Shown one piece after another: positions 1 through 64,000 of a DNA stretch of 64,000 nucleotides; the first letter of the stretch is position 1, and each line of letters opens with the position of its first letter. The notes beneath the pieces are model-generated. The model was not told the origin of the DNA, did no database searches, and saw only the letters and a program-made list of their open reading frames with translations. This DNA comes from Limosilactobacillus reuteri (GTDB lineage: Bacteria; Bacillota; Bacilli; Lactobacillales; Lactobacillaceae). The stretch is taken from assembly GCF_034259105.1 (NCBI RefSeq), contig NZ_CP139476.1, positions 34,429-98,428 of the forward strand, in the 5' to 3' direction. Made by a program: the position numbers and the translations under genes.

Positions 1-30
1 TTCTTCTTGAATTAATCTTCCTCTGTTCAT
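1..30 (-). CDS. Start of a small ORF running off the left edge
   Basis: A minus-strand start codon at 28-30 follows a strong AGGAGG ribosome site (35-42). Only the first ten codons (MNRGRLIQEE) lie inside the window. The ribosome site is the same kind used by the whole small-gene cluster, so this is probably its next member. Function cannot be judged from ten residues. Confidence 0.5.
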   Translation of the reverse strand, partial: MNRGRLIQEE

Positions 31-62
31 AACATTTCCTCCTAAATCGAATTTATTTTTAA

Positions 63-110
63 AATCAAAAAGCACCATGAAAATTACTTCACGGTGCTAC
101 CATTATTACC
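63..110 (-). terminator. Rho-independent terminator
   Basis: Read on the minus strand, an 11-bp stem starting AGCACC and ending GGTGCT is followed by a T-rich run. It lies just downstream of the DUF4160 gene and closes that transcription unit. Confidence 0.75.
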
Positions 111-121
111 AATCAAGGCTT

Positions 122-409
122 TTATTTATAAAATTTTACTGTATCTTCTTCAAAGTAATCTTTCCACGCCGATAGCAAATCATTGTAGTTTACTACTAAG
201 AATTTCTCCAACCTTTTTATCTCTTTTTTTGAAAGACCTAGTTTATCATCAGCTAGTTTAACACTTCCATCTTGGAGTAACCAAAATTTTGCCGAAACAG
301 GTGAAGGACGTTTAACTGCTACATGGACATGTGCGGGTTCATTACCTTCGTTCGACCAAAAATAAATACAATAACCTAAAAAATTAATTAGATTCGGCAA
401 CTTTTTCAC
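122..409 (-). CDS. DUF4160 family protein
   Basis: A 95-residue protein with the DUF4160 signature: a hydrophobic beta strand, then YFWSNEGNEPAHVHV (residues ~16-30), which matches the family's aromatic-S-N/D-x-x-x-P-x-H-V-H-V motif. The family is usually found beside a small partner protein, sometimes in toxin-antitoxin-like pairs; its biochemical role is unknown. The start is GTG at 407-409, inside the 3' end of the upstream gene (26-nt overlap), so translation is probably coupled. A terminator follows at 63-110. The family call is fairly secure; any toxin role is inference. Confidence 0.7.
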   Translation of the reverse strand: MKKLPNLINFLGYCIYFWSNEGNEPAHVHVAVKRPSPVSAKFWLLQDGSVKLADDKLGLSKKEIKRLEKFLVVNYNDLLSAWKDYFEEDTVKFYK

Positions 410-653
410 CTGTTTCTTTTGCCATCTCCATAATCAACTCTTGATTATTATTAAGGATTCGCTCTAAGTTCTGTTCTTCTTTTGACGTGTAACCATCACT
501 AAATAGTTTTTTTTGTGTTGGCAATGTATAACGCGCCTCCTTAAATCCATAATCTGTTGGTTGTTCGAAATTTACATGAACAGAGCCATCGTTCTTTACA
601 TCAGAGTAAGTAATGATTAAATGTTCTGGAAAAGTTGCATATGGATATAACAT
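384..653 (-). CDS. Small partner protein of the DUF4160 gene
   Basis: An 89-residue acidic protein of no recognised family. ATG at 651-653 is preferred because GAGGTG sits 6 nt upstream; an in-frame GTG lies three codons earlier. It overlaps the DUF4160 gene by 26 nt, and the two look like a co-translated pair. DUF4160 genes often have a small neighbour (for example DUF2442), which fits the arrangement, but no DUF2442 motif could be confirmed here. The C-terminal half is predicted helical (residues ~60-85). Confidence 0.6.
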   Translation of the reverse strand: MLYPYATFPEHLIITYSDVKNDGSVHVNFEQPTDYGFKEARYTLPTQKKLFSDGYTSKEEQNLERILNNNQELIMEMAKETGEKVAESN

Positions 654-766
654 TATTTTCACCTCGTTTACTCAATCATTAGTTCTACTACTTATTATAT
701 ATTCTAAAGCTTAAAAAGAAAAATTATTTCTTTATTCTATTGTACCAATTTTGCTATTGCCTTTTA

Positions 767-1081
767 CTACCATTCCATGTTTTTTAACTCTTCCCAATTA
801 CATTCGTCATCATACCATTCGACAAGTTGAGTTATCATATTTTTGATTATTTCTTCTTCGCCACCATTATCCCAATATTTATCAAATTGATCTTGAGTCC
901 AACCAAATTCTGACTGGCGCCATTCTAATTCCGCATCATATTCGTCTGCTTGGTAACCAGGTGAATAGTAATAATCTAATTCTTCGGTGCCTCGCTTCAT
1001 ATGTACAATTAATTCACCGGCAAGATTTTCTTCGGTGCCTAACAATTTTGTCGATAATTTCTTTTCTACTAAACCATTCAT
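767..1081 (-). CDS. Small acidic protein, paralogue of 4090-4386
   Basis: A 104-residue, strongly acidic protein. GGAGGAAATTAAC immediately precedes the ATG at 1079-1081. The C-terminal part carries WTQDQFDKYWDNGGEEEI and a later LVEWYDD...WEE, which align residue for residue with the protein encoded at 4090-4386, so the two are paralogues. An acidic surface and a place in an ArdA-containing cluster suggest a DNA mimic or protein-inhibitor role, which is inference only. A 14-bp hairpin lies just upstream of the ribosome site. Confidence 0.7.
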   Translation of the reverse strand: MNGLVEKKLSTKLLGTEENLAGELIVHMKRGTEELDYYYSPGYQADEYDAELEWRQSEFGWTQDQFDKYWDNGGEEEIIKNMITQLVEWYDDECNWEELKNMEW

Positions 1082-1105
1082 GTTAATTTCCTCCTACATA
1101 ATAAA

Positions 1106-1159
1106 GACTTCATTTGAATGCTGCCTAGTTTTCTCACTAAACATAATTCAAATGAAGTC
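1106..1159 (-). promoter_or_regulatory. Leader hairpin in front of the 767-1081 gene
   Basis: Perfect 14-bp inverted arms (1106-1119 and 1146-1159, GACTTCATTTGAAT and its complement), followed on the minus strand by TTTATTATG and then the ribosome site. The same arms recur at 2942-2984 in front of another cluster gene. It could be an attenuator, a terminator of the upstream message or an RNA-stabilising hairpin. Confidence 0.6.
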
Positions 1160-1193
1160 CTTTAACTTCTATTAAAAATTCTTTTCCCACATG

Positions 1194-1577
1194 CTAGTTC
1201 AAAAAATCTTTAACGTTAATTCCAACGGTCGTATTATCTTTCCAATCGCCATTTTCGTCAAAGAATTTTTCTTGGGTGTGCTTTACATATTCAACGACTC
1301 CATTCCAAATTTCGCCGTCTGGATCATTTTCACTTGCTGCAAAGTGTACAACTTTTGCATAAGCAAGACGTACTGCATTATTATAAGTCGATAATTTTTC
1401 TTCTACATCATCAACATGACCATTAACCTTATAGTCCACCCAATGTTCCGCTTCAGTGTTAGCTTCTGGGGCGCTATAGTAAACTAAACCATTTTTGTTA
1501 CTGAAATCTGTCATCTTTTTCTTGCTATCATCAACAATTACTTCTTGCTTTGTTAGTAAGTCGGTTACTTTAATCAT
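1194..1577 (-). CDS. Hypothetical acidic protein
   Basis: A 127-residue protein with no family I recognise. CGGAGGAAGCATC precedes the ATG (1575-1577), a clear ribosome site. Composition is acidic with several aromatic residues; there is no signal peptide or membrane segment. It follows the AbrB-like antitoxin gene (1666-1911) by 89 nt, where a toxin partner might be expected, but nothing in it resembles MazF/PemK or another known toxin. More probably it is another member of the small-gene cluster. Confidence 0.65.
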   Translation of the reverse strand: MIKVTDLLTKQEVIVDDSKKKMTDFSNKNGLVYYSAPEANTEAEHWVDYKVNGHVDDVEEKLSTYNNAVRLAYAKVVHFAASENDPDGEIWNGVVEYVKHTQEKFFDENGDWKDNTTVGINVKDFLN

Positions 1578-1665
1578 GATGCTTCCTCCGTTTGTTCGTT
1601 ATTACTAATATTTTACCAAACTCAAAATTGCTACAAAAATTTCTTTTTCTGTTAAATATTCCATA

Positions 1666-1911
1666 CTACAAATCCTTGAGAGCGTCTATTAAATCAGAGT
1701 CTTCATCGAAAATTTTATCTATCATTTTCTGTGTATCTTTACTTATACTTTCTTTCTTTTTAAATGTTATTACTCGACCATCGGAAGAAATATCTTTTTC
1801 ATATTCGTCACCTGGTTGAGCGTGCATTTTTTCTTTGTCACTCTTGGTCAATCGTAAGCCAAATGAATTTCCAGATTTAAAAAATTTTGAGTTTTCATGA
1901 ATTTCTTGCAT
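1666..1911 (-). CDS. AbrB/MazE-like swapped-hairpin DNA-binding protein (orphan antitoxin)
   Basis: 81 residues. The N-terminal half (residues ~10-53) has the SpoVT/AbrB pattern: KSGNSFGLRLTKSDKEKM, then PGDEYE and a closing beta strand RVITFKKK. Such proteins are antitoxins of MazEF-like pairs or transcription regulators that bind their own promoter as dimers. The C-terminal tail (54-81) is helical and acidic, as expected of a toxin-binding tail. No toxin-like gene adjoins it. CGAGGTGATATT provides the ribosome site. The stretch 1920-1950 just upstream is an imperfect palindrome containing TATAAT, a plausible autoregulatory operator. Confidence 0.6.
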   Translation of the reverse strand: MQEIHENSKFFKSGNSFGLRLTKSDKEKMHAQPGDEYEKDISSDGRVITFKKKESISKDTQKMIDKIFDEDSDLIDALKDL

Positions 1912-1992
1912 AATATCACCTCGTAATTACATTATAGTATATTGGTGATTACAATTTCTCCAATTCTTACTTTTGTAAAAGGCGTGTTTTAT

Positions 1993-2220
1993 CTAATAGT
2001 GAAAACAATATAATTGCTTATTAGTTAATTCGTGACCATAAGCAAAAGCATCGTAAGTTTCTTCAGGGACAATTGGTTCTTCATCATAGACAAACAATTG
2101 TAAATCTGCATCTCCATCTCCATTTTCATGTTCGTCGTACCAATCGACGGCTTCCCACTCATCATTTGATGCAAATAATTCATTGCCTAGCCAATCACAA
2201 ACTGAATAATACTTTCTCAT
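1993..2220 (-). CDS. SVCDWxGNEL-motif small acidic protein, copy 1
   Basis: 75 residues, very acidic and aromatic. ATG at 2218-2220 is chosen because GGAGGAAATTATC precedes it; an in-frame TTG five codons earlier is part of the ribosome site. It opens with MRKYYSVCDWLGNELF; the same SVCDW-(L/M)-G-NEL motif occurs in its tandem twin (2265-2492) and in the longer protein at 11,712-12,047. No family is recognised. Location in the ArdA cluster suggests an anti-defence role, which is inference. Confidence 0.7.
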   Translation of the reverse strand: MRKYYSVCDWLGNELFASNDEWEAVDWYDEHENGDGDADLQLFVYDEEPIVPEETYDAFAYGHELTNKQLYCFHY

Positions 2221-2264
2221 GATAATTTCCTCCAATTCTTACCTTTGTGAAAGACGTGTTTTAT

Positions 2265-2492
2265 CTAATAGTGAAAACAATATAATTGCTTATTAGTTAA
2301 TTCGTGACCATAAGCAAAAGCATCGTAAGTTTCTTCAGGGACAATTGGTTCTTCATCATAGACAAACAATTGTAAATCTGCATCTCCATCTCCATTTTCA
2401 TGTTCGTCGTACCAATCGATGGCTTCCCACTCATCATTTGATGCAAATAATTCATTGCCTAGCCAATCACAAACTGAATAATACTTTCTCAT
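2265..2492 (-). CDS. SVCDWxGNEL-motif small acidic protein, copy 2
   Basis: 75 residues, 74 of them identical to the product of 1993-2220. The ATG at 2490-2492 has the same GGAGGAAATTATC ribosome site. It is the upstream member of the tandem duplication. Near-complete identity at the DNA level, including the spacer, shows that a whole gene-plus-spacer cassette was copied. Function unknown. Confidence 0.7.
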   Translation of the reverse strand: MRKYYSVCDWLGNELFASNDEWEAIDWYDEHENGDGDADLQLFVYDEEPIVPEETYDAFAYGHELTNKQLYCFHY

Positions 2493-2521
2493 GATAATTT
2501 CCTCCAAATTCACTCGTAATC

Positions 2522-2917
2522 TTAAGCTGCCTTTTCTGCATAATTGATAATTTCTTTCACCATATCTAGGTAATCTTCAGATAACGTTGTTCCCTCTGGT
2601 ATCCAGATTGGATAATCAAAGCTCGTTATCTCTTCATCAATATCAAGAACGGCTTCAACAGGACAATGATAGTTAGCTTCTTCTAACTCATTATGAACTA
2701 ACTGAACACGTTTACTCGTTGCTCTGATATTCAATTCTTGAAGCATAATTTTAATGGCCAGTTTTGACGCCTGGCCGTACAACGCAAACTCATCATTTCT
2801 CCAATAATTATCCGTAATTAACTTTTTATTCTTGGCAATTGTTTCAGAAACGGTCTTAATAGTATTTGCCATGTTTAATAATGCTAATTTTTCTTTTTCG
2901 ATCGTCTTAGTGTTCAT
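2522..2917 (-). CDS. Hypothetical protein
   Basis: 131 residues, mostly helical, with a charged N-terminus (MNTKTIEKEKLALL). GGAGGAAATTAAG precedes the ATG (2915-2917). No recognised domain, membrane segment or signal peptide. Unlike most neighbours it is not strikingly acidic. A 14-bp leader hairpin (2942-2984) sits directly upstream, as for the gene at 767-1081. Confidence 0.65.
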   Translation of the reverse strand: MNTKTIEKEKLALLNMANTIKTVSETIAKNKKLITDNYWRNDEFALYGQASKLAIKIMLQELNIRATSKRVQLVHNELEEANYHCPVEAVLDIDEEITSFDYPIWIPEGTTLSEDYLDMVKEIINYAEKAA

Positions 2918-2941
2918 CTTAATTTCCTCCTACATAATAAA

Positions 2942-2984
2942 GACTTCATTTGAATGCTGCCCTAAACATAATTCAAATGAAGTC
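2942..2984 (-). promoter_or_regulatory. Leader hairpin, second copy
   Basis: The same 14-bp arms as at 1106-1159 (2942-2955 and 2971-2984), with a shorter loop, again followed by TTTATTATG and the ribosome site of the downstream gene. Confidence 0.6.
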
Positions 2985-3023
2985 TTTTAACTTCTATTAA
3001 AATTTCTTTTGCAAAAGACGTTT

Positions 3024-3064
3024 CAAAAAAAAGACCACCGTTGATATAAATTAGTGGTGGTCTT
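3024..3064 (-). terminator. Rho-independent terminator
   Basis: On the minus strand AAGACCACC pairs with GGTGGTCTT (9 bp), then a run of T. It ends the message of the Phd-like antitoxin gene and separates it from 2522-2917. Confidence 0.85.
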
Positions 3065-3092
3065 GCCCCTTTTTTCGACTTAATCGTGTAAC

Positions 3093-3347
3093 TCATAATT
3101 CATTCCAAACCTTGTCGAAATCTTCATCTTCATCATTTTCTCGTTCTTTAATCTGCTTATTCACACCTTGGTTAACCAGAAAAAGAGTTTCCTGAATAGC
3201 CTTCCAATCATCTTCGCCAACTACGACGGCCCCTTTTTCTCCATCTTTCGTTGGTTTTACCATGACTGGCTGCTTGTCGTCGTTTACTTTCTTTATGAGC
3301 TTAAAAAATTCTTTTCGCCCTTGAGTTGGCGTTATTACATTGTCCAT
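3093..3347 (-). CDS. Phd/YefM-type antitoxin, no adjacent toxin
   Basis: 84 residues. The ATG at 3345-3347 is chosen over an upstream in-frame start because CAGGAGGG lies 6 nt before it. The N-terminal ~55 residues show the Phd/YefM fold pattern: ITPTQGRKEFFKLIKKV, then PVMVKPTKDGEKGAVVVGEDDW, a DNA-binding half followed by the turn and strand typical of the family. The tail is acidic and helical. Such proteins neutralise RelE/Doc-type toxins and repress their own operon. A terminator follows immediately and no toxin gene is present, so it is an orphan; it could neutralise toxins encoded elsewhere. Confidence 0.65.
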   Translation of the reverse strand: MDNVITPTQGRKEFFKLIKKVNDDKQPVMVKPTKDGEKGAVVVGEDDWKAIQETLFLVNQGVNKQIKERENDEDEDFDKVWNEL

Positions 3348-3420
3348 CGTATTTCCCTCCTGTACATTATCAAGTACATACATTATCTCATATGTACAAG
3401 ATGACGTACAGCACATTAAC
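3348..3420 (-). promoter_or_regulatory. Promoter/operator region of the Phd-like gene
   Basis: Four GTACA/TGTAC half-sites lie within about 50 bp upstream of the ribosome site, arranged as interrupted palindromes around GATAAT-like -10 elements. Clustered half-sites fit autorepression by the antitoxin; the exact promoter was not decided. Confidence 0.4.
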
Positions 3421-3462
3421 TCTAGTTATTGTCCATTCTCAAAAAATCTATTTTTCCTGTTG

Positions 3463-3708
3463 CTACGCGACTTCCTCGATTTCACCTAATAGCTTAATTT
3501 CATAGTCAATGAAATCTTGATTTTGTAGCTCTCCAATAATAAGGGCATCTACATCTTCTGGCTCCATATCCATAATTTCTTCCAAACAATCCAATTCTGA
3601 ACTATAGCTTTCTGGGAAGCGTTCCATTAGTAACGATACTAAATCATAGCGATTAACAATTACTTGGTATACAGAATTGTCGTCACGATCAATTGCAATT
3701 AACTTCAT
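3463..3708 (-). CDS. Hypothetical acidic protein
   Basis: 81 residues starting at ATG 3706-3708 (GGAGGAAATTATA upstream). Very acidic in its second half (EEIMDMEPEDVDALI and following). No recognised family, membrane segment or metal motif. It belongs to the cassette-like series sharing one ribosome site and spacer type. Confidence 0.65.
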   Translation of the reverse strand: MKLIAIDRDDNSVYQVIVNRYDLVSLLMERFPESYSSELDCLEEIMDMEPEDVDALIIGELQNQDFIDYEIKLLGEIEEVA

Positions 3709-3753
3709 TATAATTTCCTCCAATTTTTAACTTTTCTAAAAGATATGTTTTAT

Positions 3754-4041
3754 CTACATCCAGTCGTATCCTTTTCGTTTACAATAACTACTACGATTAT
3801 CTCGCAATGTCTGATCACAATCTAATCCACGAGGATGTTTTTCATCTTCCTCGAATGCGTTCATCCAAATAGTGTTTTGACCCTCGCCAGCTAAATAATA
3901 TTGTGGGTTAAGACCATATAGTTTACGTAATTGACACCACCGGTCATTGCAATGTGGCTGCCGACTAATATTTTCGTACCCGTAAGTTTTTTCGTGCATA
4001 CGATGTACAATCTTTTTGTAACGAGAATATTGTTTGCTCAT
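3754..4041 (-). CDS. Hypothetical basic/aromatic protein
   Basis: 95 residues; ATG at 4039-4041 with GGAGAAAATTATT upstream. Unlike its neighbours it is rich in Lys, Arg, His, Tyr and Cys (for example HCNDRWCQLRKLYG, and a late SSYCKRKGYDWM). The Cys/His content would allow metal binding, but no standard zinc-finger spacing is evident. Function unknown. Confidence 0.6.
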   Translation of the reverse strand: MSKQYSRYKKIVHRMHEKTYGYENISRQPHCNDRWCQLRKLYGLNPQYYLAGEGQNTIWMNAFEEDEKHPRGLDCDQTLRDNRSSYCKRKGYDWM

Positions 4042-4089
4042 AATAATTTTCTCCACCTTTTACTTTTTCTAAAATATCCGTTTCGCAAA

Positions 4090-4386
4090 TTAAGCAATTT
4101 CCTCCCAAGTGGACCAATCATCATAAAAATCAACAATGCCATCAACATAGTTGTCAATTTCTTTATCCTCGCCGCCGTTTTCCCAATAGTCGTCAAATTT
4201 TTCTTGCGTCCAATGCTCGTTGTCTAGGTAGTAGTCAATTGCCGACTCGTAAACAACGTCTGACAATCCACATTCAGCGATAAGGAGTTGTTTTTCTTCT
4301 TCCCCACGCTCTAATGTAAGAATTACCTCTCCAATTCCTGTTTCTACTAAACTTACTAATTCTGTGTGTAATTTTGTTCCGATCAT
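4090..4386 (-). CDS. Small acidic protein, paralogue of 767-1081
   Basis: 98 residues. ATG at 4384-4386 is preferred because GGAGGAAATTATC precedes it. The C-terminal half contains WTQEKFDDYWENGGEDKEI followed by IVDFYDD...WEEI, matching the 767-1081 product (WTQ-x2-FD-x-YW-x-NGGE). The N-terminal halves differ, so the shared C-terminal module is the conserved unit. Strong negative charge; function unknown. Confidence 0.7.
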   Translation of the reverse strand: MIGTKLHTELVSLVETGIGEVILTLERGEEEKQLLIAECGLSDVVYESAIDYYLDNEHWTQEKFDDYWENGGEDKEIDNYVDGIVDFYDDWSTWEEIA

Positions 4387-4414
4387 GATAATTTCCTCCA
4401 ATTTATACCTTTCT

Positions 4415-4702
4415 CTAATAGTCATTCATTAATTCATCAATACTACTTTCAACGCATTCAATAATTGCCGTTACAATGTATATACCGTTATCTTCAATAC
4501 AAATTGGGACCCATTCCGCGACCGCAACAATTCGCTCATCACTTACGGGGATACCTTCTTCATTTAACTCGTCTACAATCATTCCCTCAAAATCGTCAAT
4601 CGTGACATCGTCATCATTCTTACCTTCACCAAATTCTTTGAGTGCTGTTTGTGCTTGAAGTAGTGCTTCTGCTAATTGTTCTTGAATTTCAACCTTAACC
4701 AT
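4415..4702 (-). CDS. Hypothetical acidic protein
   Basis: 95 residues; ATG at 4700-4702 after GGAGGAAATTAAC. It begins with a helix (VKVEIQEQLAEALLQAQ), then a long Asp/Glu-rich segment (KNDDDVTIDDFEG and onward). No cysteine motif or membrane span. It ends 29 nt before the next start in the series. Function unknown. Confidence 0.65.
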   Translation of the reverse strand: MVKVEIQEQLAEALLQAQTALKEFGEGKNDDDVTIDDFEGMIVDELNEEGIPVSDERIVAVAEWVPICIEDNGIYIVTAIIECVESSIDELMNDY

Positions 4703-4743
4703 GTTAATTTCCTCCAATTCGTACCTATGCTAAAGTATCTGTT

Positions 4744-4953
4744 TTACCCACCAATAAACAAAACTACTTTACCTGTCGAAAGGGTTAATTTCTCGTCATC
4801 GCCATAGCCTTGCCACACATCGTCTATTGATGGGAATACTTCTAACAAGCCGTCATCATGAAACTCTTTAATGCTTTCGTAGCTTGTATGGTTGCTATTA
4901 TCAATAATTTCTTGGATTTCTTTTGGCGTTAACTCACTCAATAAAGTTTCCAT
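4744..4953 (-). CDS. Hypothetical small protein
   Basis: 69 residues if started at ATG 4951-4953 (METLLSELTPKEIQ), about nine bases after GGAGAA. An ATG three codons upstream is too close to the ribosome site, and a far-upstream extension would overlap the 5021-5440 gene. Helical N-terminus, acidic middle, no recognised family. The start is the least certain part. Confidence 0.5.
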   Translation of the reverse strand: METLLSELTPKEIQEIIDNSNHTSYESIKEFHDDGLLEVFPSIDDVWQGYGDDEKLTLSTGKVVLFIGG

Positions 4954-5020
4954 TTTATTCATTTCTCCAATATTTATTTTAATGATTGCCTTATCTTGGT
5001 AATTTTCTTTTGTCAGGAGC

Positions 5021-5440
5021 TTATTTACTTGGAACATTAATACCATTTGTAGACAAAAAATCGCATGAAAAATCACTTATAGACTCTACTTCATCTGTGC
5101 CTAACAATTCTTTAATTTCCTCCGCATTCTGTTTATAAATTTTCTTTACTTGTTTAATAATCTTCTTAGAGTGCAACATTGAACTTAACAACCACTGATC
5201 ATATTCTTCATACGAACCCCAAATATCTCGAATTTGTTGGTCAAAAGCTTCATTAGCTTGTCCATTCAACGAAATATTAATGTCCCATAACCAATCGTTT
5301 AATACATAACCAATAAAAGCATTTTTAATATTTTCTTCAGAATTAAAACCATTTAGTGCTGCATCAATATATTTTTCTGCCTTTGCGTCCCAAAATGCTT
5401 CATGTGCTTTTGCGAATAAAGATTTTATTTGTGTTTCCAT
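5021..5440 (-). CDS. Hypothetical protein
   Basis: 139 residues; ATG at 5438-5440 with GGAGAAAA directly before it and GGAG further upstream. Largely helical with many aromatic residues (AFWDAKAEKYIDAAL, then VLNDWLWDINISL). No known domain found. A helical, Trp-rich acidic profile is common in plasmid accessory proteins but does not identify a function. Confidence 0.6.
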   Translation of the reverse strand: METQIKSLFAKAHEAFWDAKAEKYIDAALNGFNSEENIKNAFIGYVLNDWLWDINISLNGQANEAFDQQIRDIWGSYEEYDQWLLSSMLHSKKIIKQVKKIYKQNAEEIKELLGTDEVESISDFSCDFLSTNGINVPSK

Positions 5441-5460
5441 TTTTCTCCACACTCCTAAAT

Positions 5461-5634
5461 TTATTTTCTAATATCAAATACGATGGAATTTTTCTCCATA
5501 TTGTCCAAACCGACTAAGTATTGCCAATCTGGATTAATTTTTACTACATTCATCGACTTATCAAAGTAACAATAATCGCCTTGACTTTCCTCAAACTTAA
5601 TCATGTCTTTCCCATTCATCCAAATTGGCTCCAT
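5461..5634 (-). CDS. Hypothetical small protein
   Basis: 57 residues if started at ATG 5632-5634, nine bases after GGAGG. The ATG at 5641-5643 overlaps the upstream stop as ATGA but abuts the ribosome site and is a less likely initiator. The tight junction with the upstream gene implies translational coupling. Aromatic-rich (EPIWMNGKDM, DYCYFDKS). Function unknown. Confidence 0.5.
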   Translation of the reverse strand: MEPIWMNGKDMIKFEESQGDYCYFDKSMNVVKINPDWQYLVGLDNMEKNSIVFDIRK

Positions 5635-5639
5635 CTTAC

Positions 5640-5822
5640 TCATCCTCCAATATTTTCTTTTTCTTCTAACTGTTCTACTTTGTATCCAACATTTTCTAAC
5701 GCTTCAATTGCCTCGGTTAAAGTCATTTCAACGCCAACGCCCCATGACTCGCCCCATTTAATTAATTCTTGTTCATTAACTCGTTCTCTAAATCCGTCAC
5801 CAGTGTCAATTAAAAATCGCAT
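5640..5822 (-). CDS. Small protein, paralogue of 7884-8063
   Basis: 60 residues; ATG 5820-5822, GAGG seven bases upstream. Residues ~20-52 (LIKWGESWGVGVEMTLTEAI and EALENVGYKVE) align with the 59-residue product of 7884-8063 (LIRWAQELV...NEAIEAIENYQGHDYEVE). Both look like helix-turn-helix-strand miniature proteins. Function unknown. It is the first cluster gene to the left of the IS30 insertion. Confidence 0.6.
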   Translation of the reverse strand: MRFLIDTGDGFRERVNEQELIKWGESWGVGVEMTLTEAIEALENVGYKVEQLEEKENIGG

Positions 5823-5867
5823 TGTGTTACCTCTTAATAGTGAATTTATTTTTAATCGTCGTTTGTA

Positions 5868-6925
5868 AAATTAAGTTAGAAAAAGTAAAAAGCCATTTGT
5901 GATAGACTTTTGAATATTCCTAATCAAAAGAAAGGCAATCACAAATGACCTATAAACATCTTACCACACGTGAATTAACTCTCATAGCTGATTTTTGGTA
6001 TCAAGGTACTAAAGCTTATCGGGCTGCTAAATTACTTCAGCGTAGTCAAGAAACCATCTATCGTGTTTATCGTTTCCTCAACGACGGTAAAACCATCGAC
6101 CAATATCTTCAGACTTATCAGCGACATAAGCGTCGTTGTGGTCGGAAGCAGACCCAACTGCCAACTATCGAAGTTAACTATATCCATGCGCAAATCAAGG
6201 CAGGTTGGACTCCTGATACTATTATTGGTCGTCATGAACACCCAATTAGCTGCAGTATGCGCACCCTTTATCGCATGTTTGCCCGCAATCAGTATGGCTT
6301 TTCCGTTAAACAGCTACCGATGAAAGGAAAACGCCATCCCAATGGCTATGTGGAACATCGTGGTAAAGCTGGCCAATTAGGACGCAGTATCTATCAACGA
6401 TATCGTGATTTTCCGCATTACCAACATGAATTTGGGCACTTTGAAGCTGATACAGTTCAAGGTAAAGCTCACCGCGGAGCGGTAATGACGCTAGTAGAGC
6501 GACAATCCAAAGTAATGATTGTCCTTAATATTCATCATAAAACAGACGAAGCAGTGAATTGCCAGCTTGATCAATGGCTCGCTAAACTGCCACGTCACTT
6601 TGTTAAATCAATTACTTTTGATAACGGGAAAGAATTTGCTGGATGGCGAGAAATAGCCAATAAGTATGATCTTCACACCTATTTTGCGGAAGTCGGTGCT
6701 CCCAATCAACGAGGGTTAAACGAAAATAATAACGGCCTCTTGCGTCGTGATGGTCTTAGTAAAAAGCTAGATTTTCGCGATTTACCAGACGAACTAGTCA
6801 CTCAGCTAATGCATCGTCGCAACAATATCCCACGAAAATCTCTAAATTATCGTACACCATTAGAAGTATTCTTGAGTCATGTCACAGAAGAACAACTTTC
6901 ACCTTTTTTCTAATTTAAATTGACA
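5868..6925 (+). mobile_element. IS30-family insertion sequence
   Basis: A single transposase gene is flanked by imperfect AT-rich inverted ends (AATTAAGTTAGAAAAAG near 5868-5886 and the matching AATTTAAATTAGAAAAAAGG complement near 6902-6921). It sits inside the minus-strand small-gene cluster in the opposite orientation. Exact ends and target duplication were not resolved. Confidence 0.75.
5945..6913 (+). CDS. IS30-family transposase
   Basis: 322 residues, full length. An N-terminal helix-turn-helix (residues ~5-50: TTRELTLIADFWYQGTKAYR) binds the IS ends. The DDE catalytic core follows: FEADTVQGKAHRGAVMTLVE (first Asp), ITFDNGKEF (second Asp) and the ANxR-like APNQRGLNENNNGLLRRDG block holding the Glu. 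This is the IS30 arrangement. No frameshift or stop is present, so the element may be active. It interrupts the minus-strand operon and may separate its left half from the promoters at 13.8-14.1 kb. Confidence 0.9.
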   Translation: MTYKHLTTRELTLIADFWYQGTKAYRAAKLLQRSQETIYRVYRFLNDGKTIDQYLQTYQRHKRRCGRKQTQLPTIEVNYIHAQIKAGWTPDTIIGRHEHPISCSMRTLYRMFARNQYGFSVKQLPMKGKRHPNGYVEHRGKAGQLGRSIYQRYRDFPHYQHEFGHFEADTVQGKAHRGAVMTLVERQSKVMIVLNIHHKTDEAVNCQLDQWLAKLPRHFVKSITFDNGKEFAGWREIANKYDLHTYFAEVGAPNQRGLNENNNGLLRRDGLSKKLDFRDLPDELVTQLMHRRNNIPRKSLNYRTPLEVFLSHVTEEQLSPFF

Positions 6926-6962
6926 TTTCAGGAATAGTGTATTTGATATGAGATTTTCTTTG

Positions 6963-7235
6963 TTAGCAAACTAAAACATTATCAATATAATCTAGTTCAA
7001 TTTCACCTGGCTCTGTTTCATTAGGGTAATCAGCATCGCCAATTGATTCTGCGCTATAATGTCCTATAAGTTCCATTCCGAATAATTCAAATTTGAACTC
7101 AACATATTCTCCAATTGGTAAGTCACTATCATGATCCTCATTTAATTTCTCCCAAAATTCTACATTGAACTCATCAATATTTTTCTCCGTGACAATTCCG
7201 CGACTTTTCTCAATAACCAAATCATTCCAGCACAT
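6963..7235 (-). CDS. Hypothetical acidic protein
   Basis: 90 residues; ATG at 7233-7235 is chosen because AGGAGGAAATC lies just before it; a longer in-frame extension would run into the neighbouring gene. Strongly acidic with alternating beta-like stretches (YVEFKFELFGMELIGHYS). It is the first cluster gene to the right of the IS30 insertion. No family recognised. Confidence 0.6.
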   Translation of the reverse strand: MCWNDLVIEKSRGIVTEKNIDEFNVEFWEKLNEDHDSDLPIGEYVEFKFELFGMELIGHYSAESIGDADYPNETEPGEIELDYIDNVLVC

Positions 7236-7260
7236 TTTTGATTTCCTCCTAAAATTACTT

Positions 7261-7587
7261 TTAACCCCAACCCCAGTCGGTAGTAACCACCTGATCGCCC
7301 TCGGTGCGATAAATGCAACTTTCATCACCGCTTTCAACCAATGCCTCTCCCAAGGCTTCTAAATCAATATAGTCAATAGGATTTGGGGCGCCGTTGTAAT
7401 CTTGCTTGTCAAGATGGTTGTCAAGATACCAACCCTCTGTTAATTCGTAATAAGCGAAGTCTTCCAACGTGTCATATACACTCAAATTGCTTTCTTGCCA
7501 TTCGCCTTTACCGAATACATCTAATAGTTCTTGTGCTAGTTCTGGCTTGTCCGCTTTTAACTCTGCAAAACTGTTGTAAAGTGTCAT
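7261..7587 (-). CDS. Short ArdA-like antirestriction protein
   Basis: 108 residues; ATG at 7585-7587 after GGAGGAAATTTAAG. Its C-terminal half, FAYYELTEGWYL then PIDYIDLEALGEALVES, resembles the third domain of ArdA, whose typical motif is a Y-(I/F)-D-Y/L-E-A-(L/F)-G stretch. ArdA is a DNA mimic that blocks type I restriction enzymes. This protein is shorter than ArdA (about 165-175 residues) and may be a one-domain relative. A full-length ArdA is encoded at 12,449-12,973. Family membership is probable; activity is inference. Confidence 0.5.
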   Translation of the reverse strand: MTLYNSFAELKADKPELAQELLDVFGKGEWQESNLSVYDTLEDFAYYELTEGWYLDNHLDKQDYNGAPNPIDYIDLEALGEALVESGDESCIYRTEGDQVVTTDWGWG

Positions 7588-7611
7588 CTTAAATTTCCTC
7601 CTAAAATTTCT

Positions 7612-7857
7612 TTACATAAGAACTGAATCAACTTCTACTGGGATAATATCTAGGCATGATGTGGTACCATTTTCTCCATCAAAGCGAACACGGGTTCCGT
7701 ATTCTTCCGTCCAGTAAAATTCTTTTTCTCCAGTGATATTCTTGAAAAGTCGTTCACCTGCTGTTTGCGCATTTTCAAAACAGCTATATAAACCAACTGG
7801 CGCAGGTACATTACTATCATTTTCATTTTCTCGGTAGATTAATTCATAAATTGTCAT
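7612..7857 (-). CDS. Hypothetical small protein
   Basis: 81 residues; ATG at 7855-7857 after GGAGGAAGTTGAA. Sequence begins MTIYELIYRENENDSNVPAP. No recognised domain, one central aromatic patch (EFYWTEEYG). Spacing of 24 nt to the next gene downstream fits one message with the rest of the cluster. Confidence 0.6.
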   Translation of the reverse strand: MTIYELIYRENENDSNVPAPVGLYSCFENAQTAGERLFKNITGEKEFYWTEEYGTRVRFDGENGTTSCLDIIPVEVDSVLM

Positions 7858-7883
7858 TTCAACTTCCTCCTAAAAACTCTTTG

Positions 7884-8063
7884 CTAGGCCACCAATTCAA
7901 CTTCATAATCGTGACCTTGATAGTTTTCAATTGCTTCGATAGCTTCGTTCACCCCCATATCACAATCGGTATCGACTAATTCTTGTGCCCAACGAATTAA
8001 ATTCTTCTTTGTTTCGTGCCACCAGTAATCTGATTGTTCTAAATCCTTGACCAAAAATAACAT
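7884..8063 (-). CDS. Small protein, paralogue of 5640-5822
   Basis: A 59-residue frame with a strong ribosome site (GGGAGGAAATTAGA before ATG 8061-8063). Begins MLFLVKDLEQSDYWWHETKK; the segment LIRWAQELVDTDC and NEAIEAIENYQ matches the 5640-5822 protein. The conserved cluster spacer and ribosome site make it a real gene despite its size. Function unknown. Confidence 0.65.
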   Translation of the reverse strand: MLFLVKDLEQSDYWWHETKKNLIRWAQELVDTDCDMGVNEAIEAIENYQGHDYEVELVA

Positions 8064-8082
8064 TCTAATTTCCTCCCATTCA

Positions 8083-8112
8083 CAAATGCCGTCATATCAA
8101 CGTTTCTAGCAC
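8083..8112. repeat. Recurrent intercistronic element, copy 1
   Basis: The plus-strand string ATATCAACGTTTCTAGCAC occurs here and again at about 10,719-10,737, each time in the leader of a short cluster gene. Its role is unknown. Confidence 0.6.
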
Positions 8113-8145
8113 CTAAATTTCTTTCTAAATTACGTGTTTTATCAT

Positions 8146-8325
8146 CTAAGCAAATTGACCTAAAACCTTTGTCTGCTCTTCTTTACTTATTCCTAATTCA
8201 TATTGAGTGTAGTCATTAAATACACCATTGTCTGCACTATCCTTTAACGCCTCAAGAACGACAGTCGCTTCAAGTGGTGATAATTTCCGCCCGTTAATAA
8301 TAATTTCTTCGTTGTATAATTTCAT
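8146..8325 (-). CDS. Hypothetical small protein
   Basis: 59 residues; ATG at 8323-8325 after GGAGAAAATTAAC. A beta-like start (KLYNEEIIINGRKLS) and a central helix (EATVVLEALKDSAD), then acidic. No recognised family. Spacer and ribosome site match the rest of the series. Confidence 0.6.
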   Translation of the reverse strand: MKLYNEEIIINGRKLSPLEATVVLEALKDSADNGVFNDYTQYELGISKEEQTKVLGQFA

Positions 8326-8366
8326 GTTAATTTTCTCCACCTTTTACTTTTTCTAAAATATATGTT

Positions 8367-8693
8367 TTACCAATGGCTCAATTCTTCTAAATCGGAATAA
8401 TCATTTTTAAGAATTTTATCAATAGTAGTATCAACTGCTGGCTCATAAAACGATACAAACCATTTCCCATCTTCTTTACCAAAATAGTTCACAATCGTTT
8501 CGTTGTTTTGAGGATCAATATTAAAGTGCTTGAAAACTCGGTTAACCACAATTTTTTCAAACAGATCGATATATTCTTGCTGATACTTTTCTGAATACTC
8601 TACTTCGTTATAAGCGTCGAACTGTAAACATTCCACGCCCGCCCTATCTAATTTATTCAAAACTGATAACTTTTTCGCTGTTAAAATTTCCAT
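8367..8693 (-). CDS. Hypothetical acidic protein
   Basis: 108 residues; ATG at 8691-8693 after GGAGGAAATTATC. Helical and acidic, with YSEKYQQEYIDLFEKIVVN in the first half and WFVSFYEPAVDTTIDKIL near the end. No known domain. It may be a further DNA-mimic-type protein, but this rests only on charge and position. Confidence 0.6.
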   Translation of the reverse strand: MEILTAKKLSVLNKLDRAGVECLQFDAYNEVEYSEKYQQEYIDLFEKIVVNRVFKHFNIDPQNNETIVNYFGKEDGKWFVSFYEPAVDTTIDKILKNDYSDLEELSHW

Positions 8694-8758
8694 GATAATT
8701 TCCTCCACACTCCTAAAATATGTTTTCGTTCTGGTTTTATTACTAAAATTTCTTTTCT

Positions 8759-9238
8759 CTAATACAAGTAATCACGGTATTCAACCGAATCATCATTAAT
8801 CAAATCTAAGTCAATATTCCCATTTTCGTCAGTTGCACCTTCGATAATTTTTACTTTATTTTCTCGGTATGCTAGTTTTAACACTTTAATCCAATGCTTC
8901 GGATGAAGTGCTTCATCCAATAATCTTTCGCTGTACAGATCAATAGGTGCCTTTTCATCAACCGTATGGTAAACAGTGTCTAATTCATAATCAAAAGCAT
9001 TGCCCTGTTCCACTGGATTACTGAACAAGTCGAAATAAAAGTCCCATAGTACACACGCAATAAATTCTCCCTTAATAGTCTTTTTTGCACGGTACTTATC
9101 AGCATAATGTGTAAGCACTGAATCAAATGTAACCCCTGCACTAATGAATTTTCTCCGTTGTTCTGGTGTTGCATCATGCCAAGCCTTACTCTTAACTAAT
9201 TCATTAACACTAAATGGTAGTAAATTTACATCAATCAT
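8759..9238 (-). CDS. Hypothetical protein
   Basis: 159 residues if started at the second ATG of an ATGATG pair (9236-9238), five bases after GGAGG. Mostly helical, with Trp-rich patches (SKAWHDATPEQRRKFISAG; ACVLWDFYFDLF). No domain recognised. It is one of the longest unknowns in the cluster and lies between the beta-clamp region and the short genes. Confidence 0.6.
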   Translation of the reverse strand: MIDVNLLPFSVNELVKSKAWHDATPEQRRKFISAGVTFDSVLTHYADKYRAKKTIKGEFIACVLWDFYFDLFSNPVEQGNAFDYELDTVYHTVDEKAPIDLYSERLLDEALHPKHWIKVLKLAYRENKVKIIEGATDENGNIDLDLINDDSVEYRDYLY

Positions 9239-9280
9239 CATTTCCTCCACACTCCTAAATTTTCTCTCTACACCAACCAA

Positions 9281-9502
9281 TTAAAACGGGACTTCATTGG
9301 TTTCATAGTCCCAATTACGACGATCAAATTCCTCCATAATGGACTCGGTGTCGTCCCAAACGTAACTGCTGAGAAATTCCTCTAAATCAGTAATTCCCCA
9401 CCATTCATTAACAATCTCCATTAACTTTTCTTTATCAAACACGGCCTCACAACCAATGCTTCCCTCAACACCTGTTTGATAATCCATGACAACTTCACTC
9501 AT
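9281..9502 (-). CDS. Small acidic protein, paralogue of 10,482-10,688
   Basis: 73 residues; ATG 9500-9502 after GAGGAA. The core DKEKLMEIVNEWWGITDLEE, then FLSSYVWDD and FDRRNWDYE, aligns with the 10,482-10,688 product (KKRLIKCLQQAWGISWKEF, VRSGYDWD, FDSRKWKYK). The pair thus share a W-G-I-(T/S)-x2-EF-x2-S-x-Y-x-WD...FD-x-R-x-W-x-Y signature. Function unknown; the acidic and basic versions may have diverged in target. Confidence 0.65.
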   Translation of the reverse strand: MSEVVMDYQTGVEGSIGCEAVFDKEKLMEIVNEWWGITDLEEFLSSYVWDDTESIMEEFDRRNWDYETNEVPF

Positions 9503-9563
9503 AGCCAATTCCTCAACTTTCCGTATATGATTTTATGTAAACTATATTTACTTAAATTTCTTT

Positions 9564-10418
9564 TTAGAATGTCCGTAACGGGGTAACTAATCCAATTCCA
9601 CCATTTTCTCGTGTGAAAGTGAAAGGTCGTAAGGTACCATTAAACGAGAACTTCAAGAACTCTGTATTCTCGCATTTCTGTAATTCACTAATAAGTAGCT
9701 TCACATTGAAGTCAATTTCAAAATTCAGTCCCTTGTTATTCTCGACCTTGTGATTATCACCGATGAACAAATTGCGGTGCTTAATTTCTTGAATGTCATC
9801 ACCAACGCCAATAACAACTTTGGAATTATCTTGAATTTCAAGATGAACATCGTAAAGTCCCTTTGTATTGGTCTTTTCCTTCAATGCTTTCAGAATAGGC
9901 AATAATTCTTTCTTCCGTGTTTCAAATTCAAACCGAGCATTATCTGGAATGAGAAAATCTAATTCCGGGTAGAATGCATTGAACCGTGTAAAAGTATCGT
10001 TGTCTGAATTGTCATCAATAAATGTTTCCTCATTACCGTCTAAGATTGCGACCTTGCCAGTGGGTTTATTATTTTTTCCGAACTCTGGAGTAATGAATAA
10101 GTGAGTACCATGTTTCGTCGGTGTCTTAGATAAATTCTTTGCAAACTTACCATCAATCAAAAATTCTTTTCCAACTAACTCATCGCTAGTGCTTGCTGCA
10201 ACCTTTTGTTGCGTCAAAATATGAGAATCGGTTGCCTCAATAGTTAATTCATTCTCGTGAATTTCAACGTGAACATACTGTAATACCGGCCGTGAATCTG
10301 TTCGTGCCGTTGCTACGGCAACAAACTTTAGTGCCTTCAAAAATTCTTTTGCGTTCACAATAATTGCTTCGTTTACGTTACTAGTTGCTACGTTATTTAA
10401 TAGTGTTTGTGTATTCAT
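9564..10418 (-). CDS. Plasmid-borne DNA polymerase III beta-clamp (DnaN) paralogue
   Basis: 284 residues; ATG 10,416-10,418 after GAGGTAATTAAC. Residues ~25-70 (LKFVAVATARTDSRPVLQYV, then a strand pair ending IEATDSHIL) match the N-terminal domain of bacterial sliding clamps. The C-terminus RPFTFTRENGGIGLVTPLR matches the conserved clamp ending (P-x-R). At 284 residues it is shorter than a chromosomal clamp (about 370), so one domain is reduced. A clamp ring tethers polymerases and repair proteins to DNA. A plasmid copy may replace the host clamp after transfer or sequester clamp-binding proteins; the purpose is inference, the family call is strong. Confidence 0.75.
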   Translation of the reverse strand: MNTQTLLNNVATSNVNEAIIVNAKEFLKALKFVAVATARTDSRPVLQYVHVEIHENELTIEATDSHILTQQKVAASTSDELVGKEFLIDGKFAKNLSKTPTKHGTHLFITPEFGKNNKPTGKVAILDGNEETFIDDNSDNDTFTRFNAFYPELDFLIPDNARFEFETRKKELLPILKALKEKTNTKGLYDVHLEIQDNSKVVIGVGDDIQEIKHRNLFIGDNHKVENNKGLNFEIDFNVKLLISELQKCENTEFLKFSFNGTLRPFTFTRENGGIGLVTPLRTF

Positions 10419-10481
10419 GTTAATTACCTCTTAATAGTGAATTTATTTTTAATAGTGTTTTTGTTATGATAATTTCTTTAC

Positions 10482-10688
10482 TCAAATACCCAAGTCATTG
10501 TCTGGATCAATTACTTTATATTTCCATTTTCGGCTATCAAAGAAGTCGGCGATTGCATAGGCTCCGTCCCAATCATAGCCACTACGTACAAATTCTTTCC
10601 AGCTTATGCCCCATGCTTGTTGCAAGCATTTAATCAGTCTTTTCTTGTTAAAAAGGTAATACCCATTTTCGCTAAAATTCATCTTCAT
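10482..10688 (-). CDS. Small protein, paralogue of 9281-9502
   Basis: 68 residues; ATG 10,686-10,688 after GGAGGAAATTATA. It shares the W-G-I...EF...S-x-Y-x-WD...FD-x-R-x-W-x-Y pattern with the 9281-9502 product. It is more basic at the N-terminus (FNKKRLIKCLQQAWG). Function unknown. Confidence 0.65.
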   Translation of the reverse strand: MKMNFSENGYYLFNKKRLIKCLQQAWGISWKEFVRSGYDWDGAYAIADFFDSRKWKYKVIDPDNDLGI

Positions 10689-10718
10689 TATAATTTCCTC
10701 CAATTTGTAAATACTGTT

Positions 10719-10737
10719 ATATCAACGTTTCTAGCAC
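10719..10737. repeat. Recurrent intercistronic element, copy 2
   Basis: Second copy of ATATCAACGTTTCTAGCAC (first near 8,092-8,110), in the leader of 10,482-10,688. Confidence 0.6.
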
Positions 10738-10767
10738 ATAAATTTCTTTATAAAAGACATATTTTAT

Positions 10768-11037
10768 CTAATCTTCTGCTTCGCTCAGTAATTCGTTTAG
10801 ATTAATTCCAAATGTTATCCCTGGTTCCAAAGTATCAATTTCTTGCTCCCAAATTTCGATACTATTATTTAATTCTTGCCCAAAATCTACTGCGCTATAT
10901 TCGTTGAATTGTAGATATTGAACTAATAATTTCTTTGCCTTGTCTAACGTGGTTGCTGTAGTAATGTAATCAGTCGGTTCCTGCCAAAACTCTTGATGAT
11001 CGACAATAACAACAACATAAACTTTTTTATTTTCCAT
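10768..11037 (-). CDS. Hypothetical acidic protein
   Basis: 89 residues; ATG 11,035-11,037 after GAGGAAATTAAA. It opens with a hydrophobic strand (KKVYVVVIVDHQEFW) followed by a helix (TTLDKAKKLLVQYLQF) and an acidic tail. The strand-helix layout is compact and globular, but no family is recognised. Confidence 0.6.
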   Translation of the reverse strand: MENKKVYVVVIVDHQEFWQEPTDYITTATTLDKAKKLLVQYLQFNEYSAVDFGQELNNSIEIWEQEIDTLEPGITFGINLNELLSEAED

Positions 11038-11109
11038 TTTAATTTCCTCGCTTTTCCAAAAATTCTTTTCGCTTCTACCTATGGAAATATCTAATTTTGT
11101 TAATCGTTT

Positions 11110-11673
11110 TTATGCTTCGACGATTTTCAGACCGTAACTCTCAACCCAACCAAAGTCAGTAAGACGCTTCATCATTTCATTTGCCGCATCAAGGCTGTAA
11201 AATTTATTCCAACGATCATAGCTTAATTTTGTGTAGCGTGGAGTTACCTTTACTCCGATTTTGTCGCCGTCTGAAATTACCCACTTCCTTGGCTTGACAC
11301 GTTTTTCTCCAACCAGCACCTTAAATGTTTCCTCGTTTCGCTCTACTACAAACCATTCTTTATACCAGGCATCCTCTGGGTTATTGGACTTAGCTTTTTC
11401 AGGATCACGGTATCGCAATTTATTATTCTGAGATAACCAAGTTAATCGCTTGCTCATTGTACTGGAGCTACTAAATCTTAAACTGCCATTAAGTGCGCCA
11501 TCAGCAAAATCAAAAACGCCCTTTTTAAATTCCTCGGGCGTCTTATAAGTATTCGTGTAATCCTCAACAACACGGCGATCAAACATATCGAAACAATTAC
11601 TCGAACGATAGCGTCCAGTAATCGTCATGGCTTTGCGGTTGATCTTAAAACTTAATACAGTATCGTAACTCAT
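11110..11673 (-). CDS. Hypothetical protein
   Basis: 187 residues, the longest unknown of the cluster; ATG 11,671-11,673 after GGAGGAAATTAAG. Rich in beta-type segments (TVLSFKINRKAMTITGRYRS) and in Lys/Arg, unlike most neighbours: SSSSTMSKRLTWLSQNNKLR, and a helix near the C-terminus (DAANEMMKRLTDFGW). It could contact nucleic acid, which is a guess from charge. No domain recognised. Confidence 0.6.
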   Translation of the reverse strand: MSYDTVLSFKINRKAMTITGRYRSSNCFDMFDRRVVEDYTNTYKTPEEFKKGVFDFADGALNGSLRFSSSSTMSKRLTWLSQNNKLRYRDPEKAKSNNPEDAWYKEWFVVERNEETFKVLVGEKRVKPRKWVISDGDKIGVKVTPRYTKLSYDRWNKFYSLDAANEMMKRLTDFGWVESYGLKIVEA

Positions 11674-11711
11674 CTTAATTTCCTCCGTTTATCTAAAAAT
11701 TCTTTTCGCTT

Positions 11712-12047
11712 CTACCAATTAGGAAAAACATATTTTTCTTTAACAATAGTTGTTTGACTAACGGGCATCGCCCCTGCTATGCCAACTAATTCATGCTTTT
11801 CTACACTTTCACCATCTTCTTGTGGATAGGCGAACATTTGAATATCATCTAATTCTTCATCTGTTAATTGTTCCCAATATTCAAGCATTTCATTTTCATC
11901 GTAAAACCCTTCAAGCTCATTACCCATCCAATCGCAAACACTGAAATACCAGGATTTACGAATTAGCTCACCATCAAAGTAGTCGTCTGGCTTAATCCAT
12001 TTGAAAGTAACTGGATAGTTTTCTCGGCGATAGTGTAATTTCTTCAT
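11712..12047 (-). CDS. SVCDWxGNEL-motif protein, long form
   Basis: 111 residues; ATG 12,045-12,047 after GGAGGAAATTATC. After a basic N-terminal extension (KKLHYRRENYPVTFKW), it contains WYFSVCDWMGNELEGFYDE and an acidic segment (LTDEELDDIQMFAYPQEDGE) matching the layout of the duplicated proteins at 1993-2492. The family therefore has three members in this cluster. Function unknown. Confidence 0.65.
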   Translation of the reverse strand: MKKLHYRRENYPVTFKWIKPDDYFDGELIRKSWYFSVCDWMGNELEGFYDENEMLEYWEQLTDEELDDIQMFAYPQEDGESVEKHELVGIAGAMPVSQTTIVKEKYVFPNW

Positions 12048-12075
12048 GATAATTTCCTCCTTGATAATTTCTTTT

Positions 12076-12231
12076 CTAGTTGACTTTGGTTAATTCAATT
12101 TCTCCATTGGCCGCCGCTTCAATAATCCACGGATAATTTTCAAGTAATACACGGCCACGGATATGGTCAACACCGCCTCCATGTGTTCCCTTGTAATCAA
12201 CTCGGTATAATTTTGTTTTGAAGATACGCAT
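12076..12231 (-). CDS. Small hypothetical protein
   Basis: 51 residues; ATG 12,229-12,231 after CGGAGGAAATAAAA. Sequence begins MRIFKTKLYRVDYKGTHGGG and ends with a short acidic stretch. The ribosome site and cluster spacing make it a probable gene. No family recognised. Confidence 0.6.
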   Translation of the reverse strand: MRIFKTKLYRVDYKGTHGGGVDHIRGRVLLENYPWIIEAAANGEIELTKVN

Positions 12232-12257
12232 TTTTATTTCCTCCGTTCTATGAAAAA

Positions 12258-12413
12258 TTATTTTTGTTCAATACCTTTGAGTTGACGAATAATTTTCGCT
12301 TCACTCATTATTACCTTGTAATTTGAGTCGGCTTCTTGTGCTGAATGTACCCAGCCCCCAAAGCATACAAGTGCGATAATAGCAAGCATTACAATTGCAA
12401 TATTTTTCTTCAT
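12258..12413 (-). CDS. Small membrane or secreted protein
   Basis: 51 residues; ATG 12,411-12,413 after CGGAGGACAAATAACC. MKKNIAIVMLAIIALVCFGG is a positively charged start plus one hydrophobic span, i.e. a signal anchor or signal peptide, followed by a ~30-residue hydrophilic tail. One of two membrane proteins in the cluster. Its role is unknown; a place next to ardA would suit an envelope function in early conjugation, but this is speculation. Confidence 0.6.
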   Translation of the reverse strand: MKKNIAIVMLAIIALVCFGGWVHSAQEADSNYKVIMSEAKIIRQLKGIEQK

Positions 12414-12448
12414 GGTTATTTGTCCTCCGAGTGGGTGTATTGTGTGGT

Positions 12449-12973
12449 TTACAGGTATTCATTCTTAAATTCTTCGATAATTTTGCTTGCATGATTGTTA
12501 AGCATTTCTTGATATTGATATTCATTCATGCTTGCTAGATTGCCCACCCCATTAAAGTAGATATATGGATCAAGCCAGTTTTGAATTTCACCAAAGAAAG
12601 TTGCACGTGCGATTTCAGTTTTATCCGTGAACATGGTATCGAAAAAGTCATCATCAAAATCATATACATCCTCGCAGCCGGTTGCTTCACGATCGTCTAG
12701 GTCTTTATATACATCCTCGATAGTTTCATAGTCTTCTAGTGCCTCGGCTAATTCATTTAACCGATACATGCTATCATCTTCACTGATTGTGAATGGTGCT
12801 TCGTAATCACTAATGAACCATTCATCGTGATAACCGTGCTTACTGTCACCGCCTAAGTCTAGCTTGTCCAAAATGTCCTTGTTTACGTCATCAACTGGTA
12901 ACGTTGTCCATTGTCCGTTGAGTTCGCCATCGTTGTACTTTGCCAAGTTTGAAACAAATACGTTAATTTTCAT
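12449..12973 (-). CDS. ardA: ArdA antirestriction protein
   Basis: 174 residues, the usual ArdA length. The N-terminus KINVFVSNLAKYNDGELNG and QWTTLPV match the family's opening strand and N-x-x-(K/R)-Y-x-x-G-E-L-x-G-x-W motif; the remainder is very acidic (DYEAPFTISEDD, EDVYDFDDDFFD), as expected of a protein that mimics bent B-DNA and occupies the DNA site of type I restriction enzymes. On conjugative elements ardA is expressed as the plasmid enters a new cell. The start follows AAAGGGGTAAATATC. It lies near the promoter end of the cluster, where early expression would be greatest. Confidence 0.85.
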   Translation of the reverse strand: MKINVFVSNLAKYNDGELNGQWTTLPVDDVNKDILDKLDLGGDSKHGYHDEWFISDYEAPFTISEDDSMYRLNELAEALEDYETIEDVYKDLDDREATGCEDVYDFDDDFFDTMFTDKTEIARATFFGEIQNWLDPYIYFNGVGNLASMNEYQYQEMLNNHASKIIEEFKNEYL

Positions 12974-13038
12974 GATATTTACCCCTTTTTATTTACCTAA
13001 AGTCTATTATTTAGCTTAATTAATAGTGTAAGATTACA

Positions 13039-13242
13039 TTAGTTTAATAGGTTCGTCAATAGTGCCCGTAAAAGTGGAAGGGTCACTGTAATAACAATAA
13101 CTGCAATGAATAGTGCCAAAATGCTGTACTTTTTAAACTTGATTAACTTTTCGCTATCCCGTTCTAATTGCTTAATGTATTCAGGATCAACTAACTTGTA
13201 ATCCTGTTCAGCGTATTTTTGTAGTTCCTTTTGTGACATCAT
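13039..13242 (-). CDS. Small single-span membrane protein
   Basis: 67 residues (MMSQKELQKY...). A charged helical N-terminal half (residues 1-38, possible coiled coil: EYIKQLERDSEKLIKFKK) is followed by one hydrophobic span, ILALFIAVIVITVTLPLL, and a short tail. The start is ATG 13,240-13,242 with AAAGG further upstream; the next ATG is three bases on. First coding gene downstream of the candidate structured RNA. Function unknown. Confidence 0.55.
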   Translation of the reverse strand: MMSQKELQKYAEQDYKLVDPEYIKQLERDSEKLIKFKKYSILALFIAVIVITVTLPLLRALLTNLLN

Positions 13243-13259
13243 AATTATCAAAACCTTTC

Positions 13260-13778
13260 TAATGTGTTTCAGCGGTTATTATTAATCGCTTTATATAGAG
13301 TCTTATCGTGTTGATAAGGCTCTCTAAAAACAATTAATAGCGTCTTTTTCACTTTCACAGGCTTAAACCAAGGAATATTAGCAAGTTCCTGCTGGTAGTA
13401 TCACGGCGCCTTTATCTACTATTGATTAGGCGGTTGACGTGGAATCACCTACCCCTACCGTACCGGGTTATTTACCAACTTTTGATATTGCGGAGTTGTT
13501 CTCAGTTCTACTGAAAGATTGAACCGCCGTTATTAAGTTTTCAAAGTTCAGCATATGTTGGTTTGAAAGTGATTGAGTATGCTCTCGCTCACACTATCCG
13601 CCACCTTAACCCGCTATCTAATGGTAGTTATGGCATTATCCTACCCCTACTCATACGAACTATGTGTATCCCGTCGATACGGTTTATAGATTTAAGATTA
13701 AGCCTGTTTAGCCCGTTGACTTATGCGACTTACTAACGTTTTTTGAATTGGTAACTTTCCAATTAATTTGAACAAATT
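13260..13778 (-). ncRNA. Candidate large structured non-coding RNA (ROOL/GOLLD-like)
   Basis: About 520 nt with no reading frame of note, more GC-rich than its flanks, lying directly downstream of the nearest of four tandem promoters. Visible helices on the RNA: 13,297-13,323 (11-bp stem, one mismatch); 13,368-13,395 (CCA/TGG with GGAA/TTCC); 13,666-13,680 (GTATC/GATAC); and a long-range GGCGGTT/AACCGCC pairing between 13,429-13,435 and 13,522-13,528. An 11-bp repeat, CCTACCCCTAC, occurs at 13,448 and 13,640. Large ornate RNAs of the ROOL and GOLLD classes are known from lactobacillus plasmids and phages. Class membership is inference; the non-coding structured nature is supported. Confidence 0.55.
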
Positions 13779-13781
13779 TAT

Positions 13782-13810
13782 ATTATAGCGTGAACGCTAT
13801 ATATAAACAA
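13782..13810 (-). promoter_or_regulatory. Tandem promoter P1 with palindromic operator
   Basis: -35 TTGTTT (805-810), 17-nt spacer, -10 TATAAT (782-787). The palindrome TATAGCGTGAACGCTATA (13,785-13,802) covers the -10 and spacer. Confidence 0.85.
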
Positions 13811-13868
13811 CCTATTTTTTATTAATCACTCAAGGCTTGTGATTGCTTGTTACTTGATTGTGACTTTT

Positions 13869-13897
13869 ATTATAGCGTGAACGCTATAATTTGTCAA
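13869..13897 (-). promoter_or_regulatory. Tandem promoter P2 with palindromic operator
   Basis: Consensus -35 TTGACA (892-897), 17-nt spacer, -10 TATAAT (869-874), overlapped by the same palindrome at 13,871-13,888. Confidence 0.9.
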
Positions 13898-13980
13898 GAA
13901 GTAAATTTGATCATTTTTGAAAACCTATGCTAGTTCGGTGACTGCTATTTTTGTTTTCATTAATCAACTTTACGGCTTTT

Positions 13981-14009
13981 ATTATAGCGTGAACACTATA
14001 ATTTGTCAA
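13981..14009 (-). promoter_or_regulatory. Tandem promoter P3 with palindromic operator
   Basis: -35 TTGACA (14,004-14,009), 17-nt spacer, -10 TATAAT (13,981-13,986). The palindrome at 13,983-14,000 has one changed base per arm (TATAGCGTGAACACTATA). Confidence 0.9.
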
Positions 14010-14078
14010 TACCTTTTTCAAATTAATTTTTGAAATGTTTAATATTGAATTATTGCCGTTGTCTAATTGACGATTTTA

Positions 14079-14107
14079 ATTATATAGTGTGAACGCTATA
14101 AAGTCAA
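14079..14107 (-). promoter_or_regulatory. Tandem promoter P4 with palindromic operator
   Basis: -35 TTGACT (14,102-14,107), 17-nt spacer, -10 TATAAT (14,079-14,084), with palindrome TATAGTGTGAACGCTATA at 14,083-14,100. Confidence 0.85.
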
Positions 14108-14120
14108 GAAGTAATTTTAA

Positions 14121-14152
14121 AATAAAAAAACAATAGCATTTTGCCGCTATTG
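14121..14152 (-). terminator. Rho-independent terminator
   Basis: Minus-strand ACAATAGC...GCTATTGT stem followed by seven T. It overlaps the end of the 78-aa regulator candidate and insulates it from the tandem promoters. Confidence 0.85.
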
Positions 14153-14383
14153 TTTTAGATCCTTTAAGCGTTGTTCTATATCGGAATGTAATGCTTTTAA
14201 GTCGTTTATATATTGTGTACGATTTTCATTTATTGCTTTTGCGCCTTTTGTATTTCCTTTAAGGTTTATTAAAACAAAAGAACGCGCCGCCCTTTTCTTT
14301 TGATTATAAGTAACATTTAACGGATTTTTTGCGTTCCAGTTGCTAACTGCTTTTAATTGCGCTCTACTTGTTTTATTTTCCAT
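14147..14383 (-). CDS. Small basic protein, candidate regulator of the tandem promoters
   Basis: 78 residues; ATG 14,381-14,383 is preferred (GAGGCG eight bases upstream) over an in-frame start ten codons earlier. It begins with SRAQLKAVSNWNAKNPLNV and continues RARSFVL-like (RAARSFVLINL), resembling a widespread family of small Firmicutes plasmid proteins that start with a K-A-Q-L-K-A-x-x-x-W-N motif. Very basic, helical C-terminus. Its own upstream region (14,401-14,420) carries a variant of the palindrome found in P1-P4, so it may be the repressor of all five sites. Regulatory role is inference. Confidence 0.55.
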   Translation of the reverse strand: MENKTSRAQLKAVSNWNAKNPLNVTYNQKKRAARSFVLINLKGNTKGAKAINENRTQYINDLKALHSDIEQRLKDLKQ

Positions 14384-14400
14384 TCTTTCGCCTCTTTTCG

Positions 14401-14420
14401 TTATAAAGTACACGTTATAA
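14401..14420 (-). promoter_or_regulatory. Variant palindrome upstream of the 78-aa gene
   Basis: TTATAAAGTACACGTTATAA is an imperfect palindrome resembling the P1-P4 operator (same arms TATA...TATA, centre changed). It lies 18 bp before the start codon, overlapping the probable -10. Confidence 0.5.
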
Positions 14421-14545
14421 TTATTATAACATACTTACAACCCTAACAGAATAGAAAATAGCACCCTTTTTTATTTCTATATAATGAAAGAAAAAATCTA
14501 CTGAAGAAGATTTAATTTTCTTAAAAAATTTAATTGATAATAAAT

Positions 14546-15824
14546 GGTGGATTATAGAATGAAGTTAGCCACCCAGTTGGTGGTAAATAAAAAACGCCAT
14601 TCGGCGTGACATCAGGTATCATATTAAGTGAACCAAACCTATATGAAAGGATGTCCGTCAAATGACGCACTTAAATGATACCATGTCTACTAGTTTATTG
14701 ACTACTCATAAAAAGAATGCTCATCTTACTAAAGAAGAACGTGTGATGATTGCGACTTTAAAGTCGCAAGGACTTTCCAATCGCGCAATTGGTCGCCAAT
14801 TAGGAGTTAATCATCAAACAATTAATAACGAGCTCAACCGTGGTACGGTCCGCCAACTTCGTCGTCAAAAATCTAATGGTAAGATTTACGAATATTCTTA
14901 CTACATCTATAGTTATGAAGCTGGTCAGGCCACATATCTTGAACATCACCGCCATTCTGGTCGTCGTCGCTTATATTATTCTTCAAAGCAATTTTTACGA
15001 TTAGCTGATCAGCTAATGCTTGGTGAGTTTGACGACCACCATTACTCCCCACAAGCGGTTATTTATAAGGCTCGAGATTTAATGAATGATGGCACCCTGA
15101 TCCCAAAGTCGGTTGTAACTTTATATCAATGGATTAATGAGGGTGTGCTTCGTACGTCCAATTTAGACCTCTTTGAAAAACCTAAACGTAAGCATCATCG
15201 AACTCATCCGCAAGCTAAAAGGTGCTTAGGGCCTAATATTGCTCAACGACCTCAAACTGCGGACCAACGGTCCGAAATTGGCCATTGGGAACTAGATACA
15301 GTTCAGGGACAGAAAAACGGTAATGACAGTGTTGTACTAGTAATGACTGATCGCCTTTCACGAGTTAATATCACGAGTAAAATTGCTGGTAAAACTGCGC
15401 ATGCAGTAAATCAGTTCTTTATAAATTTACGCCAGAAAATGGGCACAGATGCTTACTATCGCATCTTTAAGACAATAACCTCTGACAACGGTTCAGAATT
15501 TAGTGAGTTAACACAAGTTCACGATCATGTTTTCTATGCTGATCCGTATTCCCCTTGGGAACGTGGATCCAATGAGATCAATAACCGGTTTCTCCGCAAG
15601 GAGATTACCAAAGGTGAAGCTATAAATAACTATAGTAGTGCTCAGATCATAGCGACTAATGATTGGATGAATCACTATCCACGAGCTATGTTTAATGGAC
15701 ATTCGTCAATGGATATCTATCGTAAGGCCTTCTACCAAGAGATATCACAGCTCCATCAACCAATAATCAATTGGTCAGTATTATTTATTTGAGTCCAGTG
15801 GCTAACTTATTCTTGAAATTTAGG
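14546..15824 (+). mobile_element. IS30-family insertion sequence
   Basis: The ends share AGAAT-(G)-AAGTTAGCCAC (left 14,556-14,573; right, complement, ~15,799-15,815). The 13-bp sequence ATTGATAATAAAT flanks it on both sides (14,533-14,545 and 15,825-15,837), likely marking the insertion site, although this is long for an IS30 target duplication. A lone copy of the right end is at 51,509-51,537. Confidence 0.8.
14662..15792 (+). CDS. IS30-family transposase
   Basis: 376 residues, complete. N-terminal helix-turn-helix LTKEERVMIATLKSQGLSNR then IGRQLGVNHQTINNEL (residues ~23-62). DDE core: IGHWELDTVQG (Asp), TSDNGSEF (Asp), and PWERGSNEINNRFLRKEI (Glu), the exact IS30 layout. The reading frame is intact. 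It lies between the early-gene promoters and the plasmid maintenance region, probably without disturbing either. A hairpin (14,587-14,605, ACGCC-ATTC-GGCGT) sits near its left end. Confidence 0.9.
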   Translation: MTHLNDTMSTSLLTTHKKNAHLTKEERVMIATLKSQGLSNRAIGRQLGVNHQTINNELNRGTVRQLRRQKSNGKIYEYSYYIYSYEAGQATYLEHHRHSGRRRLYYSSKQFLRLADQLMLGEFDDHHYSPQAVIYKARDLMNDGTLIPKSVVTLYQWINEGVLRTSNLDLFEKPKRKHHRTHPQAKRCLGPNIAQRPQTADQRSEIGHWELDTVQGQKNGNDSVVLVMTDRLSRVNITSKIAGKTAHAVNQFFINLRQKMGTDAYYRIFKTITSDNGSEFSELTQVHDHVFYADPYSPWERGSNEINNRFLRKEITKGEAINNYSSAQIIATNDWMNHYPRAMFNGHSSMDIYRKAFYQEISQLHQPIINWSVLFI

Positions 15825-15939
15825 ATTGATAATAAATTACTGGAATTAAAAAATAAAGATAATAATTATATAGGGTAACACATTAATGTATAGCGTGTTG
15901 CCCTTTTATGTTGCGATTATATGTTAGCGCTTACATAAT

Positions 15940-16120
15940 GATCTATGTAGTGTAGTAGTGTATAGGTAGTAGAGTGTATGATGATCTATGTAGTAGAGTG
16001 TATGATGATCTATGTAGCGTGTATGATGATCTATAGATGTATATAGTGATATGTATAGATGTATTGAGTGAGTAAGTGAGTAAGTGAGTAAGTGAGTGAG
16101 TGAGTGAGTGAGGTGTATTT
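15940..16120. repeat. Tandem repeats: 21-24-bp units then GAGT microsatellite
   Basis: Units of the form GTGTATGATGATCTATGTAG repeat three to four times (15,940-16,040), followed by GAGTGAGTAAGT-type 4-bp repeats (16,066-16,115). No gene here. Direct repeats near plasmid maintenance genes can be iterons, but no matching Rep gene adjoins. Confidence 0.7.
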
Positions 16121-16440
16121 GATATATATGATAATGTTTTCATATGTTGTTATGATGGATCAAGTGAATAGTATGGTATTGATATGTATGTTAGTTAGGT
16201 AAACGGTTATTTATTATATTAGGGTGTGGATTGGGCTATTAAGTGAGTGAATTTATTGGTGTGTTTGTTTGGTGAGTGGTCGGGTGGTCGGGTGGTATGG
16301 TGAGAAGCGTGTAGCGTGTTTTATTGGGGGTTTTATTGGGGGTTTGTTTGGGTTGTTATGTTAGGTTGTTAAGGTGTAAAGTGGTGTGGTGGTGTGAGTT
16401 GGGTGAAGAATTGTGAAGTATTGTGAAGTTAGTAGATTAT
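16120..16440. other. GT-rich gene-free stretch
   Basis: Strong strand asymmetry: the plus strand is rich in G and T (TTTTATTGGGGG twice; GTGGTGTGGTGGTGTGAG). No reading frame with a ribosome site. Could be an origin-linked or transfer-origin-linked region; no nick site could be identified. Confidence 0.5.
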
Positions 16441-17700
16441 TATATATGAAAAATTTTTCATGTAAGATTGAAACCCATTTCACTAATTTAATAAAAAACG
16501 ATCATAACAGTTGAAACAAAATAATATAAAATATATTAATAAACACTTGACAATATAACATTTTTATGCAGTTATAAATTTGCAACCCTTATTTACTTAC
16601 TAATTAAAAGTTAAATAGCTATATATCAAATAACATCTATTATTTGATATATTTTGGTATAGACCACAGCGGGGGTTATTTTACTCAAAACGCCTAAAAT
16701 ATAGGGCGCAATTCTGTATCAGTTGCTTATTCCACACACCACAAAACAATATCAATCCATTTCGAATTAATATCACTTCGCCTTAAACCACATCTGAATC
16801 CTTTCCTATTTATAAAATTACTCCCAAAATTCGGCAACCATTTATCAAAATTTTCAAAATCACGAAAATGTCACCTTAGGTTTTCATACTATTCTTTTCA
16901 TAAAATCGCCTGTATTTTCATAAAGTCTATCCAAGTTTTCATAGAAATATGGCAACCATTTTCACAATTTCACATTACTCTATCCTCACTAAATAGATTT
17001 TTGTGAATTTTTCTTCACTAACTTATTATCGCTCGAATTATTGACTAAATTTTCATCACAAGCCTTATGAAAACACTCCATTTTCATAAAATTACACCAT
17101 TATTCTCTACACCATATTTCGTGTTAGTACGGGGTATATTTACTCTATTTAGAGGTACTTTATATTTGGCAACCATCACAAAGAGGACAATATACCTTTA
17201 TTTGTCTTATTATTTTTCATATATTTTCTCTAAATTTTACTTTTTACTTCTTCATTACCTGAATAAAATGCCTAAAAATTTGGTTTAATACGAATGACTA
17301 CTTTTAGCTTGTTTATCTCACTTTTGCCTTCTATTTTGTGAATCACAAAAAGCTATTAAAACATTCCCATTTTTATGTAGCTAACACTAGACAGTATTTT
17401 TATCACACCAAAATAACAAACACCTTATTTAAGGTTTCACCCACTAAAAAGGGAATCCGTATTAAAACACATCTTTGATAATACTCAAATTATTAATAAG
17501 CCACAGTAATAGGGTAGAAAAATAAGCTTTTCAATATCGAGATTGTGAATTTTCACTTTCGTTGTAAATCATTTTTGACCTATTTTTACCCCTATATCAT
17601 TCAGAGAAAAACGTAGCTCAGCTCCCTATTCTATATACTTAAGATACGATTACCTTAAAAACACAAAACTATCATAAGCCACATAAAACATTGAAAATTT
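16441..17700. other. AT-rich gene-free stretch with short repeats
   Basis: About 1.26 kb without a supported gene. It contains a 12-bp perfect inverted repeat, TATATCAAATAA / TTATTTGATATA (16,622-16,651), the palindrome ATGAAAAATTTTTCAT (16,446-16,461), at least six TTTTCAT(A/C) words at 16,870-17,095, and GGCAACCAT three times (about 16,843, 16,949, 17,168). These may be protein-binding sites. A hydrophobic 73-codon frame at 17,067-17,288 lacks a ribosome site and is not called. Confidence 0.5.
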
Positions 17701-17705
17701 TAAAC

Positions 17706-17739
17706 AAAAAACAGCGATAGCAAATAAATACCACCGCTG
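17706..17739 (-). terminator. Terminator of the Fst-like toxin message
   Basis: Minus strand: CAGCGGTGGT pairs with GCTATCGCTG (10 bp with G-U pairs) around an 8-nt loop, followed by six T. Confidence 0.85.
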
Positions 17740-17752
17740 AAATAGTTACGGA

Positions 17753-17842
17753 TTACTTATGTAACCACTTACTAATCTTTTTAATTAAATGTTTAACGTG
17801 CTTATTAGGCACGAACAATATTATTAAGCACCAATGCGACAC
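17753..17842 (-). CDS. Fst/Ldr-like type I toxin peptide
   Basis: A 29-residue frame starting at GTG 17,840-17,842: MSHWCLIILFVPNKHVKHLI followed by KKISKWLHK. This fits the Fst/Ldr pattern of a short hydrophobic N-terminal span, a Pro and a late W-L with a charged tail. Such peptides insert into the membrane and kill plasmid-free cells. AGGAGG lies 9 bases upstream but is locked in AGGAG-TAAC-style pairing with CTCCT, a start-site hairpin like those in Fst messages. A strong terminator follows. A small RNA made divergently (17,939-18,026) shares two sequences complementary to this message. Composition is less hydrophobic than classical Fst, so the family call is tentative; the module layout is the stronger evidence. 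Confidence 0.6.
   Translation of the reverse strand: MSHWCLIILFVPNKHVKHLIKKISKWLHK
17791..17829. repeat. Pairing repeats inside the toxin gene
   Basis: GTTTAACGTG (17,791-17,800) and AACAATATTATTAAGC (17,814-17,829) recur exactly in the divergent small RNA at 17,991-18,000 and 17,939-17,954. The plus-strand RNA would pair with the toxin message at both, as DRa and DRb do in the pAD1 par locus. Confidence 0.8.
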
Positions 17843-17938
17843 AAGGAGTTACCTCCTCTCTGCACTAGTCGGGTTTCCTACGCCCGCTCAAATGTGCTTT
17901 TCAATTGTATCATATTAATTTCATGTTATAATATATAT

Positions 17939-18026
17939 AACAATATTATTAAGCCGTGTGTATCGTGGGTGCTTCCTAACTCACGGATCGGTTTAACGTG
18001 GGGTACCTGAAAAGGTATCCTTTTTT
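17939..18026 (+). ncRNA. Antitoxin small RNA of the Fst-like system
   Basis: Promoter TTGTAT-16 nt-TATAAT (TATAAT at 17,927-17,932) gives a start near 17,939. The ~88-nt RNA ends at an 8-bp terminator stem, GGGTACCT-GAAA-AGGTATCC (18,001-18,020), plus six T. It begins with a 16-nt block complementary to codons 5-10 of the toxin gene and carries a second 10-nt block further on. The two genes diverge, so pairing must act in trans. Confidence 0.65.
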
Positions 18027-18040
18027 GTTTTAAATGATAA

Positions 18041-18080
18041 GCCAGAGCAACTAATTTATCAGTAGCTCTGGCTTTTTCAT
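18041..18080. terminator. Strong stem-loop terminator
   Basis: GCCAGAGC pairs with GCTCTGGC, followed on the plus strand by TTTTT. It lies between the small RNA and the end of the parR gene and blocks read-through in the plus direction. Confidence 0.75.
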
Positions 18081-18140
18081 ATTTTATATCACTTTATATG
18101 CTTTTATTCTAACTAAAACATACATAATCATACTATAGTC

Positions 18141-18521
18141 TCACGATAACATATCTAAGTTAGGTTTATTTTTCAATTTAGAACTCAAAGAACTGTCATT
18201 AGTTTTAGAGTCATTGTCGTTTTTCTTATTTCCAATTCTTGTCTTTAATTTACGCTTGGACTTTTCTTCAACATCGACATCAACATTCTTTTCTACCGAC
18301 GTCTTTTCTTCTGGTTTTGAAACAGTGCTAACTGTATTTAACCGTCCATCTAAGCTTGCACTATCTAAAATAGCTTGGATAAGATCACCAGTTCCATATT
18401 TTCTAACTACCATTTCTAATGCCCTAATAGCAGCCGGAGAAAATTGTGACTGATTTTTAGCCCATTCTGCAACTTTTGAATCCTCGGGAATAAGGATAGT
18501 TTTTCTAATCATTTTTGCCAT
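18141..18521 (-). CDS. parR: ParR-like centromere-binding protein
   Basis: 126 residues; ATG 18,519-18,521 preferred (a GTG three codons earlier is possible). The N-terminal third (MIRKTILIPEDSKVAEWAKN) has the strand-helix-helix start of ribbon-helix-helix proteins; the rest is a charged, low-complexity tail (VEEKSKRKLKTRIGNKKND) as in many ParR/AlfB partners that touch the actin filament. It follows the actin-like gene by only 14 bp, the standard parMR operon order. It would bind parC and cap ParM filaments to push plasmid copies apart. The call rests mostly on context and size. Confidence 0.7.
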   Translation of the reverse strand: MAKMIRKTILIPEDSKVAEWAKNQSQFSPAAIRALEMVVRKYGTGDLIQAILDSASLDGRLNTVSTVSKPEEKTSVEKNVDVDVEEKSKRKLKTRIGNKKNDNDSKTNDSSLSSKLKNKPNLDMLS

Positions 18522-18535
18522 AAAAATCACACTCT

Positions 18536-19747
18536 CTATAAGGCTTCAACAATTACTTGTAATCCTAATTCATTTAAATATTGTGCATATTCTTTATCAA
18601 TCCAAATTACTGGAACATCATATCCACCGCTGAAGCTCTTAAGTTTTTCATTCAATACTTCGCGAAGATTACTCTCATCTAGCATTGGAATGGAGCCACC
18701 ACCATATACGTAAACAAGTTCAGTATCCTTAGCGATACGCATTGTTTGACTAACTGTATCGATGATTTTGTCAGCTAATGGTTCTAATTGGTCATAAACT
18801 ACTTGACGTACTTTATCTTGGCGAGTTCGACGCAATGGACTGACCTTTTCAGATAAGAAACTCTGTAATTGTGAACGTTCCTCGAAATTCATTTGTTGAT
18901 CTTGAAGAACGCGTACTGCATCTTGTAATACATTTCCGTATCCTTGTGGTAATGAAGCTGATGCTGCTGGATTAGCCTTACCGTTAATGATTGCTACTAC
19001 ATCAGTAGTCCCTTCTCCGATATCAATTCCAAGTACATTTCGTGAATTAATAAGGTCGTCAGCTTCAACTTCATCCTTCATTTCTGAATAGTTCTTATCA
19101 AAGTCTTCCTTAATTTTATCTGTTAATCCATCATAATCGGAGGAAATAAGCATTTGGGCTGTTTCACCTTCTAATGCAACATATACCTTATTAAATTCGA
19201 TAGTTACATTAATTGGGTCCTTGAAGTTATGGAAAGTTACTGTATGAGTACTACCCATGTAACGTTCTTTGTAACGATCTTTTGCATTATTTACCTTACC
19301 TTCTGAAATAGGTAACGCAGTCGCCATATTAACTTTTACCTTTAGAATCTCCTTTAAGTCTTGTCCAGCTTCATATGCTTCTTTTACTTTCTTTCCAGCT
19401 ATCAAACTTAAAGTAAGAATAATAGCTAAATCTGTCTCTGATTTACCAGTGAAGTCATTAACATCAAAAGACCTCATGGATAGACCACTGTCAATAGCTG
19501 CATTACCAATCAAAAATCTTCCAGAGGTTTTTACTGCATTACTTGACACACTAACATCCATATTATTAAGGAAGTGCTTCATATAAACATCTTGGTCTTG
19601 CTTAGAATCAAATTCCATAGGAGCTTGTACATCTTGTGGACGTTCTGCTGCTATAACTGATGGAAACTTAATATTTTCACCATCAACATTTGCTTTTACA
19701 GAACCATATCCCAAATCATTTGCAACTTTCATAATCTTCTCAACCAT
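18536..19747 (-). CDS. parM: ParM-like actin ATPase for plasmid segregation
   Basis: 403 residues; ATG 19,745-19,747 with GGAGGTAGAAATA before it. Actin/Hsp70-fold motifs: phosphate-1 ANDLGYGSVKANVDGENIKF (residues ~8-27), phosphate-2 VLGIDIGEGTTDVVAI (mid-protein, Asp and Gly/Thr contacts) and the adenosine motif LVYVYGGGSIPM near the C-terminus. Such proteins polymerise with ATP to segregate low-copy plasmids (type II partition). Forms an operon with parR; the AT-rich palindromic stretch upstream is the likely centromere/promoter. Confidence 0.85.
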   Translation of the reverse strand: MVEKIMKVANDLGYGSVKANVDGENIKFPSVIAAERPQDVQAPMEFDSKQDQDVYMKHFLNNMDVSVSSNAVKTSGRFLIGNAAIDSGLSMRSFDVNDFTGKSETDLAIILTLSLIAGKKVKEAYEAGQDLKEILKVKVNMATALPISEGKVNNAKDRYKERYMGSTHTVTFHNFKDPINVTIEFNKVYVALEGETAQMLISSDYDGLTDKIKEDFDKNYSEMKDEVEADDLINSRNVLGIDIGEGTTDVVAIINGKANPAASASLPQGYGNVLQDAVRVLQDQQMNFEERSQLQSFLSEKVSPLRRTRQDKVRQVVYDQLEPLADKIIDTVSQTMRIAKDTELVYVYGGGSIPMLDESNLREVLNEKLKSFSGGYDVPVIWIDKEYAQYLNELGLQVIVEAL

Positions 19748-19858
19748 TATTTCTACCTCCAATTTATAATATAATCATATTATATCATACTTTATATTAT
19801 TTAGGAACAATCAAATATGATATTTTAAGTTTTTCTATGATATTATTTACCAACTTGA
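19748..19858 (-). promoter_or_regulatory. parMR promoter and candidate parC centromere
   Basis: AT-rich 110 bp with four ATATCATA/TATGATAT-type repeats in both orientations and a possible -35/-10 pair (TTGTTC, 17 nt, TGATAT). Repeats directly upstream of parMR are where ParR normally binds; the exact site is not proven. Confidence 0.45.
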
Positions 19859-19859
19859 G

Positions 19860-20114
19860 CTAGTCTTTAAGATACTTAACAAATTTACTATTCGTTAACC
19901 CCAAGCCAATAAGTTTATTTATGACTTTTGCTTGGGTAGTTCTTTCCTCGTATGCTATTCTGCCTAATTTATTTCGTAAAATTCAGAAGAAATTCTAATT
20001 GTTCTCGTGTTTTTGCATCCGAACTATAGTACTTGTCAGGTATGGTAATATTTTCCTGCTTAAGCTTTTCTAAATACTTGATAATATTTTCATTTCATCT
20101 GGCGTTAATTCCAT
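19860..20114 (-). pseudogene. Decayed small gene
   Basis: Starts at ATG 20,112-20,114 after AGGAGTGGG, reading MELTPDEMK, then needs one frame change to continue as NIIKYLEKLKQENITIPD and KYYSSDAKTREQLEFLLN, and another to finish as GRIAYEERTTQAKVINKLIG through VKYLKD and TAG at 19,860-19,862. Together the three frames make one plausible ~85-residue protein broken by two single-base changes. Family unknown. Confidence 0.6.
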
Positions 20115-20139
20115 TAATCCCACTCCTCTTAATGCAAAT

Positions 20140-20335
20140 ATTGTTCATATTGCAAATAATGCATATATAATTAGCATTAATCGTATAGCAAATAATACTA
20201 ATATTGCTTTAAGCATAAATAAATTATACCATTGTTTTTCACAGTTTCAATATTTTTTGCATTATAAATAATGCTAGTATTATTTATAATCTTCATAATT
20301 CATATATTGCAAATAATCTATGTAAGATATTTAAT
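20140..20335. repeat. GCAAATAAT/ATTATTTGC repeats near the parA operon
   Basis: At least five copies of TGCAAATAAT-like or GCATAAATAA-like words in both orientations between 20,150 and 20,335, and similar GCATTATT words at 21,790-21,930 upstream of parA. They bracket the type I partition operon and are the likely centromere sites for its ribbon-helix-helix partner. Confidence 0.55.
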
Positions 20336-20342
20336 GCAAATA

Positions 20343-20388
20343 AAAAGAACACTCTCTGTCATCTTTATGACGAAAGTGTTCTTTTTAT
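20343..20388 (-). terminator. Terminator after the parA operon
   Basis: AAAAAGAACACTCTC pairs with the GAAAGTGTTCTTTTT arm; bidirectional, closing the parA partner gene on the minus strand. Confidence 0.85.
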
Positions 20389-20798
20389 TAATTCAATTCT
20401 TCTTTATCGTATATCAAACTATCTACCTTTTTAAGTTCGAGAAGTAGTCTAAATACTTTTTCATCGCTATCACTCATTGCGCCACTCTCTATATATTTTC
20501 TAAATACATCAATAATAGCATCATCCTGTGATTCACAATTTGCCACTTGTTTATAAGCATTAATTATATCTACCGCTTGATCGCTAATCCTAATCATCTT
20601 AGTAGACTTATTTTTTCTTGGTCTACCTTTACCTCTCTTTTTAACTTCTGGTTTCTTTTCGGTGGTTTTTTTCTGATGAACAGAAGCATCATATCTCTTT
20701 TCTGGAGTTGAGGGTTTTGTTTCTGCCACTCCTGGAGTAGCATTTTTCTTTCTTCTATTCTTGTTTTCCTTATTAAATTGGGTAAATAGATCAGACAA
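20388..20798 (-). CDS. ParA partner, ribbon-helix-helix-like DNA-binding protein
   Basis: 136 residues. A disordered, basic N-terminal region (residues 1-65: KENKNRRKKNATPGV; KKRGKGRPRKNKSTK with an AT-hook-like GRPRK) precedes a ribbon-helix-helix-like segment KMIRISDQAVDIINAYKQ (residues ~67-84) and an acidic helical C-terminus. It lies 3 bp after parA. In type I partition the small second protein binds the centromere and stimulates ParA ATP hydrolysis. Role assigned from position plus the ribbon-helix-helix pattern. Confidence 0.65.
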   Translation of the reverse strand: MSDLFTQFNKENKNRRKKNATPGVAETKPSTPEKRYDASVHQKKTTEKKPEVKKRGKGRPRKNKSTKMIRISDQAVDIINAYKQVANCESQDDAIIDVFRKYIESGAMSDSDEKVFRLLLELKKVDSLIYDKEELN

Positions 20799-20801
20799 AG
20801 T

Positions 20802-21749
20802 TTATCCCTCCAATTTCTTTAACCGTTCTAATATTTCATCTGTTAGCCGATTGTAAACATAGTGTACCTTTATATCGTGGAAGTCACCCTTTCCATATTC
20901 AGCATCTTTATCGGCTATTCCCATACGACCAAATCGCTTAAGACGCTCCATATGTTTAATTATGTTCTTAAAGACTCCATCTTTACCAAATGACTCTTTC
21001 GCGTCTTTCAAAATTTGCGTATCCAATCCTGCTCTATTTTCAAGTAAGACAGGAAGCACTCCAAGAATATTAAAACTAATAGAAGGATAGTTATTGAACA
21101 TTTTTTGTAAGTATACGAAAAACGCCTCAGCACCATCTAGTGAATCTTGTTGTGTTTGTAAAACAATAATAATATCATCTGCTGCATAAACTGCGGAATC
21201 AGTAAAAACTGATAGAGTTGGTGGAACATCTACGATAACAAAATCATAATTTTCTTTGACTTTATCTAGTTGTTTTGCAAAGTAAGAAATTCTTTTTTCT
21301 TTATAGTTTTCTTCATTAGGCATAAATGTCATTTCCAAAAAATCGGGGTATTCTGTAAAGTCATCAGAAGAAGGAAGTAAATATAAATTGTCCATTACCT
21401 TAACGATAGCGTTCTTTATATCTCCTTCGCTAAGAGCTAACATCATTGTTTCTTTTATTCGAAGCTGTTTTCTTTCTCTTTCCTTAAAAACTTCTTCAAC
21501 TTCTTTATCTATATCTGCCTTTGAAAGTTTATCTTTTGATTTCTTATTAAGTTCTTTGACAAACTCTTTCTCACTTTGATTATTTTGGCGTGCGTATGTT
21601 CGCGTTAATAAATGTGTTGCATTCGATTGTGGGTCTAAATCACACACTAAAGTCTTATAACCTTTCTTGGCTAATTGATATGCAGTCATGACAGAATTGG
21701 TTGTTTTACCGACACCACCTTTAAAATTAGCATAAACTAGAACAGGCAT
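20802..21749 (-). CDS. parA: ParA-family partition ATPase
   Basis: 315 residues. Deviant Walker A KGGVGKTTNSVMTAYQL at residues ~10-26, then switch I VCDLDPQSNATHLL (~37-50), and Walker B FVIVDVPPTLSVFTDSA (mid-protein). This is the ParA/Soj MinD-type family. It has an inserted charged helical segment after ~residue 55 (KELNKKSKDKLSKADIDKEV). It makes the plasmid ride on the nucleoid surface. It stands with its small DNA-binding partner, giving a second partition module beside parMR. Confidence 0.9.
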   Translation of the reverse strand: MPVLVYANFKGGVGKTTNSVMTAYQLAKKGYKTLVCDLDPQSNATHLLTRTYARQNNQSEKEFVKELNKKSKDKLSKADIDKEVEEVFKERERKQLRIKETMMLALSEGDIKNAIVKVMDNLYLLPSSDDFTEYPDFLEMTFMPNEENYKEKRISYFAKQLDKVKENYDFVIVDVPPTLSVFTDSAVYAADDIIIVLQTQQDSLDGAEAFFVYLQKMFNNYPSISFNILGVLPVLLENRAGLDTQILKDAKESFGKDGVFKNIIKHMERLKRFGRMGIADKDAEYGKGDFHDIKVHYVYNRLTDEILERLKKLEG

Positions 21750-22325
21750 TCGTCTCCCTCATTTCCTCATTATTTTTAGTAATATTAGTATTAATTGCAT
21801 TTTTTGCATTACATGTATACAAATATTATATCCTAAACAAAACCCACTGTTAAGGCTTTTTTATGTTTTCACCACTGCATTATTAGCATTATTCATAATT
21901 CTTATATGCTTTGAATTATTTGCTATATATTTAATGCAAAATATAAGAATTAACCTATCTACGGTTAATAACAAGAAAAAATAATCGTTTACTTTTCCAA
22001 CGCATTGTTGTATCTTTAAAACATAAGTTAATAAAATAACAAGTAATTAAATGAAATGTTTATTAGCTTTTCAGAATACACATAACAATGTTTTAACTAA
22101 AACGGAATCTAAAATGATATCGTCATTGGTTAGTAGATAGAGTGTGAAAAAATTTTTTATTTTTCTATCGATCAGTGATTTTATATAATCAAGCACAACA
22201 GAATGTTGTGTTAAACGATGACGAAACATGTCATTACAACGAATTCACTATTATCTATTGATAAATTAATCTTTGATCAATTAAGCTAATTTTAGGATAA
22301 ATTTGATAAATTTATTTTGACACGT
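21750..22325. other. AT-rich intergenic region between parA and rep
   Basis: About 575 bp without a supported gene. It contains the parA promoter region and GCATTATT/AATTATTTGC words (21,790-21,930) that echo those at 20,140-20,335. No other feature seen. Confidence 0.5.
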
Positions 22326-22354
22326 TTGTCTATCTAATTTAGCGATGATAATAT
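22326..22354 (+). promoter_or_regulatory. rep promoter
   Basis: TTGTCT (22,326-22,331), 17-nt spacer, TAATAT (22,349-22,354), upstream of the rep leader. Confidence 0.55.
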
Positions 22355-22380
22355 TAGAATATCAATTAAATATAAGGCAT

Positions 22381-22513
22381 AAAAAAAGAGTTTATCGAAG
22401 TCCAACTTTCGATAAACTCTGGAGAATAACCACAAGCCTCTTGATTTGATGAGAAAAACAATGAATAACCAAAAGTCTCAAAAGGGAATGCGGTAATTTC
22501 ATTTCAAATCTAT
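22381..22513 (-). ncRNA. Antisense RNA to the rep leader (copy-number control)
   Basis: On the minus strand, TTGATT (22,542-22,547), a 16-nt spacer and TATAAT (22,520-22,525) predict a start near 22,513. The transcript ends at a 13-bp stem (22,387-22,399 with 22,408-22,420) followed by seven T. It is fully complementary to the rep leader, the arrangement that controls RepA_N plasmids such as pSK41. Confidence 0.75.
22461..22496 (+). CDS. Rep leader peptide
   Basis: An 11-residue frame, MNNQKSQKGMR, whose first codons copy the start of Rep itself (MNNQKAFLG); the DNA ACAATGAATAACCAAAA occurs at both starts. It lies within the antisense-RNA target, so its translation could be used to control Rep synthesis. 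Ribosome site weak. Confidence 0.45.
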   Translation: MNNQKSQKGMR

Positions 22514-22601
22514 ATATCTATTATATACTTTAATCCTTAAAAATCAAGGGTTTACGGTTATTAAAGTATGCCTAATTCAAATGAATTAAGGAGAAACTAC
22601 A

Positions 22602-23687
22602 ATGAATAACCAAAAAGCGTTTTTAGGTATCAACCTAGATTTACTCGAAAACCCAAAATATAAGAATCTAGACTCCCGTGCAATGATGTTGTACGCTCTT
22701 TACGCTGATCGCTATTCTGTTTCTATGAATAACGCTCGTTTAGGGAACACAGCATTCGTTGATGATATGGGAGTCTTTATTCGTTTTACTAATGAATTGG
22801 CTGCCAAGGTACTTCACACAACAGTCAAAATGATTAGTAAATTTCGTAAGCAATTAGAATCGGAGAATTTAATTAAGATTGTTCGTGAAGGCTTAAAGGG
22901 TTACAAAATCTATGTTTATCCAGTTCAACAAACACCAAGTAACGTTGAGCTTATTTTGCCATGGAAAAATCACACTATTACTGTTCAAAAGACTATTTCT
23001 GACTGGACTACTGCATCCAAGCTTGAATTTAGTAAAACTCTTAAATTATCTTCTCAAACAATTGATATGAACGTGAAGTCCCAACGGGATTACACGTGTG
23101 ACCAAAAAGGGAATACTAGTTTATCTCACTCTAGTCTATCTCATGTATTTTTAAATAATAATGATTTGGATGATAACGCGCACGCGCGTAAGGAAAATGA
23201 AATTCAACCCAATCAATCAAACAAAAATCCATATCACTCTTTACCAGAAAAGATAAAGAGTTCATTTGTTGATGTATTTGGATTCATCACTAAGCCTATG
23301 GCTATTGAACTACATTCTCTAATCAGTCAATCCAACGAAGATATGGTTAACTACATAATCACAAGTAGTAAAGGACATAAGATTACTAATGCTATCGCAT
23401 ATATCAAAGCTGCAATTACCAATGCTCTGAAACGAGGGGATAAGTGCGCTCAAGACATGATTAACTTTTACAACAATAACGTCAAAAATGCGTTTACTGG
23501 TTACAAGAAATCTCCATCAAAACGCTTTATGTCTGAGGAAGAAGTAAATGCTATGATTGCAAAAGACGAAGAAGAAATGCGTCAAAATAATCCAGAATTT
23601 TATGCGCGTATTAACGCAATTAAGCAACGTACACAAGCTAAAAAGTTTAACCGTCCGATGATCCCAATTTATTCTTTAGGCGAATAA
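22602..23687 (+). CDS. repA: RepA_N-family replication initiator
   Basis: 361 residues; AAGGAGAAACTACA precedes ATG 22,602. N-terminal RepA_N domain (residues 1-110): FLGINLDLLENPKYKNLDSR, AMMLYALYADRYSVSMNN, then a winged-helix stretch FTNELAAKVLHTTVKMISKF. The C-terminal half (residues ~205-361) is the host-specific part found in such initiators and is lysine-rich. RepA_N proteins start theta replication from an origin within their own gene; a direct repeat in the middle of the gene (23,116-23,143) fits that. Expression is likely limited by the antisense RNA just upstream. Confidence 0.9.
   Translation: MNNQKAFLGINLDLLENPKYKNLDSRAMMLYALYADRYSVSMNNARLGNTAFVDDMGVFIRFTNELAAKVLHTTVKMISKFRKQLESENLIKIVREGLKGYKIYVYPVQQTPSNVELILPWKNHTITVQKTISDWTTASKLEFSKTLKLSSQTIDMNVKSQRDYTCDQKGNTSLSHSSLSHVFLNNNDLDDNAHARKENEIQPNQSNKNPYHSLPEKIKSSFVDVFGFITKPMAIELHSLISQSNEDMVNYIITSSKGHKITNAIAYIKAAITNALKRGDKCAQDMINFYNNNVKNAFTGYKKSPSKRFMSEEEVNAMIAKDEEEMRQNNPEFYARINAIKQRTQAKKFNRPMIPIYSLGE
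23116..23143 (+). promoter_or_regulatory. Candidate origin iterons inside repA
   Basis: CTAGTTTATCTCA (23,116-23,128) and CTAGTCTATCTCA (23,131-23,143) form a direct repeat in the variable middle of repA, where RepA_N origins usually lie. Only two clear copies. Confidence 0.45.
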
Positions 23688-24052
23688 ACGTCATTTTGGG
23701 TAAAGTTTATCCGTCAAAAATAACTAATAAGCGATAAATACCATGAAATATGTATTTTCTCCAGTGTTGAATCCTAATCTTAGCTTTGATTATTTTCCCA
23801 TTTCTTCGCCTATACAATTTTATGCAGAATCTTGCGGTACTTTCGCAGAAATCTGCATAAAAATGTACATCATCTACCGCAGAAATCTCATCTTTTTTGA
23901 CAAGAAAGTTAGCGAATATTTAAATATAACAATAATAAATATAACATGAGTAAAGTATACTTTAACGGTTCCCGGTGTTTTTTGCGCGTTTTTAGGACAA
24001 GAAGAAATCATTGTGCTAAGATTACCTCCATCAAAGAAAGTGAGGTTTTAAT
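23688..24052. other. Intergenic region with GCAGAAATCT repeats
   Basis: No gene. An imperfect inverted repeat around 23,821-23,857 (ATGCAGAATCTTGCG and its TTTCGCAGAAATCTGCAT counterpart) and a third GCAGAAATCT at 23,877; the palindrome AAAGTATACTTT near 23,953. Possible binding sites for a plasmid regulator. Confidence 0.45.
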
Positions 24053-24778
24053 TTGAATAAAACGATTCTAAAAAATAAATACAAGAAATACAAAATGCCT
24101 AAGAATATGTTATTTGCTATTATTGATACCACCATCCTATCAAAAGACCTTAGCAATACTGAATTAGGCTTCTATATTCTTTTAAAAGCTAAGGCTGGTC
24201 GTAGAGTTATCGATGGGAATCAATTAAGACTTAGTACTACTGTTGGTAAGTTAACCACACAGATTAATTGGCGACTAGGTACGCAACCAATAACAAAAAT
24301 GATCAAAAAATTACAACAACTTAAATTGATTGAAATTGAAAGAGTTCACGGGAAAACGATGGATATTGTATTCTTGGATGATGAACAGTCATTATTAAAA
24401 AATGGTTATTTTAAGGTGTATGGTCACTCTATCAAAGCCATTATGGATTCTAGTAACGGTAAACAAACATTGAACTATCTTGGGTTTTATGCATATTTTC
24501 GTAGTACTATTTTCGAACAGACTAAAACATCTAGCGTATATGATAAGCCATTGGCATATCTTGTTAATGTCTGTAAAACCCCGGAATCCACAGTGCGCCT
24601 CTATCTCCAGTGGTTTAGAGAGAATGAAATACTAGCTAATTTCTTCGTAAGGGTAATGAGAACCGAAACTAATTGGTATAACAAATACATCTATGCGGAT
24701 ATGCATGATTGTCAAAAGCTTGTTAGATACATAGACGATGGACAATACGGATCAGTGATTACAGAAGTTTTAGAATAA
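24053..24778 (+). CDS. Unknown protein with winged-helix-like region
   Basis: 241 residues starting at TTG 24,053 (GAGG seven bases upstream). Residues ~38-110 (LSNTELGFYILLKAKAGRRV, then LGTQPITKMIKKLQQLKLIE) resemble the winged-helix layout of replication or regulatory proteins; a second similar region follows (STVRLYLQWFRENEILANFF). It sits directly after repA and may be a replication accessory protein. No named family recognised. Confidence 0.6.
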   Translation: MNKTILKNKYKKYKMPKNMLFAIIDTTILSKDLSNTELGFYILLKAKAGRRVIDGNQLRLSTTVGKLTTQINWRLGTQPITKMIKKLQQLKLIEIERVHGKTMDIVFLDDEQSLLKNGYFKVYGHSIKAIMDSSNGKQTLNYLGFYAYFRSTIFEQTKTSSVYDKPLAYLVNVCKTPESTVRLYLQWFRENEILANFFVRVMRTETNWYNKYIYADMHDCQKLVRYIDDGQYGSVITEVLE

Positions 24779-24863
24779 AGTGATGTCTTTTTAGCGAAAT
24801 CACACATTCTGTTTATGTTCATGGTATACTTACACAGTCAGCTGATATGATATAAGAGACAGT

Positions 24864-25526
24864 ATGAGAAAAATATTTGATACATCGCTTAAAACAAAAA
24901 GTGACCGAGATAAACATTTAAGAGAATTACTTGATACCAATCAGCTGCAACGACATATAAGAAGTGAGGTTAATCATCATCAGCTGGCGACCCATTCTTT
25001 TTCTGGATGGTTTACTGATCGGCTCAGTAATTACTTATTTGATAGCAGTAATTCAGGTTCATACCGTAAAGGCGATTATTCTTTTTACGCTAATGAAACT
25101 CATTATTGGCACAAAAAAACTCCGAGTAGCATATTACTTGTCGATGACATCGAAGAGGAAATTAATAATAACAATTTTCTAAGAGAGCAAAGGTCAAACA
25201 AAACTGCGTATCTAAGTAAGTTATTCGACCCAAACAATATTGATGAAGATGATTATAAGAGTTTTATTAAAGCTGGTTATTGTAATATCGATATTAATTC
25301 CTTAGACATTGACAATGAAATGATTATTGACGGCATGAAACGAATGCAAGAAATAATCAAAAGTTCATGTAAAAAAGATGATTTACATTTTCTGAAAAAA
25401 TTTAATGGGAAAAATAATCTTAACGATATAGCCTTAATTACAGGGGTTACACACCAATCGGTATCAAAAAAATTACAAAAAATTTGCAAAAAATCACGAA
25501 AAAATGGTTGCCAAATTGAATTTTAG
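24864..25526 (+). CDS. Unknown protein with C-terminal helix-turn-helix
   Basis: 220 residues, ATG 24,864. The last ~45 residues (NDIALITGVTHQSVSKKLQK then ICKKSRKNG) have the pattern of a sigma-4-like helix-turn-helix, suggesting DNA binding. The first part is hydrophilic. Located between the rep-linked gene and HU. Function unknown; a transcription regulator of plasmid genes is a reasonable guess. Confidence 0.55.
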   Translation: MRKIFDTSLKTKSDRDKHLRELLDTNQLQRHIRSEVNHHQLATHSFSGWFTDRLSNYLFDSSNSGSYRKGDYSFYANETHYWHKKTPSSILLVDDIEEEINNNNFLREQRSNKTAYLSKLFDPNNIDEDDYKSFIKAGYCNIDINSLDIDNEMIIDGMKRMQEIIKSSCKKDDLHFLKKFNGKNNLNDIALITGVTHQSVSKKLQKICKKSRKNGCQIEF

Positions 25527-25628
25527 AAACATCATAGAGTAGAGGGGTAATTAGACCCGTTTTATTTTTGACATTTCGAAGCAAAACAATAGACTTTTAA
25601 TAAACTGAATGAGAGTGAGAGAGAAAAT

Positions 25629-25895
25629 ATGTTAAACAAGAAAGATTTAATTGAAATTATTGCAAAGCAACAAGAAACTACAAAGGTTGAAGCTAAGAAG
25701 ATTGTGGATGCCTTTACTGATGGTATCAAGTCAATTATGAAGGACAACAAGTCAGTAAACATTACAGGCTTTGCAAAGTTTGAAAGTAAGTACAAAGAAG
25801 CTTACAAGCGTGTGTTTGGTGTAACTGGTGAATTAATTGAAGTTCCAGCACATCACGTACACAAGGCAACTCTATCAAAGAAGATTGCTGAATAA
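25629..25895 (+). CDS. HU-family DNA-bending protein
   Basis: 88 residues, ATG 25,629 after GAGAGTGAGAGAGAAAAT. MLNKKDLIEIIAKQQETTKV then the beta-arm region (VNITGFAKFESKYKEAYKR) match HU/IHF proteins. The usual R-x-G-R-N-P at the arm tip is altered (RVFGVTGELIEVPA), so binding preference may differ from the chromosomal HU. Plasmid-borne HU proteins help compact and stabilise the replicon. Confidence 0.85.
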   Translation: MLNKKDLIEIIAKQQETTKVEAKKIVDAFTDGIKSIMKDNKSVNITGFAKFESKYKEAYKRVFGVTGELIEVPAHHVHKATLSKKIAE

Positions 25896-26132
25896 TTAAG
25901 TTAACAGTTCATCCGTTAGTCCATGAAGCTATAAAAACCCACGATCGAATGGGCTGTTGGGTTGGTTAAGCAGTCCGAACTAAATAATGTCACACGGAAG
26001 CGCTCGTGTGATTTTCAAAGCAGATAATAACCAGTGAAAACCTCCTTAATAACAAATAAAAAATGAAACTGAGATTATTGTCTGTTGTGAAAACTACACG
26101 AGCGTAAGTTATGTGACAAAGGGGACAATCAT
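25896..26132. other. Intergenic region with stem-loops
   Basis: About 240 bp. Two inverted repeats are visible: ACCCA...TGGGT near 25,938-25,963 and TCACACG...CGTGTGA at 25,990-26,011, followed by related CACGAG words near 26,097. No gene recognised. Confidence 0.4.
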
Positions 26133-26303
26133 ATGAATTTAGATATTGATGTCGCCCTCAAGAAGCATGTTGAGTTCGTGCTTAGAAAAATGGATGAAAT
26201 TGAATCGTGTAAAGAATTATCAATTCATCAAATGGCAGACCTAGAACGGTACGCAAATACATTAAAATATCTAGCTCAAACTCACGAAGCGTTGAATGAT
26301 TAG
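26133..26303 (+). CDS. Small phage-like protein
   Basis: 56 residues, ATG 26,133 after AAAGGGGACAATCAT. Sequence MNLDIDVALKKHVEFVLRKM begins an all-helical protein. It lies just before the terminase remnant, where small phage packaging or regulatory genes occur. Function unknown. Confidence 0.55.
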   Translation: MNLDIDVALKKHVEFVLRKMDEIESCKELSIHQMADLERYANTLKYLAQTHEALND

Positions 26304-26313
26304 AGGCGAGTAA

Positions 26314-27092
26314 ATGGCTGGATCAAAGATATGTATAGTTTGCGGAGAAGAAAAAGGTCTAACCAACTTTTGAAACACAAGAACTTGTTACTTGATACTA
26401 GTTTTTCTATATGTCGCGATTGCGCCAATATGGTAGCCGATTTTAGCAATGAGGATTCAGTTATTGAAATGGCTCAATTCGCAAATATTCCCTTTGTCAA
26501 GAATCTTTATATTGACGTAAAAAGAACAAGCAAGAACCCTAATTTCGGAGAATACTTAAAGAAAATAGCTCCGTATAAGAATTTCAAGACCTTCTCAGAT
26601 TCTGTATTCACAACAGATCATGCCGAGAAAACAGTAAGTATTACCCCCGAATTAGAAAGTAGATGGGGCAAGGGATATAACGAAGAAGAATATGCTTATT
26701 TTGAGAATGTGCTACAAGGTCTTATTGCAATTAAACCGGCAACAACGGCATTTGAGATTCAGAGATATGTTGCCAATGTAAAGTTGAAGGACGTATTGGA
26801 TAAGGCGTTTATGGATGGAGACTCTAAGGCGATCACTGCCTTACGTAAAGCATATTCAGAAGATTCAAAGGATTTAGGGTTTGACGCTGTACTTAGTGGG
26901 AATGATGACAGTGGAAAGACGTTGGGTCAAAGAATTCAAGGTTGGGAACTTAGTGAACCTGTTCCAGATAGCGATAAATACGAAGACGCTGCTGGCTTAA
27001 AGAAGTACATTGAAAAATGGTTCGTGATTCCTATGAAGAGAACCTTTGGTGTCGCCTCTGAAAAGGAGGTTGAAAGTCTATATGAAGACTGA
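26314..27092 (+). pseudogene. Terminase small subunit-like gene, frameshifted
   Basis: Starts at ATG 26,314 (GAGGCGAG upstream) as MAGSKICIVCGEEKGLTNF then hits TGA at 26,371. One extra base in the TTTT run would restore the frame to continue KHKNLLLDTSFSICRDCAN and the rest to 27,092. The two CxxC pairs (CIVC and CRDC) form a zinc ribbon, and the helical body followed by a terminase large-subunit fragment suggests a packaging small subunit. Broken by one frameshift; part of a decayed prophage. Confidence 0.55.
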
Positions 27093-27288
27093 GAAGACAC
27101 AACACAAGTCTAGCTATTTTGAAAAACGAGAACGCAACCTGATGAAATGGGTTAGATATTGGCGAAGAAATCCACAGATATTCGTAAAAGATTATCTTGG
27201 AGTTAACTTTAAGCCTTATCAGAAATTATTGTTTTACATGATGAATAAGGTTGATTTCTTCATGTATATTGCAGCGAGAGGTTTGTAA
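27082..27288 (+). pseudogene. Terminase large subunit, N-terminal fragment
   Basis: 68 residues from ATG 27,082, overlapping the previous gene's stop. FEKRERNLMKWVRYWRRNPQ, then DYLGVNFKPYQKLLFYMM and FFMYIAARGL: this is the start of a phage TerL up to the Walker A loop, which in intact proteins continues as G-K-S/T. The frame stops exactly there. A homing endonuclease gene follows 23 bp later, so the break point may be a group I intron or free-standing endonuclease insertion. The rest of terL is not in the window. Confidence 0.65.
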
Positions 27289-27311
27289 CAGTGTGTTTGT
27301 AAGAGGATACA

Positions 27312-27983
27312 TTGAGAAGAATATTTACAGATAAAGAACTTAATTTTATTCAAGATCATTATTTAGATATGACGTACCAAGAAATTACAGATAAGTTAAA
27401 CGAGTTTAATGATATAAAAAAGACCAATAAGCAAGTAAGAACTAAAGCATCTGTAATGGGATTGAGTAAAAAGAAGCATGATTATGATCGTCGTTACTTT
27501 GAATATATTGATACTTCCGAAAAAGCTTATTGGCTAGGCTTTATGTTTGCCGATGGCTATATTACTCGAAAAGAAAGAGAAAACGGGCAGACAACAAGTG
27601 AAGTTGCAATTGAACTTAACGAAAAAGATTGCAGCCATCTTCAAAAATTTAATGAAGCCCTTGGTAACGGTTCAGATATAAAATTTAAGATTCAAAAAGA
27701 TAGAATGATTAAAGGTGTCCATGTAAGAGGTGGACATAAAACTGTGACAGTTCGTTATTATTCTTCAGAAATGTATTTTGATCTAGTAGATAGAGGTGTT
27801 GTACAGAATAAAACCTACCGTTTCGAGTTTCCAAAAGTAGAAGAAAAGTATTTCTTTAATTTCTTATTGGGAGTTATTGATGGTGATGGTTATATTTCGG
27901 GGAAAGATTATTTGACGGTAGGAATTGTGAATCCCAACCTTAAGTTCTTGAAATATGTCTCGAATTATTCATACGAGGTTTAA
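27312..27983 (+). CDS. LAGLIDADG homing endonuclease, 3' end cut by an IS
   Basis: 223 residues, TTG start at 27,312 with AAGAGG five bases upstream. An N-terminal helix-turn-helix (EITDKLNEFNDIKKTNKQVR) precedes two LAGLIDADG motifs, YWLGFMFADGY and FLLGVIDGDGYIS, whose acidic residues (the Asp before Gly-Tyr) are the metal ligands. The protein ends NYSYEV where the IS1380-like element begins, so the C-terminus is lost. It is placed right at the terL Walker A codons, a classical insertion site for mobile introns and inteins. Confidence 0.75.
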   Translation: MRRIFTDKELNFIQDHYLDMTYQEITDKLNEFNDIKKTNKQVRTKASVMGLSKKKHDYDRRYFEYIDTSEKAYWLGFMFADGYITRKERENGQTTSEVAIELNEKDCSHLQKFNEALGNGSDIKFKIQKDRMIKGVHVRGGHKTVTVRYYSSEMYFDLVDRGVVQNKTYRFEFPKVEEKYFFNFLLGVIDGDGYISGKDYLTVGIVNPNLKFLKYVSNYSYEV

Positions 27984-27989
27984 TATCGG

Positions 27990-29590
27990 CATACCGCACA
28001 ATTTTGGACCAATTCTCGTGCTGCTATGGCGTAGTCAAACCAAGATGTACTGTTTTTGCTAAAGGCTACCAAATTATGGGGCTGGATAAATCTTTGATCC
28101 TCAATTTTGGGCGTACTTGCCCCTTGATCGAACGGCCTTTTTTTGATTTATCGTACTGAGCTAGCCCCACTGTAGCGCTTGGATTCGAGCTAACAGTTGA
28201 TAAAACAAATCCTGATAGACGTGGTGGCGACTTAATTTTAGACAAAGTTGCCGGCCGCTGGTCACCAGCTTACCCGCCACTTTAAACAGCCATAAGCGCA
28301 AGGTTGTAACCTGTAATCGCTGATGTTGTGCAGGCAACAATTGGCGCATCAAGCTGACTAAATTATAAGCGAGGACACTGAGCATCATGCGGGCATAATT
28401 TGGTATAAATTGCGAGCTAGTCATTTTATCCAGGTAAAAGCCAGCTTTGGCTTCCTTGATATAGTTTTCCATTTGACCCCGTTGGTGATAGGCGTGAAAC
28501 GCATCTTCGGCGACAAAACTCGTTAAATTGGACACGAGGTATTCATGTTGAAATAACAATTCACCAGCTGGTCGAGTTGATTTAATATAGATCTGGCGCG
28601 GCTTAGGCCATGATCGGGCTTGATAAGACGCGCGATAATAATGGACCTCGGTCTCAGTCCAATTCTGCTCATCACTGATCTGAACAAAACGTTCAGCCAG
28701 TTGGTTCAGCCGCCGATTGGCTTTCAGGCGGATCAAGTAAAAAGTGTCGTTGGCTTCACAAGTTTCGTATAATTCTGGAGTCGCAAAGCCACTATCCCCG
28801 CGGACCAAGATATCAGCGTTCGGTTTGACTTGATGATAGTGCTGTAGTAGTGGTGTGATAAAGGGGGCAATATCCGTACTGGTATAAACATTACCTGGGC
28901 GCAATTGAGCCTTTAAACAGTGGCCCGTTTGCCCGTCAAAAGCGACCAGCGGATGGTAACCCGTGGTACCGTAATGCGCATTAAAGGCCGTTTTTTCCTG
29001 ATGACCATGAGTATCGGCATGGGTCGAGTCAATATCGAGAATTAGCTGTTGTTGCTTGGCGCCAGTCCACGCTTGGTCAAGCAATGCTTGATTCAACGTT
29101 TGTAATGAGGTGATTAATGAGGTGATGGTCTGCTTCGTCACAGCGTTGCCAAAAACGGGATAACGACGGTTGTGAGGCCAATTGCGGTTGTGCCAATAGT
29201 AATTTAAATGTGGGGTCATCGCGCAAACTAGTGGCAGCTAGATCGGCAGGGTAGCCGGCGATCAACTGCAGCACGACCTGCTCTAGTAGACTAACGTTGC
29301 TGTAACGAGCGTAATGGCGCTGGTCATCAAAATGGACTAATTGATACGCTAAGGTCGTGAAATTGAGTTGCGCCATTAATTCTTTGACCAACACTAGCCC
29401 AGCATCAGTGGAAAGTTCACCACCAGTGTGCGAAATATGTAATTTAGGATTGAAATTAACTCGTTTTTCCGGTAAAGTTGCCATGAGAAGGACCTCTTTC
29501 TTTTGGTGGATAGCTGACTTGTGGTGAATCAACTATACCAAATCGGAGGTTCTTTTTCTGCACTAAAAAGGTGAAAAACAAAAAACACAG
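27990..29590 (-). mobile_element. IS1380-type insertion sequence, degenerate
   Basis: The unit around the split transposase gene cuts off the homing endonuclease on its left. Ends are approximate; the terminal inverted repeats were not resolved by eye. GC-richer than the phage remnant beside it. Confidence 0.6.
28161..29484 (-). pseudogene. IS1380-family transposase, frameshifted
   Basis: Begins at ATG 29,482-29,484 (GAGG eight bases upstream) with MATLPEKRVNFNPKLHISHT. The frame must change near 29,130-29,136, where an extra G breaks FWQRCDE|QTITSL; reading then continues to 28,161. Catalytic motifs are all present in the second part: LILDIDSTHADTHG (Asp), ILVRGDSGFATPEL (Asp) and GQMENYIKEAKAG (Glu), with the IS1380 hallmark GTTGYHPLVAFDGQTG. 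Inactivated by one base unless frameshifting occurs. Confidence 0.8.
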
Positions 29591-29680
29591 TACCGCCCAT
29601 GATAACGGGGTGACGCTGTGCTTGGAGAACTTATGGTGAATAATTCAGGGAGTTATTGGTTGCTATTTTTTCAGCATAAG

Positions 29681-29723
29681 AAAAAGACCATATTACTACT
29701 CGTTTATAGCCATATGGTCTTTT
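29681..29723 (-). terminator. dps terminator
   Basis: Minus strand AAAAGACCATAT pairs with ATATGGTCTTTT around the loop; bidirectional, directly after dps. Confidence 0.85.
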
Positions 29724-29726
29724 ATA

Positions 29727-30209
29727 TTAGTCAGCGAATGGTGCTTTGTCTAGATAAGCACTGATCATCCAAATATTTTTATCGGTTTCATCCTTGAAGC
29801 CATTAAGCATATCTTGAGTTGGGAAGTCTTTTTCTTCGTCAGTAACTTCGATTCCTTTTTGGTATTGGTTACGTAGGTACTTGAATTGATCAACTAGCCG
29901 TTGCATGAATTCAGTCATCGTTAATTGATCAAAAGCGACTTTGTCATCTGGTAGGCCAGTATTTTCAATGAATTCGTGAGTTGTTGCCAGTGGGCTGCCG
30001 TTTAAAGCAATCAAGCGTTCTGCAATTTGATCGAGCTGTTCGCTTAGTTGATCGCCATATTCGTCCATCAGCGGATGGAGACGGAAGAAGTTTTCACCGC
30101 GCATATACCAGTGTGTTTGTTGAACGTTGACCTTTAATTGGCTGATATCGGCAATCAGTTGATTGAGTTGTGCTTTTGATTTTGGAAAGTCATAATTGTA
30201 AGTTGTCAT
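29727..30209 (-). CDS. dps: Dps ferritin-like DNA-protection protein
   Basis: 160 residues. Helical four-helix bundle with the Dps inter-subunit ferroxidase set: QTHWYMRGENFFRLHPLMDE gives His, and the following DEYGDQLSEQLDQIAERL gives Asp/Glu. Dodecameric Dps stores iron with H2O2 and shields DNA under oxidative stress. GAGGGGTTCATT gives the ribosome site. Promoter lies just upstream (30,246-30,274) with a catabolite-type element. It heads a group of redox genes (tpx remnant, gshA). Confidence 0.9.
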   Translation of the reverse strand: MTTYNYDFPKSKAQLNQLIADISQLKVNVQQTHWYMRGENFFRLHPLMDEYGDQLSEQLDQIAERLIALNGSPLATTHEFIENTGLPDDKVAFDQLTMTEFMQRLVDQFKYLRNQYQKGIEVTDEEKDFPTQDMLNGFKDETDKNIWMISAYLDKAPFAD

Positions 30210-30245
30210 AATGAACCCCTCTTCATAACTATTGGTTACACTAAT

Positions 30246-30274
30246 ATTATAACAGTTGTGAAAGCGTTTTTCAA
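30246..30274 (-). promoter_or_regulatory. dps promoter with cre-like element
   Basis: TTGAAA (269-274), 17-nt spacer, TATAAT (246-251). The plus-strand TGAAAGCGTTTTTCA (30,259-30,273) resembles a catabolite-response element (CcpA site) with an extra base, overlapping the -35. Confidence 0.5.
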
Positions 30275-30326
30275 ATCAAATACTCGTGGTCCATTGGCGG
30301 TATAAATCTTCGATAATTGCTACGGT

Positions 30327-30584
30327 GTGGTAGGTGAGTGTCGGCGTCATAACTGGGCTAGTCAGTTGATGTTGGGACCAGAGTTGATTAAAGTGCTGAA
30401 TCTCAAAAACAAATTCGCTATTTTGAGTGACCTGTTAAAGGCTTCGGGAATACGAATTGATGAGCAAGGGCATCGATATATTAGAGTTAAGGGCGTGCGT
30501 TGGTTTACTAACATGGACTATAAGCAACGTCATGACGATTTGATCTTATATAAGAAATATAGGAAGTTTGTCAAATGGTGTTGA
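30327..30584 (+). pseudogene. EcoRI-type adenine methyltransferase, C-terminal fragment
   Basis: An 85-residue frame; RIDEQGHRYIRVKGVRWFTN and MDYKQRHDDLILYKKY match the end of EcoRI-family adenine-specific DNA methyltransferases (motif with RWFTN-(L/M)-D). The N-terminal two thirds, including the SAM-binding and catalytic motifs, are absent. The fragment runs into a 29-bp palindrome (30,562-30,624). A leftover of a restriction-modification gene. Confidence 0.5.
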
Positions 30585-30624
30585 AGGATAGTTTCTATCC
30601 TTCAACACCATTTGACAAACTTCC
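30562..30624. repeat. 29-bp perfect palindrome with IS-end sequence
   Basis: Arms 30,562-30,590 and 30,596-30,624 are exact complements, spaced by 5 bp. Each contains GTCAAATGGTGTTGA, also found at the ISL3-like end near 46,927. It looks like two ISL3-type ends brought face to face. Confidence 0.75.
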
Positions 30625-30859
30625 AAAATTGAACGTGGGGGTACTTATCAGCCTGTTGATTGAACTTCTTTGTTTGAATAGAACAAACTCGCGTATCAAT
30701 ATCTGGCATCACACTTAACAAGACAGGCTTACCTAGCAAGTCCTTAGTCTTAATCTTTTCATCATGGGTAGTGAACACTTTGAACTTCGGTAACTGGTCA
30801 CCATCTTGTAACGGTTCACCGACTAAGTCTAACGCTTGATCATGAAATAATACTTGCAC
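30602..30859 (-). pseudogene. tpx: Thiol peroxidase (tpx), truncated
   Basis: 85 residues from GTG 30,857-30,859 (GGGGTG upstream). LVGEPLQDGDQLPKFKVF and PVLLSVMPDIDTRVCSIQT match the N-terminal half of Tpx, including the peroxidatic Cys in the D-T-x-V-C-(S/D) motif. The protein ends at the palindrome at 30,602-30,624, about half the usual ~165 residues, so the resolving Cys region and the substrate pocket are lost. Probably inactive. Adjacent to dps and gshA, suggesting an oxidative-stress gene block. Confidence 0.75.
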
Positions 30860-31098
30860 GTAAAACACCCCTTCGATAACTAATGGTTTTCTAATATTTG
30901 TGGTAGTAATAGTATAGCTCAAATTTAACGCAATTTCAGTTTCCGCGCAAATAATCGTCTCAAAAATTATCATTCTTGACATGCAACGCGTTATTTGACG
31001 TTAGTCATGGTTTAAACGTGCTTATTAGTTGGTTTGTTGTTCGTCAGCCGATGTGCGTCCTAACGTGCCAACAAGTGTGTACGCCGATTTCAGTATAT

Positions 31099-32337
31099 TC
31101 AAGCATTAAAATGTGGTGTCGCAGCCAGCTGGAGTGCAAGTTGGGTTGCACGTTCGAGCGAATCGTTTGTTTGTTGTTCCCAGCGGGCCGCGAGTGTGTT
31201 GGCCGGGTCGTGCAGACTAGTTAAGATATGTTGGGCGACTTGCAAAGCGTGTGGTTGATGTAAACTGGTAGCCATAGTTTGTAGCGCATCAGCTAGTTGT
31301 TCGCCTTCAGTTAGCTGTCGAGTCACTTGCATGGGGGTTTCGATGGCAACTTGTTCGTTGGCGCGCTGACCCGCCTGAATCCAATTATCCGTACTAGCTG
31401 GCACTGGTAACCAGAGCATCAGTAAAACGAACCACGTTAAGCAGGTCAGTTGGGACAGATCAACGCCCGCACCGGCCCATGGGTTCAGGTCTAAGTTACG
31501 TAATTCCAAGTATTGAATCCCATCCTGACATAGTTGTGAATGACCACCGGCATGACGCAATCGAACCTGACCGTAGAATTCCTTGGTCGCACTTAATTTT
31601 CCATTATCAACGGCCGCTTGCAGTGTTTGACAATAGTCATTTAACGACGCGTACGAGACCGTAACACCCGGCCGATTGATATACCCGCTAGAACTGTTGC
31701 GTAAGCTTCGAACGGGCTGGGCTGGTGGCGTAAGACCAGACTGTGGCCAGCAGCGTGGTGAGCAGCCATAAAGATACGTCAGTAGCCAGCGATAGTGCAA
31801 ATAATTCTGCGCAATGTGCAGGTAACAGCGATTTTGAAAGGTAGTGAAATCACGACTATCTGTCTGGGCCTGATACAATCCCATCATCAGACTAGCCGCT
31901 AAGCTCACATTACAGTGAACACCTGACAACATTTGACGTCGTCGGCCATAGCGGTGAGCAAGTCCTTGTCGATAGGCGACAGCGGCCGCATCCAACTTAG
32001 CAATTGGAATATCCCGGTCTTCTCGTGGAAGTGTGGGCGGCATGCTTAGCGGCCAAATCAGTTCAGGCAGAAGCCTTTGCCGGACTTGTTGTGTGAGCAT
32101 CGTTAAGGCGTGCAACGCAGCAACCGCACTTGCTTGCGGTTGGGTGACTAACTCCAACTGTGTCTCCGCAAAGTCCCGTTGCAGGCCGGAAAACTCGCTG
32201 ATAAGTGTTGGTGATAATGCCGTATCCGCCAAATGACCGGTCACCGTTACCCGCTGGCCTTCCCGTTCCAGCCCAATCTGAACAACCTGTGCATTGATCA
32301 ACGCCGTATTTTCCATTAATAATTGTTGCCACTCCAT
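31099..32337 (-). CDS. gshA: Glutamate-cysteine ligase (gamma-glutamylcysteine synthetase)
   Basis: 412 residues; ATG 32,335-32,337 preferred (GAGGTGA upstream). Family motifs: LPELIWPLSMPPTLP; GLAHRYGRRRQMLSGVHCNV, with the conserved Gly-x-H-x-N substrate loop; SLRNSSSGYIN; and LELRNLDLNPWAGAG near the C-terminus. The enzyme joins glutamate and cysteine using ATP, the first step of glutathione synthesis. Length fits a stand-alone GshA, not a GshAB fusion. Gives the host thiol buffering and sits with dps and the tpx remnant. Confidence 0.8.
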   Translation of the reverse strand: MEWQQLLMENTALINAQVVQIGLEREGQRVTVTGHLADTALSPTLISEFSGLQRDFAETQLELVTQPQASAVAALHALTMLTQQVRQRLLPELIWPLSMPPTLPREDRDIPIAKLDAAAVAYRQGLAHRYGRRRQMLSGVHCNVSLAASLMMGLYQAQTDSRDFTTFQNRCYLHIAQNYLHYRWLLTYLYGCSPRCWPQSGLTPPAQPVRSLRNSSSGYINRPGVTVSYASLNDYCQTLQAAVDNGKLSATKEFYGQVRLRHAGGHSQLCQDGIQYLELRNLDLNPWAGAGVDLSQLTCLTWFVLLMLWLPVPASTDNWIQAGQRANEQVAIETPMQVTRQLTEGEQLADALQTMATSLHQPHALQVAQHILTSLHDPANTLAARWEQQTNDSLERATQLALQLAATPHFNA

Positions 32338-32544
32338 CCACTCACCTCGCTGATTCAATCTAAATTTATTGTAGCATAGTCCCGACCTTGGTTCACTGAT
32401 TATGACCTATTATTTAGCTGACTTACCATTACGAAATGAGTTTCCGCGCGTCCCTGCTTGATCATCCAATTGATAATTATCATATAATTTGGACAATGCT
32501 ATTGAACTTTTGTAGGCATCCTCAGTTCATGAAGATAAGTCAAG
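32338..32544. other. Intergenic region between gshA and the adhesin locus
   Basis: About 205 bp, no gene. A TACAAT box on the minus strand near 32,371-32,376 may be the gshA -10. Otherwise nothing recognised. Confidence 0.4.
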
Positions 32545-32654
32545 TCACTAGGGTATACCCTAGTGGCCGTTTTTGATCCATTATCAATGGCTTTTTAAAT
32601 TAGGGCCTAGTACTTTTGGAATGGAAATACTTTCCAACACCAAAAATTCTAGAC
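32545..32654. repeat. Repeat R1 (terminator plus ISL3 fragment)
   Basis: About 105 bp that also occurs inverted at 47,337-47,446 and in the same direction at 59,578-59,686. It holds a palindromic terminator (CACTAGGGTATACCCTAGTG then T-rich) and the end of an ISL3-type transposase gene. Confidence 0.85.
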
Positions 32655-32941
32655 CCGATAAAATTAGTGATTTCCTGATAATTGAATGGGATATTGGTGG
32701 TGTTAATATGAGGAATCATGGTCAATATCTGATTATGATTAATAGGGATCATACCAACGTAGAAGTTGTTTAAATCAATAACGGTCAAAGAATTAGGAAC
32801 ACGCAGTTTAAGCGCTTCTTGGGCTAAAGCTTTCATATTATAGGCATTATTATCAGATATTAAAGTAATATCACTGCCTTCACAAAGGTAGAAATCTGCT
32901 GAAGCAACATTACCAAGTAGCTGAAAAGTTGACTGATTCAT
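32600..32941 (-). CDS. Hypothetical protein divergent from the adhesin gene (copy 1)
   Basis: 113 residues; ATG 32,939-32,941 after GGGAGATATC, a good ribosome site. Core: FYLCEGSDITLISDNNAYNM, KALAQEALKLRVPNSLTVID and FNYQEITNFI; the last ~15 residues (GVGKYFHSKSTRP) come from the ISL3-derived repeat, so the original C-terminus is lost. A near-identical copy is at 59,638-59,979, also divergent from an adhesin gene, which suggests a conserved partnership. Function unknown. Confidence 0.6.
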   Translation of the reverse strand: MNQSTFQLLGNVASADFYLCEGSDITLISDNNAYNMKALAQEALKLRVPNSLTVIDLNNFYVGMIPINHNQILTMIPHINTTNIPFNYQEITNFIGSRIFGVGKYFHSKSTRP

Positions 32942-33034
32942 GATATCTCCCTGACTATTTACAAAAAAGTGCTTTATTTTGCAGAATTAGGCAAGTCATT
33001 TTTGTTCTACAGGTATATAATTAAAAGTAGGTTA

Positions 33035-33051
33035 GCTCAATATAATTGAGC
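33035..33051 (+). promoter_or_regulatory. Stem-loop before the adhesin ribosome site
   Basis: GCTCAA-TATAA-TTGAGC immediately before the AAGGAAG ribosome site. TATAAT at about 33,014-33,019 is the likely -10. Confidence 0.5.
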
Positions 33052-33067
33052 GGGAAGGAAGTTTATA

Positions 33068-36000
33068 ATGGGAGAAAAGAAATTACATTATAAAATGTAT
33101 AAAGATGGCAAAAAATTCGTTTTTGCCGCAATTGCTACACTGTCTTTTTTTGCCTTCGGTGGGGTATCAACGGTAGCAGTTCATGCTGATACCACCTCAG
33201 GGAACTTAACTGCCGCCACTGTAAACAGCACTAGTGATAGGAAGAGCGCTGTTTCATCAGCAGCTACTGCAGTAAGCAGTGCCAGTGATACGAAGAGTGC
33301 TGCTCAACAATCAGCAGCTACTGCAGTAAGCAGTGCCAGTGATACGAAGAGTGCTGCTCAACAATCAGCAGTTACTGCAGTAAGCAGTGCCAGTGATACG
33401 AAGAGTGCTGCTCAACAATCAGCAGCTACTGTAGCAAGCAGTGCCAGTGATACGAAGAGTGTTTTTCAGCTGCTAATGGCCGATTATGCAACAACTGCGT
33501 ATAATTCAACCCCAATCGATGATGCAACTTCTCAAAAGAATAGTGATGGTAAAACCCAGTATTCATCATTAGATAATGCTCAAAATTTAAGCTTTGAATC
33601 GAACTCTCAAGATAGCAGTGCTCCAACTGCAACTGGGGTAAATTTAACAGCTACGTACACCCAGGCTAATCTGCCTCAGCAATTTAAGGGTGATGGTATG
33701 ACCGGGGACACACTTTGGTTGTATTCAGGGGCTGATCTTTTACATAGGAATGTATCTATTACAAAGAATTGGGCTAACGCCGGATCAATTAACGGACGAA
33801 AGGTTGACTTTCATGAAACATTTCATGATTTCGTTGCTCAAAATAACCCGGGTACTGATGGTATTAGGAGCATAACGGGTGTCGATCAAAAAAACCCGTA
33901 TCTTATTTTAATTAGCTCGAATGCTGTTGATAACATCGATGTCTACAATGCCAACTTCCAAGAAACCTTCTGGTTTACTTACTCTGATGATGGCTCAATC
34001 GTAGACATTACCAAATTTGATCAGGCTCATGCTGCTCAAAATAACAATCAAATTTTTTATTTTTTGTCTGCTTCATTAAGCTCTGATAATAGTGTAAATA
34101 GTAACCGTCGTGAATACGTTCAAACTAATGATGCCAAAACCGTAGTCATCTCAAAAAATCCTATTAATGATCCATCAACAGGATTCACAGCACCAGCATC
34201 AACAATTGGACTCACACGTGTTTCTGGTAGCAATGTTCCAGATGGTTTAGTCTATACAAACACCGATCCTTCGGGTTATCAGTCACATGCTGGTGAGGAT
34301 AGTAATCCGGATTATTATGCTCTACAAGGGGGAGTGACCTTTGTCAATTTTACTTCGAATAAACCAACACTTTACCTAGGCGCGGTTCCAATCAATGCTT
34401 CAAGCGCTCCTTGGTGGTGGCATGGTAATCGTCCTTGGTGGTGGCATGGTAATCATAATAAGAACTCTGATTTTTTGAACTTTGTCACTTACTCAATTGT
34501 TATTAACAAAAAAGTTAATGAGACTATTAACTATGTTGACCAAACTGGTAAAACAGTCGCCCCTAGTTATACCGCTAACCCTATTACCTTTATCACAGTT
34601 AAAGCATGGAATGGGACTACCACGTATTATAAGTTCGGCAGTCAGAAGAACCCAACTTTAGACAATGCGGGTAAACCCGATAGCAGCTGGATTCAGGCCG
34701 ATAATGCTAAATTTGGTGCTATTGATAACCCAACAGTTAAGGGATATAAGGTTATCAGGACCAATGCTCCGGGCTCTGATCTAAATAGCGTTGCCATTCA
34801 AACTGTTAACAAAACGTCTGATGATTTAAATTTTACGGTTGTTTATGCACCAGCTTACAGTACTAGTGAGGTTAAGACGGTAACCGAAACCGTACACTAT
34901 ATTGGTCAAGATGGTCAACCAGTTGCAAAGGATGCCAGTGGAATACCAACTCGTTTTGTAACGATTACCAATCCGATTGATGGTTCGACAGCGACATACT
35001 ATTCAACGACTGAATCTGGTCAACCAACTCTTGATAATAATGGTGTACCAGTAGGTAATTGGACTCGGGGCAATAGTACAGATTTTGCGGCAATTATCAA
35101 CCCAAGTGTTATTGGTCAACATGTCGTGTCCACAACTGATCCAAGTAACGATTTAACACAGACAACTGTTAAAAGTATTGATAGTAATTCTGGTAATTTG
35201 GACTTCACTGTGACTTATACACCAAACCATGAAGCCGCCAACGTCACTTATATCGATGATACGACTGGTAAAACCTTAAGCACTAAGGACTTGACTGGCG
35301 ACTATGGTTCAACTGATCCTTATCGGACGGGTGACACCATTGCCGATTATGAAGAACAAGGGTATCAATTAGTCTCAGACAATTATCCAACTCATGGTGT
35401 GGTTTATAACCAAGATGGTACCGTTCAAAAGTTCGAGGTTCATTTAACTCATGGCACAACGCCGGTTGGTCCGAAGAATCCACAAACACCAGGTAAACCA
35501 ATTAATCCAGAGAATCCTGGTGGACCAAAGTGGCCAGAAGGAACTGACAAGAGTTCTCTTACTCAGACAGTCACTAGAACTATTAATTACCTGGATAAGC
35601 AGACTGGCAAAGTTGTCGCTAAGCAAGTTACTGAACAGGTTACGTATAACCGTACCGTTATTGTTGATAAAGTAACTGGTCAAATCATTGGTTACTCGAC
35701 AACAGGTGGTGATACCGTTGACCAAACTGATGGTGATAAAGCTTGGACTGCAGTTGATAATAAGTCTGATTGGGATTCTGTCACTTCTCCTGACTTGAGT
35801 TCCAAGGGCTACTTGGCAGCGGATTTGGCCGCGGTTGCTCAACAGACAGTTACCCCAGGTGATAAGGATGTTACAGTTAATGTTCACTATGACCACGCCG
35901 TGGTCCCAGTAAATCCAACGCATCCACAAACACCAGGTAAGCCAATTAATCCAAAGAATCCTAATGGACCAAAGTGGCCAGAAGGGACTGATAAGAAGTC

Positions 36001-39000
36001 GCTGACAACTGCTGTTCACCAGACCATCCATTATCAATATGTCAATGGTTCACAAGCAGCTCCTGATAAGACCGATTCCACGACATTTGACCATCAAGTT
36101 GAAGTTGATAAGGTCACCGGTAAGATTGTTAAGGATGGTGGTTGGACAGCCGAAAATGGCAAGACGAGTTTTGATAGTAAGAAGTCACCGGTAATTCCAG
36201 GCTATACTGCAAGTAAGCCAGCCAGCGATTCAGTTGATGGCTTAACGCATGATAGTAAGGATAATGTTCAGACCATTATCTATACAGCAAACCATGAAGC
36301 CGCCAACGTCACTTATATCGATGATACGACTGGTAAAACCTTAAGCACTAAGGACTTGACTGGCGACTATGGTTCAACTGATCCTTATCGGACGGGTGAC
36401 ACCATTGCCGATTATGAAAAACAAGGGTATCAATTAGTCTCAGACAATTATCCAACTCATGGTGTGGTTTATAACCAAAATGGTACCGTTCAAAAGTTCG
36501 AGGTTCATTTAACTCATGGCACAACGCCGGTTGGTCCGAAGAATCCACAAACACCAGGTAAACCAATTAATCCAGAGAATCCTGGTGGACCAAAGTGGCC
36601 AGAAGGAACTGACAAGGGTTCTCTTACTCAGACAGTCATTAGAACTGTTAATTACCTGGATAAGCAGACTGGCAAAGTTGTCGCTAAGCCAGTTACTGAA
36701 CAGGTTACGTATAACCGTACCGCCATTGTTGATAAAGTAACTGGTCAAATCATTGGTTACTCGACAACCGGTGGTGATACCGTTGACCAAACTGATGGTG
36801 ATAAAGCTTGGACTGCAGTTGATCATAAGTCTGATTGGGATTCTGTCACTTCACCTGACTTGAGTTCCAAGGGCTACTTGGCACCGGATTTGGCCACAGT
36901 TGCTCAACAGACAGTTACCCCAGGTGATAAGGATGTTACCGTTAAGGTTTACTATGACCACGACGTGGTCCCAGTAAATCCAACGAAGCCACAAACACCA
37001 GGTAAGCCAATTAATCCAAAGAATCCTAATGGACCAAAGTGGCCAGAAGGAACTGATAAGAATTCGCTGACAACTGCTGTTCACCAGACCATCCATTATC
37101 AATATGTCAATGGTTCACAAGCAGCTCCTGATAAGACCGATTCCACGACATTTGACCATCAAGTTGAAGTTGATAAGGTCACCGGTAAGATTGTTAAGGA
37201 TGATGGTTGGACAGCCGAAAATGGCAAGACGAGTTTTGATAGTAAGAAGTCACCGGTAATTCCAGGCTATACTGCAAGTAAGCCAGCCAGCGATTCAGTT
37301 GATGGCTTAACGCATGATAGTAAGAATAATGTTCAGACCATTATCTATACAGCAAACCATGAAGCCGCCAACGTCACTTATATCGATGATACGACTGGTA
37401 AAACCTTAAGCACTAAGGACTTGACTGGCGACTATGGTTCAACTGATCCTTATCGGACGGGTGACACCATTGCCGATTATGAAGAACAAGGGTATCAATT
37501 AGTCTCAGACAATTATCCAACTCATGGTGTGGTTTATAACCAAGATGGTACCGTTCAAAAGTTCGAGGTTCATTTAACTCATGGCACAACGCCGGTTGGT
37601 CCGAAGAATCCACAAACACCAGGTAAACCAATTAATCCAGAGAATCCTGGTGGACCAAAGTGGCCAGAAGGAACTGACAAGAGTTCTCTTACTCAGACAG
37701 TCACTAGAACTATTAATTACCTGGATAAGCAGACTGGCAAAGTTGTCGCTAAGCCAGTTACTGAACAGGTTACGTATAACCGTACCGCCATTGTTGATAA
37801 AGTAACTGGTCAAATCATTGGTTACTCGACAACCGGTGGTGATACCGTTGACCAAACTGATGGTGATAAAGCTTGGACTGCAGTTGATCATAAGTCTGAT
37901 TGGGATTCTGTCACTTCTCCTGACTTGAGTTCCAAGGGCTACTTGGCACCGGATTTGGCCACAGTTGCTCAACAGACAGTTACCCCAGGTGATAAGGATG
38001 TTACCGTTAAGGTTTACTATGACCACGCCGTGGTCCCAGTAAATCCAACGCATCCACAAACACCAGGTAAGCCAATTAATCCAAAGAATCCTAATGGACC
38101 AAAGTGGCCAGAAGGGACTGATAAGAAGTCGCTGACAACTGCTGTTCACCAGACCATCCATTATCAATATGTCAATGGTTCACAAGCAGCTCCTGATAAG
38201 ACCGATTCCACGACATTTGACCATCAAGTTGAAGTTGATAAGGTCACCGGTAAGATTGTTAAGGATGATGGTTGGACAGCCGAAAATGGCAAGACGAGTT
38301 TTGATAGTAAGAAGTCACCGGTAATTCCAGGCTATACTGCAAGTAAGCCAGCCAGCGATTCAGTTGATGGCTTAACGCATGATAGTAAGGATAATGTTCA
38401 GACCATTATCTATACAGCAAACCAAGAAGCCGCCAACGTCACTTATATCGATGATACGACTGGTAAAACCTTAAGCACTAAGGACTTGACTGGCGACTAT
38501 GGTTCAACTGATCCTTATCGGACGGGTGACACCATTGCCGATTATGAAGAACAAGGGTATCAATTAGTCTCAGACAATTATCCAACTCATGGTGTGGTTT
38601 ATAACCAAGATGGTACCGTTCAAAAGTTCGAGGTTCATTTAACTCATGGCACAACGCCGGTTGGTCCGAAGAATCCACAAACACCAGGTAAACCAATTAA
38701 TCCAGAGAATCCTGGTGGACCAAAGTGGCCAGAAGGAACTGACAAGAGTTCTCTTACTCAGACAGTCACTAGAACTATTAATTACCTGGATAAGCAGACT
38801 GGCAAAGTTGTCGCTAAGCAAGTTACTGAACAGGTTACGTATAACCGTACCGTTATTGTTGATAAAGTAACTGGTCAAATCATTGGTTACTCGACAACAG
38901 GTGGTGATACCGTTGACCAAACTGATGGTGATAAAGCTTGGACTGCAGTTGATAATAAGTCTGATTGGGATTCTGTCACTTCTCCTGACTTGAGTTCCAA

Positions 39001-42000
39001 GGGCTACTTGGCAGCGGATTTGGCCGCGGTTGCTCAACAGACAGTTACCCCAGGTGATAAGGATGTTACAGTTAATGTTCACTATGACCACGCCGTGGTC
39101 CCAGTAAATCCAACGCATCCACAAACACCAGGTAAGCCAATTAATCCAAAGAATCCTAATGGACCAAAGTGGCCAGAAGGGACTGATAAGAAGTCGCTGA
39201 CAACTGCTGTTCACCAGACCATCCATTATCAATATGTCAATGGTTCACAAGCAGCTCCTGATAAGACCGATTCCACGACATTTGACCATCAAGTTGAAGT
39301 TGATAAGGTCACCGGTAAGATTGTTAAGGATGGTGGTTGGACAGCCGAAAATGGCAAGACGAGTTTTGATAGTAAGAAGTCACCGGTAATTCCAGGCTAT
39401 ACTGCAAGTAAGCCAGCCAGCGATTCAGTTGATGGCTTAACGCATGATAGTAAGGATAATGTTCAGACCATTATCTATACAGCAAACCATGAAGCCGCCA
39501 ACGTCACTTATATCGATGATACGACTGGTAAAACCTTAAGCACTAAGGACTTGACTGGCGACTATGGTTCAACTGATCCTTATCGGACGGGTGACACCAT
39601 TGCCGATTATGAAGAACAAGGGTATCAATTAGTCTCAGACAATTATCCAACTCATGGTGTGGTTTATAACCAAGATGGTACCGTTCAAAAGTTCGAGGTT
39701 CATTTAACTCATGGCACAACGCCGGTTGGTCCGAAGAATCCACAAACACCAGGTAAACCAATTAATCCAGAGAATCCTGGTGGACCAAAGTGGCCAGAAG
39801 GAACTGACAAGAGTTCTCTTACTCAGACAGTCACTAGAACTATTAATTACCTGGATAAGCAGACTGGCAAAGTTGTCGCTAAGCCAGTTACTGAACAGGT
39901 TACGTATAACCGTACCGCCATTGTTGATAAAGTAACTGGTCAAATCATTGGTTACTCGACAACCGGTGGTGATACCGTTGACCAAACTGATGGTGATAAA
40001 GCTTGGACTGCAGTTGATCATAAGTCTGATTGGGATTCTGTCACTTCTCCTGACTTGAGTTCCAAGGGCTACTTGGCACCGGATTTGGCCACAGTTGCTC
40101 AACAGACAGTTACCCCAGGTGATAAGGATGTTACCGTTAAGGTTTACTATGACCACGCCGTGGTCCCAGTAAATCCAACGCATCCACAAACACCAGGTAA
40201 GCCAATTAATCCAAAGAATCCTAATGGACCAAAGTGGCCAGAAGGGACTGATAAGAAGTCGCTGACAACTGCTGTTCACCAGACCATCCATTATCAATAT
40301 GTCAATGGTTCACAAGCAGCTCCTGATAAGACCGATTCCACGACATTTGACCATCAAGTTGAAGTTGATAAGGTCACCGGTAAGATTGTTAAGGATGATG
40401 GTTGGACAGCCGAAAATGGCAAGACGAGTTTTGATAGTAAGAAGTCACCGGTAATTCCAGGCTATACTGCAAGTAAGCCAGCCAGCGATTCAGTTGATGG
40501 CTTAACGCATGATAGTAAGGATAATGTTCAGACCATTATCTATACAGCAAACCAAGAAGCCGCCAACGTCACTTATATCGATGATACGACTGGTAAAACC
40601 TTAAGCACTAAGGACTTGACTGGCGACTATGGTTCAACTGATCCTTATCGGACGGGTGACACCATTGCCGATTATGAAGAACAAGGGTATCAATTAGTCT
40701 CAGACAATTATCCAACTCATGGTGTGGTTTATAACCAAGATGGTACCGTTCAAAAGTTCGAGGTTCATTTAACTCATGGCACAACGCCGGTTGGTCCGAA
40801 GAATCCACAAACACCAGGTAAACCAATTAATCCAGAGAATCCTGGTGGACCAAAGTGGCCAGAAGGAACTGACAAGAGTTCTCTTACTCAGACAGTCACT
40901 AGAACTATTAATTACCTGGATAAGCAGACTGGCAAAGTTGTCGCTAAGCAAGTTACTGAACAGGTTACGTATAACCGTACCGTTATTGTTGATAAAGTAA
41001 CTGGTCAAATCATTGGTTACTCGACAACAGGTGGTGATACCGTTGACCAAACTGATGGTGATAAAGCTTGGACTGCAGTTGATAATAAGTCTGATTGGGA
41101 TTCTGTCACTTCTCCTGACTTGAGTTCCAAGGGCTACTTGGCAGCGGATTTGGCCGCGGTTGCTCAACAGACAGTTACCCCAGGTGATAAGGATGTTACA
41201 GTTAATGTTCACTATGACCACGCCGTGGTCCCAGTAAATCCAACGCATCCACAAACACCAGGTAAGCCAATTAATCCAAAGAATCCTAATGGACCAAAGT
41301 GGCCAGAAGGGACTGATAAGAAGTCGCTGACAACTGCTGTTCACCAGACCATCCATTATCAATATGTCAATGGTTCACAAGCAGCTCCTGATAAGACCGA
41401 TTCCACGACATTTGACCATCAAGTTGAAGTTGATAAGGTCACCGGTAAGATTGTTAAGGATGGTGGTTGGACAGCCGAAAATGGCAAGACGAGTTTTGAT
41501 AGTAAGAAGTCACCGGTAATTCCAGGCTATACTGCAAGTAAGCCAGCCAGCGATTCAGTTGATGGCTTAACGCATGATAGTAAGGATAATGTTCAGACCA
41601 TTATCTATACAGCAAACCATGAAGCCGCCAACGTCACTTATATCGATGATACGACTGGTAAAACCTTAAGCACTAAGGACTTGACTGGCGACTATGGTTC
41701 AACTGATCCTTATCGGACGGGTGACACCATTGCCGATTATGAAAAACAAGGGTATCAATTAGTCTCAGACAATTATCCAACTCATGGTGTGGTTTATAAC
41801 CAAAATGGTACCGTTCAAAAGTTCGAGGTTCATTTAACTCATGGCACAACGCCGGTTGGTCCGAAGAATCCACAAACACCAGGTAAACCAATTAATCCAG
41901 AGAATCCTGGTGGACCAAAGTGGCCAGAAGGAACTGACAAGGGTTCTCTTACTCAGACAGTCATTAGAACTGTTAATTACCTGGATAAGCAGACTGGCAA

Positions 42001-45000
42001 AGTTGTCGCTAAGCCAGTTACTGAACAGGTTACGTATAACCGTACCGCCATTGTTGATAAAGTAACTGGTCAAATCATTGGTTACTCGACAACCGGTGGT
42101 GATACCGTTGACCAAACTGATGGTGATAAAGCTTGGACTGCAGTTGATCATAAGTCTGATTGGGATTCTGTCACTTCACCTGACTTGAGTTCCAAGGGCT
42201 ACTTGGCACCGGATTTGGCCACAGTTGCTCAACAGACAGTTACCCCAGGTGATAAGGATGTTACCGTTAAGGTTTACTATGACCACGACGTGGTCCCAGT
42301 AAATCCAACGAAGCCACAAACACCAGGTACGCCAATTAATCCAGATGATCCTGATGGACCAAAGTGGCCAGAAGGAACTGACAAGAGTTCTGTTACTCAG
42401 ACAGTCATTAGAACTGTTAATTACCTGGATAAGCAGACTGGCAAAGTTGTCGCTAAGCAAGTTACTGAACAGGTTACGTATAACCGTACCGTTATTGTTG
42501 ATAAAGTAACTGGTCAAATCATTGGTTACTCGACAACAGGTGGTGATACCGTTGACCAAACTGATGGTGATAAAGCTTGGACTGCAGTTGATAATAAGTC
42601 TGATTGGGATTCTGTCACTTCTCCTGACTTGAGTTCCAAGGGCTACTTGGCAGCGGATTTGGCCGCGGTTGCTCAACAGACAGTTACCCCAGGTGATAAG
42701 GATGTTACAGTTAATGTTCACTATGACCACGACGTGGTCCCAGTAAATCCAACGAATCCACAAACACCAGGTACGCCAATTAATCCAGATGATCCAGATA
42801 GTCCAAAATGGCCAGCTGGGACTGATAAGAATTCGCTGACAACTGATGTTCACCAGACAATCCATTATCAATATGGCGATGGTTCACAAGCAGCTCCTGA
42901 TAAGACTGATTCCACGACATTTGACCATCAAGTTGAAATTGATAAGGTCACCGGTAAGATTGTTAAGGATGATGGTTGGACAGCCGAAAATGGCAAGACG
43001 AGTTTTGATAGTAAGAAGTCACCGGTAATTCCAGGCTATACTGCAAGTAAGCCAGCCAGCGATTCAGTTGATGGCTTAACGCATGATAGTAAGAATAATG
43101 TTCAGACCATTATCTATACAGCAAACCATGAAGCCGCCAACGTCACTTATATCGATGATACGACTGGTAAAACCTTAAGCACTAAGGACTTGACTGGCGA
43201 CTATGGTTCAACTGATCCTTATCGGACGGGTGACACCATTGCCGATTATGAAAAACAAGGGTATCAATTAGTCTCAGACAATTATCCAACTCATGGTGTG
43301 GTTTATAACCAAGATGGTACCGTTCAAAAGTTCGAGGTTCATTTAACTCATGGCACAACGCCGGTTGGTCCGAAGAATCCACAAACACCAGGTAAACCAA
43401 TTAATCCAAATAATCCTAATGGACCAAAGTGGCCAGAAGGAACTGACAAGAGTTCTCTTACTCAGACAGTCACTAGAACTGTTAATTACCTGGATAAGCA
43501 GACTGACAAAGCTGTCGCTACGCCAGTTACTGAACAGGTTACGTATAACCGTACCGCCATTGTTGATAAAGTAACTGGTCAAATCATTGGTTACTCGACA
43601 ACAGGTGGTGATACCGTTGACCAAACTGATGGTGATAAAGCTTGGACTGCAGTTGATCATAAGTCTGATTGGGATTCTGTCACTTCTCCTGACTTGAGTT
43701 CCAAGGGCTACTTGGCACCGGATTTGGCCACAGTTGCTCAACAGACAGTTACCCCAGGTGATAAGGATGTTACAGTTAATGTTCACTATGACCACAACGT
43801 GGTCCCAGTAAATCCAACGAATCCACAAACACCAGGTACGCCAATTAATCCAGATGATCCTGATGGACCAAAGTGGCCAGAAGGAACTGACAAGAGTTCT
43901 GTTACTCAGACAGTCATTAGAACTGTTAATTACCTGGATAAGCAGACTGGCAAAGTTGTCGCTAAGCAAGTTACTGAACAGGTTACGTATAACCGTACCG
44001 TTATTGTTGATAAAGTAACTGGTCAAATCATTGGTTACTCGACAACAGGTGGTGATACCGTTGACCAAACTGATGGTGATAAAGCTTGGACTGCAGTTGA
44101 TAATAAGTCTGATTGGGATTCTGTCACTTCTCCTGACTTGAGTTCCAAGGGCTACTTGGCAGCGGATTTGGCCGCGGTTGCTCAACAGACAGTTACCCCA
44201 GGTGATAAGGATGTTACAGTTAATGTTCACTATGACCACGACGTGGTCCCAGTAAATCCAACGAATCCACAAACACCAGGTACGCCAATTAATCCAGATG
44301 ATCCAGATAGTCCAAAATGGCCAGCTGGGACTGATAAGAATTCGCTGACAACTGATGTTCACCAGACAATCCATTATCAATATGGCGATGGTTCACAAGC
44401 AGCTCCTGATAAGACTGATTCCACGACATTTGACCATCAAGTTGAAATTGATAAGGTCACCGGTGAGATTGTTAAGGATGATGGTTGGACAGCCGAAAAT
44501 GGCAAGACGAGTTTTGATAGTAAGAATTCACCGGTAATTCCAGGCTATACTGCAAGTAAGCCAGCCAGCGATTCAGTTGATGGCTTAACGCAAGATAGTA
44601 AGGATAATGTTCAGACCATTATCTATACAGCAAACCAAGAAGCCGCCAACGTCACTTATATTGATGATAAGACTGGTAAAACCTTAAGCGTTAAGGACTT
44701 GACTGGCGACTATGGTTCAACGGATCCTTATCGGACGGGTGACACCATTGCCGATTATGAAAAACAAGGGTATCAATTAGTCTCAGACAATTATCCAACT
44801 AAGGGTGTGGTTTATAACCAAGATGGTACCGTTCAAAGTTTCGAGGTTCATTTGACACATGGCACAACGCAAACAAGTGAAAGTCAAACTGTCAATGAGA
44901 CCATCCATTATGTTTATAAGAACGGTGACAAAGCAGCTGATGATTATCAAGCAACACCACTGAACTTTACGCGTACTGTAACGACCGACAAGGTCACTGG

Positions 45001-46849
45001 TAAAAAGACCTATGGTCCTTGGTCAGCAGATCAAAGCTTTGCGGCCGTGACTAGCCCAGCTATTAAGGGTTATACAGCTGATAAGGCGCAAATTGACAAG
45101 CAAACAGTTAACGGGGACTCAAAGGACTTAGCATTCACGGTTACCTATACCAAGAACGCTCCAACGATTACGACAGATAAGAAGACAGTTCATGAGACCA
45201 TTCATTATCAAGGCGCTGGTAATCAAACTCCTGCTGATCACACTGCTTCTGTCGACTTCACACGTCAAGTCTCAACTGACGCAGTAACTGGGGAAAAGAC
45301 GTATGGTAATTGGTCAGCAGCTCAAAGCTTTGACGCAGTCAAAAGTCCTGAATTAAAGGGTTATACCGCTGACAAGGCGCAAATTGACAAGCAAACAGTT
45401 AACGGGGACTCAAAGGACTTAGCATTCACGGTTACCTATACCAAGAACGCTCCAACGATTACGACAGATAAGAAGACAGTTCATGAGACCATTCATTATC
45501 AAGGCGCTGGTAATCAAACTCCTGCTGATCACACTGCTTCTGTCGACTTCACACGTCAAGTCTCAACTGACGCAGTAACTGGGGAAAAGACGTATGGTAA
45601 TTGGTCAGCAGATCAAAGCTTTGACGCAGTCAAAAGTCCTGAATTAAAGGGTTATACCGCTGACAAGGCGCAAATTGACAAGCAAACAGTTAACGGGGAC
45701 TCAAAGGACTTAGCATTCACGGTTACCTATACCAAGAACGCTCCAACGATTACGACAGATAAGAAGACAGTTCATGAGACCATTCATTATCAAGGCGCTG
45801 GTAATCAAACTCCTGCTGATCACACTGCTTCTGTCGACTTCACACGTCAAGTCTCAACTGACGCAGTAACTGGGGAAAAGACGTATGGTCCTTGGTCAGC
45901 AGATCAAAGCTTTGACGCAGTCAAAAGTCCTGAATTAAAGGGTTATACCGCTGACAAGGCGCAAATTGACAAGCAAACAGTTAACGGGGACTCAAAGGAC
46001 TTAGCATTCACGGTTACCTATACCAAGAACGCTCCAACGATTACGACAGATAAGAAGACAGTTCATGAGACCATTCATTATCAAGGCGCTGGTAATCAAA
46101 CTCCTGCTGATCACACTGCTTCTGTCGACTTCACACGTTCAGTCTCAACTGACGCAGTAACTGGGGAAAAGACGTATGGTAATTGGTCAGCAGCTCAAAG
46201 CTTTGCGGCCGTGACTAGCCCAGCTATTAAGGGTTATACAGCTGATAAGGCGCAAATTGACAAGCAAACAGTTAATGGGGACTCAAAGGACTTAGAATTC
46301 AAGGTTACCTATACCAAGAATGCTCCAGTTGCTGGCGGTAACGTCACAGCTAAGTATGTTGATGAAAACGGCAATTCAATCGCTGACGACGTTATTGCTT
46401 CTGGTAATGTAGGCGATCCATATTCAACGACCCAAAAGGATGTGCCAGGCTACACCTTCAAAGAAGTCCAAGGGAACCCTACGGGGAGCTTTACGGATCA
46501 GGATCAGACTGTTACCTATGTTTACACGAAGAACCCCGCAACAGATAACAATGGCGGCACTGGGCTCAATCAACCGGGGAAGCCAGGTAATGGTACGGAC
46601 ACAGGAAATTCCAGTTCTAACCAACCAGGGAATCCTTCCCAGCCAAGTAACGCTACTAACAATGGAGTAATCAATACGTCGACTAATACAGGATCTAAAG
46701 TTAACAACAGTGCTGTTAATTCACCAGAATTACCTCAAACTGGTGAAAACAATAGTCAAAGTCAAACAATGTCATCTATTGGTATTTTGTTGGCAATGTT
46801 TGGAAGTTTACTCGGTTTTCTTGGTATCAAGAAACGTCGTAATGATTAA
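33068..46849 (+). CDS. Giant MucBP/Mub-repeat cell-wall adhesin
   Basis: 4,593 residues. KxYKxGKxW-type signal peptide (YKMYKDGKKF then a hydrophobic stretch to AVHA, residues 1-~41). Residues ~42-130: four Ser/Ala-rich ~18-mers (SSASDTKSAAQQ). Residues ~131-490: unique N-terminal domain. From residue ~720: six 355-residue tandem units (1065 bp each, starts at 35,225, 36,290, 37,355, 38,420, 39,485, 40,550) and two 503-residue units (41,615 and 43,124), each with a MucBP-like (NVTYIDD-T-T-GKTL) and Mub-B2-like module joined by Pro-rich P-x-P linkers. Then five ~99-residue KKTV(H)ETIHY repeats, a MucBP, and the LPQTG anchor at 4555-4559 with a hydrophobic tail and KKRRND. Binds mucus or host surfaces, covalently wall-anchored by sortase. 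Confidence 0.9.
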   Translation: MGEKKLHYKMYKDGKKFVFAAIATLSFFAFGGVSTVAVHADTTSGNLTAATVNSTSDRKSAVSSAATAVSSASDTKSAAQQSAATAVSSASDTKSAAQQSAVTAVSSASDTKSAAQQSAATVASSASDTKSVFQLLMADYATTAYNSTPIDDATSQKNSDGKTQYSSLDNAQNLSFESNSQDSSAPTATGVNLTATYTQANLPQQFKGDGMTGDTLWLYSGADLLHRNVSITKNWANAGSINGRKVDFHETFHDFVAQNNPGTDGIRSITGVDQKNPYLILISSNAVDNIDVYNANFQETFWFTYSDDGSIVDITKFDQAHAAQNNNQIFYFLSASLSSDNSVNSNRREYVQTNDAKTVVISKNPINDPSTGFTAPASTIGLTRVSGSNVPDGLVYTNTDPSGYQSHAGEDSNPDYYALQGGVTFVNFTSNKPTLYLGAVPINASSAPWWWHGNRPWWWHGNHNKNSDFLNFVTYSIVINKKVNETINYVDQTGKTVAPSYTANPITFITVKAWNGTTTYYKFGSQKNPTLDNAGKPDSSWIQADNAKFGAIDNPTVKGYKVIRTNAPGSDLNSVAIQTVNKTSDDLNFTVVYAPAYSTSEVKTVTETVHYIGQDGQPVAKDASGIPTRFVTITNPIDGSTATYYSTTESGQPTLDNNGVPVGNWTRGNSTDFAAIINPSVIGQHVVSTTDPSNDLTQTTVKSIDSNSGNLDFTVTYTPNHEAANVTYIDDTTGKTLSTKDLTGDYGSTDPYRTGDTIADYEEQGYQLVSDNYPTHGVVYNQDGTVQKFEVHLTHGTTPVGPKNPQTPGKPINPENPGGPKWPEGTDKSSLTQTVTRTINYLDKQTGKVVAKQVTEQVTYNRTVIVDKVTGQIIGYSTTGGDTVDQTDGDKAWTAVDNKSDWDSVTSPDLSSKGYLAADLAAVAQQTVTPGDKDVTVNVHYDHAVVPVNPTHPQTPGKPINPKNPNGPKWPEGTDKKSLTTAVHQTIHYQYVNGSQAAPDKTDSTTFDHQVEVDKVTGKIVKDGGWTAENGKTSFDSKKSPVIPGYTASKPASDSVDGLTHDSKDNVQTIIYTANHEAANVTYIDDTTGKTLSTKDLTGDYGSTDPYRTGDTIADYEKQGYQLVSDNYPTHGVVYNQNGTVQKFEVHLTHGTTPVGPKNPQTPGKPINPENPGGPKWPEGTDKGSLTQTVIRTVNYLDKQTGKVVAKPVTEQVTYNRTAIVDKVTGQIIGYSTTGGDTVDQTDGDKAWTAVDHKSDWDSVTSPDLSSKGYLAPDLATVAQQTVTPGDKDVTVKVYYDHDVVPVNPTKPQTPGKPINPKNPNGPKWPEGTDKNSLTTAVHQTIHYQYVNGSQAAPDKTDSTTFDHQVEVDKVTGKIVKDDGWTAENGKTSFDSKKSPVIPGYTASKPASDSVDGLTHDSKNNVQTIIYTANHEAANVTYIDDTTGKTLSTKDLTGDYGSTDPYRTGDTIADYEEQGYQLVSDNYPTHGVVYNQDGTVQKFEVHLTHGTTPVGPKNPQTPGKPINPENPGGPKWPEGTDKSSLTQTVTRTINYLDKQTGKVVAKPVTEQVTYNRTAIVDKVTGQIIGYSTTGGDTVDQTDGDKAWTAVDHKSDWDSVTSPDLSSKGYLAPDLATVAQQTVTPGDKDVTVKVYYDHAVVPVNPTHPQTPGKPINPKNPNGPKWPEGTDKKSLTTAVHQTIHYQYVNGSQAAPDKTDSTTFDHQVEVDKVTGKIVKDDGWTAENGKTSFDSKKSPVIPGYTASKPASDSVDGLTHDSKDNVQTIIYTANQEAANVTYIDDTTGKTLSTKDLTGDYGSTDPYRTGDTIADYEEQGYQLVSDNYPTHGVVYNQDGTVQKFEVHLTHGTTPVGPKNPQTPGKPINPENPGGPKWPEGTDKSSLTQTVTRTINYLDKQTGKVVAKQVTEQVTYNRTVIVDKVTGQIIGYSTTGGDTVDQTDGDKAWTAVDNKSDWDSVTSPDLSSKGYLAADLAAVAQQTVTPGDKDVTVNVHYDHAVVPVNPTHPQTPGKPINPKNPNGPKWPEGTDKKSLTTAVHQTIHYQYVNGSQAAPDKTDSTTFDHQVEVDKVTGKIVKDGGWTAENGKTSFDSKKSPVIPGYTASKPASDSVDGLTHDSKDNVQTIIYTANHEAANVTYIDDTTGKTLSTKDLTGDYGSTDPYRTGDTIADYEEQGYQLVSDNYPTHGVVYNQDGTVQKFEVHLTHGTTPVGPKNPQTPGKPINPENPGGPKWPEGTDKSSLTQTVTRTINYLDKQTGKVVAKPVTEQVTYNRTAIVDKVTGQIIGYSTTGGDTVDQTDGDKAWTAVDHKSDWDSVTSPDLSSKGYLAPDLATVAQQTVTPGDKDVTVKVYYDHAVVPVNPTHPQTPGKPINPKNPNGPKWPEGTDKKSLTTAVHQTIHYQYVNGSQAAPDKTDSTTFDHQVEVDKVTGKIVKDDGWTAENGKTSFDSKKSPVIPGYTASKPASDSVDGLTHDSKDNVQTIIYTANQEAANVTYIDDTTGKTLSTKDLTGDYGSTDPYRTGDTIADYEEQGYQLVSDNYPTHGVVYNQDGTVQKFEVHLTHGTTPVGPKNPQTPGKPINPENPGGPKWPEGTDKSSLTQTVTRTINYLDKQTGKVVAKQVTEQVTYNRTVIVDKVTGQIIGYSTTGGDTVDQTDGDKAWTAVDNKSDWDSVTSPDLSSKGYLAADLAAVAQQTVTPGDKDVTVNVHYDHAVVPVNPTHPQTPGKPINPKNPNGPKWPEGTDKKSLTTAVHQTIHYQYVNGSQAAPDKTDSTTFDHQVEVDKVTGKIVKDGGWTAENGKTSFDSKKSPVIPGYTASKPASDSVDGLTHDSKDNVQTIIYTANHEAANVTYIDDTTGKTLSTKDLTGDYGSTDPYRTGDTIADYEKQGYQLVSDNYPTHGVVYNQNGTVQKFEVHLTHGTTPVGPKNPQTPGKPINPENPGGPKWPEGTDKGSLTQTVIRTVNYLDKQTGKVVAKPVTEQVTYNRTAIVDKVTGQIIGYSTTGGDTVDQTDGDKAWTAVDHKSDWDSVTSPDLSSKGYLAPDLATVAQQTVTPGDKDVTVKVYYDHDVVPVNPTKPQTPGTPINPDDPDGPKWPEGTDKSSVTQTVIRTVNYLDKQTGKVVAKQVTEQVTYNRTVIVDKVTGQIIGYSTTGGDTVDQTDGDKAWTAVDNKSDWDSVTSPDLSSKGYLAADLAAVAQQTVTPGDKDVTVNVHYDHDVVPVNPTNPQTPGTPINPDDPDSPKWPAGTDKNSLTTDVHQTIHYQYGDGSQAAPDKTDSTTFDHQVEIDKVTGKIVKDDGWTAENGKTSFDSKKSPVIPGYTASKPASDSVDGLTHDSKNNVQTIIYTANHEAANVTYIDDTTGKTLSTKDLTGDYGSTDPYRTGDTIADYEKQGYQLVSDNYPTHGVVYNQDGTVQKFEVHLTHGTTPVGPKNPQTPGKPINPNNPNGPKWPEGTDKSSLTQTVTRTVNYLDKQTDKAVATPVTEQVTYNRTAIVDKVTGQIIGYSTTGGDTVDQTDGDKAWTAVDHKSDWDSVTSPDLSSKGYLAPDLATVAQQTVTPGDKDVTVNVHYDHNVVPVNPTNPQTPGTPINPDDPDGPKWPEGTDKSSVTQTVIRTVNYLDKQTGKVVAKQVTEQVTYNRTVIVDKVTGQIIGYSTTGGDTVDQTDGDKAWTAVDNKSDWDSVTSPDLSSKGYLAADLAAVAQQTVTPGDKDVTVNVHYDHDVVPVNPTNPQTPGTPINPDDPDSPKWPAGTDKNSLTTDVHQTIHYQYGDGSQAAPDKTDSTTFDHQVEIDKVTGEIVKDDGWTAENGKTSFDSKNSPVIPGYTASKPASDSVDGLTQDSKDNVQTIIYTANQEAANVTYIDDKTGKTLSVKDLTGDYGSTDPYRTGDTIADYEKQGYQLVSDNYPTKGVVYNQDGTVQSFEVHLTHGTTQTSESQTVNETIHYVYKNGDKAADDYQATPLNFTRTVTTDKVTGKKTYGPWSADQSFAAVTSPAIKGYTADKAQIDKQTVNGDSKDLAFTVTYTKNAPTITTDKKTVHETIHYQGAGNQTPADHTASVDFTRQVSTDAVTGEKTYGNWSAAQSFDAVKSPELKGYTADKAQIDKQTVNGDSKDLAFTVTYTKNAPTITTDKKTVHETIHYQGAGNQTPADHTASVDFTRQVSTDAVTGEKTYGNWSADQSFDAVKSPELKGYTADKAQIDKQTVNGDSKDLAFTVTYTKNAPTITTDKKTVHETIHYQGAGNQTPADHTASVDFTRQVSTDAVTGEKTYGPWSADQSFDAVKSPELKGYTADKAQIDKQTVNGDSKDLAFTVTYTKNAPTITTDKKTVHETIHYQGAGNQTPADHTASVDFTRSVSTDAVTGEKTYGNWSAAQSFAAVTSPAIKGYTADKAQIDKQTVNGDSKDLEFKVTYTKNAPVAGGNVTAKYVDENGNSIADDVIASGNVGDPYSTTQKDVPGYTFKEVQGNPTGSFTDQDQTVTYVYTKNPATDNNGGTGLNQPGKPGNGTDTGNSSSNQPGNPSQPSNATNNGVINTSTNTGSKVNNSAVNSPELPQTGENNSQSQTMSSIGILLAMFGSLLGFLGIKKRRND
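35225..44632 (+). repeat. Tandem 1065-bp and 1509-bp adhesin repeats
   Basis: Six 1065-bp units followed by two 1509-bp units, almost identical at DNA level. Variant markers (KQV/KPV, AADLAAV/APDLATV, VNVHYD/VKVYYD, KDGG/KDDG) give an A-B-C-A-C-A order, then units seven and eight, showing duplication of unit pairs. Recombination here can change adhesin length. Confidence 0.9.
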
Positions 46850-47096
46850 CCATTAAATAAATATATCTGTAGTGAATATAGATTATTTAAAGAGGGCCCT
46901 GAAGAATATTATTATTCTGGCTCTGTGTCAAATGGTGTTGATTAATAGTTTTTATCTTTTGAAAGGTCCACTCTTCGGAGTGGGCTTTTTGTTATTGAAC
47001 CGAAAAACTCCGTTTGAGAAGTCAGATGGCCGCAATTATGCTCTGTAGCCCTGTTTTTGGGCACACTCCTCCCCGGGGTGTCGTACACTGACTTTT
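46850..47096. other. Adhesin 3' region with terminator and ISL3-like end
   Basis: About 245 bp. A terminator at 46,966-46,990 (GTCCACTC-TTCG-GAGTGGGC then TTTTT) ends the adhesin message. From 46,919 the sequence GGCTCTGTGTCAAATGGTGTTGA looks like an ISL3-type end. Confidence 0.55.
46966..46990 (+). terminator. Adhesin gene terminator
   Basis: 8-bp stem with a TTCG loop followed by five T, ~115 bp after the adhesin stop. Confidence 0.8.
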
Positions 47097-47369
47097 CTAG
47101 GCAATCAGTTGGTAGATCCGTTCAAACATGCGCTCTTGATTGGCAAATCCATAACAGCTGCGCTTTAGCGCTTTGATCTTACGGTTAATGCCTTCTAGTG
47201 GGCCATTTGAAAGCTTGGTTTGAGAAGCATTCAAAACGCCTCTGAGGTTTTTCCTCAGTGTGGCAATGGCGATGTCCATTGGCTCACCGCACGACCTGTA
47301 GGTCTTGATGAGGTTACTCAGGTGCTCTGGGTCTAGAATTTTTGGTGTTGGAAAGTATTTCCATTCCAA
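47097..47369 (-). pseudogene. ISL3-family transposase, C-terminal fragment
   Basis: A 90-residue frame. SNGPLEGINRKIKALKRSCY and GFANQERMFERIYQL are the hallmark end of ISL3 transposases (the E in N-G-x-x-E-G-x-N-x-K is the catalytic Glu). Upstream two thirds missing: the frame enters repeat R2 after MEWKYFPTPKILDP. Inactive remnant. Confidence 0.8.
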
Positions 47370-47446
47370 AAGTACTAGGCCCTAATTTAAAAAGCCATTG
47401 ATAATGGATCAAAAACGGCCAATAGGGTATACCCTATTGGTCTTTT
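47337..47446. repeat. Repeat R2 (inverted copy of R1/R3)
   Basis: Inverse of 32,545-32,648. It carries the perfect palindromic terminator CCAATAGGGTATACCCTATTGG followed by TCTTTTTT, after which the group II intron starts. Confidence 0.85.
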
Positions 47447-47449
47447 TTA

Positions 47450-49356
47450 GTGCGCCCGGCATGGGTATTAGCTAGGTGGTGAAAGTCCGCTATGGGCCGT
47501 AGTAGTCGGAACCATGAGCTGAGGACAAGGGTGTCCACCGTGAGGTGGAATCTGAAGGAAGTCTAAGGCAAAGTACTGCATCGATGAACAAGAAGTAGCT
47601 ATAAGGCTGAAATTAACTGGATAAGGCTGCTAGACAAGTTGAAGTCCAATACTACTCGAAGTTGGTCTCAGTAAAGCTAACGATGACATGGTACGAAAGC
47701 TAATATTCTTACCCGGGGAGATCTGGCCTACACGTTTCCGACAAGAGGAATAAGTTTAATTTCCACAGAAACAAGCGGTGCAGTGATGCAGTGTTGAGTA
47801 AGCCAGAAGTCAGCCGAGGTCATAGTAGTTTGAATAATCAGATGAAGGACTGAACGACAATAACTTGTAACTTATATCGGAGGTGTAATCAGGTGCGACA
47901 ATCGCAGAAAACAGAACAACAAGCTGACCGCTTGTCGAGGATAGGTTTGGAAAACCGAAAGTACACAAGGGCGCGTAGTACCGGTTATGGTGAAGGTAAA
48001 GGTATGAGTGTCACTATCCAAGACCTGGTCTTGGATCGCAATAATCTTAATCAGGCTTATTTGCGAGTTAAGAGAAATAAAGGAGCAGCAGGCGTTGACG
48101 ATATGACAGTCAATGACCTTCTGCCATATCTCAGAGAAAATAAGACGGAACTGATCGCTAGTTTGCGTGAGGGCAAGTATAAACCAGCTCCAGTCAAACG
48201 GGTAGAAATTCCGAAGCCTAATGGTGGAGTAAGAAGACTTGGAATACCAACGGTGGTGGACCGAATGGTTCAACAAGCTGTAGCCCAAATTCTTACGCCT
48301 ATCTTTGAGCGTATTTTCTCTGATAATAGCTTTGGCTTCCGTCCCCACCGTGGGGCCCATGACGCTATTTCAAAAGTAGTAGATCTTTATAATCAAGGTT
48401 ATCGAAGAGTTGTCGACTTAGACCTAAAAGCCTATTTTGATAACGTTAATCATGACTTGATGATTAAGTATCTCCAACAATATATTGATGACCCATGGAC
48501 ACTAAGACTCATTCGTAAGTTTCTAACTAGCGGAGTCTTAGACCATGGGCTTTTCGCTAAGAGTGAAAAAGGAAACCCCACAAGGAGGGCCATTGTCACC
48601 ACTACTGGCGAACATCTATCTAAATGAGTTGGACGAAGAGTTGACTAGACGTGGTCACCACTTTGTGCGCTATGCGGATGATTGTAACATCTATGTTAAA
48701 AGTCAACGAGCCGGAGAACGAGTAATGCGAAGCATTACCCAGTTTCTAGAAAAGCGCTTGAAAGTTAAAGTGAACCCAGATAAAACCAAAGTCGGTAGCC
48801 CGCTACGGTTGAAGTTTCTTGGCTTTTCGTTGGGTGTAGACCACAATGGGGCCTACGCCCGTCCAGCTAAACAATCGCAACAACGAGTAAAGAAAGCACT
48901 GAAGTTATTAACTAAACGTAATCGTGGAATATCTCTGACAAGAATGTTTGAAGAAATTCATCGAAAAATGCGTGGGTGGCTTCAGTACTACTCAATTGGG
49001 AAACTAACTAACTTTATTCAACGCCTTGACAAGTGGTTGAGGGTCCGAATAAGGCAGTATATTTGGAAGCAATGGAAAAAGTTTAAAACTAAGGTAACTA
49101 ACTTACAGAAGTTGGGGCTGTCCCAGCGTGATGCATATGTCTTCGCTAGTACCCGAAAGGGCTACTGGCGAACTGCACATAGTAAGACCTTGAGCTATTC
49201 TCTAACTAATAGAAAACTGGAACAACTCGGACTTATGAATATGTCCAAGACGCTCCAGTCAATTCAATGTGATTAAGTTGTCGAACCGCCGTATACGGAA
49301 CCGTACGTACGGTGGTGTGAGAGGTCGATAATTGAACTAATCAATTATCTCCTACT
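47450..49356 (+). mobile_element. Group IIC intron
   Basis: 5' end GTGCGCCCGGCATGGG right behind the terminator stem-loop of repeat R2, the insertion rule of class C introns. Intron landmarks matching the Oceanobacillus iheyensis class: CAAGGGTGTCCACCGTGAGG, ATTCTTACCCGGGGAG, domain V GAACCGCCGTATACGGAACC with CGGTGGTGTGAGAGG (49,283-49,325) and domain VI GATAATTGA...TCAATTATC (49,327-49,349). The 3' end is approximate. Confidence 0.85.
47893..49276 (+). pseudogene. ltrA: Group IIC intron reverse transcriptase/maturase, frameshifted
   Basis: Starts at GTG 47,893 with GGAGGTG seven bases before. RT motifs in frame 1: KNKGAAGVDDMTV, GVRRLGIPTVVDRMVQQAV, SFGFRPHRGAHDAI, RRVVDLDLKAYFDNVNHD. One extra A near 48,572-48,577 (GGAAACCCC instead of GGAACCCC) shifts frame in the TPQGGPLSPLLANIYLNELD motif; the second frame holds the catalytic YADD (HHFVRYADDCNIYV) and maturase domain X. 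No endonuclease domain, as usual in class C. Splicing and mobility probably lost unless a full-length protein comes from elsewhere. Confidence 0.85.
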
Positions 49357-49421
49357 CGATTTTCTGTGCTATACTAGGAATTACAAGTGTTCATTAGAAC
49401 TGTCCAAAAGGAGAACTGGAA

Positions 49422-50057
49422 ATGGCTAAAATCGGTTATGCGCGTGTGAGTTCCAAGGAGCAACATTTAGATCGACAGTTAGTGGCTTTAAAAGACGTTG
49501 ATAAATTATTTACGGATAAATTAAGTGGGGCTAACACTAATCGGCCAGAACTGCAAAAAATGCTGGCCTATATTCGTGAGGGTGATATTGTAATGGTCAC
49601 TGAATTAGATCGCTTAGGCAGAAACAACCATGATTTGACTAAGATCATGAACTCCATTCAAAATAAGGGTGCCACCCTAGATGTGTTGAATTTACCGTCC
49701 ATGACAGGGATTGCTGACCCAAATTTACGTCAACTGATGACCAACTTGATTATTGAACTCTATAAGTATCAGGCCGAAAGTGAACGTAAGCGAATCATTG
49801 AGCGCCAGCAGCAAGGGATTGCCTTAGCTAAGCAGCAGGGTAAATATCATGGGCGCAAACCCCAATACACCCAAGACGATCCCCGCTTGCAACATGCTTT
49901 TAAACTTTATCAGGCAGGCATGAGTGATGTCGATGTTGCCCGTAATACAGGAATTAAACGGACAACCTTTATAAGGTATCGAAAGAAATTTAATGTTAAG
50001 GTAGATTGTAAAATTAATCCGAACGCTGTTCGGACAAAAAAGATCAGCTTCCTTTAA
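49422..50057 (+). CDS. Serine recombinase (resolvase/invertase family)
   Basis: 211 residues. Catalytic Ser in KIGYARVSSKEQ (residue ~10), then ITELDRLGRNNHDL-like VMVTELDRLGRNNHDLTKIM and the E-R-K-R-I-I-E-R helix (SERKRIIERQQQGIALAK); C-terminal helix-turn-helix DVARNTGIKRTTFIRYRKKF. The final ~19 residues (after about 50,000) lie inside the left end of the adjacent IS30 element, so the native C-terminus has been replaced. Catalyses site-specific resolution or inversion; may have come with a transposon. Confidence 0.85.
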   Translation: MAKIGYARVSSKEQHLDRQLVALKDVDKLFTDKLSGANTNRPELQKMLAYIREGDIVMVTELDRLGRNNHDLTKIMNSIQNKGATLDVLNLPSMTGIADPNLRQLMTNLIIELYKYQAESERKRIIERQQQGIALAKQQGKYHGRKPQYTQDDPRLQHAFKLYQAGMSDVDVARNTGIKRTTFIRYRKKFNVKVDCKINPNAVRTKKISFL

Positions 50058-51044
50058 AATGGTGTTTACCACAAACCCATCTTTTAGGAGCTGATCTTTT
50101 GTCTAGTATAACCTATTCCGAACGAATTAAAATCGAAACCTTTTGTGAACTAGGGCTGTCCAATATCCAAATGGGCGTTCGGCTGAACCGATCACCGTCA
50201 ACAATTTCTTATGAATTATCTCGATGTCAACCTTATCAGGCTGAATTAGCACAAACAGATGCCGAATACAAGCGATCACGATGTGGTCGGAAAACTAAGC
50301 TGAGCGATGAGTTAAAGTAAAAAATTCTCAACCATTTACGTCTAAGCTGGTCACCAGGAATGATTGCTCACGAATTTAAACTAGCTACTAAATCTATTTA
50401 TAATTGGCTAAATCAGGGGAGAATTGGTTTCTCCTTGAATGATCTACCTGAACATGGCGTACGCCAACGGCGTAACGTTGACCAACGATCCAAATATAAT
50501 CAATCTTTGGGGCGATCAATTGAACAGCGTCCTATGATGATTAATCAACGTAATCGCATCGGCGATTTTGAACTAGATACAGTCGTTGGTCCTCGTGGGC
50601 ATAGTAAGGCAGTTTTATTAACTTTAATCGATCGAAAATCACGGTTCCTTTGGGCATACCGGTTAAAAGATCGGACGACAGCGACTGTTAATGAAGCACT
50701 AACTAAGTTCCTAACCACTTTTAATGGTCCGGTGCACAGCTTTACTGTGGACCGTGGCACTGAGTTTAGTGGGCTAGTATCACTTGAATCACAATATGGT
50801 ATTAAGACCTATTACTGCCATGCTTATACTCCAGCTGAACGTGGTAGTAATGAACGCTTTAATCGGAATTTACGTTATTTTTATCCTAAAGGGACTCGTT
50901 TTGAGCACATTAGTGCTCAAGATTTAACGACGACGTTACTCCAAATTAACCAGCGACCCCTTAAAATACTCGACTGGCAAACACCGTATCAGGTTATGCT
51001 GACAAATTTGTCCAAAAATTCGGATTAAATTTGCAATTTACCAC
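50000..51044 (+). mobile_element. IS30-family element (ISLpl1-like), nonsense-inactivated
   Basis: Ends match as inverted repeats: GGTAGATTGTAAAATTAATCCG at left (50,000-50,023) against the complement of CGGATTAAATTTGCAATTTACC at right (51,021-51,042). The left end overwrites the tail of the recombinase gene. Confidence 0.75.
50099..51028 (+). pseudogene. IS30-family transposase with internal stop
   Basis: Begins MSSITYSERIKIETFCELGL with an N-terminal HTH. An in-frame TAA at about 50,318-50,320 (KLSDELK*KILNHL) splits it; the rest (50,321-51,028) is in the same frame, so a single Gln-to-stop type change is enough. DDE core is otherwise intact: GDFELDTVVGPRGHSKAVLL (Asp), FTVDRGTEFSG (Asp), YTPAERGSNERFNRNLRYF (Glu). 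Inactive as encoded. Confidence 0.85.
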
Positions 51045-51079
51045 ATTGATAAATAAAATAAAAAATTAGGAGGCTAATT

Positions 51080-51442
51080 ATGCGACTTTGGCATGAGCAA
51101 CTCATTAGCAAACTTCCTCGCCAACAACTGTTAGGACAGCATCGGGAAATTGCTGCTTTAAGAGGCAATGGCTGGGGAAAAAAGCATGCAACTGTTAATT
51201 ATGTATTCAATTACTCACCATATAAACTTTATCAATTTCACTTGCTGGTCATGCACGAAATGCAGCGGCGCGGATATCGTCCTAATAAAAAATGGTTTGA
51301 TCCGCTTTACCGTGGTATCCATTGCGATCCATATATAATTTTGAAAAAGTGTCCGATAACTAACCCGATTTATCCAGAACATAATGATTCGTATTTGAAA
51401 GAATGTTTATCTAATTTAGCCAGTAAGGGGATTATTTTATAA
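51080..51442 (+). CDS. Pyrimidine-dimer DNA glycosylase family (TIGR02328-like)
   Basis: 120 residues; TTAGGAGGCTAATT before ATG 51,080. MRLWHEQLISKLPRQQLLGQ, HREIAALRGNGWGKKHATVN and YVFNYSPYKLYQFHLLVMHE match the family related to T4 endonuclease V (pyrimidine-dimer glycosylase). T4 endonuclease V uses its N-terminal residue and a Glu/Arg pair to remove UV lesions; here the N-terminus after Met is Arg, and Gly-Trp-Gly is conserved. Full length for the family. A terminator follows directly. May protect plasmid DNA against UV damage. Confidence 0.7.
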   Translation: MRLWHEQLISKLPRQQLLGQHREIAALRGNGWGKKHATVNYVFNYSPYKLYQFHLLVMHEMQRRGYRPNKKWFDPLYRGIHCDPYIILKKCPITNPIYPEHNDSYLKECLSNLASKGIIL

Positions 51443-51484
51443 ATCTAAGAGGGTATCTCATTCGAAATACCCTCTTAGATTTAG
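51443..51484 (+). terminator. Rho-independent terminator
   Basis: AAATCTAAGAGGGTAT pairs with ATACCCTCTTAGATTT right after the glycosylase stop; T-poor, so possibly a weak terminator. Confidence 0.65.
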
Positions 51485-51508
51485 CTAGTAATCCGCATTG
51501 AATTAAGA

Positions 51509-51537
51509 TACTGGCTAACTTATTCTTGAAATTTAGG
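51509..51537. mobile_element. Solo IS30 end
   Basis: CTGGCTAACTTATTCTTGAA with following ATTTAGG equals the right end of the IS30 element at 14,546-15,824 without the rest; a leftover end from an excised or deleted copy. Confidence 0.65.
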
Positions 51538-51686
51538 TTTTTTTAAAATATCGATATTGTTATTTTTAAAATTAAAAAAATCAATTAAAATTTGCAAAAT
51601 TTAAAAGTCGGAGTAAGATAGGACTTGTTAAAAAATGAACGATCTTAGCACTGATTAGGTAAAAATGCTGAAAGGAAGTAACGCCA

Positions 51687-52829
51687 TTGGATAAAGATGA
51701 AATTGTTAAATCACATGCGACCCATACTGGAGTTCTGGAAATGGCTCCGGAATTAGCAGTTGAAAATAAAACTGATTTGGGTAAGGCTTACACACCTGGT
51801 GTGGCGACTATCTCAAAGGCGATTGAAAAGGACCCTAGTTTAAAAGACCAACTCACCTTGAGTGGTAAGTTGGTCGCAGTTGTAACAGATGGCTCGGCAG
51901 TTTTAGGGTTAGGGAATATTGGCCCCGCCGGCGGATTACCCGTTGTTGAAGGGAAATCATTGCTATACAAGGATTTGGCCGGCGTTGATGCATTACCGAT
52001 TGCCATTAAACAAGTGCCAATTGATGAATTTGTTCAGACCGTTCAGAACACGTCATTATCTTTTGCCGGTATTCATTTGGAAGATATTGCCGCACCGCGT
52101 TGCTTTGAAATTGAGGATAAGTTACGCCAGACGTTGGATATTCCGGTTTACCATGATGATCAAGAAGGAACCGCAATTGTGGTACTTGCTGGACTGCTGA
52201 ATGCGGCTAAAGTTGTGGGCAAGAACTTGGCTGATCTCAAGGTCGTCTTAAATGGTGTAGGGGCGTCGGGTGTAGCGACGGCAAAGCTGTTACACGGTGT
52301 CGGTGTTCAACACATCACGTTGGTTGATATTGATGGAGTGGTTAAGCCAGATTCAACGACCTATAACACGTATCAAACGACATTGGCGAAAGAGATTGGT
52401 TTAAATGTTACGGGCAACAGCTTAGACGATGTGATTGATGATCAGGACGTCTTCATCGGTTTATCTGATGCTGATGTTTTGACGGGCGCTCAAGTTGAAC
52501 GCATGGCTGATCAACCAATTATTTTTGCTTTGGCCAATCCCAAACCAGAAATTGATCCAGCAGTCGCTCACGCAGCCCATGCTGGGGTTGTAGCTACTGG
52601 CTCAGGCCAATATCCTAACCAAGTCAATAATATCCTAGTGTTCCCAGGGCTGTTCAAGGGATTACTTCTAAGCGGGCTAAAATCAGTAGACCTAGCGGTT
52701 GAAGAAGTTGTTGCACGAGCTTTGGCACAAATGATCACTGCTCCAACATCAGAAAAAATTATTCCAGGTGTGTTTGATGATGGGGTTGTTGAAACTGTCA
52801 CACAAGCATTACTTAATTATAAAAAATAG
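51687..52829 (+). CDS. mae: NAD-dependent malic enzyme / oxaloacetate decarboxylase (citrate operon)
   Basis: 380 residues; TTG 51,687 with AAAGGAAG eight bases upstream. Catalytic Tyr and Lys regions: KAYTPGVATISKAIEKD and VTDGSAVLGLGNIGPAGGLP, VVEGKSLLYK; Asp ligands in IHLEDIAAPRCFEIED and YHDDQEGTAIV; Rossmann motif VLNGVGASGVATAKLL for NAD; LANPKPEIDPAVAH. It turns malate (or oxaloacetate from citrate) into pyruvate and CO2. First gene of the mae-AEC-cit operon; in L. plantarum the same gene precedes cit genes. Confidence 0.9.
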   Translation: MDKDEIVKSHATHTGVLEMAPELAVENKTDLGKAYTPGVATISKAIEKDPSLKDQLTLSGKLVAVVTDGSAVLGLGNIGPAGGLPVVEGKSLLYKDLAGVDALPIAIKQVPIDEFVQTVQNTSLSFAGIHLEDIAAPRCFEIEDKLRQTLDIPVYHDDQEGTAIVVLAGLLNAAKVVGKNLADLKVVLNGVGASGVATAKLLHGVGVQHITLVDIDGVVKPDSTTYNTYQTTLAKEIGLNVTGNSLDDVIDDQDVFIGLSDADVLTGAQVERMADQPIIFALANPKPEIDPAVAHAAHAGVVATGSGQYPNQVNNILVFPGLFKGLLLSGLKSVDLAVEEVVARALAQMITAPTSEKIIPGVFDDGVVETVTQALLNYKK

Positions 52830-52854
52830 GGCTTTTTGAAAGGAAGTAAATATC

Positions 52855-53835
52855 ATGGATGTATTCCTCACCTCGATTCAAAGCGTGTTAGCAATTGTGA
52901 TTATGATTGCCGTTGGGTATTATGGTCAACTTCGTGGTTGGTTCGATGAAAAGTTTTCGGGTTCACTTTCTAAATTAATCATGCGGATCGCCTTACCTGC
53001 TTCAATTTTTATGGCAATGATGAAGTATTTCAATCCGTCCAACCTGGCGAATTTATCGGCAGGCGTTATTTACACGATTATCTCGATTCTTGTGGGTTAC
53101 GTTGTTGCTTGGATCGCTGTCCGTGCCTTTAAAGTACCACATGGGCGTCGTGGCTTAATGATGACAGCAATTAATGGGGCCAATACCGTATTTATTGGGA
53201 TGCCCTTGAACGTGGCTTTGTTTGGGGAAGTTTCGGTTCCTTATTTACTGACGTATTACATCGTCAACACAGTTATTATTTGGACATTAGGTGTTTGGGT
53301 TATCGCCGGTGATGATCCAACGATTGACCGTGAAGGTGGCAATAAGGCGAAATTTGATTGGCATCACCTAATTCCAGCGCCACTATGGGGGTTCATTGTG
53401 GCATTGCCATTTATCTATATCCCTGGGTTAGAAAATGGTCTTATGAAATTGACCTTTGCGACGACGGCCTTGTCAGATATTGGTGCGTTGGTAACGCCCT
53501 TGTCTTTAATCTATATCGGGATTATGCTCCGTCGCTTTGGTATTTTGAATATGCGGTTCGATGGTAATGTTATTTGGACATTATTGGGTCGCTTTGCCAT
53601 TTCACCCATTATCATGGCAATCATCGTATTCTGTGGTTTCCATATTGGTATTCACATGAACAGTGTTTTCCAACAAACTTTGATCATTCAGGCTGCTACA
53701 CCATCGTTGGCTGTATTACCTATCTTGGCGAATACGTACCATGGTGATGTAAAGTTTGCGACAAACATTGTTGTATCGACCTCGGTCTTGTTTATTATCG
53801 TTGTTCCAATTATTATGGTCTTACAAAACCTGTAG
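52855..53835 (+). CDS. AEC-family malate/citrate-type transporter
   Basis: 326 residues, AAAGGAAGTAAATATC before ATG 52,855, 25 bp after mae. About ten hydrophobic spans with the AEC (auxin-efflux carrier) layout: two five-helix halves each with a broken central helix (MRIALPASIFMAMM; AATPSLAVLPILANTYHG). Bacterial AEC members include malate permeases (MleP-type). Co-transcription with malic enzyme indicates import of malate or a related dicarboxylate. Substrate inferred from context. Confidence 0.8.
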   Translation: MDVFLTSIQSVLAIVIMIAVGYYGQLRGWFDEKFSGSLSKLIMRIALPASIFMAMMKYFNPSNLANLSAGVIYTIISILVGYVVAWIAVRAFKVPHGRRGLMMTAINGANTVFIGMPLNVALFGEVSVPYLLTYYIVNTVIIWTLGVWVIAGDDPTIDREGGNKAKFDWHHLIPAPLWGFIVALPFIYIPGLENGLMKLTFATTALSDIGALVTPLSLIYIGIMLRRFGILNMRFDGNVIWTLLGRFAISPIIMAIIVFCGFHIGIHMNSVFQQTLIIQAATPSLAVLPILANTYHGDVKFATNIVVSTSVLFIIVVPIIMVLQNL

Positions 53836-53866
53836 ATCATGCTACAAGTGAAGGGGGAGCAGTACT

Positions 53867-54499
53867 ATCAATAATGACGTTCAATCTTTAAATTTAAATG
53901 ATCGAGTAGTTTTTGATGATTGGCAAGCCTTTCTGGAATCACTAGGTATCAGCAATTTTCAGCCGAATGAATTGGCTCAAATTGATCATACACTCGGAAT
54001 TTATAATGATCAGCATCAGTTAGTTGCGACAGGGTCGGTTGCGGGCAATGTTCTTAAATATGTTGGTGTCTGCAATAAAGAATCGGCGCAAGGTAGTCAC
54101 TTTAATACGATCATATCTGCATTGATGAATCTATTAGCTGAGCGGGAAATCTTCCATGTTTTTGTTTTTACTAAAAACAAGTACTCAGCGAGCTTTCAAC
54201 ATGTTGGTTTTAAGGAATTAGCGCATACGGATTTAGGCGCGGTTTTAGAAACGGGAGATACAGACGTTGCGGACTACGTTGCGCGAATTCCACAGGCCGT
54301 TGATCAGGCGCAGCAACGGGTTTCGGGAATCGTCATGAACGCAAATCCCTTTACGTTAGGTCATCGATATTTAGTGGAGCAGGCCGCTAAGGAAAATGAT
54401 CGGGTTTATGTATTTGTTGTTCAAGACAACGTTTCTTTATTTACAACGGATGAACGCCGTCAACTGGTTGTAAGGAGGCCTCTCGATGATGGCACATAG
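53867..54499 (+). pseudogene. citC: Citrate lyase ligase (citC), broken at both ends
   Basis: In-frame homology starts with codons after GGGGGA at 53,867, but the codon in the start position is ATC, not ATG (ATC AAT AAT GAC). The first ~200 codons (GNVLKYVGVCNKESAQGSHF, then the nucleotidyltransferase-type GIVMNANPFTLGHRYLVEQA) match CitC. After DERRQLVV at 54,469 the frame runs into sequence that belongs upstream of citX (RRPLDDGT, stop 54,497-54,499), so the C-terminal ~40% is deleted. CitC acetylates the citrate lyase acyl carrier. Non-functional. Confidence 0.85.
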
Positions 54500-55031
54500 T
54501 ATTTTTGAAACAGGTTCACCGGTCGACATTGCTATGGTGTTGGCTAACCGGGATCGGCGTGTGGCAGTCCAGCAACGAATCTTAGAACAGACACCAGATG
54601 AAACTCTGATTGTAACGAAGCTAAATGTTCCAGGACCAATTAAGAACAATGCCGCGTTGCAGCAGCTATTTACGGTGGGCGTAAGTCGATTTCGGTCGGT
54701 ATTGGCCCAAGCGAATCTTGCGGTGACACAGATTACGGAATGGCATGAATTAACGGGAAATGAGTTGTTTTGGCGGTCATCGGCGACCAGTGCCGCCGTT
54801 AAGCGTGCAGCAGTGACATTTGAAGATACGGATGTGTTGGGACGAATTTTTGACGTGGATATTCTAACTGGTAATCCGGCCAAAGCAATATCACGAACTA
54901 CCTTGGGATTTCCGGTACGGCGTTGCTTTGTCTGTCAACGGCCAGCCAAAGAATGTGCCCGTTCACGACGTCATTCGGTTGCTGAATTACAAGCCTATTT
55001 TGACCGATTGTATCAGCAAGTTAGCCACTAA
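54486..55031 (+). CDS. citX: Apo-citrate lyase phosphoribosyl-dephospho-CoA transferase
   Basis: 181 residues, ATGATG at 54,486 with AAGGAGG seven bases upstream, overlapping the citC remnant. Motifs ETGSPVDIAMVLANRDRRVA at the start and the CitX signature DVLGRIFDVDIL, ISRTTLGFPVRRCFVC and RSRRHSVAEL near the end. CitX attaches the prosthetic group made by CitG to the acyl carrier protein CitD. Its partner proteins CitD, CitE, CitF are absent from this window, so it may have no substrate here. Confidence 0.85.
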   Translation: MMAHSIFETGSPVDIAMVLANRDRRVAVQQRILEQTPDETLIVTKLNVPGPIKNNAALQQLFTVGVSRFRSVLAQANLAVTQITEWHELTGNELFWRSSATSAAVKRAAVTFEDTDVLGRIFDVDILTGNPAKAISRTTLGFPVRRCFVCQRPAKECARSRRHSVAELQAYFDRLYQQVSH

Positions 55032-55045
55032 TGGAGGAGAAGTCC

Positions 55046-55855
55046 GTGATAAATGAACAAACCCAAACGCCACTGGTTAGAAATGCGATCCGTGCCTTAT
55101 TGTATGAAGTGACGGTCACACCCAAGCCGGGACTTGTTGATCCAGCTAGTCAGGGGCCTCATCCAGATATGACGGCGTTTACCTTTATCAACAGTGCCTT
55201 AAGTTTACAGCCTTACTTTAGTCAATGTGAGCAGGTCGGTTGCCAGTTTGAGACGGCAGATTTAACTCAGCTGTTTCACCAACTACGTCCACTAGGGGTT
55301 GTGGCAGAGCGGGAGATGTTTACCGCAACAGCTGGTGTGAATACGCACAAGGGAGCAGTCTTTTCTTTGGGAATCTTGGTCGCGGCTAGTGCCTATCAGG
55401 TGGCTCACCCGACAAAAGACTTACGCAAGATTGTACAGGAAATGCTGATGGGATTGACGACACGTGACTTTGACGGATTGGCAACGAAAGACCCGACAAT
55501 GTTAACGGCGGGAGAACGAATGTACTTACAATATGGTATTAAAGGAATTCGGGGTGAAGCAGAGGCCGGGTACCCTACGGTCTTTCGTTGGGCTTTACCA
55601 GCATTGCGTCAGAGTACAGGGACACTGAATCAGCGGTTATTGGATACTTTACTGACTATTGTGGCGAATTCAATAGATACAAACTTAGTGAAGCGAGCCG
55701 GCAACAGTGAGGTGGTTGACTGGGCCCATACCGAAGCGCAGACGTATTTAGCGCTTGGTGGTAGTCAGACAGCGGCTGGGTGGCAGAAACTCGTTGAACT
55801 GAATCAGGTCTTTGACCAACGGCATTTAAGCTTGGGGGATCGGCAGATCTTTTGA
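55046..55855 (+). CDS. citG: Triphosphoribosyl-dephospho-CoA synthase
   Basis: GTG 55,046 is preferred (GGAGGAG 6 bases upstream); an ATG at 55,031 overlaps the citX stop as TAATG. 269 residues from the GTG. Family motifs: LYEVTVTPKPGLVDPASQGP, HPDMTAFTFINSALSL, TAGVNTHKGAVFSLGI and GIRGEAEAGYPTVF, with the Gly-x-x-T-H-K-G phosphate loop. CitG makes the triphosphoribosyl-dephospho-CoA precursor from dephospho-CoA and ATP for the citrate lyase cofactor. Last gene of the operon; terminator follows at 55,905. Confidence 0.85.
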   Translation: MINEQTQTPLVRNAIRALLYEVTVTPKPGLVDPASQGPHPDMTAFTFINSALSLQPYFSQCEQVGCQFETADLTQLFHQLRPLGVVAEREMFTATAGVNTHKGAVFSLGILVAASAYQVAHPTKDLRKIVQEMLMGLTTRDFDGLATKDPTMLTAGERMYLQYGIKGIRGEAEAGYPTVFRWALPALRQSTGTLNQRLLDTLLTIVANSIDTNLVKRAGNSEVVDWAHTEAQTYLALGGSQTAAGWQKLVELNQVFDQRHLSLGDRQIF

Positions 55856-55903
55856 TCTTGACAATCTTTTTAGGTCTACAAGAAGGTACCATAACTGCGC
55901 CAT

Positions 55904-55948
55904 AAAAAGAGTGATTGGCATGAAAACATGTCAGTCACTCTTTTTATT
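55904..55948. terminator. Bidirectional terminator
   Basis: AAAAAGAGTGATTGGCATG pairs with CATGTCAGTCACTCTTTTT; ends citG and the umuC remnant on the opposite strand. Confidence 0.85.
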
Positions 55949-56672
55949 CTTAAAATAAACGAATGAGAATAACGCCACCTGTTCACCAATTTCTTTAATG
56001 ACCGTTTCAATTTCGACTTGGTTAAAATAATCTCGTGGCAATACTTGTGAATTACCCAGGCTAGCTGCCTTAACCTTAATTGATTCCGTGACTTTTGCGC
56101 GATCAATTCCCCAGGCCGTAGCAAATAACTGGCTACCAATGACGCCAAGCTGCTGTTTGAGTAAATAAGGGTTGGTATGGGCTAGCTCATACATATTGTG
56201 AATGTGAAGGCGGTTCAAACGTTTCGCCATACGGGGGCCAATCCCCCAAACGTCCGTTAATTCAGTAATTGACCAAATTTTATCCGGCACAGTTTCGTAA
56301 TGGATTTCACCGATCAATTCATGATTATGTTTAGCGTAAAGGTCTAAGGCTAATTTAGCTTGCACCGGATTGTCACCAATTCCCACGGTGGTATACAAGC
56401 CTAGCTTTTGCCGAACTGTCTTTTGAATCAAGCGGGCCACTTCGCGAACGGAATTGCCAAACAGCCGCCAAGTATGGGTCATATCAAGAATGCTTTCATC
56501 AATTGAATACGGCCAAACCTCTTTTTCAGTGGTAAATTGATGAAAGATCTGATTGATCTGCAAATTACGTTGAATATAAAGGTTCATGCGCGGTGGCACG
56601 ACCCACAACCTGGGGTCATTGGGTAAGTCACGTTTACGGGAGACGTTGGCTTTAAGATGAAATAAGTGCTTA
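55931..56672 (-). pseudogene. Y-family polymerase (umuC-like), middle/C-terminal part
   Basis: Continues the N-terminal part at 57,531-57,709 beyond the IS5 insertion. FHLKANVSRKRDLPNDPRLW and IDESILDMTHTWRLFG carry the catalytic Asp-Glu region; GIGDNPVQAKLALDLYAKHN, TDVWGIGPRMAKRLNRL (helix-hairpin-helix) are typical of UmuC/ImpB. The family normally reaches ~430 residues; here reading is lost after FNQVEIETVIKEIGEQVA, so the little-finger end is also missing. Inactive. Confidence 0.8.
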
Positions 56673-57527
56673 GAAGCTGTCCAAGATCTATGATTTTTGA
56701 TATACTTCTATGTAAAAAGCGAGTTTAAGCTATGAAAAATTATCCCAGCAATATTACTCGGCAACAATTTGAATTAATTCGACCAGCTTTAGAAAATTTT
56801 CGTAAGCGAACTAAGCCTCGAAAATATGACCTCTACGAGGTCTTCTGTGCGGTCCTATATGTCTTGAAAACCGGTTGCCAATGGCGTCAAGTCCCCGGTG
56901 ATTTCCCAGAATGGCGGTCAGTTTACAACTATTACAAAATTTGGTCAACTAAAGCTGAGCCTACGGCTGATTCTTTATTGGAACAAGTTTTAAAAGAATT
57001 GTCATTGCTCGGCGAACTTACCAAGGACGTTCAGCTTTAACTTCCTTTATTATCGTTGACGCTCAGAGCGTCAAAAACACCGCTACTGCTGAAAACAAAG
57101 GTTACGACGCTGGTAAGAAAATCTCGGGGATTAAGCGCCATCTGGCAGTTGATATCAATGGCTTTCCGCAGGCCATTCACATGACGCGAGCGAACGTCTC
57201 TGATCGAGACGGGGCCAGTGCAATGATCGCTTTACATGCCATGCATTTACGCCAGGTTCAAAATGTCTTAGTTGATGGTGGTTATTCAGGCGTTAATTTT
57301 CAGCTCGATGTAGCCAGTAATTTAAACGCAACCGTGCAGGTTGCGAAGCGCAATGAGTTGCATCGATTCGAAGTCATGCCCCAACGTTGGGTAGTCGAAC
57401 GATCTTTTAGTTGGCTAGAGAATTGTCGGCGACTTTGGAAAAATTGTGAGCGTCAATTAACCACCAGTCTGCAAATGGTCGTTTTAGCGTTTTTAGCACT
57501 ATTACTTAAGAGATTTTAGACAGCTTC
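56673..57527 (+). mobile_element. IS5-family insertion sequence in the umuC-like gene
   Basis: Ends GAAGCTGTCCAAGATCT (left) and, as complement, GAAGCTGTCTAAAATCT (right): 15 of 17 match. Target duplication TTA (56,670-56,672 and 57,528-57,530). 855 bp. Excision in silico rejoins GAAGCTAAG|CAC in frame. Confidence 0.9.
56732..57519 (+). pseudogene. IS5-family transposase in two frames
   Basis: Frame 1 (56,732-57,040): NYPSNITRQQFELIRPALEN, KTGCQWRQVPGDFPEWRSVY, with the N-terminal DUF4096-like domain; ends KDVQL-stop. A change near 57,027 enters frame 2: SFIIVDAQSVKNTATAEN (first Asp), KISGIKRHLAVDINGFP, NVLVDGGYSG (second Asp) and ERSFSWLENCRRLWK (Glu). Some elements of this group use programmed frameshifting, but no slippery heptamer is seen at the junction, so decay is more likely. 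Confidence 0.75.
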
Positions 57528-57530
57528 TTA

Positions 57531-57709
57531 GCTTCGGGTGACGTGGCTAAAATGAGTCCGCCATTGGTATTTTCAGCTTCACTAAGGACCACTAATGGGA
57601 CTTTTAAGGGATTTAGCCCCCGGGAAACGGCTTCGCAACTAGCATAAAAGGACTTGTTATCAATTAAGAAGAACACGCCATGCGGTTCATCATGAGTAAA
57701 CAATTTCAT
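57531..57709 (-). pseudogene. Y-family polymerase (umuC-like), N-terminal part
   Basis: From ATG 57,707-57,709: MKLFTHDEPHGVFFLIDNKS then FYASCEAVSRGLNPLKVPLV, the palm-domain start with the catalytic Asp (LIDNKSFYAS) and the VVLSEAENTNGGLILATSPE segment. Interrupted by the IS5-family element after EAK. Translesion DNA polymerase on plasmids of lactobacilli is common. Confidence 0.8.
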
Positions 57710-57830
57710 CACTTCCGTTAGCTTTTACCTGTATTGTAGCACAGAAGGCAAACGTGTGTTCCCTAAAAAACTGCTAGAAAGCTGATTAAAAATAGTCGAA
57801 AGTACATCATAGTCATGCTATAATGTAGAC

Positions 57831-57953
57831 AGAAAAAGAAAGCCCCGAGTGAACAGGACTTCCCATGTAGAACCGTTTAAGACGGTGGCAAACTTAATAG
57901 ATTAGATCAAAAATAATCCATCTGCTCGCCAAAGCTAAGACGGATTATTTTTT
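57831..57953 (+). ncRNA. Antitoxin RNA of the holin-like toxin
   Basis: TATAAT at 57,819-57,824 gives a start near 57,831. The RNA contains the hairpin ACCGT-TTAAG-ACGGT (57,872-57,886) and ends at the stem AATAATCC (57,912-57,919) / GGATTATT (57,942-57,949) with eight T. Its end overlaps the toxin gene's 3' end on the other strand, so the two transcripts converge and can pair. Confidence 0.7.
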
Positions 57954-58049
57954 TTGCTGACTTTTGATCAGCTCAACAATTAATGCAATTAAGGCTACGA
58001 TAAAGGTACCGAAAGCCAGCATTAATTGTAAAGCGTCCGCAACGGACAC
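57945..58049 (-). CDS. Holin-like type I toxin (Hol_Tox family)
   Basis: 34 residues from GTG 58,047-58,049 (AAAGGAG eight bases before): MSVADALQLMLAFGTFIVAL, then IALIVELIKSQQKK. It matches the Hol_Tox family (M-S-V-x-(D/E)-A-L-x-L-M-(L/I)-x-F-G-x-F) in Firmicutes. One membrane span with a basic tail; depolarises membranes when overproduced. Antitoxin RNA converges on its 3' end. A five-codon leader frame with its own strong ribosome site lies 34 bp upstream. The promoter is at about 58,153-58,182. Confidence 0.8.
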   Translation of the reverse strand: MSVADALQLMLAFGTFIVALIALIVELIKSQQKK

Positions 58050-58082
58050 TTAGGCTACTCCTTTCGTTAGGATTTATGGGCT

Positions 58083-58100
58083 TTAAAGGTTTAACACCAT
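58083..58100 (-). CDS. Leader peptide in the toxin message
   Basis: ATG 58,098-58,100 after GGAGGTGGTGCTT, a near-perfect ribosome site, encodes MVLNL then stop. It precedes the toxin start by 34 nt. Its strong site and short frame suggest it controls toxin translation or message stability. Confidence 0.5.
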   Translation of the reverse strand: MVLNL

Positions 58101-58119
58101 AAGCACCACCTCCGATTGG

Positions 58120-58182
58120 AAATAGCCACCGTCTTAACTTTTCTACAAGCTCAATTATACAAGAAGAGAGATGGACTAGGCA
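58120..58182 (-). promoter_or_regulatory. Toxin promoter and 5' repeat
   Basis: TATAAT (58,153-58,158) with TTGCCT about 18 nt before it on the minus strand. The start of the message, GTAGAAAAGTTAAGACGGTG, nearly copies GTAGAACCGTTTAAGACGGT in the antitoxin RNA. Confidence 0.55.
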
Positions 58183-58725
58183 ATGAACGATAATAATTGT
58201 GAAAAAACCAAGTATTTACAATATCTATTAGACAAGCAATTAGATTGGATACAAAAATCAGATACAAAAGCTTCAGTCTTATTATCAGCAATTGGGGTGT
58301 TATTTACTTTATTGATAAACTCTCGCTTCTATGGTGTCGTAGTAAATTGTATCCACTATCTTTTTATCAAAGATAAAATTTTTTTAACGGTACTTATTTT
58401 TTTGCTAGTAATTGGATTAATATTAGTCTTTATTGGTGGATTCTATTTATTTTTTACCCTTATACCTAGATTGAAAAACATTTCCCATCAACAATCCCAC
58501 ATTTTTTTTGGCGATATATATCAAAATGGGCTAAACGAAATGAAAAATTACTTCTGCAAAGATTTTAATCCCAATGATGACCTAGTTAATCAAATATTTG
58601 TTAATGCCAATATTGCTGATACAAAAATGAAAAACTGCAATATGGGTATCAAATTTATATGTTTAGGCTTTGGGACAATTTTTCTAGTCACACTGATAGC
58701 ATCTATTGGACTATCTATCAATTAA
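58183..58725 (+). CDS. pycTM: Pycsar membrane effector (PycTM-like)
   Basis: 180 residues, ATG 58,183 with GAGAGATGG upstream. N-terminal helix then the family's SDTKASVLLSAIGVLFTLLI (Asp-x-Lys-Ala before the first span, residues ~26-46), a second span KIFLTVLIFLLVIGLILVFI (~66-90), a soluble region to ~150 and a final span FICLGFGTIFLVTLIASIG. This is the layout of PycTM effectors of Pycsar anti-phage systems, which open or damage the membrane when a cyclic pyrimidine nucleotide binds. The next gene is the cyclase. Family call is strong by motif and neighbour. Confidence 0.75.
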   Translation: MNDNNCEKTKYLQYLLDKQLDWIQKSDTKASVLLSAIGVLFTLLINSRFYGVVVNCIHYLFIKDKIFLTVLIFLLVIGLILVFIGGFYLFFTLIPRLKNISHQQSHIFFGDIYQNGLNEMKNYFCKDFNPNDDLVNQIFVNANIADTKMKNCNMGIKFICLGFGTIFLVTLIASIGLSIN

Positions 58726-58736
58726 TATGGAAGGAC

Positions 58737-59567
58737 ATGGAAAATAAAATGGGAAATAGTACAATTAATTTCAAGTCTTTTGATCTAAGTACAGCTGAAG
58801 ATGTAATAAAAAAGATTCTAACAGATACAAATAAATTTGATCATCTGGATTACATGCCTAGTTTAGATAACGCATTAAGTTACACTAATGGTGCTTACGT
58901 CAAAAATACCGCTTTTTTTATTGATATACGAAACTCTTCTAAACTGATTAAAAAAGAGGGATATGAAAGAAGAATAATAGCCAGATTTTATAGATCCTAT
59001 ATTAGCGAAATAATTGCAGTTTTAAGAAGTCATGAGTGTTGTAGGGAAATAAATATTGTTGGTGACTGTGTTTCAGCAATATTTGTTGAAAACAAAGATA
59101 AATCAGGTGAATATAAAGACAGATCTGATGTTATAGAAGCTTTAGAATCAGCCTCTATGTTCAATCCTCTATTAGGAATAATAAATAATCTCTTTTCTAA
59201 GCACTATAAACGAAGAATTGACATTAAAGCGGGCGTGGGTATTGCTACGGGCGAAGCACTGGTTATACAAGCTGGAGAAAAAGGTAGCGGTATAAATAAG
59301 CCTATCTTTCTTGGTGACAACGTAAATACCGCTGCACACCTATGTGATAAAGCCAATAATGAAAATTATCCATATTTTACTTTGACCGATCAAAACGTTA
59401 AAGACAATTGTAAAAGGTACATTGCTAATCCTGATAATCAAACATTTGCAGATTTTTTAGCTACACAATTTCCAACTGACGAAGGAAAATACTTCTATGG
59501 GGGAAACTTTTGGAGAATTCCATTCAACGATAGACTCAAAGAATTGCAAAATGATTGTAATTTTTAA
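58737..59567 (+). CDS. pycC: Pycsar class III nucleotide cyclase (PycC-like)
   Basis: 276 residues from ATG 58,737 (alternative ATG 58,749). Class III cyclase motifs: TAFFIDIRNSSKLIKKEGYE with the first metal Asp, REINIVGDCVSAIFVENKDK with the second Asp, then IKAGVGIATGEALVIQAGEK and FLGDNVNTAAHLCDKANN, the conserved VN-x-A helix. Related PycC enzymes make cCMP or cUMP on phage infection and trigger the adjacent membrane effector. Nucleotide choice cannot be read from sequence alone. It starts 12 bp after the effector gene; terminator follows in repeat R3. Confidence 0.75.
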   Translation: MENKMGNSTINFKSFDLSTAEDVIKKILTDTNKFDHLDYMPSLDNALSYTNGAYVKNTAFFIDIRNSSKLIKKEGYERRIIARFYRSYISEIIAVLRSHECCREINIVGDCVSAIFVENKDKSGEYKDRSDVIEALESASMFNPLLGIINNLFSKHYKRRIDIKAGVGIATGEALVIQAGEKGSGINKPIFLGDNVNTAAHLCDKANNENYPYFTLTDQNVKDNCKRYIANPDNQTFADFLATQFPTDEGKYFYGGNFWRIPFNDRLKELQNDCNF

Positions 59568-59577
59568 ATTAACCCCA

Positions 59578-59686
59578 AACGGCCATTAGGGTATACCCTA
59601 GTGGCCGTTTTTGATCCATTATCAATGGCTTTTTAAATTAGGGCCTAGTACTTTTGGAATGGAAATACTTTCCAACACCAAAAATT
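59578..59686. repeat. Repeat R3 (terminator plus ISL3 fragment)
   Basis: Same-direction copy of R1. GGCCATTAGGGTATACCCTA begins the palindrome and GTTTTTG follows; it ends the Pycsar operon and starts the second adhesin locus. Confidence 0.85.
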
Positions 59687-59979
59687 ATAGACACGATAAA
59701 ATTAGCGATTTCCTGATAATTGAATGGGATAATGGTGGTGTTAATATGAGAAATTATGGTCAATATCTGATTATGATCAATAGGGATCATACCAACGTAG
59801 AAGTTGTTTAAATCAATAACGGTAAAAAAATTAGGAACACGCAGTTTAAGCGCTTCTTGGGCTAAAGCTTTCATATTATAGGCATTATTATCAGATATTA
59901 AAGTAATATCACTGCCTTCACAAAGGTAGAAATCTGCTGAAGCAACATTACCAAGTAGCTGAAAAGTTGACTGGTTCAT
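59638..59979 (-). CDS. Hypothetical protein divergent from the second adhesin gene (copy 2)
   Basis: 113 residues, ATG 59,977-59,979 after AAGGAGATATC. Almost identical to the product of 32,600-32,941, differing at a handful of positions (for example PNFFTVIDL for PNSLTVIDL and MIPIDHNQI for MIPINHNQI). The last residues again come from the ISL3-type repeat. Two copies, each beside an adhesin gene, arose with the duplicated adhesin leader. Function unknown. Confidence 0.6.
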   Translation of the reverse strand: MNQSTFQLLGNVASADFYLCEGSDITLISDNNAYNMKALAQEALKLRVPNFFTVIDLNNFYVGMIPIDHNQILTIISHINTTIIPFNYQEIANFIVSIIFGVGKYFHSKSTRP

Positions 59980-60059
59980 GATATCTCCTTGAATATTTAC
60001 AAAAAAAGTGCTTTATTTTGCAGAATTAGGCATGTCATTCTTTTTCTACAAGTATATAA

Positions 60060-60241
60060 TTAAAAATAGGTTAAAGAACTAGCTTGCCTAGTTCGTTGTC
60101 CCACCTCCGCAAGGATGGCTAGGTTGGTCAAATGCTGATTTATCAGCGTTTGAACTGCCAGCCAGCTACTGCGCTGTTGTATTATCATATTTAAAACAGT
60201 TAAGAGACTGGGTTAGTTCCCAGTCTCGGAAGGAGTTTATA
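60060..60241 (+). promoter_or_regulatory. Adhesin 2 leader with three stem-loops
   Basis: TATAAT near 60,055 precedes a ~180-nt leader that copy 1 lacks. Hairpins: GAACTAG...CTAGTTC (60,075-60,093), CAAATGCTGA...TCAGCGTTTG (60,128-60,152) and GAGACTGGG...CCCAGTCTC (60,204-60,227), the last directly before the AAGGAG ribosome site. A T-box or riboswitch match was not found. Confidence 0.55.
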
Positions 60242-63200
60242 ATGGGAGAAAAGAAATTACATTATAAAATGTATAAAGATGGCAAAAAATTCGTTTTTGC
60301 CGCAATTGCTACACTGTCTTTTCTTGTCTTCGGTGGGGTATCAACGGTAGCAGTTCATGCTGATACCACCTCAGGGAACTTAACTGCCGCCACTGTAAAC
60401 AGCACTAGTGATACGAAGAAGAGCGCTGTTTCATCAGCAGCTACTGTAGCAAGCAGTGCCAGTGATAAGAAGAGTGCTGCTCAATCAGCAGCTACTGTAG
60501 CAAGCAGTGCCAGTGATAAGAAGAGTGCTGCTCAATCAGCAGCTACCGCAGTAAGCAGTGCCAGTGATAAGAAGAGTGCTGCTCAATCAGCAGCTACTGT
60601 AGCAAGCAGTGCCAGTGATAAGAAGAGTGCTGCTCAATCAGCAGCTACTGTAGCAAGCAGTGCCAGTGATAAGAAGAGTGCTGCTCAATCAGCAGCTACT
60701 GTAGCAAGCAGTGCCAGTGATAAGAAGAGTGCTGCTCAATCAGCAGCTACTGTAGCAAGCAGTGCCAGTGATAAGAAGAGTGCTGCTCAATCAGCAGCTA
60801 CTGTAGCAAGCAGTGCCAGTGATAAGAAGAGTGCTGCTCAATCAGCAGCTACTGTAGCAAGCAGTGCCAGTGATAAGAAGAGTGCTGCTCAATCAGCAGC
60901 TACTGTAGCAAGCAGTGCCAGTGATAAGAAGAGTGCTGCTCAATCAGCAGCTACTGTAGCAAGCAGTGCCAGTGATAAGAAGAGTGCTGCTCAATCAGCA
61001 GCTACTGTAGCAAGCAGTGCCAGTGATAAGAAGAGTGCTGCTCAATCAGCAGCTACTGCAGCAAGAAGTGCCAGGAATAGGAGGAGTGTTTTTCAGCTGC
61101 TAATGGCCTTATCATCTAATAGTGTCCAACCAGCTACCTCCATTAGTGATGATACTTATTTAAAAAATTTAGGAATTGATATTAACGACCTAAATACTAA
61201 CAGTGTTTTAAAATTAGCTTCTCTGTTCCATATTTTTGCAAATCAAGCTAGTTTATCGGCGGATACTAATGGTAATTTAGCTGTTAAAATTTTAAATGGC
61301 TCTAACGATTTTGGTACACGTGGTGATTCATACAATTTAACTAGCGGTGATATTTATTACATTCAACAACTGGCCAAACATCTTCAAAGTAACGCTTTTA
61401 GAAATAAAACATTTAATCATGTAGTATTAGGTAAAGATGTTAATGTATCAATTGAAAATAACAAGGTCTTGATCAATGGTATCACTATGGATAATTTAAA
61501 ACCTGAAGATGTTTATCAAGATACCAATGGGCGGGCCTATATTGATTTTAGTGATGTATTTCAACAACTAGTAAAGGCATCTACCAGTTATGCTAGTACT
61601 CCTCAGTCAAAAGGTGTTATTTCAAATTATGATGACATGAATAATCGCTATGTTGATGTTTCGAAAGTAGCAACTGGAACACAAATTATTTATGTAAATG
61701 TTCCATTCAAATATTTGAGTGCTCCTCAGCCGATTACAATCAAGGGAATATCTCAAGAAGAAAATGGCCCCACTATCGTCATTAACGTTACTGATATTCC
61801 AAATGGTGATCAAAATATTTCTACACAAGTTCAATTAGATTATGATGATGGAACGAATTCTCTACCCAACAGTGAAGGGCATTCAGAGCCTAACCATGTA
61901 TTATGGAACTTAGGTACCGGTGAACAAGTCTTCAATTTCAGCAGTGGTCGGTTTATGGGAAGCGTTTTAGCACCTAATGCGACTATTAATGCTGGAGTTA
62001 ACATTGATGGGAATATTGTTGCTAATATCGTTAATATAACCGGCGGTGAATCGCACAGATGGGATATTCATCCACAACCGACGAAGCCAGCTCCAACGAT
62101 TACGACAGAGAAGAAGACAGTTAATGAGACCATTCATTATGTCTACAAAGATGGTTCAAAGGCAGCCGATGACTATGTTGCTAAGCCAGTAGAGTTGACA
62201 CGTCAAGTCTCAACTGACGCAGTAACTGGGGCAAAGACGTATGGTAATTGGTCAGATCAAAGCTTTGCCGCAGTCAAAAGTCCTGAATTAAAGGGTTATA
62301 CAGCTGACAAGGCGCAAATTGACAAGCAAACAGTTAATGGGGACTCCAAGGACTTCACATTCACGGTTACCTATACCAAGAACGCTCCAACGATTACGAC
62401 AGATAAGAAGACAGTTAATGAGACCATTCATTATGTCTACAAAGATGGCTCAAAGGCAGCCGATGACTATGTTGCTAAGCCAGTAGAGTTGACACGTCAA
62501 GTCTCAACTGACGCAGTAACTGGGGCAAAGACGTATGGTAATTGGTCAGATCAAAGCTTTGCCGCAGTCAAAAGTCCTGAATTAAAGGGTTATACAGCTG
62601 ACAAGGCGCAAATTGACAAGCAAACAGTTAATGGGGACTCCAAGGACTTCACATTCACGGTTACCTATACCAAGAACGCTCCAACGATTACGACAGAGAA
62701 GAAGACAGTTAATGAGACCATTCATTATGTCTACAAAGATGGCTCAAAGGCAGCCGATGACTATGTTGCTAAGCCAGTAGAGTTGACACGTCAAGTCTCA
62801 ACTGACGCAGTAACTGGGGCAAAGACGTATGGTAATTGGTCAGATCAAAGCTTTGCCGCAGTCAAAAGTCCTGAATTAAAGGGTTATACAGCTGACAAGG
62901 CGCAAATTGACAAGCAAACAGTTAATGGGGACTCCAAGGACTTCACATTCACGGTTACCTATACCAAGAACGCTCCAACGATTACGACAGATAAGAAGAC
63001 AGTTCATGAGACCATTCATTATCAAGGCGCTGGTAATCAAACTCCTGCTGATCACACTGCTTCTGTCGACTTCACACGTCAAGTCTCAACTGACGCAGTA
63101 ACTGGGGAAAAGACGTATGGTGCTTGGTCAGCAGATCAAAGCTTTGATGCAGTCACAAGTCCTGAATTAAAGGGTTATACCGCAGACAAGGCGCAAATTG

Positions 63201-64000
63201 ACAAGCAAACAGTTAATGGGGACTCCAAGGACTTCACATTCACGGTTACCTATACCAAGAACGCTCCAACGATTACGACAGAGAAGAAGACAGTTAATGA
63301 GACCATTCATTATCAAGGCGCTGGTAATCAAACTCCTGCTGATCACACTGCTTCTGTCGACTTCACACGTCAAGTCTCAACTGACGCAGTAACTGGGGAA
63401 AAGACGTATGGTGCTTGGTCAGCAGATCAAAGCTTTGATGCAGTCACAAGTCCTGAATTAAAGGGTTATACCGCTGACAAGGCGCAAATTGACAAGCAAA
63501 CAGTTAATGGGGACTCCAAGGACTTCACATTCACGGTTACCTATACCAAGAACGCTCCAACGATTACGACAGAGAAGAAGACAGTTAATGAGACCATTCA
63601 TTATGTCTACAAAGATGGCTCAAAGGCAGCCGATGACTATGTTGCTAAGCCAGTAGAGTTGACACGTCAAGTCTCAACTGACGCAGTAACTGGGGCAAAG
63701 ACGTATGGTAATTGGTCAGATCAAAGCTTTGATGCAGTCACAAGTCCTGAATTAAAGGGTTATACAGCTGACAAGGCGCAAATTGACAAGCAAACAGTTA
63801 ATGGGGACTCCAAGGACTTCACATTCACGGTTACCTATACCAAGAACGCTCCAACGATTACGACAGAGAAGAAGACAGTTAATGAGACCATTCATTATGT
63901 CTACAAAGATGGCTCAAAGGCAGCCGATGACTATGTTGCTAAGCCAGTAGAGTTGACACGTCAAGTCTCAACTGACGCAGTAACTGGGGCAAAGACGTAT
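60242..64000 (+). CDS. Second MucBP/Mub-type adhesin with choice-of-anchor A domain (runs off the window)
   Basis: 1,253 codons seen, open at the right edge. The same KxYKxGKxW signal peptide as the first adhesin (YKMYKDGKKF; residues 1-~41). About a dozen 17-residue Ser/Ala repeats (SSASDKKSAAQSAATVA; 51 bp each, 60,430-61,060). Residues ~285-605: a choice-of-anchor A domain, with RFMGSVLAPNATINAGVNID and NIVANIVNITGGESHRWDI as its closing signature. Then ~99-residue KKTVNETIHYVYKDG repeats up to the edge. Probably wall-anchored; the anchor lies outside. The first ~130 bp of the gene match adhesin 1. Confidence 0.85.
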   Translation, partial: MGEKKLHYKMYKDGKKFVFAAIATLSFLVFGGVSTVAVHADTTSGNLTAATVNSTSDTKKSAVSSAATVASSASDKKSAAQSAATVASSASDKKSAAQSAATAVSSASDKKSAAQSAATVASSASDKKSAAQSAATVASSASDKKSAAQSAATVASSASDKKSAAQSAATVASSASDKKSAAQSAATVASSASDKKSAAQSAATVASSASDKKSAAQSAATVASSASDKKSAAQSAATVASSASDKKSAAQSAATVASSASDKKSAAQSAATAARSARNRRSVFQLLMALSSNSVQPATSISDDTYLKNLGIDINDLNTNSVLKLASLFHIFANQASLSADTNGNLAVKILNGSNDFGTRGDSYNLTSGDIYYIQQLAKHLQSNAFRNKTFNHVVLGKDVNVSIENNKVLINGITMDNLKPEDVYQDTNGRAYIDFSDVFQQLVKASTSYASTPQSKGVISNYDDMNNRYVDVSKVATGTQIIYVNVPFKYLSAPQPITIKGISQEENGPTIVINVTDIPNGDQNISTQVQLDYDDGTNSLPNSEGHSEPNHVLWNLGTGEQVFNFSSGRFMGSVLAPNATINAGVNIDGNIVANIVNITGGESHRWDIHPQPTKPAPTITTEKKTVNETIHYVYKDGSKAADDYVAKPVELTRQVSTDAVTGAKTYGNWSDQSFAAVKSPELKGYTADKAQIDKQTVNGDSKDFTFTVTYTKNAPTITTDKKTVNETIHYVYKDGSKAADDYVAKPVELTRQVSTDAVTGAKTYGNWSDQSFAAVKSPELKGYTADKAQIDKQTVNGDSKDFTFTVTYTKNAPTITTEKKTVNETIHYVYKDGSKAADDYVAKPVELTRQVSTDAVTGAKTYGNWSDQSFAAVKSPELKGYTADKAQIDKQTVNGDSKDFTFTVTYTKNAPTITTDKKTVHETIHYQGAGNQTPADHTASVDFTRQVSTDAVTGEKTYGAWSADQSFDAVTSPELKGYTADKAQIDKQTVNGDSKDFTFTVTYTKNAPTITTEKKTVNETIHYQGAGNQTPADHTASVDFTRQVSTDAVTGEKTYGAWSADQSFDAVTSPELKGYTADKAQIDKQTVNGDSKDFTFTVTYTKNAPTITTEKKTVNETIHYVYKDGSKAADDYVAKPVELTRQVSTDAVTGAKTYGNWSDQSFDAVTSPELKGYTADKAQIDKQTVNGDSKDFTFTVTYTKNAPTITTEKKTVNETIHYVYKDGSKAADDYVAKPVELTRQVSTDAVTGAKTY

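Follow-up and report, generated by a model that had tools for sequence, protein, structure and literature searches.

Clade II of the pLS20 family of conjugative plasmids carries the Reg_p576 regulon, which is repressed in the donor and expressed on entry, and pLS20 itself has EGeRS1 leaders, of which EGeRS1-B has no promoter activity (PMC8708921, in its accessible text). The locus described here shares with that regulon a small repressor that is encoded on the plasmid and has a promoter of its own, strong promoters of putative establishment genes, and mosaic, mostly unknown genes that include an anti-restriction gene. In contrast, the Reg_p576 repressor is a ribbon-helix-helix protein, whereas ours is Aca13-like and all-helical in an AF2 monomer model, and the Reg_p576 operators are pairs of direct heptamers upstream of the −35 element or downstream of the start. 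No such dual heptamers flanking a promoter were found here; instead, palindromes lie within the promoter spacer. The Reg_p576 regulon comprises several operons on a conjugative element, whereas here one long row follows a tandem promoter bank on a probable phage-plasmid, with at least eight operator types (same source, as far as its accessible text goes). Our literature search, which was incomplete, found no paper on these Limosilactobacillus reuteri phage-plasmids or their operon. The DNA analyzed, hereafter the window, is a stretch of 64,000 nucleotides that forms part of a 98-kb Limosilactobacillus plasmid (contig C1).

On the minus strand, from position 13770 down to position 1 of the window, 35 small genes were called, and the products of 26 have a pI of <5 (Table 1). 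This agrees with a sequence-only reading of the same DNA, which had described a one-strand cluster of about 35 tiny, mostly acidic genes. Purifying selection marks the called ORFs as real genes: a relative suitable for the test existed for 22 of 35, and each of these 22 gave pN/pS < 0.5 (0.28 pooled). Only seven Pfam families were matched, each by 1 of 36 proteins and three of them being clamp domains, which bears out the earlier statement that most of the genes belong to no known family; since the Pfam and TIGR tables carry no member names, genes were assigned via annotated relatives. The same reading had given nearly every gene one ribosome site and a distance of 20 to 60 nt to the next gene. 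An exact GGAGGAAATT lies within 25 nt of the start in 13 of 35 genes, a large minority rather than nearly all (GGAGG within 22 nt, 21 of 35), and the spacing holds for 16 of 31 adjacent pairs but not for the remainder (IS30 gap excluded; three gaps recalculated by hand). The IS30 copy, which has at least five near-identical copies on the chromosome, splits the row, and together with the internal terminator-like hairpin it may curtail expression in the 3′ half of the row in this strain. Past the hairpin that follows the last window gene lie F4- and PemK-like genes, recognized by eye outside the window (C1:34506-33608); in relatives, families F4, F5, and F6 (PemK) form the end of the row.

Table 1. 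Features of the gene row and its control region (window positions)
Feature	Position	Strand	Details
Terminator-like hairpin past last window gene	71..98	−	
DUF4160/DhiT-like ORF (122-409) and partner ORF (384-653)	122..653	−	DUF4160/DhiT-like ORF assigned by eye
Accessory small genes, including orphan Doc-partner antitoxin	767..2917	−	
Orphan Doc-partner antitoxin	1666-1911	−	
Shorter F2 relatives	1993-2220 and 2265-2492	−	
Internal hairpin, then eight T on operon strand	3031..3064	−	
Phd antitoxin	3093..3347	−	Followed only by 44-codon ORF 2962-3096, without YoeB match
Accessory small genes 3′ of IS30	3463..5822	−	
IS30-family insertion	5848..6936	+	
Accessory small genes 5′ of IS30, including clamp gene	6963..11673	−	
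DnaN-like sliding clamp, 284 aa	9564..10418	−	11/12 loci
F2 family, acidic	11712..12047	−	11/12 loci
ArdA anti-restriction protein	12449..12973	−	PF07275, E 1.1e-15; family in 8/12 loci
F1, 67 aa, with hydrophobic segment	13039..13242	−	12/12 loci
Mosaic non-coding leader	13243..13770	−	Two variable slots between a conserved 5′ linker and a conserved 3′ end
Conserved 65-nt hairpin ahead of first ribosome site	13281..13345	−	MFE −19.6, z −5.8
Promoter 4, weaker −35, TTGTTT-17-TATAAT	13782..13810	−	Operator 13784-13801
Promoter 3, TTGACA-17-TATAAT	13869..13897	−	Operator 13871-13888
Promoter 2, TTGACA-17-TATAAT	13981..14009	−	Operator 13983-14000
Promoter 1, TTGACT-17-TATAAT	14079..14107	−	Operator 14083-14100
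Terminator-like hairpin, junction of repressor gene and promoter array	14127..14156	−	
Repressor gene, 78 aa	14147..14383	−	phrog_2277 / Aca13-like
Predicted autoregulatory operator, 5′ of repressor gene	14402..14419	−	TATAACGTGTACTTTATA
phrog_3314 gene, stump of lost late module	26331..27092	+	98% identical to p53608_1 gene

ArdA is the sole recognized anti-defence gene of the row; 1 of 36 proteins matched its family and was taken, via annotated relatives, as the gene in Table 1. The DnaN-like protein is short, yet it carries three clamp domains (PF00712, PF02767, and PF02768) along with a TIGR00663 match, and by tblastn it matches annotated dnaN genes. Two antitoxins were recognized (doc_partner, TIGR02609, E 1.2e-8; Phd, E 1.7e-8), both without a toxin: for the former, the Doc toxin search gave only an 18-residue match (E 0.85), and no YoeB toxin was found near the latter. 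ArdA, the clamp relative, and the two orphan antitoxins had all been named from the sequence alone and are present. The DhiT-like ORF and its partner were absent from that earlier account; the DhiT match is weak (E 0.005). An additional ArdA-like protein had also been claimed but was not found: the sole candidate tested, the F2 protein, was rejected because hhalign gave it a probability of only 0.2% against the ArdA profile. The AF2 model of F2, the only 1 of 35 cassette proteins modeled, was poor (pLDDT 58) and gave no match at E 0.001. PADLOC returned three weak matches (best E 0.0007), and besides ArdA no protein of the row matched a known inhibitor.

The promoter array upstream of the row consists of four sigma-70 promoters of the double-strand type with a palindrome inside each −35/−10 spacer. 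This palindrome occurs at four sites in the window (eight strand-wise matches at ≤3 mismatches versus 0.06 expected) and at no site elsewhere in the 2.27 Mb at ≤2 mismatches. In two relatives, operators were likewise confined to the array (p53608_1, 98.5 of 138.5 kb scanned; CP102426, ∼90.8 of 128.8 kb scanned). Across the spacers of 36 promoters, mean palindromy was 6.4 of 8, versus 4.9 in shuffles; for the CP102426 operator type (4 loci) it was no higher than in shuffles, mostly 5 of 8. The palindromes of 13 loci with such arrays fall into 8 types, and two IMG/VR contigs under one assembly number (2937135192) carry differing types. In the regions upstream of the repressor genes, the operator model of the repressor's own type scored best in 8 of 8 cases, and the true assignment was the best of 40,320, where operators were chosen by eye ahead of the pairing test and some types are mutually close. 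Repressor and operator divergence were correlated across the 8 types (Mantel r = 0.56; P = 0.003) and the 13 loci (r = 0.77; P = 5e-5). At the autoregulatory site of the window, the own model scored best at 8.8, a value that one foreign model equals to one decimal; this is the weakest of the eight own sites, the other seven scoring 18 to 22. Terminator-like hairpins numbered 9 in the region versus 6.6 in shuffles. No operators were found at virion genes in the scanned parts of relatives, so that "immunity" may extend no further than the silencing of the operon itself. Overall, the promoter design fits expression on entry followed by silence.

The AF2 monomer of the repressor was all-helical (pLDDT 93) with no convincing fold match in the PDB; a strand may form in the dimer only. 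All six repressors tested matched phrog_2277 (E 7e-7 to 1.3e-4), as did a stretch of 38 residues from PDB chain 'A32' (E 1.4e-15). We take this chain to be AcrIIA32 and its 38-residue part to be the Aca13 region. Although the direct match between repressor and AcrIIA32 was weak (E 0.0076), these profile matches suggest that the repressor is related to the Aca13 part of this anti-CRISPR protein. A predicted inverted-repeat operator of its own, as in an Aca13-like regulator, is present, and the kinship would add to an anti-defence reading of the row.

Between array and first gene lies the leader, whose slot 2 plus hairpin is more stable than expected in 13 of 13 loci (z −2.4 to −5.1). Slot-2 modules alone reached z −2.4 to +0.3 (6 of 13 tested) and slot 1 reached −1.3 to +1.5 (13 of 13). 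The idea of one large structured RNA was thus rejected, with the 65-nt hairpin as the only solid structure. Rfam gave no leader match at the gathering threshold (window, L012, L013, L015, L016, L017, L020, L033, and L034); with an E-value cutoff instead, no match better than E 0.6 was obtained for the window or L034, and none at all for L036. Like the EGeRS1 leaders, which are non-coding, 400 to 600 nt long, and placed with their inverted repeats before the first ribosome site, this leader precedes the first gene of the row, but here clear structure is confined to the 3′ hairpin, the remainder being mosaic (PMC8708921, available text).

Gene content differs strongly even among near relatives. 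The pan-cluster of 12 loci holds 284 genes in 78 families, 28 of which occur in a single locus. Shared linkers of ∼20 to 45 nt, ribosome site included, precede 128 of 284 genes (control, 0 of 284), and their order is conserved in 235 of 243 comparisons, whereas 300 shuffles reach at most 73%. One genome (G035) looks like coding sequences joined together with no intergenic DNA and was therefore used for gene order only.

The earlier proposal that the cluster sits on a mobile element was borne out, and its accessory genes of unknown family are mosaic. Among the relatives, NZ_CP102426 carries terminase, tape measure, and holin genes, and LN906635 carries structural, holin, and endolysin genes. 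The p53608_1 proteins RepA, ParA, and ParM have matches on C1 (53, 37, and 57% identity, respectively), which also encodes a partition protein of the actin-like type and matches RepA_N weakly. Twelve proteins or protein pieces from the late region of p53608_1 (two large ones compared in part) were searched against C1, and none hit a virion gene there. The sole match to that late region, at 98%, is a non-virion gene shortly ahead of the virion genes, so that the element appears to be a phage-plasmid remnant; the absent virion module and the IS30 copy suggest decay in this strain. Of 50 Limosilactobacillus genomes searched, 1 contained the leader, namely the genome under study, and it occurred in 6 of 72,556 plasmid records; 0 of 50,697 phage records matched either this leader or another version of it. 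Of 51 plasmids matching the window, 36 are mobilizable or conjugative; among the 40 plasmid matches listed, those past the first six cover IS30 or one antitoxin region alone. When GTDB contigs were scanned for the repressor with one pattern, none of the 118 candidates was confirmed; repressor-like DNA nonetheless occurs in G035 (82% over 94 bases), and G005 has a 57-base match. Clamp matches in four other genomes (397 searched) were set aside, as their frames of 385 to 390 aa look like ordinary DnaN. CRISPR was likewise set aside as a target: the host genome yielded no Cas9 in a search whose control itself reached the cutoff in 0 of 14 genomes, and 46 other Limosilactobacillus genomes held no clear spacer-like match to the cluster (six candidates scored per genome).

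We regard it as somewhat probable that the row is the entry-induced early or establishment operon of a phage-plasmid and that the plasmid now carrying it lacks virion genes. From the computed genes, promoters, palindromes, repressor-operator matching, ordered linkers, and phage-plasmid kinship, we infer binding, timing, anti-defence function, and a recombination mechanism as follows. In carrier cells, the Aca13-like repressor, whose own promoter bears an operator as well, would keep the four promoters off. When a naive cell is entered, the bank would fire because no repressor is present, and a long message would be made until repressor builds up. This message would encode ArdA, the clamp relative, and a large number of tiny proteins, for the most part acidic, the majority of which would probably inhibit defences of the host. 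Genes would occupy ordered slots marked by the linkers, where homologous recombination could swap cassettes between co-resident elements, and with the repressor-operator pair diversified into at least eight types, such elements would not need to silence each other. More tentatively, and with less than even confidence, the operon may be an ordered-slot capture system for anti-defence genes, with position-tied linkers as homology docks and repressor/operator silencing groups that let unlike elements co-reside and recombine. If so, single small genes and leader modules would be exchangeable between co-resident elements with the operon unbroken, and the 78 families would form a library of defence inhibitors, ordered by position and for the most part undescribed.

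The small acidic proteins could instead commandeer host replication and metabolism during lytic growth, with anti-defence a minor function, as in a plain phage early region. Such a region would suit the prevalence of the DnaN-like clamp, the helicase, primase, kinase, and tRNA genes of virion-bearing relatives, and the lack of a defence-related match for most genes. However, ArdA and toxin-antitoxin genes share the row, its content changes strongly among near relatives, the regulator is of an anti-CRISPR-associated kind, and the element in the window has kept the row though its virion genes are lost; we consider this alternative unlikely. An addiction island that stabilizes the plasmid, its modules now decayed, is improbable: while Phd, Doc-partner, and DhiT-like genes, and a PemK-like gene outside the window, point that way, they amount to about five among the 35 called genes and neighbors, the two antitoxins lack toxins, and a shared, regulated promoter bank is unsuited to addiction because addiction needs steady expression.

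The sequence-only reading had placed the cluster in the leading region of a conjugative element, as an anti-defence island. Such islands are small-gene anti-defence clusters expressed on entry, as we suppose for this row; an orphan antitoxin is discussed there too, and the accessible part of that report mentions no phage-plasmids (PMC11541004). The gene style, ArdA, the one-strand layout, and the orphan antitoxins all match. Nevertheless, the whole genome gave no match to a MobA_MobL relaxase (PF03389, the one class searched) or a type IV secretion system coupling protein (PF02534), in searches whose positive controls came from 1 and 5 of 14 genomes, respectively, Lactococcus lactis among them. 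All six leader-bearing plasmid records are classed as non-mobilizable, and virion genes adjoin the cluster in at least two. Leading-region islands are conjugative and use single-stranded-DNA promoters, whereas those here are of the ordinary double-strand sigma-70 type with operators (PMC11541004, accessible text). We therefore consider this placement very improbable.

The favored reading, an entry-induced operon of a phage-plasmid, suggests that repressor-controlled entry operons, known from conjugative Bacillus plasmids, exist on phage-plasmids too. It provides a delimited set of genes in which to look for defence inhibitors, natural repressor-operator pairs of at least eight types comparable by simple gel shifts, and a testable mechanism for accessory-gene exchange while the operon remains intact. 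The array, leader hairpin, and F1 protein together form a genomic marker for finding further such operons.

Apilactobacillus kunkeei phage-plasmids are likewise phages that replicate as plasmids, and their family has repA and parA, but they measure 20 to 40 kb and belong to a different genus; L. reuteri is unnamed in the accessible part of that paper (PMC9648514). With Aca regulators and Acr-Aca fusions such as AcrIIA32-Aca13, the locus shares a small DNA-binding autorepressor of a putative anti-defence operon (PMC8934645, available text), and the single inverted repeat of AcrIIA15 between −35 and −10 has the same placement as the palindromes here (PMC10901769, available text). Unlike those systems, as their accessible text describes them, the row offers candidate anti-defence genes only, in a host genome where no Cas9 was found, and places many more genes under one regulator (PMC8934645, PMC10901769). 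As in the immunity of Cluster A mycobacteriophages, repressor and operator co-diverge into a spectrum of specificities; there, up to 30 genome-wide sites control lytic growth, whereas here four to five sites in the scanned DNA serve one operon (PMC6550527, in its available text).

C1 (NZ_CP139476.1), a contig of 98,428 bases of which the window covers 34429 to 98428, is one of three in a 2.27-Mb Limosilactobacillus genome, and its closest DNA relatives are Limosilactobacillus reuteri plasmids. Joining its last and first 60 bases gives an in-frame repeat of a mucus-binding-like protein; this continuity across the ends makes a circular plasmid the most likely form of C1. The sequence-only reading had placed the cluster of small genes in the leading region of a conjugative element. 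That vehicle was misread: neither a MobA_MobL relaxase nor a T4SS coupling protein was found in the whole genome (positive controls including Lactococcus lactis), all six leader-bearing plasmid records were typed non-mobilizable, and at least two relatives carry virion genes. These two have related replication and partition genes and a related cluster, with terminase, tape measure, and holin genes nearby in NZ_CP102426 (128.8 kb) and structural, holin, and endolysin genes nearby in LN906635 (p53608_1; 138.5 kb). C1 matched 5 of the 21 p53608_1 proteins or pieces compared with it (RepA, ParA, ParM, one integrase, and one gene shortly before the virion genes), and none from the terminase region or among the structural, tail, and holin proteins. 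Given this division, C1 is best read, on sequence comparison, as a phage-plasmid remnant. Contig 1 of genome G035 resembles joined coding sequences without intergenic DNA; its genes follow a phage-plasmid order that includes repressor-like, cluster, partition, and virion-like members.

The cluster itself is real and interesting, and the anti-defense role guessed for it is plausible. From 13770 to 1, 35 genes were called on the minus strand, 26 of them encoding proteins with a pI below 5. All 22 genes with a usable relative had a pN/pS below 0.5 (pooled 0.28), so these 22 are real genes. The proteins scanned numbered 36, a set that includes the repressor and differs slightly from the list of 35. 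The Pfam matches comprised ArdA, Phd, DUF4160, three clamp domains, and a weak one to UPF0180; from NCBIfam came, in addition, a Doc-partner antitoxin and a weak match to DhiT. Together these confirm the ArdA, the beta-clamp relative, and the two orphan antitoxins (Phd and Doc partner, both without toxin) named earlier. PHROGs gave 15 families, including anti-restriction, DNA polymerase/processivity, and RusA-like names; the RusA-like Holliday-junction-resolvase family had one match among the 36 (E = 1.9e-8) and none among 30 cluster proteins rescanned singly. PADLOC returned 3 weak matches (best E = 0.0007). The ribosome site thought common to nearly every gene held in part, the exact GGAGGAAATT lying upstream of 13 of 35 starts and not of the remainder. 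The plasmid has defenses alongside the anti-restriction protein ArdA, since a stretch of C1 outside the window holds defense-like genes (see the table).

Upstream of the cluster, a repressor gene is followed by a terminator-like hairpin and then by four promoters, three of which are identical to the consensus at 11 or all 12 positions. No further site within 1 to 14600 exceeded 10 of 12; at a cutoff of 9, there were 49 promoter-like sites versus 57 in shuffles, so only the promoter array stands out. A palindrome lies within every spacer of the four promoters (8 strand-wise matches with 3 or fewer mismatches allowed; 0.06 expected). None was found elsewhere in the genome (up to 2 mismatches), and the palindromes were likewise confined to the promoter array in the sequence retrieved for p53608_1 (98.5 kb) and CP102426 (95.4 kb, ∼90.8 kb distinct). 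Across 13 loci (the window, 7 plasmid records, and 5 IMG/VR places), the palindromes fell into 8 types, while −35 and −10 were nearly constant; in one type, the −10 itself was altered to TACAAT. The 36 scored spacers averaged a palindromicity of 6.4/8 versus 4.9/8 in shuffles, with the CP102426 type (4 loci, mostly 5/8) no more palindromic than shuffles.

Operator models built from cluster promoters only were scored against the 62-nt stretch preceding the repressor gene of each of 8 representatives. The own model scored highest in all 8 regions, and the true pairing was the best of all 40,320, with operators chosen by eye and some of the 8 types near each other. Seven own-model scores were 18 to 22; that of the window was low (8.8) and, at one decimal, equal to the score of another model. 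Repressor identity correlated with operator similarity (Mantel r = 0.56, P = 0.003, 8 representatives; r = 0.77, P = 5e-5 across 13 loci, a value inflated by near-identical loci). These data suggest that repressor and predicted operator diverge together. Two IMG/VR contigs (L020 and L024) bearing one assembly number, 2937135192, have different operator types.

The repressor family comprised 160 proteins (E ≤ 0.001); among the 120 matches listed, all 15 with a source name were hypothetical proteins of L. reuteri. The AF2 model of the repressor was confident and all-helical, and no convincing fold match was found for it in the PDB. A 49-member profile searched against PDB sequences gave one match, residues 90 to 127 of 8ye6_B (chain named A32; E = 0.0076), and phrog_2277 was matched both by these residues and by all 6 repressors tested. 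The paper describing AcrIIA32 (PMC8934645) presents it as a fusion with Aca13, and AcrIIA32.1 as being without the fused part; we infer that chain A32 is AcrIIA32 and that residues 90 to 127 are its Aca13 part. Among the 49 members, variability was highest in the first helix (mean entropy, 1.52) and in an extended stretch at 38 to 45 (1.58), making these two regions reasonable guesses for the DNA contacts; the remaining helices varied less (0.96 to 1.07), with single residues such as 56, 67, and 60 varying as much as these two regions.

In 12 loci, 284 genes formed 78 families, 28 of them confined to a single locus. Family F1 (67 residues in the window) was present in 12 of 12 loci, the acidic family F2 and the clamp in 11, and ArdA in 8, all lower limits because some loci end at contig or fetch ends. 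In lambdoid phages, recombination occurs at conserved linkers on gene boundaries. Here, 128 of the 284 genes, including 16 of the 35 in the window, had within their upstream 45 nt at least 20 identical bases in common with a gene of another family, versus 0 of 284 by the same measure inside genes. Seventeen linker groups united at least 2 families (largest: 12, 12, 8, and 8). Their order along the operon agreed in 235 of 243 pairwise comparisons (300 shuffles: average, 66%; maximum, 73%), part of which is due to families simply staying in place. The leader, ∼530 nt from promoters to first gene, is also a mosaic: a conserved start, slot 1 (at least 3 unrelated versions), a short linker, slot 2 (three versions), and a conserved end. 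Stability clearly above that of shuffles was limited to a 65-nt hairpin at that end (z between −4.7 and −9.2 in each of the 6 tested).

The window copy shows signs of decay. An IS30 element, with at least 5 further chromosomal places at 99 to 100% identity among the matches listed, sits mid-cluster, a hairpin followed by eight T lies inside the cluster, and virion genes are absent from C1. The 3′ half may be silent in this copy. For these reasons, together with the toxin-less antitoxins, inference of function rests on the family rather than on the window copy.

Features of the plasmid and of p53608_1 (window coordinates unless prefixed)
Feature	Position	Remarks
Repressor gene	14147-14383	78 residues
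Terminator-like hairpin	14156-14127	
Low-complexity short direct repeats	15880-16480	Between cluster and ParM-like gene, without genes of annotated size; equivalent zone gene-poor in annotations of relatives too
Match to p53608_1 pre-virion gene	26331-27092	98% identity
Two very large repeat-rich surface proteins	33068-46849; 60242-64000 (continuing to C1:1-1575)	One of 4593 residues; both mucus-binding-like by eye
Group II intron	47534-49360	Reverse-transcriptase frame split over two ORFs
Reverse-transcriptase ORF	C1:14537-15697	Longer than that in the window intron
Malic enzyme, transporter, citrate-lyase accessory protein genes	51687-55855	Resemblance by eye; plasmid-borne
RatA antitoxin RNA and rli28 sRNA matches	57821-58169	Opposite strands
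Pycsar defense matches	58183-59567	Two overlapping genes: PycTM effector (E = 3.8e-29), PycC cyclase (E = 6.5e-69)
Defense-like genes	C1:6256-17310	Type IIG-like restriction-methyltransferase, SNF2/PLD-helicase-matching protein, type IV restriction-like protein
One tmRNA and eight tRNA matches	L015:10521-14468	On virion-bearing p53608_1

Given the known parallels in the p576 Reg system and the Aca regulators, the window system is a variant; new within the literature searched are its setting on a phage-plasmid, its tandem promoters with operators in their spacers and diversified specificities, and the linker slots that keep their order.
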